DNA of 64,000 nt, from NCBI GenBank assembly GCA_034687125.1, contig JAQGBZ010000020.1:1-64000 (forward strand). Reading direction: 5' to 3'. The stretch comes from Neelides folsomi. Taxonomy: Eukaryota; Arthropoda; Collembola; Neelipleona; Neelidae. The notes under the pieces were generated by a model. That model searched no databases, had not been told where the DNA came from, and saw only the letters and a list, made by a program, of their open reading frames with translations. A program made the position numbers and the translations under genes. The number at the start of each line of letters is the position of its first letter. Position 1 is the first letter of the stretch. Below are positions 1 to 64,000 of this stretch, piece after piece.

Positions 1-199
1 ACAAGATAATATAAAATAGAACAAAAGAATACTCATTTTCCAAACTTGCCAATACATTCTACTCACCTGTTACATAATATTAGTATAAATAGTGTGTTTA
101 TCTAAATAGTGAGAAAAGTGCTATTATTATGTTTAGGAGGGAAATTCAAAAAATGAGTAATGGTTTTTTAATCCTTCCACTTCCGGTGAGTTATCTTAA

Positions 200-396
200 T
201 GACGTCATTGACAGTTGGATTTATCTCCCTTGGCGACGTCATCCACTTCACACTTTTCACACCCTGATGGGATCATTTGGGAGTGTAAAAACATTTTTAT
301 GAACCCTGTGATGAGCGGGAGTTAAAAATGATGAGGGAATTCACTCCGCCGTTTTGAGAGGGGGAAAAGTGAAAAAGGTGGGTTGGGAGGACGTCA
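200..396. promoter_or_regulatory. Three ACGTCA (CRE/ATF-like) sites
   Basis: TGACGTCA, the full CRE palindrome, is at 200-207; GACGTCAT at 235-242; GACGTCA at 390-396. CREB/ATF-family bZIP proteins bind this element. Three copies in under 200 bp near the window edge are notable, but no gene is adjacent, so function is open. Confidence 0.45.
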
Positions 397-3300
397 ACGT
401 GGAGGGTACGGAAATGGCCCAAATGGACCATTCACAAACAACTCAAATGTCTTATGGCCCATTCTGACCATTCAAAAAGACTTTGAACAAAAGGAGATGA
501 TTTACATCGAACCGCAACCTCAACGCGATGCCCACACAATTAACAATTAACAATTACCAAACAACATGAATGCCGCAACGGAAAGTTTCAAAAGCTCAAA
601 AGACTCAAAACATTTTGCAGTTTTCGCACAACTCGTTTTTTCGCAATTTCACTCCACGGCCACAAAAGACAAGTTTATACACTTTGTAAATCACGTTCAC
701 TTTACAATGGAAAACTACTAACACTGTACAAAACCAAGCCTTTTAAAATCTTTCCATTATTTTTAAATACCAATTTTTTTAGTTAAAGACATTTAAACTT
801 ATACACAGAAACTCTTTTAATTTTTGGTTAAAAATGTAAATGAAAATTTTAAAATCTCGGAGTAAATTTCTTGACCGTGATTCTTTGGCAGCTTGGATTG
901 AAATGACAAAGTGAAGTTTAAAGTAAGGTCTGGTCCGTTAAGTGTAAGAAACTCCGATGAGGAGGAAAAAGGGCAAATTGTAATAAATGTGTAACAAAGT
1001 TGTCAGTTTTTAACGGAGGAAGTCTTTTGTCAACTTTTGTCCTTTTGAGATGGGAAGTGCCGTTGGGTCCTTAAAATAGAAATAGGTCATCTCTACCTGG
1101 AGATCTCCATTGTCCACCTGTCTCGTCCAAAAAGAGAAAAAAGGAGAAAAGTAACTAAGCCATACATTTACGTCATTTACACATATCATCTATATCTCTT
1201 CTTTTACTGTTACTCTTTTAAAAGTCCTTTATCACCCAGTGACTTTACTCAATACATAAAAAAGATATACCATATGTATTTGTATTTACAGATACATATA
1301 CATTCTGTATATTAAGTCTTTCTATTTCTATTTGTATAAGAAAGACATATTCCGTATTTGACTTCTTTTTACATATCTTTTGTAAATATATACAATTTTG
1401 TATATGTCAATATACAAAATTGTATGTGTGATTGTTGTGTAAAGGTGATTGTAAAAACTGAGTGTTTTAACGGGAGCTGCAAAGGTAGGCCATAAAAGTG
1501 TTGATCTTGATAAGGGCCGTTTTGAAGGGTGAGGATGAAGATGTCCATAGTTTTATGACCTGACCTTCCCTCAACTTTTATAGCTTTTAAGGGAAAATAC
1601 AAATTGGGTCTACCTCATTCCAACTCAATCCGCTACTGGATAATTCACACTTTTTTAACAAGATCATACATACGAACCCAATTATAAGATTTTTTATAAA
1701 GCTGAAAATAAATTTAATTTATATTTTTTAATTTAAGTATTAATTGGAAATGTTCATAGGTTGAAATTCGTTATGTGTGGATTTAACTGATAAAATTTTT
1801 ATTAAAGATTTTATTAAAGATTATTTTAAATATAAAATTTAGTTGCGTCTGTAATGTTTTTCATATTGGAATTCATATTGTAATAGAAGAAGGTAATTTT
1901 AGTTTTTAGAAGGTGAGATTTTTAGTCTCCTGATTTTTAGTCTTTTGTTGTTTGGAAGGTGAAGGGATGTTTTTAGGTTTTGAATTTAAGTGAATGAGTC
2001 GGAGTTTCCTTTGCGTTCGGCGTCTTTGGGGTTGAGAAGGAATCGGTAAATCAAGTTAATGGGAGCTCCCTTCGTCTCCCGAGCCCTGCAGTCCTCCAAA
2101 AGTCTCTCTACAATTTTCCTTCCACAATTCACCTCCTTCGTTTCACCTCCTTCAATTTCTCTTCCTTTCCCTCCTTGGTTCTTCAAGGCCCAGTGGGAGA
2201 CTCGGAGTTAAATCCAAGGGAGTTGAAATCCAAGAGAGGAATTGAAATCCAACGGTGAAGAAGTTTAAGGATAAGCAAAAGGATAAAGGAATTTTTTATC
2301 ATTCTCTCGGTAGTTGGAGATTCCTCGTGGAGTGACACATGGTGGCTCATCCAATGGTTCAACTTGTGCATGTAAATGGCCCTCTAATGAGTCCAATAGA
2401 TCCGGACCACTCGCCCGACTCTCCCAAATGATAAAAAAGGAAGGAATTCAACGTGGAGGCGAACGACAAGACTTCCCTTTTAATTACACATTCTCAATTT
2501 CACAATTTGAGCAAAGTGGACATTGGAGATAAAAAAGGAATAAAAAATGGATAAAAACAATGGCGGCTATTCAAATGAAGAAGAAAATCATGAAAATCAT
2601 CCAACCACCTTTTAGATTCTTCAACAAGCACCTTTTGATCCTCAGCGGGAGGTTCAAATTTCAATCATCATTTTTGTCTCATTTTATTGAACATTATTTA
2701 TCATTTGGAAATTTATCTCATTTTTATGTCAAGCTCCTGGTGTTTAATTTGCTTCCTATTTAAAATTAATTCGCTTCGTATTTAAAATTAAATTATCTTA
2801 TTTCTCAATAACAAGACCGTTTTTTTTAAATAAGAGTTTAAATTGTTCTACATAGGGTTTATAAAGTTAGGACAAATAGGAATAGCGCAGTTACTATAAG
2901 AATGTCAACTTAAACAACGTAGAGAGTTCTTTTACTTAACAAATGTTCAAATTGAACTCAATTGTTTATTGCCTTTCCATTTAAAAGATATGGAAAATCA
3001 ATTCATTTTTGTAAAATTACTTAAGAAAGTTAATATAATTGCATTTAATTTTCATAGAGATACTATTCTATTTGTCCTTACTTTATAAAGGCTTTGTATT
3101 AAAAATGCTCAAATTATTTAATAAAATTATTTAATATAAAATTAATAAATGAATTTAAATTTTATTTATTGTAAAAGCATATAATGCTTTTGCTTTTATA
3201 TTATTTTCTATGCTTTTATATTATATAATTTTTATCATTTGGATCTTAATTAAGGTTAATGTTTGAGTATGTGTTTTATAGTCGTTTCACCTACTGGATA

Positions 3301-6300
3301 ATGTGGATTTGTGGGTGAAGATCCATTCACTTTTTCATGATTGTTTCTATGATAAGGGGGATTTTGAAGGGACTTTGCCTTTCTCACGCTCCTCCTAACG
3401 ACCATCTGAACAAGGGAATGACAATGAAGTCAATTCTCATCAAAACAATCACCCATTCAAAATCCACCAACATGAAAATCTTCACCCGCTCAAATCTTTT
3501 TCTTATCAAATCTCAATCCAATTCTTTAACTCTTCCAATTCCTATATAAATCCTATCAAAATCACATCCAGCTTCTATAAAAATCCTACACTACAAATCC
3601 TATACAATTCCTATACAAATCTTAGAGCGAGTTTAAAAGTTAAAGCCAATTCCTCACTGCCAACTCACTTTTAATGGGGGAAATAAATGGAAATGGGTTT
3701 TGGAATTGCTTTCTAATAAAATAACTCACATTGCACAATTCGGAGAATCTCCATGCAAAAAGATCAAATTCCTTTTATCTCCAACAGCGTCCAGTCCACG
3801 TCCAGTATTTTTTCTCTCCACTTTACACAACACATTATTTACCTTTACATTACTCACCTTTACATTATCTTTGCATTTACCTTTACTTTTACATTACTCC
3901 CCTTAGCATTATTTAGGTAATTCTTATACATCTCTTTAGCACAGTATCAAATGCACAATTATACATGAGACTTTATTTTACTTTTATTCCACTTTTGTTT
4001 TACTCAGTTTACCTGGTTTACATTCAACACGTTATTTTACCTGTGGTTTATTTTCCTTCTGCTTACAATCTCCATGTATTTGATACTTATGTTCATCCCA
4101 AATCGATTAAAATGGTTGTTGTGTCCATTTGAGGATATTTATTTTCTTAAACTTCTTATCACCTTTGTCCATAAAAATACACAGTACATAATGTTACATA
4201 TCTGTCCTTATTCTACTTATTTAGTGTTAAGAATACAATGAAGGAGTCCTGTGTGGATTTGTGATATAATGAAAGAATATAATATATATATATAATATAA
4301 CATTTACATTTATAGGTAAGTGATACAATTCTTTTTCTGTTATACAATATGTACCTGTATATGGTATATGAATGTGCGTGTATTTGAAATAGGAAAACGG
4401 ATGAGTTTGGGTCGTGTATTTAATTGGGGATTTTGAAGGGTTTTCCTTCTTGAAGTCCAAAAGGGCTTGTTGTTTTTGTCTGTTGGCCATTAGGGCGAGT
4501 GTCACCTTCGGAAGTGGCCCAAAGAGTCATTGAAAGTCGTTCCGGTCCAATTAAAATCTCCTCCAGAATTCCAACCTACTTTTTTCTCCCCGACCGGGAG
4601 CGGCTGTATGAAAAGATCTCTCTCGAAATCTCTGGGAGTGAGAGAATGGGAAAATGGTTGGAGCCAGCTGCCCAAACACTCCCCTGATTCTCCCTTTAGA
4701 GGAATAAAGGAAAGACGGAGAAACCCGTGAGAATGTTAATGATAGGCCAAACTCGAGTTTTAATTACTCTTCAGCTTCCATTCAAACTCAGACTTCTCAA
4801 AGGTCATAAATTGAATCGGGAGAAAATTACAAACCCTTTCCCTAATAGAAGTTCTCTATGAGAATTCTCTATGAAAGCTCTATAAGATGCCTATAATGCA
4901 AATCTCCATTTCCCATGCCAGGGATTCAATTTCATATTAAATTCATTTCAATGCTATATTTACTAATATGTAACTGTATACAGATCATATGATATGAGTG
5001 TAGTTCTCATATAAGAACTTGAGGAAATTTGAACAAAAGGGCATATATGAAAATGTTATAATGGAAGATCCCTTTCCGGGTCCCGGGGTTTTGAATGTGA
5101 AATGAGGGGAGGCGAATTGAAGCCGTGATTTTGGTCCCAACACACGCGGGTTGATTTACTTTCTCAATCTCCATCGTCTTCAACGTTCCGGTCGTTCTCT
5201 CTAATTAAAACGCGGGTCTTAATTGCCCTTTGAATTATTTCTTAATTAAAATTGAACATATTTATTCCATTACTCGCATGGGGATTCCTCTCATCTATAA
5301 AAGGAATGCTTACAATCTATACGTATTTTATACATTCATAGTGCTATACTATGTACATATATATATATATATGTATTAAGTACTTATGTATAATGTGATA
5401 TTCAAGTGCTACAATTGTTTATTGATGTACTTTACCAGATTAATTATCATAATTTATAATATACCTATGAAAAATATGAATGCTCCAATAAATAAATAAA
5501 TTGTGAATTCAATTAAATATTAAAGTTAAGAATATAAAACACAATTAAATAGTTACAATAGTTATTTCTTAATACAGTATCATTTACATACATTCATCAC
5601 ATTTGTTTGTGAAAGTTACAGCAGCAACAGCAACAACTCCGCTGGCGGCAAAGAAACAACAGAGCAATGGATGCTTCAGGTTTTTCCCGGATGTTGTAGC
5701 CAATAATGAAAAGAAGAACCCCTTCAACCAATCCAATTTGAGGTTGATTTTTGACCAAATTCATCCAAATTTCCTTCACAATTGACATTTCTATTTTGAA
5801 CAATATTTATAAAATTAAAATCATTTTCCAGTTAGAAGGAATAATTTTTTAACTTACCTCTACAATCAAAACTGCAGTTTGATTGAAAAGTTGAGTTATC
5901 TGATGACTTTTTGGGGTGTAGGAATTCGATCATTGAAATGCATCGCTTATTTATACTAGTCCAGCCAAGGGATGATTCATGTTGATAATGTATATATTTT
6001 TATACTGGCGCCTTTTAACTATGAAGGTATTTCAAGTGGAAATAATCTTAAAATTAACATTTGTCCACTGAATGAGCACGCATTGGAATATTTATTAAAA
6101 GGATACCTTTTACATAACTTGTGACGTGATTTTAAAGTTAGTGATTTAAAAATTGACTCATATTTGATACAATTTATTATTCTTATCGAACTTGTCTCGA
6201 TTCCTGTGAAAAATTTCTGTCATAGAAATTCATGCATATACGATGTATAGTTATGTATATTATTATTGTAAAAGATTGCTATTTATAATCTCCTATCAGA

Positions 6301-8080
6301 ATTGGATAATTTGCACAATGAGCTTTTTATCTAACCCCGACCTACACAAATAAGATTTTTGGCGCCAAATGTTTTATAATGTTGAAGAATTGCTCAGATT
6401 TTCTAAATTTCCAAACGATAAAGTTGTTATAAAGTTGATATTTTGAATTTTCTCTGTTTTTATGTAAAAGTGAGTTTGGACCGGACGTAAAATGAAAGGA
6501 GAGAATTTGTGTGTTCCCAATCAGAGATGAGAGGACTCGAGGGATTTGGTCCACTTTACCTCCAACCAATAACTTCCATACTCAATTTCATTCCTCCTGT
6601 CCACTCCGTCTGAACACAGCTCAATTTAACCATCAAAACTTAATTTCAATCCGAAGAAAATACAATTTAGGGAAACAATTTAATCTAATAACATTTACTC
6701 TATTACATGAATATAATAAGGTAACATTTTGATTTTAATTACACTGTGATATTATAAGTAATTTAATGAGTTTATGTATGTATTATGTTTTATCTTGTGT
6801 AAAGTATCGTTTTATCATGATTGTATTTTGAATGTGTATTTTAGTATATTTGTATTTAGTGTAGCATTTTGTTATTGTTTGAATGGAAAATTCTCTGTAG
6901 TGGAAGAAAGACATGAAGATGTAAATGTAATTTGGTTAATGTTCAGAACTCCCTTTCTAAATAAGGATCGAAATCCTCCCTCGGACTCAAACCAAGAATT
7001 ACGAGCTCACTCCCCAAATAACAACCAAATAGAAATACAAGCCATCCAAACCAATTTACAAAATTGGAAATATCCAAATGAAATTCATTTAAAAACTTAA
7101 ATTAAAATAGTTAATTCGCTTGTATGTTAGATATTTGAGTTTTAAGATTGGAACATTCTTATGTTCTAAAAAATTGCAATAAGTTATTAAAATATGCCAA
7201 GAGGTTCAAAGTTTAAATTATGAATTTTATTTTTTAACTTATTTCTTTTAAATTATGAATTTTGTTCTTTTGTGTAATTTGGTTTTAATTGTAAAGGATT
7301 TAAATGGTTAAGAAATTTGAAAGGGTTTGGTTCTTTTGGATTTGTCTTTTCTGTGGTTGAAGGGAGCGTCCTGATTTCTTGATTACAAACCGGACCCCAT
7401 AAATCCCATGGAGCGAAATAGCAGTGGGTTGTTTATGGGTTTGCTGCGGGGCGCGTTGTCCATAAGCAATTATGTGGCTAACGACTTTTACTCACCTTTC
7501 CCTCCTCCCTGTAAATTGGAAGCCATTAAGAAAGCTGGCTAATAAGATCCGACCACCTTCCAAGATCCAATCCCGAGAGGAAGTGAAATTATAGGTTCCC
7601 TCCAATCCACCAACCCCCATAAACAACCCACCAGACATCATTATAACTTTTTTAGTATTCCCAACATTTATCTGGCTACAATGTTCACCATCACCACCAA
7701 CACGCTGCACGTGAAATATCTAAAGGATTTATGAAGGACAAACCGGGTTGGCCCGTCGTTCTCAATCATTTTTTATTTCCTCTTCAAGATGACCCAACCT
7801 CAATTATACAAAAGACCATTTTGATATCTAACAATGCCGATCACTTATAAGAAACATATGAACACACTTTCTTATAGCTTATATAACTTCAACTTCATAC
7901 ATCTGTATGATTGTATGTATGGTAGATATGGCGTAAATTATAAAATGATTCTTGACACTATAAATTGTATAAAATTGTCAAAATAAAAGATGCTTAATAC
8001 AAGAACATATGAAAGAGAAAATGATTTATTTTATTATAAAATAAATGACATTTTTATTTATTACAAATTACATTTTTGGA

Positions 8081-8640
8081 AATTGTATTTTTTTATTTAT
8101 TGTTATTGAACTTGATCGAAATTGGAGTTTATTTGGAACTGAGTTTTTAGAAATTTATTGTAAGGGAGTTTATTGGGTTTATTTGAAGTTTTGTATTATT
8201 TTTGTCGGTGGAATGTTTTTTAGTCTTTTTGTTTTTGTGTTTGTGAATGAAAGAGGTTGGATTGTAATTAGGAAAAGTCTCATTATTATCTGCCCGCCTG
8301 ATTGCAATTTATTTTTACGACATTCTGCTCCGGCCGTGTAGAGGGCCAAATGATAATAATTACGACCTCACCTTCCACATCTGTACAAAAATGCCCCTCG
8401 CACTGCCCGAACACTTTTCCTCAAAATAATGCTCAATCCAACCCATATCATTACACGAACACGAGGAACATTAAAAACCTACAACAATGAACCAAACACG
8501 AACCTTCGCCCCAATTCCCACTCACAGACTTCAAAACACTTTACAAAAACTCAAAATGCCCAACCTGCACAATTTCAACAAATCCAAATTTTACCTCGGC
8601 TCCTTCGCTCCTTCCACGGTCTAATAAAAGGGCAAACATA
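8081..8640. other. Island with plus-strand G+T to A+C switch (clear example)
   Basis: Counted: 8101-8160 has 40 of 60 G or T; 8461-8520 has 46 of 60 A or C. The switch is near 8290-8340, where CpG-containing words cluster (CTCCGGCCGTG). Flanks are AT-rich. Because the reverse complement has the same left-to-right order, the island is compositionally symmetric about its centre although its halves are not inverted repeats. Confidence 0.7.
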
Positions 8641-8720
8641 AAAGAACAAAAAATCAAAAATTCACAAAACGGTTAATTTTCTATAATTATTTTAATTTTG
8701 TACGTATTTGTATGAATTTT

Positions 8721-8752
8721 GTATGTATGTATGTATGTATGTATGTATGTAT
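8721..8752 (+). repeat. (GTAT)n microsatellite
   Basis: About eight perfect GTAT units, flanked by imperfect GTATTTGTATGAAT copies out to about 8820. An open frame through it (repeated CMYV residues) is an artefact of the repeat. Confidence 0.95.
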
Positions 8753-9550
8753 TTTCTATGTATTTGTATGAATCTGTATTTATTTTGTATGAATTTTGTA
8801 TGTGTATTCTTTTTATTTAATGTGTTTGTTTTATGTAGTTTAAATCGTCATTTTGATTTTACGATCTTTTATGATCTTTTTATGCTTTGGTTTTTGGTTG
8901 CCGGTCGCGTGGAAGTTTGGCAGGGCAATAAAAAGTTTGAGTGGCGTTTAAGTGAAAAGGTGAATGAGTTTAAGGCGAAGAAGAAGGCGAGCGAAGGTGT
9001 TTGAGTGGATGAGTTTTCATCTCCCTCCGTCTGATATTAAAAGTAGTCATAAAAGGAAACTCAGATTTCCCACCTGATAACCCAAACAAACATTCATTAT
9101 TTTCATTATGATTCTCCTTATTAGATCATTCATTCACTCATTTATCTCTTATCTGCAAAATCGCCCTCCGATCCTTCCAAAACCCCCACAATTCCTATCT
9201 CCATATCAACCATCAAATGCCGCTCTTAAATGTCTCTCTATATCTCATTTACACTTCCATACATTTCATTTATCTTTACATGGCACAGTTTAAATACATA
9301 AATACAAATGTATGTATTATATTTATTGTATATATGGAAAAATATTAATAAGGAGATTTTCTGAGAATTTATTTTATTCATATTGTGTATATTTTTGTTT
9401 CTATTTTCTCTTCAGTGTAACTTGGAATCTATGGTTGTTGTTGTTATAGAGATTGTATGGTTTTAGAATCTATAGTATACATAAATATATGAAGTTTTTT
9501 GTATATAGTTTTTTGTATATCTGTTCGAGTTTATGTTTGAGATGTTTAAA

Positions 9551-9770
9551 GCCTGCGGGGACGATAAAAGCCTCTGATTTACTCTCCGCTTTAGCCGCAA
9601 TAATGGCCATAATTAATATTGAAATGTCAAATTCATTCAGATTATTGCGCTCTAAATTCTCCATCGTGGAGAATTCAAGTCCTGCGGTCTCAGGATGAAT
9701 TGACGAGGCGGAAAGACCAAATTCCATCCAAACATTCTCTTTATAGACTTTTATGATACTCATAGGCTTT
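9551..9770. promoter_or_regulatory. GC-richer block without strand skew; candidate regulatory element
   Basis: This block lacks the usual G+T/A+C switch and has mixed composition. It contains CCTGCGG twice, CTCCGCTTTAGCCGC, GCAATAA (a posterior-Hox/Caudal-like word), ATGGCCAT (overlapping two GCCAT cores as bound by Pho) and TAATTAAT. Both strands are open over 240-290 bp, but neither protein shows recognisable features. Regulatory use is inference. Confidence 0.3.
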
Positions 9771-9886
9771 GATTTAACCCTTTCCCTCCCATCCTTTTAA
9801 GCTTCCAACCTCAGCCATTAGACTATCCTTAATTATAATTAAATCTTCATCATTACACAGTTACCTATATCATTACCCATTAATCT

Positions 9887-10025
9887 CCATAGTTACACAT
9901 TTAAATGTCTCCATAGCTACTCAATAATCTCCATGGTTGCACATTTATTTCTATAGTTACGTATTTATCTCCATAGCTACATATTTAAGGTATCTCTATG
10001 GTTGCATTTTTATTTCCATGGCTAC
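9887..10025. promoter_or_regulatory. Seven-copy array of CCATAGTTAC-type (RFX half-site-like) cores, ~20-bp period
   Basis: Matches to YYATRGYTRC begin at 9887, 9911, 9931, 9951, 9971, 9996 and 10016, all in one orientation; intervals are 24, 20, 20, 20, 25 and 20 bp. The reverse complement, GTARCYATGG, resembles half of the RFX X-box (GTNRCC..RGYAAC). Linkers are A/T-rich (ACATTTA, TATTTATCT). It is a decayed tandem repeat whose conserved part is the core rather than the linker. RFX binding is a guess. Confidence 0.6.
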
Positions 10026-10754
10026 AAATCTTAATTTTTAAACTTAATTGTAAATTAAATGTATTTTTAATTATAGAAGCATTTTAGTAATTACGGGATT
10101 TTTAGTACAATTATAATAAAGTGCTTTTTATTTTTATTGTATTTTGAGACTAAAACGCGATATTGGATTCTTTATAGGATTTTGAGTTTGTGATGTTTAT
10201 CGCAGTATTTAGCATATTTGTGAAAAGGTGGAAAAATGAAATTCCTCAATTACAAAGCCAGCATGGAATTTTAATTCGCCGATGTGATAAATTGATAAAG
10301 TCCGAATTCCGGGGAATATGGAGGACACGCAATGTTTGTCGCCGTTGATTATGTTCGCCGTGAAGATAAGGAAAGTTGACAGGTTGAGTTGTGTAGTTGG
10401 AAGTAGCGATAGGCGAAGGTTTATCATGACTTTTAATATCCAGTCCCAGGTTATATATTTTGCCTTATCCGGACCCTGGCGCAGTTCGAGATGGAGTTTT
10501 GGTATTCGGAGCGGAGGTGGAGAAGATAACGGGGCTTAAAGTGGGTTCAGTCCGACGAACATAACATTTATATTTACTGCCAACCTCCCCTCGCATTTCC
10601 ACATTACTTCCAAAGGAAATACGCCCGGGCGATAGGGAAGTTCAAAAAAACCCGCTTCGGATCTCACGCCATTATTTTACTCCATTCGCTCCATTTATTC
10701 CTCCTTACAAAAAATATCACAGAACTCAATTTTATAGAAAACTCAATTTATCAT

Positions 10755-10896
10755 CGAAATCTCTTAAACTCGAAATCTCTTAAATTCAAAATTCCCAATA
10801 TAAAAAATCTAAAAGAAATTCAAAGATTCAAAACCTTAAAAATTCTTTAAATCTTCAAAAATTCAAAACCTTAAATTTTTTTAAATCTTCAAAAAA
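10755..10896 (+). repeat. 35-bp direct repeat (x2) with flanking decayed copies
   Basis: Units 10827-10861 and 10862-10896 share TTCAAAACCTTAAA, then T-rich DNA, then TTTAAATCTTCAAAAA. Upstream, CGAAATCTCTTAAA occurs twice (about 10755 and 10771). AT-rich spacer between two islands. Confidence 0.8.
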
Positions 10897-11698
10897 TTAT
10901 AAAATGAAAATGAAAAAATGTTTAAAGTTACTTAATTTATTTTAAAAATTCTTTTAAATAAATTTATTCTGATAATAGTTTTAGTTTTAATGTCCAACTG
11001 ACATAAGAGGTTTTAATTAAATGTATAAAAATCATCAAAGATTTCTCATTTCTTTAATTGTGAGTTTTTCTTTAGTTTTTTGGATCGAATTTGGTGAAGA
11101 AGTAAATGGTGTAGATCTGGCCAGCTGGTCGGGTCATTTGAACTTCCGAGTTTTGTTGGAGTTGTGAATTGAGCCAATTCCTTTTGTCCGGATGGAGAAG
11201 ATGACAGAAAAGTTGGTTGGTTGAGGTGGAGGAATCAAATGGACTTTGGGAATTGTTTGGAAAGTTTGGGAAAAGCTTTGGCCCCTGGGGGAAGGCAGAA
11301 GAAAGTGAAGTTGGGAAATCCAATTTCCAATTTCTTCCCTCCTTATTTATTGGATTTGTGAGGGGGTAATAGAGCCAAAAACTCCGGTTGAAATAATGGA
11401 CCTTCGAGGGTTGGGAATTCGCCCAGGCCCAAGGAAAGAAAAGACTCAATTCACACAATTCTCAAGAGAGTCAAAAAACTATCTTTTACCTCCCATACAA
11501 TTCACAAGGTCCGACAAAACTCACGCTTTTATTTCCCTCAACACTTTTCCAATCCAAAGGCAATCCAAAGGCTCAGACATTCCTAGAAAAAAAACATTTC
11601 CGAAAAAACATAAAAATTTATTTCTTTTTTGCGAATTCGTTTTTATCCAAAATAATCCAAATTGTTTTTTTATCAATTATTTTTCCCAATTCAACATG

Positions 11699-11778
11699 TA
11701 CAGAGTGGGCCATAAGTATCTTTCTTTTTAAAATATACAATCATATAAAAAAGAAAGATACTTATGGTTCACCCTGTA
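11699..11778. mobile_element. 80-bp TA-flanked hairpin, MITE-like (Tc1/mariner-type)
   Basis: Left arm 11699-11729 and right arm 11748-11778 are inverted copies matching at 28 of 31 positions, with a perfect shared core CCATAAGTATCTTTCTTTTT. Outer ends read CAGAGTG and, inverted, CAGGGTG; each is bordered by TA, the target duplicated by IS630/Tc1/mariner transposases. The loop is about 18 nt. There is no coding capacity, so it would be non-autonomous. The size and shape also resemble a pre-miRNA hairpin; with TA borders and terminal repeats I favour a miniature element, but the two are not exclusive. Confidence 0.7.
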
Positions 11779-11949
11779 ATTACTTATGCATTCAGACCAA
11801 AAATTATACTACTACTAATTAATAAATTTCTAATTTATTCATAATTGGATATTCATAAATAATTAAGAGTGGATTTTTAATCTTTTATAGTAATTTAATA
11901 ATTATTATTTTTTTATTATTTATTTATTAATTAGAAAGCATTTGTAAAT

Positions 11950-12300
11950 AAAACATTGTTTGGGTTGAATTTCATTGTTTGGATAAGATCCTGAATGTTT
12001 TGGGTATTTGGTTGTTTTTGGAATTGTTGAGTATTATTGGTTAGGGGATGTTTTGTGAGTGTTTTTGGATAGCCGGGTCAATTGGTAATTTTGTCCTAAT
12101 GAGGGTTGTAGTCGGATGGATGTGTGTTGATGGCGGTCAGAGTCACTTCTCCTCATTACCCAATCTACTTCTTAATTGGAACTAACGGCCTACCCAAAAA
12201 TCTCAAAATACTCAATCACCTAACGACCCTTCACAAACTTCACTTCAAAACAAAAGGGCCGCCGAATTCAATAGAACTATAAAAACAAATCTCCTGCTTT
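11950..12300. other. Island with plus-strand G+T to A+C switch (strongest example)
   Basis: Counted: 12001-12060 has 51 of 60 G or T and no C at all; 12181-12240 has 45 of 60 A or C. The change occurs within about 60 bp near 12140. No long inverted repeat links the halves by eye, though short words such as TTGAGTATT recur in inverted position. Confidence 0.7.
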
Positions 12301-13200
12301 CATTCATCTAATTCCACTCAAATTACTAAAATCTGCTAACTAAATTAAATTAAATGCTCCTGTTTATAATCTGTTATTAATCTTATTAATTTAATTGCAA
12401 TTAAGTTTTTAAAAATTGGGAATTGTCTATTTAATGGGACTATAATATGCTTTTTAGTAGTTATTGATTTATATCGCAGAATTTTGTATTTTCTTTAGTT
12501 ATAGTCTTCGCTTTATTTAGTATAGCTTAAGTTTTAGTACTTATAGTATATAGAGGGTGGTTAAGGTTTTATTGGGCATATTAAAGTACATTATGAATCA
12601 AAGGAACCATTTGAGAGTTAAAGGTTGAGAAATGGTTTTTCTTTTTAGTTCTGATGTGGCGGCGGATTTGAACTTTTGCCATCAATCGGAATGGAGGGAT
12701 GTTTGAATGTTGGTTGTCTGTTTGTTTGTTCCGAGTTTGTGGAAGTTTGTGTGATGGCGGGTAGGCGGGGAGTTTGAATGATGTTTCCATTTGTTGTAGG
12801 TCTTGGAATTAATGAAGGAGATCCACTTCCCTTATTTCCTTCCCTTCTCGGATTCTCCTTAATGTCCCTTCCACTCTTTCCATTCTCAATGGGGGTTTGG
12901 GTTGCTAATGGACTTGGCCTTAAGTGTCCGCTTCCCGCTCCCCGAAATGCCCCACATAAATTCCGGCCTTCTTCCCGGCTCCGGAATTCCCCGAATAAAT
13001 AATAGGGGGAACTCGCTCGACTTCCATTATTCCCTCATCACGCTACATTGAACGCTCCCTCCTCTTTTTAATCCAACAATTCCCACGAGGGGAAACTCTC
13101 CTTTTTTTCAATTATACTCCATTTTATAAATGTGGACATAATTCAAAAATAATTAAATTCCCGCGTAAAAACAATCAGACTAAAATCCACCCTAATCTTA

Positions 13201-13275
13201 TTAAAAAACTAAATACTGCCATTTATTCTAGTTAAAAAATACTAAACACTGCCATTTCTCCTTATTAAAAAAATA
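13201..13275 (+). repeat. ~31-bp tandem repeat, 2.4 copies
   Basis: Units at 13201-13231 and 13232-13262 share TTAAAAAA, CTAAA and CACTGCCATTT/TACTGCCATTT. A partial third copy follows at about 13264. Confidence 0.75.
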
Positions 13276-14634
13276 CCCTTATTTAATATTCTAAATGACT
13301 CTATTAAAATAATTGCTTTGTGTGTAATAATGTAATTTAAAGAATTTAATCACTTTAATCTTTAAAAGTGTATCCATGAAATTAAAATAATGGGATTGGT
13401 CTATAAGCTGCGATAGTATAATTATGGGGGCAATTTCAATTTGGAAAAGTGGCTTAATATTTGAATGGGGATTTTGGGAATGAATTTGAGTTGATTTATG
13501 AATGTAGTTAGTTTCTGGCTGAATAAAAGGGAGAAGGTTGGGGAAGAAAAAGCTCCTTGGTTCATTTCCATCAAAACCGAACCCTTTTGTTTCCAGGGAG
13601 AAAAGAAAAATCCCCAGCGTTGGATTTTGCGGTTCTAATGGATCTTTGCGCATAAATATTTCAGTAATGGCGAGTCTTAAGTGGAAACCATTTTTCACAA
13701 AGTTTCTCTTCTCTCTTACTTATTTACGGGGGTCCCTTTGTTTAATGCATTTATATCCCCGATTTACTTTCCAAGGAAGATCCGAAGTGCCTCATAAACT
13801 TCCCGCCCCATTTCATTATCTCATCTCCGCCTTCTTTCCCCAATGTCCAACAAACATGTCAAAAACCATCCGAACATACAAAAAAATAATTCTAAATATT
13901 TTTAAAAACCTAAAATGTACTTTAATATTCTTTAAGTTAATTTTAAATGTAAAGTAATTTAATAAAAATCACTATTGATCACGGATTTTGTTCTAAAAAG
14001 ATGGGGGAGATTTTTTGGGAGGAGTTTTGGCTCAATGACTGAGATTCCTAAGGACCTGTTTATGAGAGCCGATTGACATCCCGAAAAGTACAAATAAACC
14101 TTTATGTTATGACCTGCTTTATTTTCAACCGATTGAGAGGAGGAGAATATGACTCACAATGAATTCCTAATTCAAAAACTCAGCATTTCCCTCCCAGCTT
14201 TGCTAAGCTAAATACAGGCTAAATAAAAGCTAAATAAATAGAGGAAGGTCAGTGCCACAATATATAGGAAATTTCCTTAATGTTGGTTAATGTCGGTTAA
14301 TGTTTGTAAATGTTGTTCAATGGGAGTATGATGGCAAGAAAGAACGACAGGTTGAGGATGATGAGAATCGCCATTGTTTTGACTCGTAAAAGTGAAGGTT
14401 TGGAAGTGAAGAGGGAAATTACCATTCCTTTTATTTTCATTCTTTTTCAAACGGCTGTCGGGGAAATGAGTCAAAAGTGTCGCTTATACAAAGCTTGTAA
14501 CCATTACTTAATTAATATTACACTCCAATAAAAAATGACCTTGGTTAAACGGACATTTATTTTTAATGTTATTTAGCCATTTAAATACAGCTGGGTGTTT
14601 TTGTATAATTGATGTGCATTTTATGTTTATTGGT

Positions 14635-14763
14635 TTATTTACTGAGTTTTGAGAGTTTATTTCTGAGTTTATTTGTAGGGTTATTTGAGAGTTTATTTTA
14701 TGAGTTATTTAGTGCTTTTATTTGTAGAGTTATTTAGTGCGTTTATTTGAAGGGTTATTTTTA
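14635..14763 (+). repeat. 12-bp tandem array GAGTTTATTTGT, about 10 copies
   Basis: TTATTT starts at 14635 and then at 14657, 14669, 14681, 14693, 14705, 14718, 14730, 14743 and 14755, with intervals of 12 or 13 bp after the first. The copies are diverged outside TTATTT. This is the G+T-rich left half of an island whose switch is near 14890. Confidence 0.85.
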
Positions 14764-17700
14764 TGACTTCTTTTGTTTGGCGGTTGAATTCAAAAAAATG
14801 GTAAATTGATTGAAGTGTCGATGAACCGCAAGATTGCTGTAAATAAATAAAATATTCTAGATTTAGCCATTTGGACTTTTTTGTGTTCATTGGACCTCAT
14901 TTGTTATCTTTTTATTGGCCTTTCATTCAAACTCATTTTTTTATCTCCCTTGTGGTTCATTTGACCTTATCAGGAAAATGAATCAATTCAGGGTTGAACA
15001 TTTCTCTCAATTTCCCTCAATCCAAATCCCATTATTCTTTTTTTATTGCTTTATCATCCAAATGGATCGAAAGGAAAATCAAATTGGATAAATTGTTTTT
15101 AAATAAATTGGGTTTAAATAAATTGGATTTTTTTAATTTACTTACTAAATTACTAAATTGATGTAAATACTCAAAAATTCAATTAAAATTTCTTTAAATA
15201 AATAATAAAGGAAATCTAACAATCTATTTAAATTAAAAGACAAGTATATTTAAAATATAATTATAAATTTTGGTAATAAACGACTTTAAAGTTTTATTTC
15301 GAAATTCAGGCTAAAGTTATGTTAGAATTTAGTTGAAAGAAAGTAAAGACGAATGTTGTAATGTTGAAAGTCAATTACCTTTTAGTACATCGAATAGGCG
15401 GAGTTGATCCAATTACGACGACCCAAACTTTCCCCTCAGTCCAAAGACAAATTCGGCAATTCGCTCAGACAATTCAATTTCAAAACTTTTCCAATCCTCT
15501 CCAAATCCTATAAATACAATAAAGCCATCAATTCAACCATCTTTGTTTTTCGATTAATTTTATATTTTTAAATCTATTAGACTAAATAATGCGCTTGTTC
15601 GAATTATCCAATTATTCAAACTCAATTTAATTTAATTTATTATCCTGAATTTAAATTCTGTAAAGTTTTATGAATTAAGTTTGTTTAAGAATTAAATTTT
15701 AATTTTTCCTTATAGGTTTTTATAAGCAATTTCGAACAATTTGTATGGGGAAATGCAATAGCGAAAGTGGCGGGATAATTTAATGGTGGGAGCATCTGGA
15801 AAATAATGAAATTTTGCATTCATTTTGAACATTTGTAGGAATTCGGCGGAGTTTTTAGAATTCGGGAGGGAATTTGGATTCGTTTGTTTTCTTGGATTTG
15901 AGTTTGGGCGGTTTGGTCGTAAGGATAAGTGCGATCCACTTGGCCCTAACAGTAATTGGCAATTAGAGAGAATAGATTTCCCTTCTTGGGGGATCGAATC
16001 CTCCACCTCCTTCCTAATTACAAACTCACAAGCCCCCAACCAACACTTCCTATTTTTATGGACCAGAAAATCTCAAAACTCTGTCCAATTATTTCTTCTT
16101 AACTCTACTATTTTATATTCAAATGTTCCCTCCAATTCCTTCCAATTCCTAGAAAGTAATTTTAATTTTAAATTACTTTCTCCATTTTAAATTTTCTTTC
16201 CTTTCAATTCCCAAGAATACAATTTTCTCTTATATTTAGTATACTTAATGTTAGTTAGTATACTTAGGTCAGTTTAGGGTAGAATTTCAAATCTCCTTCA
16301 TTTTTAAAATTCCCACATAAATTTTCGATTTATTGAAAACTCATTTAACTATCATTTTGCATTTTACTGTTCCAAACGCGTGTTTGGAAACGTGTTTTGA
16401 TCCTTTTAGACTTTTGTGAAAAAAAGTTTGCAATGCTAAAAGTTGACTCAAAAGGAAAAAGGGCGAATGATGAAAAGTTAAGTGAATGGGAAGTGTCGAT
16501 CCGACGTGTGCCGCTGAAAGGACAAATGGAAAAAATAAATCAAGTTTTGTATTAATAAAACCAAATGTTTTGAGCTTCTTTTCACTTTCAGCTGAGGGCC
16601 AAAATTGACAACGGAAGTTTGACGGAAAAACTCCTCTTCATTTAACTCTATTAATAATAAGAGAAAATACTGGTGGAAATCATAATGGGAATAAAGCGAA
16701 ATAAATAGAAATGATAATGGAAATAAATAGAATTGATGGAAGGGATAAAATGGAAACGAGTGGACCCTTCAGCTCCGCCGACTCCCGGTTTTATTTTTTT
16801 TTTCAAATGTTTTCGACCCTTTAGCCTTTGAGTATTTTCAAGTGAGTTCCGGATGTGTGAATGTTCTCTGCGGGTATTTACCCAAAGGCCCCTTTTTCAT
16901 TCAACCCAATAGATTCAATATATCCGCTCTCGCATAAATTCAATATTTATTTATTTATTTCCAATTGGACGATTTTCCATAATTTCCCTTTCATATGAAG
17001 ATCAAATTCAAATGAATTATTTCGTTTATTATTCACTTTTAAAAGCCTTTTCAACATTTGCACCTTTATGTACATTTTGCTTTCAATTGAGATTCAGTTG
17101 TGAATTGAAATTCAAAATTGGCGCTCTTTTCAGTCAATGGATTCAAACTATTTTGAATAATAATACTGAATGATTAGAAAATTTTTTTGTATTATGGAAA
17201 AAGCAATGGCATGTAGCTTTCTAATAAAATATTGTTTAAATAATCTATTATTTTAATATATTAAGTTTAATTAAATGACTTTTAAATTAAAAAATAATTT
17301 ATACTTTATTATTTTAAATGAAATACCAAATTACATTAACTGATAATTTCTATAATGTTTCAGTTAATGATAATATTTTACTTAATAATGTGATAGTATT
17401 TGAATGGAGATTTCATGGATTATTTTAAATATGAATTTAATGGAGTTTAATGGTGAATTTCAAAGGGGCTTAAATGGATGGTTTTAAGATTTGGAAGTAG
17501 ATTTTGTAGTAGATTGGCCCTGGATTTATGTTAGTATTTCTGGAGGGTGGATTTGAAGAGTTTTGGTGTATGGGGAGTTTGAGATCATTTCCTCATCATT
17601 CACTTCCTTTCACGGCCCATTTCCCTTTTTGGAGAAAAGGCGGGGTTCAGGAGGACCATTCCACATCTCATCTACGCTACATTTACCAAATCCATCTCGG

Positions 17701-19107
17701 ACCCATTCAAACCAAATCATTCACCTCCCCCAATCCCCTCGCTCCGCCAAACTCCGGCAAACTCCGCAAAATTCACCCAAACTCACCCGGGAGAAAAAAC
17801 CAATATTTTCATGGCCGCTCCCTCGGAAACTTTTAATTGGGCGGATTTGAGAAGATCTTTTATTTCCGACCAATTCAAACCCAACACCTGCGACTTCAAC
17901 CCTCCAAAACTTTTTTCCTCCAAAAGGGAAGGGGAAGAAGGCGACAGACGACAACTATAACAAAACCTAATCATTACAAACTCTTATATAAATACAAACA
18001 TCTCCCTTACATTCCTATATGGTATAATGTACCATACATAGTATTCCTATACATCCACCCTAAATAATACGATATGATAAGATATGGTTAAAGTTTACTC
18101 ATATATTTAGAATGTGTAAGGGGGTAGTAGTATATAAGCAATTGTATTATGCAGCGAGTTCTTCAAAAATGCATTATATGAATTTGCGATTTGATCTGTA
18201 AGAATTCCATCGATTCAAAATGACTCGTTTTATTTTATCTCACAGAATTCCGTAAAGGCAATAAAAAAACCAATCAAACTCAATTTTTCACTTTCAATGA
18301 ATTTAATGATTTTGAATAATTTAATGCTTTTTCTCAGAAATATTCCTTAAATTTCTCCAGGTCATTCTTAACTTTAATATTGATAATTAAAATGACAATT
18401 AAATAATTTTAAAATTTTAAAATAAATGGAGTTTATCTATTAAATTTTACAGGATTTTCAATTGACGAACGAATGAGATTAAAGTTTTGGGGATTTGGTG
18501 GGTTTTTTAAATGTGAGTTTAAATGCAGAATGCTTTGTAGAGAGAATCGACGTACAAAATCCGAAATTTTCCGAATCATAATATTTATAGAATATTTATG
18601 CAATTCTTATAGAATACTTTTATGCAATACTTATGATATAGTTATGGTATGGTTCTGCTATGCAATCCTTAATGCTTCTGTGTAGGACAAATGCATAATT
18701 TTGCATGGAGTTGGATTATAATAGAAAATGGAAGTCTTGTACTTTGTGTACAGTTGGATTATATGCGAGTTTAAATATAAGAGAATTTTAAATGTAAAGG
18801 TTCCCCCATTGAGTACATAAAAAGCCATTAAAGTTTGAGGGTCGCGGAGGATTCCAAACTTTCTTTCTCATTCCCTTCTTGGGGGCGGATTAAGCCCAGA
18901 CTTTCAAATTGAGTTGCCATATGGCTAATGGCCCCTCCAAAGATTTATTCTCCCTCATTTAAATACATCCGAGAAATGCACCCCTTGGAAAAGTAATTTA
19001 CATTTTCTAATTTCGCGCCTCCTTCCCATACGCATTCTTTAATCCTTCCATTCGAACAGATTAAATTTTCTAAAATGGATACTGATACTGATTTACTCAT
19101 GCATATA

Positions 19108-19285
19108 ATGGTAACATCTAAAACGTAAATTTAACCATGTTACCACGGTAACGTCAATTTTTCCATGGTAATATTTTTAAAATAGTAACACTACAATTAG
19201 AGTTGCTATGGAGCTAATAGAAATTAAATAAATAAGAAATTGGCATAGTAACCAAAAAATACAATTTTATGGTTGCATGGTTACA
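19108..19285. promoter_or_regulatory. Cluster of RFX/X-box-like sites including a full inverted site
   Basis: GTTACCACGGTAAC at 19139-19152 has perfect 6-bp inverted arms with a 2-bp spacer and fits the X-box consensus GTNRCC-N(0-3)-RGYAAC. Around it: ATGGTAAC (19108), CCATGGTAAT (19163), GTTGCTATGG (19202), GCATAGTAAC (19243) and CATGGTTAC (19277). Gene-free AT-rich context about 29 kb upstream of the Ubx exon. Confidence 0.55.
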
Positions 19286-19349
19286 AGTTTGGAAACTTTT
19301 TTCGCTTTATTTAGCATTTTGAATCTTATATTTTGGTTTTTATTATTTA

Positions 19350-19390
19350 AGTAAAGTTTTTTCAGTAAAGTTTTTTTAGTAAAGTTTTTA
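19350..19390 (+). repeat. 14-bp tandem repeat AGTAAAGTTTTTTC x3
   Basis: Units start at 19350, 19364 and 19378. T-rich, just right of the RFX-like cluster at 19.1-19.3 kb. Confidence 0.85.
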
Positions 19391-22300
19391 TTTTGGTTTG
19401 GAGGGAAAAAAGTTAATTGGATAAGTTGTATGAATTATTAAAGTTTTTTTTCGATGAAGGTTTTCTTCTATACTTTTTTGAGTTTATGAGTTGGAGATAA
19501 GGGAGAGATATGTAAAGTTAATAGTTATTAAAAGTAATAAATAGAGTCAAAAGTTTTTGAGATTAAGATGGGCAGAATTTTTTAAATTTATTCGAATGGT
19601 CGTTTTTGGGAGTTTTGGGTTGTGAAGTGTTTGGATAAGTTGTGGATGAAAATAATATTATTATGCTAATGTAATTATAGAAGATTCTCTTGGTAGCCAG
19701 AGGTTTCAAATTGTGAATGCGGAGGAGGAGAACCGCCGGATAAAATCCCAATTATTTCCCCATCTACAGTTGTATGTATTCCGAGGGAGACGTCGGGGAG
19801 TCGGGACGTAATGAAACCATTGGAGATGTGATCTGATTCCCACATCGCCCAATTTCTCTTTCTTCCTCACCAAACACTCAGACGGAGGAGATAAAAAGGG
19901 GACGGATGGCGAATACCAAATATAACGACCGCCTTTCTTTATCCATTCACAACTCACACATTTAGACCATACAAATTGGCCAATTGCCGATTTGCACAAA
20001 AATACAAATTTTAAATTTCCTAAACCATTCTGGAAATTTTAGTCCAATTCCTTAAATTTCAGTCCGTTCCTTTTCCAGTCTTTTTCTTTCCCAATTCTTT
20101 TTTTTAGTCGTTTTCTTTAATTCACTCCTAACTTACATTTAGTATTTATCTCATGTAGCTCAACTACGGAGAAATTTAGCTCAACTTGGAAGAAATAAAG
20201 TATAGGAATTAAATGGAAGCAAATTCGATTTAGAACTCGAATCTCTTGGTTTAATTTCCCCTAAACCAAATGTCTACAAAAGAATAAATGGGATTTGGTT
20301 CTTAACATGATTAACATTTAATCAAATCTCAGCTCTGTACAAAGATACAATTCCAATTTAGTAAAATCAAAACTCCAATTTTCCGAATTAAATATTTAAT
20401 CTATTTAGTTAATATAAATTAAATTACTATTAATTATACAGATAAGATTTAAATCATTTGTGGTATAAATTTTAAATTCATTATTAAATTCATTCATTCG
20501 AATACAAATTCATATTATTATACACATTCATAGAGAGATAAAATCTACTATAATAAAAATCTATTTAACTTTTAATTTAAAAGTATATTTAAATATTAAA
20601 TGAGATTAAGGCAAATGTGTTAAAATTGAAAGTGCATGGATTTTGTATGTGTTTTAAGGGGTGTCCCTTTTTGGATTGGTTGGATTGGAAAGGGAGAGTT
20701 TTTGTGCCCCTTTGAGTTGAAAGTGAATGGCGGACCTTTTGATTTGTAAAGGACAAATCCCGCGTCCCTCCCAACTTCACACTTCCTCATTTTATAGCCA
20801 AAAGCTCACAAATCCCTTTGTCAAATCTCTTCCTTAAAAATCCCTTCAATTGGACACATTTCCCTTTAAGGTCCTTTCCCAACACTTCCACATCATTCAC
20901 AAAACTTTCATGGGATTTTAAAGACCGATCAAAGAAAGAAACGAGAAAAATACAAAATCAAATCCTACACTTAAACTAACCATTTTATCTTAAACTTAAC
21001 ATATAAAACCATACATAATAAAACCATACATAAAAACCCCATAATAAAAACCTCATAATGAAAATCTTACAAATTCACCCAAATTCATGTAAAATCAGAA
21101 ATCACACAAAACATAAAAATGAATGTATACAAATGTATACAAGATTCATATTATAACTTTTACTGTACAAATGCTATACAAAAAAGTATGAATATAAAAA
21201 ATTACATTTTTCCTTTTTTTCATCCTTTGTATTAAATGTGTTAAATACATTTTAAACACATTTTTTACTTTTAAGCTTTTTGTAAGTTTCATACATTTCC
21301 TATACAATACAAATGTTAATGTTCTCTGTAATGTTTAATGCGAATGTATGAAGTGTAAATAAACCCAAATCCTTATTTAAGCAATTGTATTTTTTAATAA
21401 TTGTTGGATTATAAAAAAATAAAAGGGTATTAAAAGGAGATTAAAAACGGCTTAAGAAATATTTAAAAAGAAAGGTGTTTGGATTGATTTGGTTGGATTT
21501 TGGTAGTAGGCAGCACTTGAAGCTTTAACTCTTTCCCGTCCAAGGTTTTCCCATTTGGGTTCTCTTTGGGTTCTCTTTGGTTGCTGTGGGTGGCGGAAGA
21601 TCAACATTTTTCACCCAACGGATTTTCATCCTTCGCCCTAAGGCAAAATCTCAAGAACCTCTTTCTTATCATTCAAAATGACCTTAATATCTTTCTATCC
21701 TTTTAATTATAACATTAAAACTACATTCAATTTCCGCTTGAAACCCTCAAGCTAAATTACTAAATATTCTCAGTTTATTTTTTAAAAAACTTTTAAAAAT
21801 TCTTTTCAAAAAATCAACTTTTTGACCGACAAGATTAACTGTAATAATAATTTATAATATGATTCATATTTAAAATATTATTTGTCAGGGTTTATAAGAA
21901 TACTTGAAATATGCTTCTACATATTGTAGCTTATCTACTTATCTGTATGTACCTATGTATTTACATGTATTACAATATGTATGTATGGCTTGTATGGATA
22001 TGTGTCACTATTTGTGTGAGTGTGTTCCATTTTATTATGATTGTAATGTGGTGATTAAAAGACAATTTGTCGTACATTTTCATTCGATCCATCCTGGATG
22101 GTTGAAATAAAAAAGAGGGTTTTAATGGGCCCACTACGAACCCCGTTAAGAATTAATAACTCCATTAAACGGAGCCATAAAGTAAAGCGATCGTAAAACT
22201 CCCTCAGACCTCAACCACACACACACATGGACCAAAAATGCTTTTTTTCATCAACTGCCTTTAATTGAACTACAAACCGCACTCATCAACATTAAATTGA

Positions 22301-25300
22301 TATTCTAACTGGAGATAAATTTGAATAGAAATTCATCCATATACATACCTACATATAAGATTACATACCATAGTTATTGCATATATTTATTTTATATCCG
22401 ATTCACTTTCAATAAATACATACATCTATCCATACACACTATACATATGTATGTCGATAGATACTGTACATCGATACATATACTGTACAAGTAGATGAAT
22501 ATATTGTATATTTAATATTATTTGTGAGTTTTAGTATTGAGTATTATTTTGGCCGTTAGGAGTTTCATTTGGTGATTAAATGATTTTTAATGTGAATGTA
22601 ATTGTCCTTTGTCTAATGTTGGTTGTTTCCTCTGTGTCTGTGTATTTTGTCCAAGATTGTTGAGTGGAAGTTCTATTTGGAAGGAGGGAGAAGGAAGAAG
22701 ATCGTAAATCAAAGAAGGGGAGAAAACCCCGGCCATAGCAACCAATGAACCAAACGCTTGCGTGGCGGCCATTCAAAAACCCTCACAAAAAAGAATTTCA
22801 ACCCTCCATTTACACACAAACAAAATAACATTCAAATTTATTTAATTTTTCAAAACGAAGGCATCGTTCTTCATCTGAGTTATTAAAGTTATTGATTCAA
22901 ATATTAAAACTTATTTAATAAAAATATTTGGTGTTAATTAAATTATTAATTAAAAATCATTTTTATAGAATCAATTTTATTATGTAGCGTAATTGGGTTT
23001 TAGAGCATGGTTGTGAATTTTAATAGGATTTTATAGTTTTAATTAAATTTTAATTGTTGTTGGTCCATTTAGAAAGAAATGGATTTTTCAATGTTAGATT
23101 TTAATTATATTTTGTATGAAGAAGGAGATGAGTTTTTGGCTCGTGTTTGGTTTAATGGGGTTGGAGGAGTTGGATCCAATTTCTGTAGATGTTATCTAAA
23201 GATGTGGGAAGAAACTGATAGAACTTCAATCCAAAACCAAAACGTCCAAACTTTCCAGACAATTCAAACCAAAAGAAGTCCTTCTTTGGAAACTCACAAT
23301 TCCAGACACAAAATTGAGTCCATTACTTTACTCACATTTGATCCCTATTACATATTTTCATCTGATTCCATCTGATTTCACTTCTTATTTCTTATATAAT
23401 TCAATGCCATTCTTTAAATCCTATATATAATAGGTTATATAACATATATTTCCAATGGACGAGATTTCTCTTCACTTAATTTCTCCAATGGAATTGCATG
23501 CGAAAAAACCATTTACAATCCGTCCAGACTCAAAACCAACTTTTCATCCCGCCAGACAATCAATCTTTTCCTATAACAAAACTTCATTCAATTCTACTAA
23601 TACAAAACCCAGACACTTTATATAAAATATATATCTTATATAAATACTGTATTAGTATAGTAAATGTAAGTTTGTATTATATGCATAGTTATATAATACT
23701 TATAAGAGAAAATAAAGGCGGCTCCTCTTTTTGATTTCATTTGCAAAAAGGATTTGGATTTTTATTTCTTTAACCAAAAAATTCTTCTGATAATTCTCTT
23801 TCCATTTGCCAATTGGTAATAAATAATTATTAACCTTTTTCTAATATTATCAAATTACTTTGCAGAAAATAATTTGAATTTTCCCAAATGTATTCGTCTA
23901 TTCTTATCGCATATTAAAAATACATTCATTGTACTAAAAGTATCAGTAGTTCGCTAAAATCAAACAAGTATTTGTAAATATATAAAAAGTTTTCCCTATG
24001 TTATATGTATTTATATGAACTTATATTAGAGATAGTTTATGAGTTGTTCATTTTGGCATAGTTTTAGTTTTTATATGAATTTATAAAAGAAGTTGGAGTT
24101 GGATAATTCCTGCGTATGCTGCAGAATCTGCATAAAAATTATAAAAAAAGTTGTCTGTGTGTCGCTGTCTCAAGGATTTCTTCCTTCTCCTCTTAAAATG
24201 CTTCTCGGTGGTTGTTGAATGGTTTTTGAAGCTCCTTGAAATCTTTTCATGCTTCTTTATGCTTTTTGATCTTATCAAACTTTGTAATTAAATTCCCTTA
24301 CATTGTGTTTCATATCCATGTTCTTATTCCTCTTATTCCTCTCGGTGATGGGAAGTGGAGACATGAAAATGGCTGTAAAATTATTATCTTTCTGTTTCCT
24401 CCACACTCCGCCAATTGCCCTGAGTGAGTTTCGATGTTTCAATTTATGCCGTTCCCTCTGCGAACATCCAACACATTTTATCATTAAAATTTTCTTCTTC
24501 CCTTCTCCAAAATGGAATGAAATGAATTGGAATTGGAATTTTTATCATTTTGCCTTTCCCAACTTCTTCTCCATTTCCATCCGCTTTTCACACTCCCTTC
24601 ACCTCACACGCAGAACAAAGAAAGGCACTCAAACAATCACAAAAAATCAAAATAACTGTCAATATGAAATAGATATCAAAAAGATAGAGATTTAACATAA
24701 GAAGATAAGAAAATAACACACGGGGGGAGACACATAGCCTTACTTCATTTTACACTTACAGAGCTCTGCAGAGTTGGGTTAACTTGGTGATATGAAATGA
24801 ACATTAATAGATAGGGAATTAACACGGGAGATGTCTAATCTTGTCACAATCTCCGTTCCCATAGAAACGTCTGTTTCCCTCTTGATGAGACCGGAGATTG
24901 ATGGATGAATACAAATTCGCGAATTTAAATATTTTTAAAATCCCTCTTTATTTTTTGCAGGAAACTTTCCTTGGATTTATTTCCATGGAAGGAAATTTGG
25001 ATTTTGCAACTCAATTTCGTGTCTTCTCTTTCCACCGACTTTTTGCCAACTGAGATCCTCAAGGGCTCCGCCATTAGAACATAAGCTTAAACATGAATTT
25101 TATAGCTCAATAAAAATTTCCCCCATTGCAAAAGTAAGGAGAGTCAAATGTGGGTCCGTTCCTCTTTTACGGCAACCTTCCGATGGATCTCCCGAGATGT
25201 GTGGAAAACATAGCAATGGAAAACGCCTTCAAAACACACCGCACTTTTTACTACTCGACCGACTCGACTCGACACTTTTTACAGTTCTCCTAGCAACAAA

Positions 25301-27079
25301 ACCCTTCAAACATTATATTAAGGGTTCATTCACAAACGAAAAAAACCTTAGCGACCGTTATAATCCATAGAGACCGTTAAAAAACTCTTAAGACTCCATA
25401 GTGCAATATTTAGTCATTTTAGACCAAATGCAGTATTCAGTCTATTTGGAGCAGTATTTAGTCTATTAAGATGAAATATATTGAATCTGGTAATGTAAGT
25501 AAATGGATAAACGGAAATGTTGTGATGAATTGTGGGAAGGGTAAAAAGCTAAATAAATGCAGGGCGACCTTTTTATTTGTCCCTTGGACCAACACGACAT
25601 TTTGTAAATTATCGTGATAGATCAAGTCAGGCGAGTTTGAGATTTATGGAAGAACGAAAAGGTTTTCATGGCAGGGCGAGTCCTCCGAACCAATCCAATT
25701 ACCACAAAGGAAAATACCAACATTACCTGACACTGACAAACGGCAAAGACCGTCTTACGTTAATTCACTTCAACACAAATGAGAATATATTCAATACATT
25801 CAATACAAATACAGAACATACCATATGTACATAATATTCATTATATGACTATATTCCATATAATACAGTCAGTATGTGTTCATATATTAAATATACTTTC
25901 ATAGAATATTATAAGAAAATGAAAATATATTGATTATGTTAAGAATACCTTACTGCATAAGACATATATAAGTATGAAAGACACAATAGGATGAATGGGA
26001 GAAGATTGAAAAGAGTTAATGGGGAGAAGATTTTGCAAAAAAGCATTGAACTCTTCGCTAAAATTCCCCTTTTCCCTTTTTGGGTCGGAGGTGAATGATG
26101 GGAAAAGATGAGAATTGAAGGGCCGACTGTTTGTTCATTTCCTTTACTGCCCACTTGTCTCTCCAATTTCAATCCCCCATTATTCTCAAAACACTTAAAA
26201 GGAATTTCTTCATCCAACCGGCAAAGAAATTTATGGAAACATCTCGCAAATCGTCGCGACTCCATTAATCTCCAAACCAGCCACAATAAATCATCCGTTA
26301 CATATTTAACAATTTTTGCATCTTTCCCTATCGCTAAAAAATAAATCATTCCGTAAATTGGAAGTTAATTTAATAAATCATGAAATAAATCATGTAGAAA
26401 AAACGAGGAATAAATTGGAACCAAATGATGAAAAAATTGATATAAAAAAATGAAATGATGTTTAATAAGATTTGTGCAGATTTTGTGCAGATTTTATGGA
26501 TTTGCAAAGTTTATTTGGAGATTTTTGGAGATTTGTGTTGATTTGTCATAAGATTTGTAGTGATTTGATAGTTTCATTTCGGAAGCTCCATTTTGTATAA
26601 TTTATGTTCGAAGGGAGTGAGTGTAAGTGTAATCTGGTAATAAGTAGTTTATTTAATGCAGCGATGAGATTATGAAGTGAGTTAATGAAGGTGGGTCGTA
26701 AAATTAAACCAATGTCTTCTTTGACCTTTTCTAAAATAAACCCAATGGGTTGGATGCATCGAGGTCCGGCGATCTCAAAGCAAATCAAATCCATTTAAAA
26801 CCTCATCACTAAACTCATTCAATATTCCAAAATTATAAAGACGTCAAATCAGTCCTACGCTTAGATAACTCCACAAACCTAACCAAATACATATACCAAT
26901 ACTAAATATTTCATATACTGATGTTAAATACATATACCAATATGTAATCTCATATAAAGATAATATTAATATATTTAAAATATTTAGTTGCTATAGAAAT
27001 ATATCCTTTAGTACACTTATATATTTTTTTATTCTTATCTGTATTTAAATGTTCATGCAGTTGGTGTAGATAAATTTAA
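19391..27079. other. Intergenic spacer with islands: no gene seen
   Basis: Island switches are near 19730, 20740, 21540, 22110, 22700, 23180, 24360, 25570 and 26720. Single RFX-like half-sites occur at 22733 (CCATAGCAAC) and 25289 (CCTAGCAAC). GTCGTAAAA at 26695 matches the posterior-Hox type site. AT-rich spacers contain repeated ATACATA/TACTGTACA words around 22330-22500. Confidence 0.6.
21001..21075 (+). repeat. AAAACCATACATAA-type degenerate repeat
   Basis: Repeated AAAACCATACATAA followed by AAAACCCCATAATA and AAAACCTCATAATG; about five drifted copies of 14-17 bp in the A+C-rich flank of the island switching near 20740. Confidence 0.7.
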
Positions 27080-27161
27080 GTTGCTATAGAGATTCTATAT
27101 GGTTTCTATAGAGATTCTGTATGGTTGCTATGGAAAATCTATATGGTTTTGGTTATTATAG
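27080..27161. promoter_or_regulatory. 22-bp tandem array with GTTGCTATAG cores
   Basis: Cores begin at 27080 (GTTGCTATAG), 27102 (GTTTCTATAG), 27124 (GTTGCTATGG) and 27152 (GTTATTATAG), so intervals are 22, 22 and 28 bp. The linker is AGATTCTATATG. The cores belong to the same GTTGCYATGG-type family as the other clusters in the window. Confidence 0.6.
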
Positions 27162-27829
27162 AGATGTCCTATAAGTTTGGTATTTGTATGTGATGATTTG
27201 ACGATGTTCATTTAACACATCCTGAGAATTCTCTCCACACTCAACCTATATGAATTAAACATTTGGAGAATGTTTTGGGGGAGCCATTTTCATCTCTTCA
27301 TTTGACTTCTTCTGCTTCTGCTCCTATCATTTACATGATGAGGGGGGAAGTTCCTTCTATACATAACTTAAAACACAAAAATAAATTCACATTTGAAAGT
27401 TAAATTATCTCGAATCTTCAACGAACACCATGAATGTGAAATTAAAGTAATTAAATAAATTGCTAATTCATGCGATAATCCACACAACTAACAGAATAGA
27501 AGTTCATATATTAAATACTTAAATAAATACTATACACTATACATACACTGTACATATTATATTTAAACACAGTGTATAAATTGTATAGACAGTATTTAAA
27601 TATACACAGTACATGAAGTTCATGCGGTAACCATAGGAACCATACATGATACATAGCTACCATATGAGTAATATGTAATTATTCTAATTAGAGTGAAAAA
27701 GAGTAATTAAGTATAAATACTTTTGTGCAGGATAATTTGACCAAATATTGTACAATCCAAGGAGCATTGTTTTTGTGCAGGTAAAATAAGGTAAAACTAA
27801 AAGGTGCGCTGGTTACCTCATTTCCTGGG

Positions 27830-28030
27830 GGTTTTTGAAGGGGAGATTTCGTGCTTCTGTAATGATCTGCATGCATAATGAATGGATCATAATTGCCACC
27901 CCAACATTCGACAGCCGAACCGAATGTCAATTTACATGGAAGGAAAAAGTCCCGACTTGTCCTTGCGTGTCTTCTGGCCATTTAAAATCCATTTCCACTT
28001 TAATTCTTTCAAAAGACCCTCGAAGACTTC
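27830..28030. promoter_or_regulatory. Mixed-composition block; candidate conserved non-coding element
   Basis: Higher-complexity sequence with ATGATCTGCATGCATAATG, CGACAGCCGAACCG and TGGCCATTT. It stands out from the AT-rich spacers and is open on both strands. It begins about 670 bp after the 27.1-kb array. I see no protein family in it. Confidence 0.25.
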
Positions 28031-31000
28031 AAGTCACATAACCCTATATACTGTGCAATACTATAAAGCTATGTAGATACTGCCATGTATTTGAACATTG
28101 TGAATTTTGGAAGTTTTGGTCCCAAGTTGAATTTTGAGTTTTGTCCAATAGGAACAGGGAATAGTTCACCACGCCATTTTTATTTCCTGTAAATAGAATT
28201 GGGAATTTAGAATATATATATATTGAATATGGAATATATATACTTAAGATACAATTTGTAAAATTTGTAGAGTTATTTAATGGATATAATTCATGGGAGC
28301 CGGGCGGAATAAAAAAAGGTCGTAGATGAAGGGTGCTAAATCTAGTTTGCAAAATAACTCGTTTTCTGTTTACGCTCCCCGTCCGAAAGGGGCGAAGAGT
28401 TGGTGGAAGTAAATCTCATCTCTTTTGACTTCTATTTTGTTTGTTTGCTCATTTCGTGGGTTCTGGTAGAGGAAAATTCTCCTTCTTTTCATATTCAAAT
28501 CTCCAAGATTCATTTCTTTATGACAACCCAAGAAAAGATTCTCCAGAACAGACGAGAAAAAATATGGCCATACATTCACACACAGTCCAACAATTTTATG
28601 TAATAAACAGATCCAAACACATCCAAGAGATTTAACAAAAAGATTTCATTTTTACACAAACGACAACGACTCTTACAAACTCTAAGGAGCTCCATGGAAA
28701 CCGAAGAACAAATTCTAATCATAAATAAAATTCTATACATTAATAAAAGTTCAAAATGGCGCCATGATATGGTTACTATGACAACAAAATAAGAAAAAAT
28801 GTTGAAATTGTGTATAATTCTGTTTAAATGTTAAATGGGATTAAAATTAAATGTATAAAAATGTTATATGAAAATGATGAAGCAAGTTGGAGTTCCTGAG
28901 GGTTCAGAAAAAGGAGGGGAGTAAATTTGAGGGTGCAGAAAAAGGGATCGGGAAAGTGCTAGAACACCTCAACCATATCCCCGATATCCCCGATATCCCT
29001 TTCCTATATCTTTCCCACACTCCCCTATTATATCCCAAATGTTTCCCTAGCTAACCTTTTGAAAGTCCACCTTGGGCGGCTATAGGCCATTATAACGGGA
29101 ATGTCTCTATGGGAGAAATACGAGTCCGGTGTTGATATGTATGAGATTTAAAAAGTTATTGGGAGATAGGGGATCTATATTTATATAATAATACCCAACG
29201 CGTCCCACAGCCATTTTGGATTTTTCAATTTTCTTCCGCTTCAATTCATTTCAAATGTAAAAGGATAATTTAAAAAACAATTTGCAATAAGTGATTTAAT
29301 AATAATCCAATAGTGAACAATTTCAGACCAATTCCAAGTGATTATTGAAAAGAAACGGGAAGAAAAAAGGTGAGTGGGAAATGTTCGGTATTATTTTAAT
29401 TCCAACCTCTTTGCCTTTTACAGAAAGTTCCTTTGTAGTTGGGAATTCTCTCTTTTGGAAGATCACGCGGAGTGATAAATTATATAAATTATATTCATTT
29501 ACAATTCCCATCACATCATTAAATTATGAAAAATGTGGAGCAAACGAGTTTGGCCAACAAATCACATTAATTTATAAATATTTGCCAAATAACGGGAAAT
29601 TCAGATTTGCACGAGTAAACCTGCAATTTGCCATTTTCTCTTATTTACTTTATCCAACACGAATGCATATATGTAATTTGCAAGTATTTTATGTATGTAT
29701 ATGTGGTGCGTGTATTATATAAAATATAGCCAGGTGTGCATAATCTGTATACAGTACATGCATAAATAGGTATTTATCTTATTTTGTAGAAAGGAATCGA
29801 TAAGATTTGATGATTAATATGATTAAAATCACATTTGGTATTTGTATAGGAATTTGGTGAATTTCTATTTGTTTGTTTTGTATGATCTACGAAGTGATTT
29901 ACGATGTGATGTTTGAATGATTTTGATGAAGTTGAATGTGGAAGTTGTCGCATTCCTTCGGTCCATAAAAAGAGGGAATAAAAGGAATAATGGCGATGAT
30001 GATGAGAATCATCGTAAACAATTCCCCCCACAACTCAAATGACAATTAAATTCCTGGACGTTCAATATGAACAAAACCCTTGCTCTTATAAAAGCTTTTA
30101 TAAAAACTCTTACTAAATGTATCTCTATACAATACTTATCTCTCTGTACTTTTATCAAAATACTATATACCAAATATATTTGTATTTAATATGAATATTG
30201 GTATTGTAGTATATTTAATATGAATTCAGTCTTTTTCATTATTTTTGATATTGAAGCTTATAAATAATTTTTATATTTGTTGAAGTGAGTTAAAGTGTTT
30301 GAGTGAATGAAAGTGTTGGATTGACTGGTTTTATATGTTCAATTTATGGTATTTCATTTCCTTGGGTTTAACGAGTCCCATAGCTCTTCTTCACCCATTC
30401 TCATAAATTGGTTGGTCGGAGACGTAAAACTCCACTTTTGTCGTTCAGATTTTCAACAGGGACGTTGAGTAGGCCGTTTTTCTACCCATGCTTATTTTCT
30501 TAAATTCTCGCCCTTCTTCATACAAGAAAAAATATTTCTTCCATTTCACATTTAACACTCCTTCAAAATCCTCAACTTTTCTTCACAATTAAACAATTCT
30601 GATAATTTTCAATTTCAATTTTTAGATCATCAAAAATTAAAAAACGTTAATTTTATAAACTGTTATATTTTATATAGTTCATAATATAGCCAATTTAAAA
30701 ATTAAATGGCAATTAACAGAAATGAATAAAAATGTATGTGAGAATTGTTATAAGGATTTTGATATAAAAATGTAAAAAAATGTTAAAATACTTATACTTT
30801 GTATTTGCGAGAATGTTTTTCATTTGTGTTTATAGGAAAAGACTAAAGAGGCCTAGCGAACTCTTTTCTATCGATTTGCGTTGAAGAAGAGAAGCGGAGG
30901 AAAATGGTTTGCGTAACTCTGAAAGTTCTTTCCTTCGTCTTCTCACAACATTCAAAGTCTCCTTTGGTTCGAATCGTTGAACGAATGTCAATTTATTCAA

Positions 31001-31390
31001 CAGCCTTTTCAAATCTCCATATTCAACGCGTTAAATAAATTTACGCCCAAAGTTAAACTTCGCTTGGTTAAAGTCGAAAGTTGAACAAAAGGCGAAAGTT
31101 TTAAAAACTCAAACTTTGTCAACTCAAAACTTGGAATTTTCAAACTTTTAGCCAAAGGAAAGGAATTTTCCAAAAGTTTGCAAAGGAACGAATTTTAGGA
31201 CCCGAATTTTTGTATATTTTTGGACAAAGTTTTTGGTAAAATTCCTTGGGTTCTTTTGCTGTAGGGAGAAAAAAGGAGGAATTGATGGGTTGCGCATTGC
31301 ACTGCATAAATAAGTGAATGAATTGAGTCCCTCAAGTCCCAAAGGATTCATATATAAATATATAGCTCAACTCCCTTCCTTTTTTTACAT

Positions 31391-31540
31391 TGACTATACT
31401 CTGCGATATAGATTAAGACTATACGCTATATCCTGCCATATATCATTATTAAACTATATCCTGCCATATATTCTTTTTAAACTATATCCTGCCTTTCTCA
31501 CTAAATTATATACTGCTAGAAGACTATATAATGCGATGCA
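31391..31540 (+). repeat. 28-bp tandem array with CTATATCCTGCC core
   Basis: Cores at 31394 (CTATACTCTGC), 31426, 31454 and 31482 (CTATATCCTGCC each time, exactly 28 bp apart), 31507 (TTATATACTGC) and 31524 (CTATATAATGC). The central three are near-identical and the outer ones decayed. It has no island-like composition. Confidence 0.85.
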
Positions 31541-32900
31541 CTTGTACATGGAACTATTTATTGATTGTATCGCAAGGCTAAGAGAGCTAAGGATACTATA
31601 TCTTGTGCATAGGGAAGTATATAGTAAAATATAGAGACAGTGGCGAAATTCTCGTCGTCTTTCTCAGTTCTCAATCACTCTTAATGTCCCTCATGATGGG
31701 GAAAACGTTGAAGGAAATACGCGGGGTGTTTCTTTATTTAAAACTCTCCGAGTTTCCCAAAGCAACTGGAAACTCCAAGTTGAACCAAAAGGGAACTAAA
31801 TGTAATTTAAGGAGAAAGGAACAATTGGACTTTTTAAAATTTGAACACTCCCGGGACATTTTGAACCTAACATTTTTGTTTTGAATCTCAGCCCTCTTTC
31901 CTCCCGACGTTTCCAAGAGAGATAAGAGAAGATGAATTGGCCATTGAGAAAAGAAATAAATTTATTCACCTCAAGCCAAGTCAAAGCTGAGTCTTGAATT
32001 TCAAGTGAGAGGAAAAGACAATGAGAGGGAGCAAGGTAGCTTTTGAGCTTTTTGTCATATCTCTTTCTTCTTCTAATCCCGTCTGGTTCTATAAATCACG
32101 TCCCAGGAATTCTGTAAGGATTCTGTTAGAGGAGAAGGATGGCAATGGGAAGATCCTTTTTACATCCAAACCATTCACAATTATTCCAACGAGGGAAATG
32201 GAACCAAGAAGTGACTTTATCAACTCCCTCAGTTTCAAACCCCAGGACAAAGATGAAACCGAGGTGAATTTCACATTTGCATTCAAATGTGTAAAATGAC
32301 CGCAGGAACGAGAAAAAGTACAAGGGTTGTAAATAAAAAGACAAACTGAGATTTATTTTAATTAAGACAAAATGCTCACTAAATTACGCTCCTCAAAAGT
32401 AAATAAATTTATTCAAAAATGGTGACAGGGAAATTCAAATAAATTCAAACTTTTGGCCTCAAACCCAATTTCTTTCAATTTCATACAAAAACTACAAATT
32501 GACATTAAAAATAAATTAAATGCACAAATGCCATTTTTATCATTTTTAATAAATCATGTTTTTACCTTTAGCTCACTTTTAGGTGAATTTATTTTATTGT
32601 TAGAGGGCTGAATTTTTTTAAAGAAGAGAAACTTTAAATGTCAAATTAAATGTTGAGCATCAATTTATTAAAAAGTTAATGATGGATGGAATGTAATGTT
32701 AAATGGATTGACCTTTGTGAGTGAAATGGCAAAGACATAAAAAAAATTCCTTCATCTATTCGAAATCAAAATCAAATGGTTTTTAAGCTTTGAGGTGTTT
32801 TGGTGAATTTGTGTGAAGAAAAGAGCGAGTTGTAAAACAATCAAGAAATGAAGTTTTAGATGAAGAAATCCTCCTTATTTTACAACTCTCTTTTGTAGTC

Positions 32901-32940
32901 TTTGGAGTGTTTTTGGAGTCTTTGGAGTGTTTTTGAAGTC
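32901..32940 (+). repeat. 20-bp tandem repeat TTTGGAGTGTTTTTGGAGTC x2
   Basis: Units 32901-32920 and 32921-32940 differ at one position; a partial copy precedes (TTTTGTAGTC) and another follows (CTTTGG). Strongly G+T-rich. Confidence 0.9.
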
Positions 32941-34393
32941 CTTTGGTATTATAAATAGGAATGACAATTCCCCTTTTACTGCTCTCTGACCTTCACTCTT
33001 TTCAAATAGGGGTGGGAAAAGGTTTTAAAAAATCATTCGCCGTTGCTTGGAGACAAAAAGGTCAAATTTCACTTTTCATCTTCCTTTTTTAAGCCCTTGG
33101 ATTTATCTTGGATTTCTTCAAACAAACCTTTAATTTTCAAACCTTCCAAACCTTTAATTTTATAACCTTTCCGATTTCCCTTTCATTTCCCTTTTGATTT
33201 CGGAGGGAACTTTTGAGTTTCACTTTGAGTTGCGGAGGCTTTGAAGGTGACAGTTTTATTTTTAGGAGATTTTGGGGTGGCCGGGACTTGGACCCTCCAC
33301 CGTCTCCAAGACGACAAACAAATATGTTAGGAATCTCTATATTTAATTTATACTTAAAAATCCCATATTAGCATTTATACAACAATATATATGGTACATT
33401 TAATGTATCAAAAATATATCAAAATGTTATATAAAATTTGTATAGAGAATCTGAATGAGAAAAATCTCTTTGTAAGTCCTATTGTTAAATGTGAATTGTA
33501 AATTGTAAGATGATCCGAATGGGCTAGTCATAAAATGAGTGTCATTTTATTAGTCGTCCAATTGTTCCTGGAGAAGGGCGGCCATATAATTCATTCATCT
33601 AAATAAACTCTAATTTCATCACTTTATGAATGAATGAAAGAATGAATGGAGAAATTGATAGTGAAATAAATCCATTTCTTACTCACATTAATCCAACAAC
33701 TTTTCTCATTCAACATTTTAATGTTCATTTTATCATCTCCGTTTTACAACCACGAGACAATGAAATATAACAACACAAGCAAATACATATAAATTCACAT
33801 AAGAAAAAAATCACTATATGATTATTCCATATCCAATATAAATACATATAAAATATATATATATGTAACTGTATGAATAAATATAGGATTTTTATTGTAT
33901 ATGGGATGATATATATATCAATACATTCCTGTACAGATATTGTCTTCAATTGCAACTTAAACAATTTTAATTGTAGAGATTGGTTCTATTAAAGCTATTA
34001 AAACAACCTTCAATTAAAATCGGAATGAATGAAATGAATAAGATTTCTTTTATAAAGTGGAATTGTCTGATTGGAAAAAAAATGTTTTGTTATTTTGCAG
34101 TTGGATATTTTGCAGCTGGTGGGGGAATTGCAAAGTTTGCAGTTTTGCAGTTTTGCAGTTGAATTTGTTAGGGGCGTGTGAGAGAAACTTCTTTACAATA
34201 ATGGTAAGTGCACTTGTCATTATTGTTATTGTGCATAAAAGGATGGTAAAAAAGGTTTTGCCGTAAGGGAAAAGCCATCGACCAAAACGTCACATTTTGA
34301 ATGGAGCAGTTAAAGTTTAAAGTGTTTGTATTAAACCCATCTCTTTCCCCCATGTGGGAAGTTTCTCAAACCCTTCCGTGTCCCATTAAAGAT

Positions 34394-34472
34394 GTTAAAC
34401 CCCCTTTAACTCCCTTTTTAAAATCCTTTTTAAACCCATTTAAAACCCCTTTTAACTCAAATTTAACTCCTT
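34394..34472 (+). repeat. CCCTTTTTAAA-type degenerate repeat
   Basis: Repeats of CCCTTTTTAAA/CCTTTTTAACT about 11-16 bp long, roughly six copies, in the right half of the island switching near 34300. A minus-strand frame rich in Lys-Gly here reflects the repeat only. Confidence 0.7.
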
Positions 34473-34553
34473 TTTTATGGGGAAATTCGAGGTGGATTTG
34501 GGGGATTTTCATCTTAAAGATTGTCGATAAGGATTTAAAAGATCCGCAGTGAA

Positions 34554-34584
34554 GTTGCCATGGAGAAATGCGCAAGTTACCATG
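34554..34584 (+). promoter_or_regulatory. Pair of RFX half-site-like motifs
   Basis: GTTGCCATGG at 34554-34563 and GTTACCATG at 34576-34584 lie in the same orientation, 22 bp apart, about 140 bp before the larger cluster at 34725. GTTGCCATGG is a close match to an RFX half-site. Confidence 0.5.
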
Positions 34585-34724
34585 AAGAAAATACATACCA
34601 TATATACCAATATATTAGACCTAGTTACATATATTATGGTATACATATGGCTGTATTCTGTACTCATATAAGCCTTATGTTATGTACAAATTAAGATCAA
34701 GTATAAAAATAATATATAGGTACA

Positions 34725-34827
34725 GTTGCCAAGGGGAATTGTATAGTTGCTATGCGTTGCTAAGGAATAGTATCTGGTTGCCATGGTGGTTGCTAAGGGT
34801 AGATTTTCGTTGCTATGGTTGCCTAGG
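34725..34827 (+). promoter_or_regulatory. Seven same-strand GTTGCYNNGS motifs in 103 bp with helical phasing
   Basis: Sites start at 34725 (GTTGCCAAGG), 34746 (GTTGCTATGC), 34756 (GTTGCTAAGG), 34777 (GTTGCCATGG), 34789 (GTTGCTAAGG), 34809 (GTTGCTATGG) and 34818 (GTTGCCTAGG). Intervals are 21, 10, 21, 12, 20 and 9 bp, close to whole turns of B-DNA, so all would face one side of the helix. The linkers differ from each other, which argues against simple recent tandem duplication. The motif resembles an RFX X-box half-site. Confidence 0.65.
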
Positions 34828-36490
34828 ATTTGTGTTTGAGTTTTGAGAGCGTAAAAGATTCATGAGGGTTTTAAATTGTGATTTGAAGATGAATTCTCTT
34901 TTTACTTTCTTTTAAAACGTGATAAAACGGGGGTTTGGTGTGTCGTTTACAATAATTTTTACGAGTATTGGACCATGAAAAGGGTCGTTGAAAGGTCGTT
35001 GGAAGATTTGACAACTCGCACCTTCAAACTCCCCGCTTAACCTCCTTCAAACTAATAATCATTCCGTCGTCAATGACGACCGCCTGGAAACTGGGGAAAA
35101 TGAATCAACGCGCCCATTAGCTCCTTTTTAACTCCTTTTAATGTCCATCGTTGAGTCGGCCATTACTCAACAACTCCCATTCATTCATTCATTCATCCAT
35201 TCACAAAAAATACAGGACAACACTCACACAAAGTTAAACTACTCAATTAATTAATTGAGCCATTCAATTAATTATTTTTAAATCTTAATAAATTAATCTA
35301 AAGGAACTTTATTAGTTGAATTTATCTTCTTCATATAACAAAAGGAAAATGAACAAGGAAAATGTAAGGAAGAAAAAATAGTATAAATGAATATGGAAAA
35401 TTAAATATAAATGAATAAAGTTAATTAAATGTAATATTTAGAGTTAATTAAATTTAATATTTAAATGTAATATTTACAATTAACTAAATGTAATATTAAC
35501 TAATTGCAATATTAATAAAAGGAAAAAAACTGTTTTAGAATTAATATAAAAGGTTTGTCCAATTAATGTTAATGAGTTTTGTGTAAGGTGAGTCGGAAGG
35601 TTTTGATGAAAAATATTCTGGGAGTCGTCGGCGTCTGTCTTTAACGACCGCTGGATCTCCCCTCCTTAATTAAAAATTAAAGGAGGACAATGAAGGATGC
35701 ATTATGTATTGGGAGATAGGGAAGACCAATTTATCTCTTAATTAACTCCAGACGTCCAACGGGAACTTTTTAAATAAATACTTCATGAAGGCACAAAGGG
35801 AAAATTTCCCCTTTACATTTATAATCAACATTTTCCACTTCAAGAGAATAAACCTAACTTTAACCATCCAATATAATTATTTTATATACGATTAAATTAA
35901 TATAATTTTAAATGCTTTATATACAGTCAAATAAATAAAAATATATTTTATACAGTCAAATAAAAATATTTAATATATGATTAAATTATAGTTAAAGTTT
36001 AATCAAAGCGGTTAAATCAAAGGATTTAAGAAGTTTCGAGTTTTGATAATTTTGATAATTTTTTTCCTCTGGGGAGATTAAGGTTAAGATGAGTTTGAGT
36101 TTAAGATTTGAAAAAGTGTGTTTATTCATTTATTGTGTGTATTTAATGGAGGGTTTGGGTTTGATGTTTTGTGTGGTGAATGAAATGAAGAGCCGTTTGG
36201 ATAATCCCAATGCTTCTTCTAATGGAGGGGAAAAGGCCATTAATTGTGAGAGGAGTGAGGTGAGCGAATCGAAGATTCTTCCAGTCTCGTCGCCATTATA
36301 GGCCCTCATTAAAATGCACTCGAATCTCTCTAATCCTCCATATGGAGATTCCCAACAACATTCTCCCTCAGATAAAATAGTAGGTGAAAAAATGCGAAAT
36401 AGGTTCCACCAAGTCAAGCCAGTTTTTACCTGGTCCAGAACAATTGCAGGAGAATCAAACAAAACCACAGAGATGTCAAATTTACATTTA

Positions 36491-36545
36491 ACAAAATAAC
36501 CAACATTAACAAAATAACCAAAATTTACAAATAAACCAACATTCA
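36491..36545 (+). repeat. 18-bp tandem repeat ACAAAATAACCAACATTA x3
   Basis: Units start at 36491, 36509 and 36527. On the minus strand this codes a repeated NVGYFV-like string, which explains the longest non-Ubx open frame of the window. Confidence 0.85.
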
Positions 36546-36705
36546 AAAATTTATAAAAATAAAAACCGTATAATAAATTTTTAAAATATTTAAATATGTT
36601 AATATTATTTAAACCATGTAGATTGTATCGGGACAAAGTTTTAATATCTTTTGATTATAATTTAAAAAAATGTAATTACAAAATAAGTTTTATTGTTTTA
36701 ATAAT

Positions 36706-36810
36706 TCTTGAAATTTTTGAAATTGGTTAAAAATTTTGAATTTTGTTAATTTTGGTTAATATTTTGAATTTTTTGAATTTTTAGTTTTTTGATTTTTGAA
36801 TTTTGTTTAA
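36706..36810 (+). repeat. TTTTGAATTTT low-complexity tract
   Basis: Drifting TTTTGAATTTT and TTTTGGTTAA copies, nearly devoid of C on the plus strand; left half of the island switching near 36960. Confidence 0.7.
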
Positions 36811-37329
36811 TCACATCCCTGTTTGGTTTTTGAGTAAAAGGAGAATTTGTATAGAAGGACTTTTGTCCGGTTGTGTGTTGTTGGATTTTTGATGTCACGA
36901 GTTGTCTTGGGTTTCCAGAGGGATAAAATAAGAGAGCCATTATTTGAGACGTGAGATAGATGAGTGGGTGAGATTTATTCCCCACGTACCTTTCATTTCT
37001 TCAAACCCACCGAATTCCTCAATCATCATAAATTGAACCAACAATTGTGAATTCACCAAGGAATGAATTACAACTCACAACTCTTTGTGATCCGAAATTT
37101 ATTGGGAGAACCCGAAGGAACAAAAATGTTTAATTCAATTCATTCGCCAAATTACAATTGCTAATTTGAAACAAATATTCCATTTCAAATCCCAAGATTC
37201 GAATCAATTAGCAAATTGATGTGAAAACGAGTCGGCCGAACCCTAAAAGATAAATCTTCCATAAATCTTATCAATTTATCTCTCCACACGGATGAAGAAA
37301 AGTTGATCAAAAAATAATTACCTTTTTAT

Positions 37330-38060
37330 GTAATTCATTTCATGTCATTTTGTTCAAAATCCTCCGAGTTCTTTCTTTAATGCCGAGATCACGTTGGAAT
37401 GAGAAATGAGATTTGAAGAATTATGTAAAGGACTAATACAATAATTGCAGGTATAATTCCATATCCAAGAAGGTATAAATTTCCAACAACTTGTGTGGCA
37501 CTCGCACACAAAAAACTTAATAAAAAATTCAAGTCTTGCCAAGTTTTCAAATTGTGCGTTTCGCTTAAAATCCTTCTAGTAAAATCCTTCCAAAATCTCT
37601 CCATGATTTTACATGGAAAGAAGGAGCAAATTTGGGCGAGCGATTAATTTAATTACACATTTTGATAACCGGTCAAAAAATATATAAAGGAAATGAATCC
37701 ATATACATATTACATACCCATATGCAGGTATTTATATTTTTATCTTGATATACATACTGTATATGTACAGATTGTATATATACAGTATGTATAGTCATGT
37801 ATTAAAATTGTATCTTAAAATCTTTCCACGCGTCGAGGTTGAAATTGCATTGAATTAACCAAGACCTTTGAAAATATTAATTTTGATATTGAATTGGCAT
37901 GCATGGCGTCTCACCACATCGTCCATATTCATTTGGTTCATTTAGGAATCGAGTCAGAGAATTTCCACAATATTCACAAATATCCAGCGAGGAGATTTGG
38001 GAAGTTTGGGTTCATAAAGATCAAAATTAGACTCGTGCATGCAAAGGGACAAAACCTATA
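37330..38060. promoter_or_regulatory. High-complexity blocks around the 37.75-kb hairpin; candidate regulatory DNA
   Basis: 37330-37610 and 37840-38060 lack both tandem repeats and the island skew; they contain varied words such as GGCATGCATGGCG, TCGTGCATGC and CACTCGCACAC. The hairpin spacer lies between them. Such plain, high-complexity DNA is rare in this window and is where conserved enhancers would be sought. Confidence 0.25.
37749..37793. repeat. Perfect 16-bp-arm hairpin in an AT-rich spacer
   Basis: Left arm 37749-37764 (TATACATACTGTATAT? read as TA plus TACATACTGTATAT) and right arm 37778-37793 are exact reverse complements; the loop is 37765-37777 (13 nt). No TA-flanked terminal repeat typical of an element was seen. 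Confidence 0.8.
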
Positions 38061-38158
38061 ATTTATATGCTTTTTCCAAAAACTCGTAAATATTCAAGCT
38101 ACATTTTACATTCACACACAACCATGTATCTAATACATATATCCTATCAGTACTTATA

Positions 38159-38198
38159 CTGTACATTGTATAAACTGTATATACAGTATATTGTACAG
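38159..38198. repeat. Nested palindrome CTGTACA...ACTGTATATACAGT...TGTACAG
   Basis: The inner 14-bp perfect palindrome is at 38174-38187; the outer inverted arms CTGTACA (38159-38165) and TGTACAG (38192-38198) are not perfectly centred on it. TACTGTAYA is a recurring theme of the AT-rich spacers, also near 22.46, 27.55 and 37.76 kb. Confidence 0.65.
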
Positions 38199-38935
38199 GT
38201 AAGCTTAACGAATTAAATGTGAATGTAATGAATATGAATAAGATAAAAAATGTAAAAAGACTATAAAGGTATTATTTAAAGTATTAGAGCTAAACTCTTT
38301 AAATGCACAGGTGAGGAAAATAATGAAAAACGGATGAGGTAATTGGTCTTATAGAATACCTGGAGAAAATGTTAAATGATGGATGGGGAAATAATTTGAG
38401 GCGAAAACGAGTTACAATTTTTCCCCTCTCCGCCCCTTGGAAATAAATTGTAAAGAAATTCAAATTCTCGGCACGGGAACAACTTTTGGCAAAAATCAAT
38501 TTATCTCGTAATTGTGATAATTAAAGGTTCGTAAAGGCGGGAACGATCAAAAACCCGCCTCTATGCATTTTATATTTATAAAAAAATCTCTATTGAATTT
38601 ATAAGAAATCTCCCTTGAATGCATCTCCTATAGTTATTATAGCCAAATATCCCTAGACTTGTTTATAATAGAATAAATGTTGTAATTTGCATGTAATTGT
38701 GTATGGAGTTTCCTCTGCGTACGTGCGGCGGTCCTTAAGCCAACAAAACTTTTATCTCTTCGATCATCTTATAATTCTCAGTTTTCCAATTTATCTCAAA
38801 CACGTCGTTTATTCTCATTCGGAAGTTTCCTCATGTAATTTAATAATGAGCAAAGGAATTATCAAAAACATTAATTTGGGGCTGAACAGGTGGGGAGCGG
38901 GAAAATCCCTCCGAGCTCTTTTTATATAAAACTTT

Positions 38936-39050
38936 TTCAAAATCCTATACGGAATCCTATACAAAATTCTTATACAAACCCACATAGAAATCCTATATTA
39001 AAATCCTATATGAAATCCTATATGAAATCCTATACAAATGCTATATATGG
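38936..39050 (+). repeat. AAATCCTATAC/T tandem array
   Basis: About nine copies of AATCCTATAY spaced 10-16 bp, with CCTATATGAAAT repeated three times near the end. Similar weaker CCTATA arrays occur at about 3540-3620. Confidence 0.8.
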
Positions 39051-39370
39051 AAATGATATGAAAATCCAACAGAACTCCAAAGGAACCCTAAAAGGATAAG
39101 AAAAAGATTTGGTAAAGATGAAAAGCTTAAAAGAGATAAAAAGAGCCGCTGGAGGGAAAACACACACAAAGATGTAATAAATGTAATTATTATTTAATTC
39201 CTTTTGTTTCCATGGTTACAAATTAAAAAAATGCGGCAGGATTTAAAAATGTAAAAAGCTGTTATAAAATGAATCCTTATGATTTTGTAGTTTTATAGTT
39301 TTTTTTCCAGGAGTTGAAATTTTGTTCTTTTGATCATAATTTTCATTTAACATTTGATATGGTGAATGTT

Positions 39371-39430
39371 GTTAAGGTTTCGTTGTTAAGGTTTCGGTTT
39401 CGTTAAATTTCGTTGTTAAGGTTTCGTTTC
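39371..39430 (+). repeat. 14-bp repeat GTTAAGGTTTCGTT
   Basis: Copies start at 39371, 39385 and 39415, with diverged GTTTCGTTAAATTT between the last two. G+T-rich left half of the island switching near 39560. Confidence 0.85.
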
Positions 39431-39995
39431 ATATCAAATGAAATCTCCTTGGTTTGGATTTAGTGGAAAGAGTTGTTTTGGAAGTTTGGATTTTACATGT
39501 GTAGAATTGTGTGGAATTGTGTAGAGTCTGACTGTGAAGTTGAATTGAGCATGAAATCAGAGGATTTCATCTTCCCAACTCACAGCAAGGAAGCTCGGAA
39601 ATTCTCCGTCCAAAGGCCTAATGGCCAGAATGATAAATATCCAACATCTCCCCTTCTGCGATACTTCCTATGTGAGATATTCATATTTTGGGGAGACCTT
39701 GTAAATCCAACCTCATTTAGACCTTCCCCGGTGCTTGGAAAATTAGTAATTTACAACACCGACGGCACTTTTACTTAAAAACTTCTTATTAGCGATCTTA
39801 GCTCCTTACAAACTTTTTATATAACTTACTTACATACAAAATATATACAAAATACTACACATAAAAAGAACATATAATATATATAAATATATGTATATTG
39901 TATAGTCCATTTTATATGTATTTATATTATGTTAATACAATTTTGTATGCAGTCATAGAAACTTGGTTTTATTGTAAAGTAACTTTAGTTAGCAA

Positions 39996-40045
39996 GTTGC
40001 TAATAGCAACGTGTGGTTTATATTACATTAGTTACTAATAGCAAC
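39996..40045. promoter_or_regulatory. Two inverted GTTGCTA-A-TAGCAAC sites
   Basis: GTTGCTAATAGCAAC at 39996-40010 is a perfect inverted repeat with 7-bp arms and a 1-bp centre. A near copy, GTTACTAATAGCAAC, is at 40031-40045. Both are followed by GTG and lie 35 bp apart. The arms match the RFX half-site family found elsewhere upstream of Ubx. Confidence 0.6.
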
Positions 40046-40451
40046 GTGCTGTATCGCTTAATACACACTGTAGTTAAGGTTTTATAACCTGATTTTATAT
40101 CCATTATATAAATTTAGTTAGAGTTAAAGACGGACGTCAAAGTTAGATAAGGAATTATACAATTTAGACATGGAATTCATTCAAGACGTGTAAGTTGGTT
40201 AGTTATGTAAAAAGTTAAATTGTGATTGTAAGGGATAGGAAGTTGATGAATAAAATGAGAATGATGAGTCTTTTTCTTTTTTTTTCTTTAGATGGCCGAA
40301 GACCTTTATTTGGACTTTCAAGTTTCATATTTCTCTTCGCTTCGGAGAGAAAAAGAAATTTGGGAGGAGGCGAAAAAAGAAATTCCATGCCCTTTTGGGA
40401 TTTTACAAATTTAGTTGGAATCTTCAATGAATTTACTCAACAATTTGAATA

Positions 40452-40544
40452 CCATAGCAACTACATTCATTCTCTGGTCAATCTCCTAGCAACGCATTTA
40501 TCTCCTAGCAACGGCATTCAATCTTTGGAACCTCGTTGCTTAGG
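40452..40544. promoter_or_regulatory. Cluster of CCTAGCAAC/CCATAGCAAC motifs
   Basis: CCATAGCAAC at 40452, CCTAGCAAC at 40485 and 40504 (within ATCTCCTAGCAACG, 19 bp apart), and the opposite-strand form GTTGCTTAGG at 40535. It lies in the right, A+C-rich half of an island. Same motif family as the clusters at 34.7 and 40.0 kb. Confidence 0.55.
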
Positions 40545-43483
40545 AACCTCATTGAGTCTCACAACCACAGGTATATTGTACAGCCACAGGTAAAGAGATA
40601 TTGATACAATTGTGTTTAAATGTAAAAGCCAGTCCAAATCCTCAACAACTTCATTGTCAATAATGGAAGGTGGGACAATTTGGAAAATGGAAATTCGGCC
40701 ACTTTTTTTCACCCAAGGCGTGTTTGAGTTGAACAGATTTTTTAGCTTTGGGAAAGATAAGGGAAAATGTAAAGGAATGAATTGGAATTGGAAAGGACGA
40801 GAAATTCGGGTTCGCCTTTTTCAACACTCCCAAATGTCTTTCACTTTTATTCCTTTTTTATGCAAATGGGCTTTTAATTCTTATCAAATACCAAATCAAA
40901 TCTCAGCATTTAAAACAATTCTGTTAAACTAAACAAAACTTATATACTAAGACTGCTAAAGTTAAATACAGTTAACTGTTTAAATTAAATAAAGTTAACT
41001 TTTAAAGTTGAATAAATATAAAGTTAAATAATTGTTAAAAAATATTAAGTCATTTTAAAAAATATTAAATAATTAAAATTAATGATTTTAAAATATATAC
41101 AGGTTGTTTGTTGAGTCGTTCTTATTGTTGGAAAAATAAATTCATTTCTTATAAAATAATTTAGTTTGCTTTTGAGCATCAAATTTTAATTTATCGATTT
41201 TGAAAGAGGGAAACTGTAAGAAAAGAAAGAGAGAATTCCACCCTTTGTACAATGTATCTTTTTCTCCCGGGATTCGGAGATTGGGGATTCTGGAAGTCTC
41301 CCGCGCATCGATTAAGTTGAAAAAACGGGCCCTGGCTATTTTCTGCGCAGGTGGAATTTGCTCAAATCGATTTTCTCCCTCCCTCCTTCAAAACTCCTCC
41401 AAAACTGGAAAGTTTTAATCTTCAAAATACATTTATTTCCCCCTTCTTATTCTCCTCCCGATTCTTATACAACCAACTTAAAATTCTTATAACAAAGCTT
41501 AAGCTCCAAAACTTAAGTTTTCTTCTTCTTACAGTTCTTATACCAGTTCTTACAATTATAGTACATTTAATATGGTATATATACTTATATAGTATTCATA
41601 CTATATTTATTAGTACTTATATCTATATCCGTTTTCCATTCCCAATATGAAATTATATGAAATTCATATGGAAATGAATGAAATCAAAGTGAAATGATAA
41701 ATCTTAAATTTTTTTCCTTTTCTTCTTCTTGGTCCTCCCAAGAAAGAGAAATGAAGCAAAAACGAATTTCTTCATTCACAGCGGAGATTTCATTTTTTTT
41801 GTTGTAAAAAAGCGAACATGGAATGATTTCATATTTAATGGGAGGAACGAGTTGGGATTTCATAATTCAATAACGCGCACAAAATCTTTCATTTCTTGGA
41901 CTTCTATGATATGATTCATAAGAAAAGGATTACATTTGGTGGAATTACAACCAACACACGGCGTTTCATTTATTTACCTCATAAATGCAATAATGGATGC
42001 AAAACCATGTTCTCATATTTATAATTCACACGTCATACATTGCAACATGACAAATCAAAAAACTATGTAAAAAACTAAGTCAAGGTAAAAATCAAGGTGT
42101 AAAAAACTCAAAAAATCTAAAATGACTCTAATTGACATTTTTCAAAAGTTCTAACAAAAAGAAAAATCTTATAAATCAACAAAAAGGGTTGTAAAGAATT
42201 TCATTATAATACAGTTCATACAAAGTTTTAACATTATGTATAAGAAAAAGGCTACGGTTGTTTTTCTATTAGACGCGTATTAGTTCCGTGTATATTAACA
42301 ATAAGTTCTCTCTGGGTTACCTAAGAACACGTTGAGTGTTTGATTTTTGATCTCGAGTGCGAAGCAAATTCGTGATCGACGATTGGAATCGGAGAGTCAG
42401 AAAAAACTGAGAATTCAATTAAGGAACTTCTCAATGAACAAACTCAATCCTAAATGAAAAATCCTGAATGTGGAATGAAATTATTGAATGAAAATGTTTT
42501 AAAGGTGTATGTTTTGTATATTGAAAAAAAGGTGAAACGGATGGGGTTGAATGATCACGTTTTCCCTTCAGACCATAACTCCCCTTCAAAATCCTTTGCT
42601 TTCTCTCTTTCATGTTCATTTGGAATTTAAAACCTTCATCGATCCTATAAATACTATTTTTTTACTTCGACTCGTATTTCACTTAGCTCCCGTAAATAAC
42701 CTTTAAATGTCAATTCCCACACAGATGTGTGAATTATATCAATTAACACCTTTCCTTTTAACTTCCGAATTTAACTTTTAATTTATTGAGGACTTGAACG
42801 TTGTTTGAAATATAAATATATTGAAAAAATTAATTTAGTTATGTTCAGGGCATTGATAAAGATTAAATTTGAAATTAAAAAGATTTGTTATTGGTTCAAT
42901 TAAAGCTAAAATTTAAATTTGTATGAAATTGAACTTATTTTCCAATTTTTTATCTTTATGTTTAAAGTGATGATAAGTAAATGTGAAATAAATTGAGTTA
43001 ATTGGCCATTTAACATTTCGAATGACCTTTCCGGGGTTAATAAAATTAAGATAAAAGCGATTAATTATAAATTGTTTTATATCACTTTGTGGACAAAACT
43101 GTGAGATTAATAAAGGAGAAAATGGTAAATGGTCATGCAGAATTGCCGTGCTTTGGGGAAGTTAAAATTTAATTTTTTGTTCCAAAGACACGTGAATGGG
43201 CAGAGGGAGATAATTGTTGGTATTTGGAGCGGTTAATAATTTGGTGAATGTTTTGAATGAAGTGGAATGGCCATTTATTAACCAATCAACTCGACAATTA
43301 TTCCAACAAAACACACATTCCAAAATGGGATTTCAATATTCGAATAACCCAAATCGCACCATCAACCATTTCAACCCTCCATTTACCTCAACATAAAAAA
43401 CAAATGTCATTAAAGTCATTAATTATCTCCACTCATAAACTTCATTAGATTGAGTGATAAATTCAAAACATTCACATTTTTCC

Positions 43484-43537
43484 AAAATTCCCAAAATGAC
43501 CAAAATTCCAAAAATGACCAAATTGACCAAAATTCAA
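43484..43537 (+). repeat. CCAAAAATGA-type degenerate repeat
   Basis: Four or five drifted copies of AAAATTCCAAAAATGACC with units of about 11-18 bp. Downstream A-rich flank of the island switching near 43250. Confidence 0.65.
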
Positions 43538-43975
43538 TATTGCATATATTGACACTGCCAGAAAATACAAGAAACTGTAAAATCTATCCGATATATCCAA
43601 TATAATAAAATTAACTTTTAATAAAAATCGGCTTATTAAATCAACTCTTAATAAATTAATTTACCTATATCAAATATATTGAGAATAAATACAATTTATT
43701 TAGTGTTAATTGTAATTAAATGTAATTTTGTTGAGTGTTTTTGTTATATATTTTGAATGTTTTATATTTTTGTTGTTTGTAATGGAGTCGAAGGTGTTGG
43801 ATTGGTTGGGGTTTGTGAGTCTGGGCGTTGGGAGTCGGCCATGGCTGAGGGCCCATCCATCTTCCCCTTAATGTTTCCCAACCGGAGGAAAATCCTCAAA
43901 ATCCACCTTTTTAAACAACGACAATTCCGACGGATGTCCCATTAAGGCCCATCCACACTTCTCAACAAAACTCAT

Positions 43976-44095
43976 ATGGATCTCTTATAGACAACTCCTT
44001 AACTCTACAGAATCTCCTATGAATCTCTTACAGATCTCTTATAGTTTTCTTATAGTTTTCTCATGAAACTCTTTTGAATCTCCTATGTAAGTGAA
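43976..44095 (+). repeat. ATCTCTTATAG-type degenerate repeat
   Basis: Repeats of ATCTCTTATAG/ATCTCCTATGA/GTTTTCTTATAG every 10-20 bp, about eight copies, right of the island switching near 43850. Confidence 0.7.
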
Positions 44096-44501
44096 TGTAT
44101 TTCTTAAGAGCAAGTAAACTCCTTTAGAGAGAAGTCTTTTAAGAGAAAAGTCCTTTAAGAGATCTCCTTTAAATTCTGGCCATTGGAGTGAATGGAAAGG
44201 GCCGTGTCCATTATTGTCATTCTCCAAAGTGACATTGGCATGCAATTGGGGCGCTTTACTTTCATGACTACGACTTCATTTGAGGACAAAATTATGACAT
44301 TTGTCCCTCTAATGCCCAGTTGCCCCAAGAGCCCTCACCAAATACACATACAAATAATGGGAACTTAAACTACCTATACCATACACGAACAAAATACACT
44401 CACCATTCATTTTTCAATACACTCCTTACATCCACCATATCCCTTATATTCTTACTATCCAATATATTCCCATATTTCAATATTTCCATATTCCAACATT
44501 T

Positions 44502-44570
44502 CTATACACTATCCATACGTTTCCCATACACTATCCATACACTTCCCATACACTTCTTATACACAACTGA
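44502..44570 (+). repeat. ~22-bp repeat CATACACTATCCATACACTT
   Basis: Copies begin near 44502 and 44525, with a shorter one at 44546; each contains two CATAC words. Confidence 0.75.
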
Positions 44571-46189
44571 AACACTGTTGGAGTTCTTTGTTAAATGTAA
44601 AGATTTCCACTCGACCAAACATCATTATTTTACAGTTTATTCAAAATGTTCAAAATCCCTACCTTTCCGCACCTCACACAACAATGGATTTTCTATTGGA
44701 CCTTTCTATTCAAAAATTGGATTCAAAATCCCTTAAAGTTCACCATTTAACCATTTTCATTCTTTTCATCATTTTAAATCTTATAAATCTTTCCACCATA
44801 TTTTCCTATACATTACTTATGTACATAGCTTACAATACTACAAGATACTATACATTATTATGAATTGCTTAACTTGGAACAGTTTAACATTGTTTATTTA
44901 ATTTATGGTTAAGAGATTTAAGATATTGAATAAATGTAAATGTAAATGAAAGATTGTTGGTCGTTGTGGTTTAAGCGAAGTGAAGATGTTTGAAAAGTGA
45001 TCGAATTGAGTGAGTGAAATGTACGTGACATGAGAACTCTTATTTTTACTATTTACACGGACAATTACAATTACATTACCTCTTACTATTATTAGTATTA
45101 CTATCGCTCTCCCAATGGCCAATTCCTTCCTAGGCGGACTTTCTCAATTAAAACTACCTTGCCCCACACACCTCAACTCGGAATCAACTTCAGCTCCAAC
45201 AGAGTCAGTTATTTAAATCACTTTGACTCACCTGTCATGCAAATTTTAAACTAGGCTTTAAATCTTACAGAATATTATCAAAACGAGTCAAATTGCCAAG
45301 TTGCAAATTGCCATCTTTTTAAGATTCAACTTTGGCCACAAGTTCAGCAATTGAAATGAATGGACGAAGAATGTTAAATGGATTTGTATTTTAATTTGTA
45401 GTTCTGTTATAAATGTAATTTAATTAATAGTTAATTAAAATTAAAAATTAAATGTTTAAATGTGTTTAGATGGGAGTTGAAACGTTGTTTGTGTTTTGTG
45501 TTACTTTGTATGTAAAAGGAAAAGCCGGCGAATCTTTAAATTGAAATTCCCTGTTCAGACGAAAGAGATACTTTTGAACAAGGAAAAACTCTTGTAAATT
45601 CTCCCCATTAATTCCCCGTTCTCTCTTAATGGGGTTTATGACTCATCAAACCGCCCAGACTTTCAACTCAACAGCCTTCAACAGTTGAAGACTTCAACAA
45701 AATTCTTTTTCATTTAACACCGTTTTAAATATTTTCATTTACTTTTAAAATTTACACTTTTTTCTAGTTTTCTCTCTTTGACATTTTGTTAAATTGTAAT
45801 TTTTGCACTTGTTTTTTGCACTTTTTGTTTTTCACACTTTTGTATCGAAATTTTGCTTTTGTTTTTTGCAATTTTTGTTTTTCTTTGACATTTTGCATTG
45901 AAATTTTGAATGTTATATTTATTGTTTATGAGATTGGACGTTATGTGAATCCATTTGGTCTTATTGTCCCATCATCTCCCCACTTCTCCTCATTTCCGCC
46001 CATCAAACAACTCACCCCCGACAATCAACACATGAAGGAATTTTAATATCGAGACCCCTCACAGACCAAAATCACCAATTGGATCATTTAATGACTAAAC
46101 ATCAAAACGTCAAATTAAATATTTACAAATATTTATTAAATTAATTAATAAAAGGAAAACTAAATAGATTTTTCCATATCAATAAAAGT

Positions 46190-46760
46190 TTAGATTTTGA
46201 ATTTTGCTTTGAATTTTGTTCTAAAATGAATATAAATTTTGGAGAATTTTGAAAACTGTTGTAAAATGAATATCATGGAAATAAATGAATTTTGGGGAAT
46301 TTTGGGAAATAAATGAATAAATGAAAAAGTGAAACAATTTATTTTTCCAAATGGCCCTGTCATAAAAGAAGATCGTGGATTGTTGGAGAAATTCCTTGGT
46401 CATTTATTTGAGTTTGTTGTGCGGTTTCTGGCTGAATGATTTGTTTATTTGGGTTTTGTGTAGTTCTAGGGGGTTTTGGGGTAAAAGCGGGAGGAATCTC
46501 CTTGTTTTATGTTCAATTCCCCTTCGGTTTATAGTTTTTGAATGGGAGAATCTGTGAGTTGTTTGGGGTGATTCTTCGGGTGCATATGAGGAGTTTAATA
46601 CAACCATCAATTACCCAAACACTCAACCAAAGACTTTTACAATCCCAAGAGTTGTAAATGCATAAAACGATGATTCTCCGCTCATTCCACACAAAATGCC
46701 CAGAGCTCAAACAACCAAACTCAACCCAATAAGAATTCTCATCAAAATCAAAGGCCAGAT
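46190..46760. other. Island with plus-strand G+T to A+C switch near Ubx
   Basis: Counted: 46381-46440 has 44 of 60 G or T; 46681-46740 has 46 of 60 A or C. The switch is near 46560-46600. Long open frames appear on both strands here only because the skew depletes stop codons. Confidence 0.65.
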
Positions 46761-47627
46761 CTTTCACAACTTCATATTATAAAAATACATAACTCATATA
46801 AAGTCATGTATATACATATTACATGTATTGTATACAATTTCGGTTATTTGATCCAAAACCCTCCAAAACCATATTTAATTAAAAAAATTTACAGTTGGAA
46901 ATTTAAAGCTGTTTAGAAACTGTTCACCATTTTATTTTAAAAGTATCTTAAAGGAAATAAAAATAAAAATTATAGTTAAAAATAGTTAAAAATAATTAAA
47001 AGTTAAAATGTGATATGAAATTAAAACAATTAAATGAAATGTATTTTTTGATTCGTATTAATATTAAATTATTATTATTGTATAATTAATTATATAATTA
47101 ACCAATTTGTTAATTCTGAGCCCATATCTAACCTAACTATTATTATAAATATTTATAAAAACCTTATAATAAAAATAAAAAATATTTTTGTACGGTTTCA
47201 TAATTAAAATTATTAAAATCCTTTTATATGTAAATGCAATTGAGCCAAATTATTTACTCCATTTAATTCAAACTTCATTTCATTCTTAATTATCAAGTAA
47301 CGATATTACAATTATTTGTAATGTACTTGTAATGTAATTGCATATAAATTGTAAAGTGGAAAAACAGTTTTGTAGATTTTTAGCATTAGGTTTATGGAGT
47401 TTGAAAAGTTTGTTCGGCGTGACGTTGCAAGTCGCTTGGAGTGCTTTTGGTGTTGAGCCGGCGAGGAATATTTTGTTTCTGATTGGGGAACCGGAGGAAA
47501 AAGCAGATTTGGGCGCAGGGTCGAGTGAGGGCGAAGTTCCATTGGCTTCAGCTGAGCTCAACGTCATGAAATCTCCTCCTCGCGAGAGGGAAAGAATTTT
47601 AATCCCTTCAGTTTTGATCCGAAACCA

Positions 47628-47653
47628 CACGTGCATTGGGATATCTTCACGTG
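47628..47653. promoter_or_regulatory. Paired CACGTG E-boxes 20 bp apart upstream of Ubx
   Basis: CACGTG occurs at 47628-47633 and 47648-47653, about 1.2 kb before the Ubx start and inside the last strong island before the exon. Nearby CTCGCGAG (47579-47586) is another CpG-containing palindrome. bHLH-ZIP factors bind CACGTG. This island is a candidate promoter-proximal element, by position only. Confidence 0.45.
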
Positions 47654-47777
47654 GAGTTTCCTCTCCCTCTTTTACTTCTCAACCACACGGCCACCGGGTA
47701 GGTTCTCCCATTCAAAACCCTCCGCCTCAACAAAACAAAAGTATACGAATAATACAAGTGAAAGATTATAAATCACA

Positions 47778-47823
47778 TTAAACCCTCGATTTAAATCTTC
47801 ATTAAACCTTCGATTTAAATCGT
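47778..47823 (+). repeat. 23-bp tandem repeat containing TCGATTTAAATC x2
   Basis: Units 47778-47800 and 47801-47823 share ATTAAACC, TTCGATTTAAATC or CTCGATTTAAATC. It lies directly right of the promoter-proximal island. Confidence 0.8.
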
Positions 47824-48200
47824 AATTAAATCTCCATTTAATCTCAATTAACTCTTTGTTAATTTCACTCTTCAAAAGTTCTAAATTTCTCCCAATTTTG
47901 TCAAAAACTGTTTTTCGGCAAAAGTTCAAAAAGTGCGGATTTCTAAAGTTCATCAAATTGGGGAAATTGAGATAACATTTAAAATTGTTGTTAACAATTA
48001 ACTTTAAACAGTTGAAATTGCAAAGTGTGAGAAAGTTCAAAAATTGTTTTTAAACCTTTTTTGAAAAGTTGGAGTCAGGAAGAGAAAGTTAATAAAAGTG
48101 TATACGAAACTGAAAATATACGAGAACTTTTCGAGTCAATTAAAAGTGGAAAAACTTTTCATTTCCAATAAACCTCTTCAAACTTGTTAAAATACTCCAA

Positions 48201-48279
48201 AACATCTAACTAAAAACATTTAACTAAAACATTTAGTTAAACATTTAAACATTTAACTAAACATTTACATTAAGTTAAA
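48201..48279 (+). repeat. AACATTTAACTAA tandem array
   Basis: About six copies of AACATTTAACTAA, 12-14 bp each, with the inverted word TTAGTTAAA inside. It lies 550-620 bp before the Ubx start. Confidence 0.75.
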
Positions 48280-48598
48280 TTCGTCAAAACTTTGACTTTG
48301 TCAAATCTCAACGTATACGAAAAACTCCAATAAAAAGTTTTTATTAAAAACTTCAATAATTTTCCAACGAGCCAAATCAAATCTTTGAATCAAGTCTTTA
48401 AAAAAAGTTCAAGTTCTCGATCTCTCGAGTATCCAAAATACTCACAAAAGTTATACGACTAGTAATTAACCATTAAGACTCCATTAAACTCCATATAACC
48501 ACATTTAACTCCAGTTAGCTACACAATTAACTTTAATAAACTTAAAGTTAATAAGTCAAAGTTCAAGTTTGTTTCAAGCAATGTTCAATGGTAAAATG

Positions 48599-48827
48599 TT
48601 GAGGCGGAGGAACGGTGAAAGAAATTGGGAAGTTTCGCTCGGGGTCAACTGAGAACCAAAACTCTTAAACACTCAAAAACCCAAATCCGGCAACCAAATC
48701 CTGAAAAACGGAACTTTGTGTGTTGAAATTTTCAAATTTTGCAATTTTGCAAATTTGAAATTTTGAAATTTAGGAATATTCCAATTTTGAAAATTTGGAA
48801 TTTTGAAAATTAAAAATTTTGAAAATG
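48599..48827 (+). promoter_or_regulatory. Ubx: Probable 5' leader just upstream of the Ubx start
   Basis: From 48599 to 48824 there is no ATG on the plus strand, although the sequence is about two-thirds A+T; the last upstream ATGs are at 48581, 48588 and 48596. This fits an untranslated leader. The initiation site has A at -3 for both tandem ATGs. No TATA box or transcription start can be assigned; a GC-richer patch (48600-48655) contains TCAACT, a weak initiator-like match. Transcription start and any 5' UTR intron remain unknown. Confidence 0.5.
48729..48824 (+). repeat. Low-complexity AAATTTTG-type repeat abutting the Ubx start codon
   Basis: About 95 bp are built of drifting copies of AAATTTTG/GAAATTT, with almost no C on the plus strand, running straight into ATGATG. 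It forms the last part of the presumed 5' leader. It contains complementary runs (AAATTTT and its complement) that could pair in RNA, but no single stable hairpin stands out. Confidence 0.7.
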
Positions 48828-49398
48828 ATGAACTCATATTTCGAACAAGGGGGATTTTATGGGACGCCTTCGTCCACAGATCAATCCTACCGATTTCCGA
48901 TCGGTCTTGGGATGTCTCCTTACGCCCATCATCAGCAAACCCGGGCCCCGCAGGATTCACCTTACGACGCCACGGCCGCAGCTTGCAAACTCTACTCGTC
49001 CCAATCCCTCGGAGAATCCCAGGGCGGATACGGGAAATTGGAAAGCTGCAAAGACCAGCAAAACGGCTACAATTCCAAAGACTTGTCCATCAGCGGGAGT
49101 CTGAGCGGGAGCGGGAGCGGCAGTGGCGGAGCGGGATGGCAAAGCGGAGGTGGCGGGAGCGGAGCGAGTGCCGTGCCGGTGCGACCGGCCGTGTGCACCC
49201 CGGACGGGCGTTATGCGGGGGCGGGGCACCCGGCGGGGGCCATCGAGCCCACCAGCCCTTCAAGATCTCTCACCTCGTGGAACGCCACGTGTTCTCTCAA
49301 CAACGGCGTCGTTTCCTCTCAGACCGCGTCCCAGCTCCAGCAATCAGCCAACCATACTTTCTACCCGTGGATGGCCATTGCAGGTCAGTCCTTTATAG
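48828..49398 (+). CDS. Ubx: Ultrabithorax (Ubx) homeotic transcription factor, exon 1 (partial CDS)
   Basis: Nuclear Hox transcription factor that specifies trunk segment identity; this exon carries the N-terminal regulatory half and the Exd/Pbx-contacting hexapeptide, not the homeodomain. Seen: 185 codons to the proximal donor. Residues 1-7 MNSYFEQ, 21-24 YRFP, 27-33 LGMSPYA, 42-48 QDSPYDA, 79-85 NGYNSKD, a Gly/Ser linker at about 89-114, 117-126 PVRPAVCTPD, 151-155 WNATC, 175-185 NHTFYPWMAIA. These blocks occur in the same order in insect and crustacean Ubx. Start: two adjacent ATGs (48825, 48828) follow an in-frame TGA at 48804-48806; I take the second because Ubx proteins begin MNSYFEQ, though use of the first would add only one Met. 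GC content is far above the flanks. The interval includes the optional 15 nt 49384-49398. The homeobox exon lies beyond the window. Confidence 0.97.
49091..49170 (+). repeat. Ubx: GGGAGC/GGCGGA repeat coding the Gly/Ser linker of Ubx
   Basis: Imprecise GGGAGC-type hexamers encode alternating Ser-Gly then poly-Gly (about residues 89-114). Drosophila Ubx has a Gly-rich stretch at the same place, so this is a length-variable, probably disordered linker. It is the most GC-rich stretch of the window. Confidence 0.85.
49384..49389 (+). other. Ubx: Proximal 5' splice donor of Ubx exon 1
   Basis: CAG|GTCAGT follows directly after the codons for YPWMAIA. The intron is phase 1: one G of the next codon stays in exon 1. 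The same split after AIA is the conserved exon 1 boundary of arthropod Ubx. Use of this donor gives the shortest hexapeptide-homeodomain linker encoded by this exon. Confidence 0.8.
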
Positions 49399-49404
49399 GT
49401 AAAT
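49399..49404 (+). other. Ubx: Distal alternative 5' splice donor of Ubx exon 1
   Basis: ATAG|GTAAAT lies exactly 15 nt after the proximal donor and in the same phase, so its use would insert five residues (GQSFI) after AIA and keep the downstream frame. It is a strong donor by consensus (GTAAAT). Drosophila Ubx has a comparable pair of donors 27 nt apart that creates the optional b element. Whether both are used here needs transcripts. Confidence 0.65.
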
Positions 49405-49581
49405 TCCTTAACCCCCATTTTGATCTCTTCCTTCCTTTCGCACTAATAAATCTCTCAGCCGAAAAAATCATTTTCATACAAATTTCGCAAAAATAACAAA
49501 ATGGTCAAAACCCCATAAGAAAATGCTTAAAATTGTAAACTCAGCCAAACTCATATAACAGTTGATAAATCTTTATAATTT

Positions 49582-49639
49582 GCAAAAATCATCAAGATGG
49601 GCAAAAATCATCAAAAATCATCAAAATGATCAAAAATCT
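49582..49639 (+). repeat. GCAAAAATCATCA repeat at the start of intron 1
   Basis: GCAAAAATCATCAAGATGG at 49582 is followed 19 bp later by GCAAAAATCATCA, then AAAATCATCA and AAAATGATCA. It is 180-240 bp inside the intron. Confidence 0.75.
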
Positions 49640-52600
49640 TGGTGGTTGGAATTCATCCCAAAAATACAGATTCATAAAAATTCACGCATTTAGAACTTTA
49701 TTTACTATTGTGTTTTAAATTCACAAGTGCAATTAAACAGCAGCCTTAACTATTTTAAAAAGAGATTTTTAATTTGATTGAGATAGGGAAAACGTATAGA
49801 GCGATTCACCTAGAAATGTTTATTTGAGTTTGAATTGGCTTTGCCCTTTGAAATAAATTGTTGGTTGAATTCCCCCAAACCCTCTTCAATGACAATAATG
49901 TGTCAAATTGAATCAAATTGCCTCTCAATGGTTTTATAAGGAGACTTGGAAAAACTTTCTTTTTCTCCCCTCTCAAATAATCACAAAGTTTCTTGTCAAC
50001 TTTTAATTTCCAATTAAACTCCGTTTATTTACTATATTTAATATTCCAATAAATAATTAACTATTATTCTTAACTATTAATTTATAATTACTGATTATTT
50101 TCTATAAAGCGATTATTGTAGGGATTATTCTAAAATAATTATTTCGATTATTTTCAATTAATTAGTTAATTTTAATTTTGTTAAATGGGATAGTTAATTT
50201 TAATTTATTTATTGTTTGTTTGTGTCTGAATTGGGATTTGTGGTATTAAGTTAGTTCGAACGTAAGGAAGTGTTGTGAGTGGGTGAGAAGGTTAATGTTC
50301 ATTAAATTGGGTAATAAGAAGAGTCGTAAAGGGAAAAGGCGATAATCTCCCCAATGGAATAAAACTTGGCGTAGGTCAAAACCCATAGAGAAAAACAAAC
50401 CCCGCTTTGATCATTTTACAACACAAGAAGTGGAAACATAAAACCACACCGTTTAATAAATCAACTTTTATTATCACAAATCAAACAACATTTACTTATA
50501 TACCAAAACAGTTCAAATTCAAACTCATAATTCCCGCTTTGTTAGTAAAATTCAAACTGGAGTTAATTTCAAATTATTTTCAAAACCGGCGGGATAAATT
50601 GGCGAATTTTGCGGAATTTAGAGGAAATTTAGCTGGAATTTATTAATTTATATGAAATTGAGAGATTGAGATTTAAGGTGTTCTATGACGAATCTTGTGT
50701 TATTTGGAGTTGTTGGATTTGAAGAGAAATTTGATTGTCGTTAAATTTGGTCTTACGGTCTGAGTTTTGTATTTGGTCTGAGTTTCCCCTAAAGTTTGCC
50801 ATAAACTTATCGTAAAATTTTTAGTGAAGTGGAGCTCAAGTCGACGTTTGGGACAGGTGGCTCTTAAATGTCAACATAAAAATCCCTCTCCAACAAACTT
50901 TACGCTCATTCACAAACAAACTTCCCTTTACAGTTAAACACCCAAATCAAACACATCAATTCCTTCACATCTCTATACTACACATTTGCAAATCTCCATT
51001 AATTCTTTAAATTATTATATATTAAAAATTATTATTGCAAAATTCAAATATTTGTAAAATTCTCATCATTTATAAAACTCCAAAATTGCAATTTTAGCAA
51101 AATCACTATTAGCCAATTTTTATTGAATTTAATTTTGTCGTATTTAAATTATTTTTAAAAAAAGAGTTTGATTTATTATGAGCTGTTGTGTAAATAATTG
51201 TATTAATTGTTTATTGTTATTCTCTCGCATACCATTAAACTCGTTTTATATCATTTGCATGGTATAAATCCGTCGCGTGACCGCTCAACTTTACAAGAAA
51301 TAAATTGTTAGGGAGCGAAATGGAAACTTTTATGCTTTGACTCTTTCCAACTTGTCTTCATTCTCTTAAATAGATCCATACACTGGAACCATATGAAATA
51401 TATGGAATAGATATATCCAACCAAAAGCTCAAAAAGGGTGGGATTTAAAACATCGCGACTCCACGGCTTTGAATCAAATGAAACCAAGAAGTTTTTAACC
51501 CAATTGACAATATATTAATAATTTTTATAACTATAAAGAAATCCCCATTAAGACAACGTTAAAATTGTCAAAATATTAAACATTGGAAATATTAAACATT
51601 AAAAATAGAAACATTGGAAATAGAAAACAGCTTTAAAAAGTAATCCACAACTTTCAATTTGCAACCATTTGGATTAAAAAATTACATTGGGGTTTGATAA
51701 TGTTAAAAATGTATTTTCGTGTTTGTAAGCTCTTTATCAGCTTATTTTCCATTCGAGTGGATTTAAAAGGTCAGCTGTAATAAAAAGCGTAACTTGATGA
51801 GTATTGGATTTTATGAGGGAAATTTGAGAATGCATCTCCCCTTAACCCACATTTGCCATTTGTACACATTTACATTCCCCATCCAATCCATATCTACATT
51901 TATTTTAATGACTCTTACGCATTAAAATAAACATTAGCAAAATATAAACATTGGCAAAATTAACATTAGAAAAATAGCAAAATAATACATTGGCAAAATT
52001 CTCAAATTGTTCTTTTAATTGAACAACAAACAATAAATGTGAAAGTTATAATTATTCAATTTTATATGAATAATAAGCTCTGAATTTATATGAGTAATAA
52101 ACTCTTCTTTATATGTAATAACACATTATTAATTATTATGTGTATTGTTCATTTAACTTTATTGTATTTAACTATATGTTATAAAAATGAGTAATAAATT
52201 AAAAGTCAATGTCATTTCATTTATATTGACTTTTAACAAGACTTGTAATGTTCATCTAATAGAGACGCAAAATTGAGTTTGAGCTTAATCACATGTTGTT
52301 TTATTGTGAAAGACTAGGGGGTTTTAAATGGAGTGAGAATTGGAGAATTTGAATTCTCTTCGTCGTGAATTTCTAAACCCAAAAGGGTCAAAGGAGAATC
52401 TAATAGCCGAATAAATAGACAGGATTAAGAGACGGTGAAATTCAAAGTTGAGTTACGGCAATCTGATAAAGAACATTAAAAACGGTTATTATTACTCTCA
52501 TAAAAGAATCGTGTAATGCAGGAGGAACTACATACCATACATTACATATATCTCATACATAAACCTATACAATATAAATATACTGTATATAATATATGTT

Positions 52601-53870
52601 ATGGTTAATATGGTATATTATACTATAAGGATAGAACTTGTTAGGAACTGTTTTAACCGGCGGTAAGTTTTGAAACTACCTGGGATTTGGGATTGATTGT
52701 AGGTGGAATATATTTATTGTATGTAACGTATGCCGTCCCGGGTTTCCCACCCTTTGGTCCGTTGTTGCCGGGTGTTTCGCTTAGAGTTTTGGTTTGGGTT
52801 GAGTTTTGTCGGAGCGGGGCCGGGGCTTTGCCGGGTAGTTCGGCTTATGTTGGTTGCATACGCGAGGGGAAATAGTTCGCTCCCCTCGCTCCCTTCGATG
52901 AGTGATGACTGGAGAGGCGGACGGGGTGATATTGATCCCACCATTACAAACACCAGTTATATATTATATATGTGTCAGATATGTACTTGTATGAGATATC
53001 TAATACATGTCAGATATTGTATGTATGGTATGTATGAGATATAGGAACACGATGTTTAATAATCTCATCTGGACAAGCGATGAGAGAACACCTCCGTTGA
53101 CAAGGGAAACACACGGGAAACCACACAGCTAATTACGTTCACCTCCGTGTCTCAGCTAAAATGACTTTAAATATCATTTTCATCACTCCCTATCTTTTCA
53201 CACAAGAAAGGCAATTCGGAAAATAAGAGGGAAAATCTCATGAGAAATCTACAAAATACAAAAGGAATCATCGAGGGAAATTATTTTAATTATTTACAAA
53301 CATTCATTATTATACACTTGTAATTACAAAATCACAATTCCTAATTTTGTATTATTTAAAATGAACATGTGTGGGTTTATAATAAAGGTTTAATTTATTA
53401 AATTTTAATTACAATGATGGAATTTTAAACAATAGGGGAATTTTAAATCATGTCATGTTGGATGTTTAAAAACAGGAGGGAAAAGATTTATTTTTGAAAT
53501 CTTAAATTTATTGTCAAATTCATCATGAGGGGATTTTTTAATGAAGCCATTAAAAGTAAGAAATCCACCTTGGTTTTAATGCGGAGGATCAAAAGAGGGC
53601 TAATTTAAAAGCGAGCACAATCAATAGCAAAGAACCTTATTTTCTCTATGAATCTTCCTTCCCCTTCCTCAAAAGAGAATAGAAGCCATAAAACATCCTG
53701 CCAGTTCAAACCGACCATCACATGCCCTCAAATTAATTCATCTCTCAGACATTGACTTCAAAAAAACAAAATAACCAATATTTTTGATTCTCTTATCAAT
53801 ATTTTGTCTATTGGGATTGTTTTGAATTTAATTTTCCTATCTTAAGACGATCATTTTGGCATGCCGATTC

Positions 53871-53966
53871 AAAGATGATAAAATTAATGTTAAAGACGCG
53901 TAATGTTAAAGATGGTAAAGTTAATGATAACTTTAATGGTAAAGATGATAAAATTAATGTTAAAGA
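53871..53966 (+). repeat. AAAGATGATAAAATTAATG direct repeat
   Basis: A perfect repeat of about 26 bp at 53871-53896 and 53941-53966, exactly 70 bp apart; between them are drifted TTAAAGATGGTAAAGTTAATG copies. AT-rich part of intron 1. Confidence 0.85.
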
Positions 53967-55916
53967 TAATGATAAATTTGTTTATATAAAAGCCGGATGG
54001 AGCCAAAAGTGATCTTAATGATTTTGTGAATGAATTGAGGTGAAGAATCACGTGATTTGGGTAGACCCATTAACCCCGAGCCGCTTTGTCACAATCACTC
54101 TTTTATTATAACTATTATTGTTATGAGGGTGCTTAGAGCTTATGCATGTACAGATGGAATGTTTACAAACATCAAAACCTTCACTGACCTTCCCTCCCCT
54201 ACAACACTACAAGTTCAATGAACTAAACAATAAAAAAGAACCCTTCGTTTCAACCTATACAAAATAAATACCACTCTGTATATGAAACCAAGTATGAAAC
54301 AATAATTGAAAAATTCCCCTTTTCCCTCCCTTTATCAATCTATATGGCACTATATATACTCTCATGCTTTAATAATGTTTTTCTATTTAGTTAATGGCGC
54401 GAAATTTTGAAAGAATTTTAATTGAGAGATTTTTATTTAGAAAGAATTATAGTTATATTAAGGATTGAATTGAGAATTAAATTTTGGATTGTTATTTTTA
54501 AGGGTTTTTTGTCAATTGGGTGTTGTAATAAATGGTATTTAAGGGATTCCATTAGTTTTGATTGTGAAAGGGCGGTTGTAATAATAAAGGGTCTTTTGGA
54601 TTTATGAGGCTATTGAAACACAGAAGCCCATGGCTCATGTTTGATGTATCTCCCCAAATGTCCCTTCTTTTCCCTACAAATGTCTTCCTTTCGGACGGTC
54701 GGACCGGGAGAGTCAAACATACACTTTTTCCTATTACAAATCCATCCCCATTCTTTTCTTCTTTCAAGTCCATCCACCAGGAAATTGAGATGGGGAAATC
54801 CGAGGCGATTAATGCATTAATGGCTTCTTAACATTCTCCTTAATCCCAAAGAGAAAAATCCTAAGATTCTTAATTGATTCCATATAGGAAACTTTTAAGA
54901 AACTTTTAATATTTATTTATTTTATTATTTTAACGAATTGAATCAAAGGAAGGTTTGAGTGTGGAAAATATTTTTGATGTGAAGAAATTTGGGGAATTTG
55001 TATGGTGGAAGTGTGTTTTAATAACAAGGGAAGTTTGTTTGTAAGATCATGAGAGAGATGTTTGGAGATAAAGCCGCCAATGTGAAATTGAAGATGAGTC
55101 GGCTCATCATTAAAGATTTAAAAATTAATAAGAACAGAAACATCCAGACCGAATCCGCTTCAATTATTAATCCTTTTTTATTGTAAAACTAATTGTGATT
55201 TCCTCCCCATAACCTTCACTCAATTTTTTACAACTCCTCTTTTTCTCATATAAACTTAATTTTTATTTCTTAATTATAAATTAAAACAGTTTAATTTTAT
55301 TTAGTAACATTGGTTCGTTAAGTTAATTCCATATTAAAAAATTTAATTAATTTAATGTTTTAAAATTACTGAGATTTTTATCAAAAAGGTTTTATGAAAT
55401 ATTAAATATTTGAATCAAATTTAAATTTGTTTTTGGGTTTATAAAGTTTTACATAAAATATATAAGTTCATGTAATTCCATTCATTTTGTATTATGTCTG
55501 GATGTTATGAATGTTCGAGTTGATTCCTATGATTATTTTTCCCTCCGTAATTTGCCATCACATTGAAACCCTCGCGTTGATAGAAAGAAATTCCAATTGA
55601 GGTTTTCATAAAGAATTTTGCTAATGTTGGGGTTAGGTTCCTTCTCCACCGCCCTCGTAATTTCGCGAGTCATGACTTCGTGAGAAAGTTAATGTCTATA
55701 TTAGGACGCTTTTTTATACATTCCAAACCACTATACTTTACAAGTTCAATCTCCCTATCTAAAACCATTAACCATTAAATCCAAATATAACAATTTATTT
55801 TAATACAAATAAAAACAGTTATAACATAGTTATAATATAATTGTTGTTATAAAATTAGCTTAGGAATTTGATAATGGGAAATATGCATTGGAATAATGCA
55901 ATAATAAAATATGTGC

Positions 55917-56001
55917 AAGAATGCAAATTGCAGAAAAATGCAAATTGTATGAAAATTCAAATTGTGGAAAAATAAAAATTGTGAATTGCAAATTGTGCAA
56001 A
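55917..56001 (+). repeat. 17-bp tandem array with octamer ATGCAAAT
   Basis: CAAATTG cores at 55924, 55941, 55958, a decayed AAAATTG at 55975, and CAAATTG at 55989; the first intervals are exactly 17 bp. Two copies contain the full POU octamer ATGCAAAT (55921 and 55938). Confidence 0.8.
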
Positions 56002-56472
56002 ATTTTTAGTAAATGGATCAATAATATTGAAAGTGAATTAATTAAGTGTTGAATTGAAGAAGTTTCATTGTTGTAAACTGAGAAGATCGTTAAGGAATTT
56101 ATCTTAAAGATCATCTTCGGTATCGTTGGACCGTTTGTTGGCGTTGTTGTGGCAAGGGGCAAAAAATTGGCATGAAATTCGCGTCCCATAAATCTGGAGG
56201 TAGTAAGCTGTCGCTGAGCAACTTTGGTAAATGAGAAACACGTCGTTCGTTGCATCACACCAATTGGCCATCTAAGAACTTTATTCCCTATATGACCATG
56301 CATTCGACAATTTTCCATTTCCTCCTAAAAAGATAAAAATCTTCACAACAAGCAAAATCTCCTTTTAACATCGATGTAAAATATCTACCATATAAATTGT
56401 ATTTAATACATTGTATTTAATGCAGTAAATGTATATCGTATAGGTATTTTATACACATTTGATATATGGAGA

Positions 56473-56548
56473 TTTTACATGGGATGTATTGAAACTTTAC
56501 ATATGATGTATTGAGAATTTAAATAATTTATACAAGATGTATTGAAAC
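56473..56548 (+). repeat. GATGTATTGA repeat x3
   Basis: GATGTATTGA starts at 56483, 56505 and 56536, each preceded by a TTTACAT- or TTTATACA-like word. Unit 22-31 bp. Confidence 0.75.
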
Positions 56549-59500
56549 ATGTGCCGAAATATTTGAAAGAAAAAAAGTGAAAATGGAGAAATTGGATTTT
56601 TGAAGAAATTCAAGTTTTTGAGTTTCTTCCTCATTTTCCACTAAAAACACATTTTGTGTTTTTTTGCATGTTTCGGCCGAATGAATCTTCACTTTTCTGT
56701 TTTGCTCATTTGGTTGTGCGAAAATGGCAGATTTACGTGAATTTCTTTTTCCCTCACGATTTCTTGGCAAAAGGAGTTTAAAAGAACTTTGACAAACAAA
56801 AGTGATTGATTTACATTTCAACTTTTCAAACCACAATTCTAATTTACTTTCAGCTAAATATTTTTTTAATATATTCTTATGAATAATTAGTCTATGAATA
56901 TTTCATACATATATTTCTTACATGATAAATAATATAAATATGATGATCATGTATTAATAATGATATATATTACACAATGCACATTACATATATCCAATGG
57001 ATTTGTTATAGTGGTAAGAGCATTCAAGTTTTATGTATGCAAAGCTGGTCGTTTTTGTATTATGTAAATTGTGTGCAGTTTGGGGATTGGAAGGATTTGA
57101 AAAGGTCAATGAAATTGAATCGGATTTTAATTGCCGTTTCACTTATCCCATTAATGCCATTCAAAAATGAATTGATGAGTTTGATTGTAAATATTTCCCA
57201 TCTTGAGTTTCCACTTTGAGCCTCATAAGTCACCATGACGAGTCGCGGATTGAATAATCGTAAACAATTGAATGTAACGCGATGTAACTCGAGATCTTTT
57301 TTTGATTCCTCGAGATCAAGAAATCTTCCTTATCTTTTCAACACATAAAACCAATAAAGTCAAAAGTCAGTTTCTAATCTTGTTTAATCACCCGTATTCA
57401 ATTTCACATTATAATTATACTTTTGCAATTATTGTTACCAAGACGATTACGAATTTGTTATATATTTTTATTCGCAGTATTTAGCATTATCAATTATCGA
57501 GTGGGAATATTTGAAATTTTTTCTATATTTGTATTAATAAGGTGAATCTTGTGAATTTGAAGGGGAGAGTGACGATAAAAAAAGGGGTGAAATATTTCAT
57601 GCCATTTATTCACCCATCCAAATCTCTTTTACTTCCAACGAAAATGAGATAGGGAGAAGTGTGATATACCAAATGGTTCAAGATAATAAGAACCAATAAG
57701 AGAAACACTTTAATTCTCATATATCCATATATACATAATATAACCATATAAATACATAACTATATAATACATTCTTAAGATATTCTTATGGTTTATATGT
57801 TTGGTATTTATATGTCTATACAAAGATTCATTTCTATTTTTCGGACACATTGAGTTTTTGATATATTTGTAATGTCGGAATATGAATGTATGGTATATAT
57901 GGTATTGGTATATGGTATATTTCTATTCTGGATATATTTGAGGGCGTCCGGCACTTTTATGATTTACGCTTATCAGGAATGTCAATGGGGCAAGTTGTAA
58001 GATAGGAAAATTTGTATAGTTTATAAATGTTGGGCCATTAGTCAAAGTCTCTTTGGTTTATCGCCTTCATCTCCCCACCTTCTAATAGATGAATGGATTT
58101 GATCTGCTTCGGCTCTTAATGAAATTAAATCTCATTAGGAAATCAATGGCCCAACTCCCGTTTCCGATCCAACACATCCGAAAGCAGGGTGACAATTACT
58201 TGACAACCCTCGCGGTGTCATTTCAACTACACTTAATGGGCCATCTTGAATCTACAAAGACCTTTGGAAAGTCAACCAAAACACAAATTGTCCCTTTACA
58301 TCCCTTTTACATCCGCAACCATTATCATCATTTGGCTAAGAGCATTTTTATTTTCTTACAAAGTTACAGTATTTAGAAAAATCCCTGAATTCGCATTATT
58401 TAGTCAAGTTAAGTAAGCACTAATTTATTCGCATTTTTTAGTCTACGATAATTTTTTCATGACAGAATTTAGAATTATTAAGGCTTCCATGGCAGAATTT
58501 AGACTTATTAAAACTGTAATTTTTTATCCATTGAAGAATTTTAAATCGGATATTTAAAGAACATTTAAATAAAGCTTTTATTAAGTTGTTGTTTAAAATG
58601 GTCTGGAATTAATTAAGAGATTCATCTAGTGGTTGATAAATAGGTCTTATTTTAATTATCCTAAAAAGGGTCATATTTCCTCCTTATATGTTCTGGCGTT
58701 TAGGCGTAAGTCAGCAGGTGTATCCCGGGCTCTAAAAGAAGACGAATTCCTCCCAACGGGAATTCGAATCTGTCCAACTAATGCCTAAATTATGATAAAT
58801 TCCGGCGGGAGACGCCGGTGCCCGGCTGAGGAAATTCGGGAGGGATGAGTGCATTGCGACACCCGGAGATGGATATATCCCTATGTCCTCAAAAACACAA
58901 TTAGCTCCCATACACCAACCATCCGACCCCAAGGGAATTTTATAACAATCCCAATGTTCAAACTCCTATTAAAACTCGTATACAAACTCATACAGATCTC
59001 TGTATCTGTACTTCCCTATTACTCTCCCCACAATACTCCACAATATATTCAATATACTACACATGATGCTTCATATAATAAGCCATATGATCCTCCCTTT
59101 GATTCTCTATAGCTTTTTCTTTCCATTTGATACTTATGAACTTAAGTGATAAAAGCTTCCGTTTCTTTCAACTCTCCAATTGACTCTTTTTTAATTACTT
59201 CCGATAAACTTGTTAATTTACTTTAAATCATAATTAAATAAAATATTAAACATTTATAAATTAAAAAACAAATTACAACTGTTTAATTTTAAATTAACTG
59301 TTTAATTAACTATTTAATTAACTACATATTTAAAATTGTTAAAAATGTATGGATTATTGAAGATGTTGAGAAACTGCAAGTTCGTGTATGAAGTTCATTT
59401 GAGTGCAATTAAAGTGAGAAGATGAAATAGGGAATTGTTGGGAGAATTTCGGTCTATGGTTTTATATCTAAACCCCACAAACAACACACAGAAAGCAATG

Positions 59501-59940
59501 AATTGAAAAGTGAGGAACTTCACTGAAACTCCCATAACAAATCCCATCTATGCCGAGTCCTATCTTTTCCATATACTTTTCCTATGCTCTTCTTCTTCCC
59601 AACTCCAGTTTCTCACTTTCCCCGAAAAGACCGAAAACTCTCTCGTTGTTCAAGGAACAACGGGAGTTTGCCATATTAAAGAATTAAACTTTTTTCAACA
59701 CGGAGGAATCTCCATTAAAATCCAACGATGAGAAACTTGAACCAATTTACACCTGACACTCACCTTCACTATACCCAACCAATTTCTTAAAAACTATATT
59801 CTATTCCTTATACAATTTTCTCCCATATATTTTTGTATCTCGATAATCTGTACATATTATATAGTAGAAAATGTTCCATATTGTATATAGAAAAATCCTA
59901 TGTATTTATTATAGAAATATTGGGAGGAATTCTTAATTAT

Positions 59941-60025
59941 AGGAAAAGATCATTTTGACGTAAAAATGATCATTTTATCATTTTTGTAGAAAAGATCATT
60001 TTGACAGGAAAAGCTCATTTGAACA
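59941..60025 (+). repeat. GAAAAGATCATTTTGAC repeat, 4 copies
   Basis: GATCATTTT starts at 59948, 59968 and 59994, and CTCATTTGAAC at about 60013. Copies 1 and 3 are identical over GAAAAGATCATTTTGAC. GATC palindromes sit at each core. Confidence 0.8.
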
Positions 60026-60904
60026 TTCGGAGTGAAAATGATGATTTCGGGAAAGAAAAAGTATGTGAAATGTCTTGTAAATGTTTTCTGTGTGATTGAG
60101 ATGGGAAATGGGGTTTTTATTGTTTAGTTTGAATGTGATTGGATTTCTCTCCTTTGGTTTGTGTTTGAGTTAATTTTGTTTTGTGGAAGTGTTGATGGAA
60201 ATGCTTCATAATTGATGGGGCAAAGGGGAGAGAAATTGCGTAACTTTCAAATCTCCACATTTCCCTTCCTTTCAAACTCCCAAACTTCCAGAGATGTTTT
60301 TGAATGGGAAAATGCCCGGAGGGATTTTGGCCACCTCACCGAATTTACCCAAACTAAATTTCTCTCTTTGGCTAACACACGCGCTCCAAGCGGATTTTCC
60401 CTCCGCTTCAAATTCTCCACTTTTAACGTTTTTTAAACTTGCGTCTTTTTTAAGAACATTTAACGACTTTTAAGAATTTTTAACCATCAATAATATAAAA
60501 ACAATATAATTAAATATATTACAATTAATAATTAAATATTTAATAATTAATATACAGCAATGTTGATTATATAAAGATTTAATTGTAAGATTTTTATTAA
60601 TTAATTTGATTTTTAAGTAATTGGGAAATATAGAGTTTAGTGAGGTTTTTAAAGGGGAAGTGAAAATGATTTTTATAGACAATTCCATTTGTGGACTTCT
60701 GGTTGTAGTTGTCATTAATTAAAGGTGTAGATTCTGAGATTTGGATTTATAGGATGTGAAGGCGGGGTTTGGTCCAAATGTGAAACATCATAAGGCTTTT
60801 AAGGGAGCGGATTAAGGGAGCCCAAATTAGGATTTTTCCACGACAGAAGCAAACGGATACAATTAATGGGCATGATAAATTTTAAAGTGTCAAAAAGACC
60901 CCAC

Positions 60905-60966
60905 AGAATTAAATTCAACAAAATTCATAAAAATCTTAAAGAATTAAATTCAACGAAATCATAAAG
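60905..60966 (+). repeat. GAATTAAATTCAAC direct repeat
   Basis: GAATTAAATTCAACAAAATTCATAA at 60905 and GAATTAAATTCAACGAAATCATAA at about 60940 are 35 bp apart (read as separate short words). AT-rich spacer of intron 1. Confidence 0.75.
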
Positions 60967-61599
60967 AATAAAAAGAATTAACGCGACCAGGAATGAGACA
61001 TAACTATTAAAATTAATTTTTTATTTAATTAGTTATAATTTATTGGATAGTTGATTCGGCGTGCGGCATGAATGAAAGAGTTAATTAAGTTACAATTTAT
61101 TTCTATAGTAATAAAGCGATATTGTAGGTTGGGACTGATCAGTTGAAGTAGGTGGATTTAATGTCCAAATATTACTCACGATCTCCATGTTATTTCCATA
61201 TAAATGTATGTGAGATAAATAGGAGGTCATGTGAGGGAGTGTTTGGATCATCCCCGTCGTAAAACATTACAAACCATCCCTTTATTCCCTTTGGTTCAAA
61301 ATGATCAAAATCACCCTTAGAAACCTCTTAATGAGACGTCGGGAAAATGAAGCTCAAATTAGCTTTTAATTCAATTAAATCGCCATTTCCGCCCTCCAAA
61401 TGTCTTTATTTTGTTCCATTAAATATCTCCCTTTCTCACCTACACCAATTAGAGATAATTCAATTACCTTTCATTTCTCACCTCTACAATTTAATACCTG
61501 GATACATACCCATATATTAAGTATATTATAATACGTTTATTTTAATCCAGGTGAGAATTTTAATTATAAACTAGCGGATGAGAAACGTTCAATCAATTT

Positions 61600-61975
61600 C
61601 TTTTTACCTGACCTTAACCAGGAGCTTCATTTGAAGCCATTAACCTTTTAAGTTGTTCAAAAACGGAGTCGACATGGCTTTCCTCTTAATTCCTCATTTT
61701 ACTACTTTGAATATAAAATGAACTTCCGTTCCGTTCGCTCTAATTCTTTTGCTCCATTCACAGAGAGATATAAACAGAAACTCCATTTGAGAATAATAAA
61801 TGTCTTGAGTCTAACAGACCAGACATCATAAGGATATTCCTTAGATGTTCCGAATGCATTAAAGTCATTAAAAGAACCAATTTGATGTTTCGATAAACCT
61901 TCAGTTATTTTAATTATTTGTGCATTCTTCAATGCAAGTGAGATTATAATGGGACTATTAACCGCCATTAAAAAA
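61600..61975. promoter_or_regulatory. Mixed-composition block in intron 1; candidate enhancer
   Basis: This stretch contains CCGTTCCGTTCGCTC, CAGACCAGACATC (two AGAC words as used by SMADs) and AAGGATATTCCTT, a near-palindrome. There is no clear island skew. Drosophila Ubx has intronic enhancers (abx), but no homology can be claimed. Confidence 0.25.
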
Positions 61976-62970
61976 CATCAAAATCCCCGCTCAACCTCAA
62001 AGCATTAAAAAAAATTCAAAAATTCAAAATTCAAAAAATATAAAATTCAAAAAATACTACAAAATATATAAAATCTTTGAAATTCAAAGTATAAAAATGT
62101 ATTAAATATGTTGTATATTTTATAGTAAATTAAATATATGATACAATAATTGTATTTGGATATATTTTATATTTCTGAGTGTTGAGTTTTTGAATATTGT
62201 GTGGGGATATAAATTTTAGTAGTCATTGGAGCGTTGGAATTCCTTGGTCTTCTTCTATGGAGTCATCGATCAAACGTCGAGCGAGTCCTTTAGCTATCAT
62301 CATCCTGATCACGCATGCATGGCCCCAACTCAGCCGACTGGTTTATTCTCAAGGCAACTCTCTGCACAAACTCACCTGGAGAAACCCATTAATATTATAC
62401 CATTAAGATCACACAGACCTCATACTACTTACCTATACTACCTATATTTAACACACTTCATATAAACTCACGCCTATACTTATATTTTAGAATATTATAT
62501 TATAGCTATTCTGAATATTTTAGCTAATCTCTATAAAGTATTATAGAATTATAGCTAGTACTTGTATTATATAGTATTTAGTTATATAATATAGTTATAA
62601 TGCTCATATTAAGAATATTATAATGTGAAGATTTTGGAACGTGTGGATTGTGAAGGAGCGACGGAATGAAATTTGTGATTCTGGACGGGGCGTCGAGTTG
62701 TATCGAATTCGCCTCCCATCCCTCCCACTTTTTTTTATTTCTTTAGAAGAAATTAAGTCATTTGGTCCATTATTTCCACCAGGTAGTTGGCCAAGCGAGG
62801 AGCTAATTTTTATTGGCCGAAGATTACCATCACTTTTCTCAAGCCCAGAGCCAATTCCAATCCAAATTAGCAGGTTCATCCGATATACATTAAACTTAAA
62901 CCAAACCATCATTTTACGACCCTGCGAAAAAAAACTTTAGGACTAAATTATCATTTCATATTTTATAGCC

Positions 62971-63134
62971 TTTATCTAAATCATGCCAAATCATCCTTAA
63001 CATATTAATCTAAATAATGCCAAATCGTTCCTAATCTAAATAATGCGAATCGCGTTTAAATTTATCTAAAATAATGCGAATCATAATCTTAATCTAAATA
63101 ATGCAAATCATGTTTATCTTAACAAAATAATGCT
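62971..63134 (+). promoter_or_regulatory. Tandem array of octamer-like ATGCNAAT sites in intron 1
   Basis: Six units of 26-34 bp, each TAATCTAAATA plus an octamer-like core: ATGCCAAATC at 62983 and 63017, ATGCGAATC at 63043 and 63074, ATGCAAATC at 63101, and a partial ATGC at 63130. ATGCAAAT is the binding site of POU-domain factors (Pdm/Oct type); ATGCGAAT is a near variant. The linker varies more than the core. Whether it is a regulatory array or an ordinary decayed minisatellite cannot be decided here. Confidence 0.6.
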
Positions 63135-64000
63135 TTTTAAAAAGGGCGGTAAGATTTACAAAATTTGGTTAATTTGTATAATAAATTAAGGAAATGAGAT
63201 TTTTATTGTCATTACGGCAAAGGTGTTTAAATTCTTAGATTTTTCGCAGTCTTGATAAGTGAATTTTGTTTGTGAAGCTGGGAATTTTCTTTTATGACCA
63301 AACGAGTTTTGATTCTGTTTGTTTATTGGTCTTAGATTGTGATTAATTTGACTCTCTGAGTCCTCAACGACTTTCCAACCCCAAGCGTACTTTTTAATTG
63401 AGCCACTTGTTCATTTCATTGCCATTTGTACTCATTCAACTTCTTAAATCTCAGACATAAAACCAATTTAATTCTTCTTTGTCTTCTTAACCTCAGCTTA
63501 AGCTCATAAACTTCATCCTCAAATTGTCACCTTGAAATTTTTAATCGAGGTGTGAACAACCAGGCACATTTAAAAAAAATAACCAATATTAAAAAACTAC
63601 AGATTAAATAATTACAGATTTCTGCTTGTGAAACAATTTTAAAAATAATGATTATTTAATTATTTAATAATCATTATTTAATATCTTTTAATTGATATTT
63701 AAGTTGTAATTGTAAATTGTTAGTAGAACTTAATTGTTGTTAAGAAATGAATGAAAGTCTGTGAATTTAAATTGATCGTAATATTGTGATTGAATTGGCT
63801 GAGTCTGGAACCTCCCTTTTGATCCTGGAGGAATCCGAGTTGCTAAAACAAGTTTTTATTCTCAATTTTTTCTTCCCCCGGAGTGGCGAGGTGAGGAGTT
63901 TAATAATACCTTCCTTCTTCACAATCTTCTTCTCCCACACCACACAACAACGAACCAACTAACAATTTCACATCAACTCAAAAACCTCCAGCCCAAACTC

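Follow-up and report, generated by a model that had tools for sequence, protein, structure and literature searches.

Genomes hold GT-rich and AC-rich regions of 30-1000 nt, a property described as mid-range inhomogeneity (MRI) in the available portions of two studies (PMC2442090, PMC2779198). In T. brucei, GT-rich coding strands at start regions drive directional transcription, according to the accessible part of the report (PMC5579346), and bidirectional initiation is presented as pervasive at accessible chromatin in the available text of a further study (PMC5747114). Among the matches listed for open-licence PMC papers, titles and abstract beginnings contain no description of a one-way cycle from GT-rich to AC-rich DNA such as the one reported here.

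The window, by which we mean the entire stretch of 64,000 nucleotides that was analysed, covers the non-coding DNA around a Hox gene, in which base composition rises and falls about every 0.65 kb, nearly always in the same order. It is DNA of a Hox cluster, almost free of repeats and presumably old and regulatory. The one-way composition pattern is real and unusual. We followed it with two tracks that have no bases in common, C/(C+T) and G/(A+G), and a decoding model without direction, distinguishing AT-rich valleys (V), GT-rich flanks (K), GC-richer cores, and AC-rich flanks (M). On each strand, the C share of pyrimidines alternates between about 0.17 and about 0.45, the C-poor and C-rich stretches having medians of 294 and 305 bp, respectively, and the plus- and minus-strand waves are offset by about 150 bp, nearly always in the same sense. 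This offset generates the cycle V, K, core, M, V: both strands are C-poor in V, the plus strand in K, neither in the core, and the minus strand in M.

1..64000, no strand assigned: chain of V, K, core and M stretches, about 90 cycles (five-state HMM and two-track decode)

In the two-track decode of the window, 327 of 358 state changes follow this order and 31 run in reverse. Rotation of one track as a null model (n=2000) gave a forward share of 0.500 (SD 0.041, maximum 0.626), order-3 Markov simulations (n=4) yielded forward and reverse changes at about 50:50, and reversing the window without complementing it turned the two-track count into 31:327. The 91 core passages of the same decode include 79 of the type K-core-M and 5 of the type M-core-K, while in a strand-symmetric five-state HMM all 90 valley exits lead to K and all 90 valley entries come from M. 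A preliminary description of this DNA, which had noticed no island of the opposite order, was thus right about a strong direction, and the pattern is even stronger than it had claimed, but it missed the occasional M-core-K passage. It had also named equal numbers of the two kinds of change as an argument against the pattern; steps above 3 SD (w=200) are indeed similarly frequent when counted by sign alone (66 GT-to-AC vs 71 AC-to-GT), but the order is nearly always one-way once cores and valleys are separated. The counts are equal because the two step types alternate, which renders counting by sign uninformative, and we discarded it. What differs is the setting: the GC-richer cores contain the steps from GT to AC, and the AT-rich valleys those from AC to GT. 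Against 60 dinucleotide shuffles, the comparison originally suggested, the spread (SD) of local G+T steps at 200-300 bp is larger by a factor of 2.2-2.3. Islands measure 447 bp (median of 153 islands from the window and loci L002-L006) and cores in the window are spaced at a median of 656 bp, in keeping with first estimates of 300-600 bp and 0.5-1 kb. The switches initially singled out at 8.3, 12.1 and 46.6 kb rank among the largest GT-to-AC steps, and the base counts given for the second are exact: A9 C0 G21 T30 at 12001-12060 (51/60 G+T) and A24 C21 G3 T12 at 12181-12240 (45/60 A+C).

8073..8670, no strand assigned: example island with K at 8073-8269, core at 8270-8345 and M at 8346-8670 (five-state decode; largest GT-to-AC step, w=300; sequence read)
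8671..8695, no strand assigned: example valley with an AC-to-GT step (largest such step at both w=200 and w=300, position 8670)
11956..12360, no strand assigned: the island of the base counts, with K from 11956, core at about 12132-12144 and M to 12360 (five-state and two-track decodes)
46368..46871, no strand assigned: sharp switch with K at 46368-46587, a core of 6 bp and M at 46594-46871 (five-state decode; largest GT-to-AC step, w=200)

The last of these is almost coreless, being K-P-M by the five-state decode and absent from the two-track list of K-core-M passages.

The oscillation of either strand has a period of about 600 bp, and the two strands are a quarter of a period out of step. 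For both tracks, autocorrelation traces a damped wave with a minimum at about 280 bp and a second peak at about 610 bp. The G-to-C cross-correlation shows quadrature, with values of +0.054 at +140 and -0.043 at -90, whereas the purine/pyrimidine track has no correlation larger than 0.005 in either sense at distances above 75 bp. Cycle length has a CV of 0.42 (n=151) and successive cycles are uncorrelated (rho 0.03). The second autocorrelation peak, scaled by the estimated zero-lag amplitude, reaches about 0.13 vs 0.04-0.06 in simulations with independent segment lengths; the regularity of the cycle is at most somewhat above that of independent segments. Given a spacing of about 650 bp, skew around replication origins is unlikely as a cause.

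Each island is a one-directional compositional dyad, present on either side of the Ubx exon as first recognised, and decayed foldback elements had been put forward as its source. Single arms do align impressively at 8.3 kb, with 12.1 kb also tempting. Arms of the same island score 20.2 vs 18.9 after dinucleotide shuffling, with 24 of 153 islands above the 95th percentile of their own shuffles (about 8 expected), and slightly exceed arms taken from other islands (20.2 vs 19.2, z 3.5, mean percentile 0.59). However, when left arms were compared with the reverse complement of right arms, own pairs scored 32.4, adjacent islands 31.0, and all others 30.2; the own pair was the best of its row and column in 0, 1 and 0 of 153 cases under three scorings, where 0.5 is expected; and a composition-free purine/pyrimidine palindrome score was 11.8 in cores and 11.1 in valleys, against 11.6 and 11.2 for a mirror control (window only). 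Since own arms do not stand out against those of other islands, decayed foldback or inverted-repeat transposons are refuted as a general cause and extremely improbable, although a minority of islands could hold old inverted repeats. No repeat family among the 153 islands was found by blastn (dust on), which returned 8 distinct island pairs (15/153 islands) that match over 19-79 bp at E<1e-3. One palindromic element lies outside the pattern:

11700..11782, no strand assigned: palindromic MITE-like element (inverted self-match of 81% over 81 bp; copies in L007, L021 and L013)

In the fitted emissions, boundaries mainly alter one transition pair each. From core to K, it is mainly T that replaces C (C falls from.20 to.07 and T rises from.30 to.41), and from V to K mainly G that replaces A (A falls from.40 to.28 and G rises from.10 to.24). 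The pattern therefore resembles strand-specific loss of cytosine. Whatever its neighbours (16 of 16 contexts), C is rarer in K than in M, with odds ratios of 1.5-6.4 and the weakest effect next to another C, the M-versus-K odds ratio for C being 4.8 before G, 4.7 before A, 4.4 before T, and 2.3 before C. Lacking a CpG or TC preference, the loss is not methylation- or APOBEC-like, and decay by CpG methylation as well as TC-type deamination were rejected. We consider it moderately likely that the pattern belongs to the class of strand-specific mutation at stable sites. As a rival explanation, recurrent breaks or nicks in the cores could be followed by 5' resection, baring the plus strand to the left and the minus strand to the right, where C would deaminate. 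Such ends would predict a C-poor plus strand left of the core and a C-poor minus strand right of it, and a median C-poor tract of 294 bp is compatible with them. However, the core is C-poor on neither strand, the loss of C within K does not peak beside the core (C/(C+T) of 0.13 on the valley side vs 0.22 on the core side), and one site per ~650 bp would be very dense; we regard DNA ends as a very unlikely source.

The explanation that we favour, albeit with less than even confidence, is strand-biased C-to-T mutation beside short divergent transcripts born in the valleys. On this reading, the pattern would record strand-specific C-to-T mutation in DNA that becomes single-stranded again and again in the germ line. 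Short divergent transcripts may begin in AT-rich valleys and extend a few hundred bases into K and M; the template strand would undergo repair, and the non-template strand would be left exposed. The cores, which are GC-richer, could represent the ends of opposed short transcripts or constrained regulatory elements, and the positions of the sites would need to be stable over long times. Short divergent transcription from AT-rich valleys as the specific source is the likeliest candidate but itself a tentative, rather doubtful proposition. In vertebrate work, the non-template strand usually shows C-to-T change and an excess of G+T. For this reason, divergent starts are expected in the AC-to-GT valleys and not at island centres. 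Starts at the centres would leave an A+C-rich RNA-like strand, the type of skew that the accessible part of PMC555766 reports for plants and fungi. The start of the Ubx-like gene bears on this choice:

48825..49400, plus strand: first coding exon of a Ubx-like gene, end approximate (ORF list and sequence)
48167..48714, plus strand: AC-rich stretch on the sense strand, ending about 110 bp before the Ubx start codon (five-state decode and sequence)

We take the gene to be Ubx-like from the MNSYFEQGGFYG start and the FYPWM motif of this exon, and its homeobox is presumed to lie at C20:97239-97409. The AC-rich stretch consists of two M segments, 48167-48589 and 48645-48714, separated by a short AG/CT run, about 550 bp in all, and is probably the leader of the gene. 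Its composition fits starts at island centres and is opposite to the valley-start prediction. The GC-richer core could thus be an accessible enhancer- or promoter-like element from which RNA starts both ways, the RNA-like strand becoming or being kept richer in C than G and in A than T. C>G skew at the transcription start sites of plants and some fungi, as far as the available text goes (PMC555766), would agree with this, as would the alternating AG and CT blocks of the cores in the five-state decode and the G share, which peaks at 0.53 in K adjoining the core. However, the Ubx-like gene is a single case, translation may itself keep leaders poor in G, the skews given for Drosophila and human in the same source are only slight and partly opposite (PMC555766), and the sign of mutation would be opposite to the usual one. 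Initiation from the cores is unlikely in our view.

With respect to valley-born transcripts, net strand bias was not found in the ~48-kb Ubx intron (c 0.326, g 0.327), and ordinary transcription therefore leaves no such trace there. A caveat is that Ubx may not be expressed in the germ line at all. DNA upstream of Ubx is likewise without net bias (c 0.315, g 0.320), and 19.5 kb sampled past the homeobox differ slightly (c 0.308, g 0.323). Intron-like gaps of other genes (n=11) show a weak G+T excess, 1668 GT and 1536 AC of 3204 bases. The cycle order is present in the 5' flanks of 20 genes (19 Ras-family, 1 actin; 41:25), and clear polarity relative to the gene was not seen in these flanks, 12 of which have a candidate start codon while the other 8 were aligned at a set position. 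Neither orientation is clearly enriched in motifs for starts, splicing, poly(A), or factors. Purine content is itself over-dispersed in 150-bp windows (2.9 vs 5.5 and 5.3 for the tracks). Taken against the favoured explanation are the unbiased Ubx intron, the weak intron-gap excess, the AC-rich probable Ubx leader, the lack of clear flank polarity and of clear motif enrichment, and the over-dispersed purines.

Within the roughly 0.3 Mb analysed, of a 75-Mb genome, the pattern continues in sampled stretches of the Hox contig up to 263 kb and is present beside some other homeobox genes (L035, L029); at the homeobox flanks L028, L033 and L034 it was missing. In other loci, it is weak but detectable: 16 loci at arbitrary places on other contigs have the same direction at 260:194, which the rotation null reaches in 1/1000, and G+T dispersion in 150-bp windows is 4.5 in the Hox DNA vs 1.6 in L007-L019. 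Selection on composition could produce such a distribution, if regulatory modules need a GC-rich core with oriented GT and AC flanks that position nucleosomes, give initiation a direction, or bring about early termination. The strength of the pattern in the Hox contig and some homeobox flanks, and its weakness in most other loci, agree with this idea, and GT-rich elements are able to direct transcription in T. brucei (PMC5579346, accessible part), just as fixation bias helps mid-range base-content regions in human (PMC2779198, accessible part). However, selection would have to act on a large share of bases across hundreds of kb, a motif or fixed boundary sequence was not found, and other homeobox flanks are without the pattern; we consider selection possible, yet doubtful. 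Compatible with other readings is the proposal that the cycle is a general, previously unremarked feature of unique insect non-coding DNA and not peculiar to this genome, for which the excess in the 16 arbitrary loci argues and to which we give somewhat less than an even chance. Strand-biased mutation beside valley-born transcripts might also sustain itself, although we rate this version as improbable: AT-rich patches would start short divergent transcripts, and displaced strands would lose C, sharpening patches and flanks, until stable non-coding DNA had settled into a cycle that runs one way and has an intrinsic wavelength of ~600 bp. In that case, composition alone would preserve, down to single bases, the site and direction of germ-line polymerases (or resected ends) over very long times.

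If the pattern is mutational, the strand-specific history of small elements in old non-coding DNA can be read from composition at a resolution of ~150 bp, with no need for RNA or chromatin data, and neutral models ignoring strand and local composition would be wrong for such DNA. If it is selected, regulatory DNA would follow a directional composition grammar invisible to motif searches. Under either cause, the pattern could simply explain why misleading open frames occur in pairs on the two strands, as the AC-rich strand is T-poor and few stop codons are expected in it.

Transcription-associated strand asymmetry is normally aligned to genes. The present pattern shares its composition axis and type of transition, as given in the available part of PMC10030826; unlike in that system, the Ubx intron itself is without net bias. 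Similar to MRI, the window has an excess of GT-rich and AC-rich stretches on the same scale, in non-coding DNA, and above short-range random models (step SD 2.2-2.3 times shuffles; G+T dispersion 4.5 vs 1.6). However, the accessible text on MRI mentions no order of regions, whereas here the order is fixed and GC content stands in a quarter-period relation to it (PMC2442090, PMC2779198). The GC skew at plant and fungal transcription start sites resembles the pattern in its strand-specific bias of C vs G on a ~100-bp scale beside a fixed site, but, as described in the part available (PMC555766), it is one skew at one gene start, while here the bias is two-sided and recurs every ~650 bp in gene-free DNA. 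The dispersed promoters of T. brucei have a GT-rich coding strand at start regions, and a divergent promoter of this kind would read AC and then GT, as M-V-K does. In contrast to those promoters, which start long polycistronic arrays according to the accessible portion of the report (PMC5579346), the units described here belong to an animal Hox cluster and follow one another at intervals of hundreds of bp.

Base composition along the window follows two C-content waves, one per strand, which lie a quarter period apart and keep the same sense nearly always: an AT-rich valley gives way to a G+T-rich flank, a GC-richer core, an A+C-rich flank and the next valley (the forward order; flank, core and flank form an island). 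We followed the waves as C/(C+T) and G/(A+G), which use disjoint bases and were each decoded with the same two-state model lacking a directional parameter (its levels, 0.174 and 0.448, came from a fit to the window plus L002-L006, five further stretches of the same contig, C20, up to 210 kb). Joint state changes ran forward in 327 of 358 cases in the window and in 569 of 633 over 114 kb (63 reverse, one diagonal). Rotating one track against the other 2000 times in the window gave a forward share of 0.500 (SD 0.041, maximum 0.626), order-3 Markov simulations decoded in the same way showed no direction bias, with forward and reverse changes balanced, and the reversed window returned the mirror-image result. 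Paired high-G and high-C blocks were offset by a median of 146 bp at their left edges (positive in 131/144) and 152 bp at their right edges (129/144). Over 120 kb, the autocorrelation of either track crosses zero near 155 bp, with a minimum near 280 bp and a second peak near 610 bp; the cross-correlation of the tracks has its maximum at about +150 bp and its minimum at about -95 bp, and purine/pyrimidine correlation beyond 75 bp stays within 0.005 of zero.

The preliminary description had reported switches from G+T-rich to A+C-rich DNA and none in the opposite order. Its two base counts (12001-12060 and 12181-12240) were exact on recount, and the steps exceed chance: at 200-300 bp, local G+T steps spread 2.2-2.3 times as widely as in dinucleotide shuffles. 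A single direction prevails in passages through cores, of which 79 in the window lead from G+T-rich to A+C-rich flanks and 5 the other way (3 have G+T-rich and 4 A+C-rich flanks on both sides); valleys are likewise crossed from A+C-rich to G+T-rich flanks 79 times and in the opposite sense 5 times (3 between A+C-rich and 1 between G+T-rich flanks). The absence of opposite steps does not hold: by sign alone both are equally common (66 vs 71 at w=200), because steps alternate, and it is their position that matters. Single-base cross-correlation at 50-250 bp in the window is +0.021 for G then C and -0.016 for C then G; the difference is 0.031 to 0.051 in 6/6 tested 10-kb window blocks and in 5/5 of L002-L006, and -0.002 to 0.019 in 13 other stretches (L007-L019, the first being C20 at 400 kb).

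Hidden Markov models of three, four and five (strand-symmetric) states, trained on the window from rough emission guesses with transitions not imposed, all learned the same one-way cycle, with cores composed of alternating AG-rich and CT-rich blocks. In the five-state decoding of the window, median lengths were 187 bp for valleys, 135 bp for G+T-rich and 136 bp for A+C-rich flanks, and valleys were left to G+T-rich flanks in 90/90 cases and entered from A+C-rich flanks in 90/90. This model preferred 2-kb tiles over their reversed, uncomplemented copies in 57/57 Hox-region tiles, 25 of them outside the training set, by a mean of 9.2 nats/kb. In L007-L019 the original was preferred in 50/65 tiles with a mean of locus means of 1.7, which alone is no evidence, since the window in shuffled 50-bp blocks still reached 1.3.

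According to the emissions, each boundary is dominated by one transition pair: A to G from valley to G+T-rich flank, T to C into the core, G to A out of it, and C to T from A+C-rich flank to valley. This is the trace expected of strand-specific C/T transitions. In 150-bp windows C/(C+T) and G/(A+G) are over-dispersed 5.5- and 5.3-fold and purine content 2.9-fold; the latter counts against a purely transitional view and is attributed to short AG/CT blocks.

A repeat family was rejected as the source of the islands, as 8 pairs among the 153 in the window and L002-L006 shared matches, of 19-79 bp. Decayed foldback elements, suggested earlier, were rejected as the general cause: an island's left arm matched the reverse complement of its own right arm barely better than the arms of other islands. 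Individual arm alignments are striking, and own arms score slightly above shuffled ones. A strand poor in T, and hence in stop codons, would account for the paired open frames remarked on earlier. One MITE-like palindromic element is the sole window sequence matching other sampled loci at E<=1e-8 (dust on):

11700-11782: MITE-like element, about 80 bp, inverted self-match 81%
L007:8293-8385, L021:2089-2170 and L013:4437-4519: its copies in other sampled loci

A/T-dinucleotide power has a notch at 10.3-10.5 bp in the window, L002-L006 and sampled loci L020 and L021 (517 and 467, vs 724-789 at 9-9.6 bp and 692-725 at 12-13 bp), weaker in L007-L019; an order-4 Markov simulation gave 583-711 from 9 to 13 bp. 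The notch is a deficit of helically phased A/T, which is usually in excess in nucleosomal DNA. In the window and other Hox loci, runs of eight A on the A-rich strand of the flanks number 9 vs 64 expected under an order-2 model, and A/T runs of at least eight in the window 14 vs 45 in one simulation.

The genome comprises 75.1 Mb in 840 contigs, of which the window is C20:1-64000, and these features were noted:

48825 to about 49400, within the window: coding exon 1 of a Ubx-like gene
C20:97239-382110, plus strand: about eight homeobox exons that make up a Hox cluster, from homeodomain matches
C13:278472-282011: open frames given as 1984 codons that contain three homeodomain matches, with a fourth nearby

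We take the window gene to be Ubx-like from its start, MNSYFEQGGFYG, and FYPWM motif; a simple stretch of AAATTTTG type (48720-48825) lies immediately 5' of its start codon. Homeodomain matches above the Pfam cut-off lie at 97, 188, 239, 254, 300, 339, 361 and 382 kb of the 434-kb C20, on the plus strand throughout, and C20 is therefore a Hox cluster; an extra short match at 361.2 kb is probably part of the gene at 361 kb. The match at 97 kb is presumably the homeobox of the window's gene, and if so the Ubx intron spans ~48 kb. The arrangement on C13 resembles that of zfh-type genes.

Forward and reverse joint state changes by locus group, with the number of 1000 rotations reaching the observed share
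Window: 327:31; 0/1000
Seven other C20 loci at 64-263 kb, five of them also in the fit set of the non-directional levels: 278:35; 0/1000
C20 at 300, 350 and 400 kb: 51:24; 9/1000
Sixteen arbitrarily placed loci on other contigs, 132 kb, homeobox genes not screened out: 260:194; 1/1000
Other homeobox exons, eight flanking stretches of 3 kb each: 61:31; 6/1000
Twenty 1-kb gene 5' flanks: 41:25; 2/1000

The order of the cycle is therefore widespread, yet strong in some DNA only, the Hox contig foremost. The homeobox flanks are uneven: L032, which contains coding exons, gave 15:3, L035 13:2, L031 9:4, L029 8:3, L030 5:3, L034 3:3, L033 3:4 and L028 5:9. The stretch L009 is also strong (34:10), and inspection of its six longest open frames, made without a family search, recognised no gene.

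We propose that strand-specific C to T change, presumably at stable sites, would underlie both waves, and that its source may be divergent transcription centred on the valleys, for which the mutational sign would be the usual one. Neither a CpG nor a TC preference was found for the C loss, nor a net strand bias in the Ubx intron; intron-like gaps of other genes show little. Divergent transcription centred on the cores would agree with the AC-rich stretch 5' of the Ubx start codon but requires the plant and fungal skew sign (PMC555766), and we consider it unlikely. The motifs tested showed no clear enrichment in either orientation. Resected DNA ends at the cores would give the correct sign but the wrong profile and are highly improbable. 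Selection is a possible cause, though not the favoured one.

The review PMC10030826, in its available text, and the matches listed from open-licence PMC literature contain no comparable cycle; the one described here may be lineage-specific or general. In T. brucei, the regions where transcription starts are GT-rich and offer an analogue of divergent transcription centred on valleys (PMC5579346). Mid-range inhomogeneity also includes GT-rich and AC-rich regions; the available parts of PMC2442090 and PMC2779198 do not mention their order, whereas the regions of the window follow one another in a fixed order.
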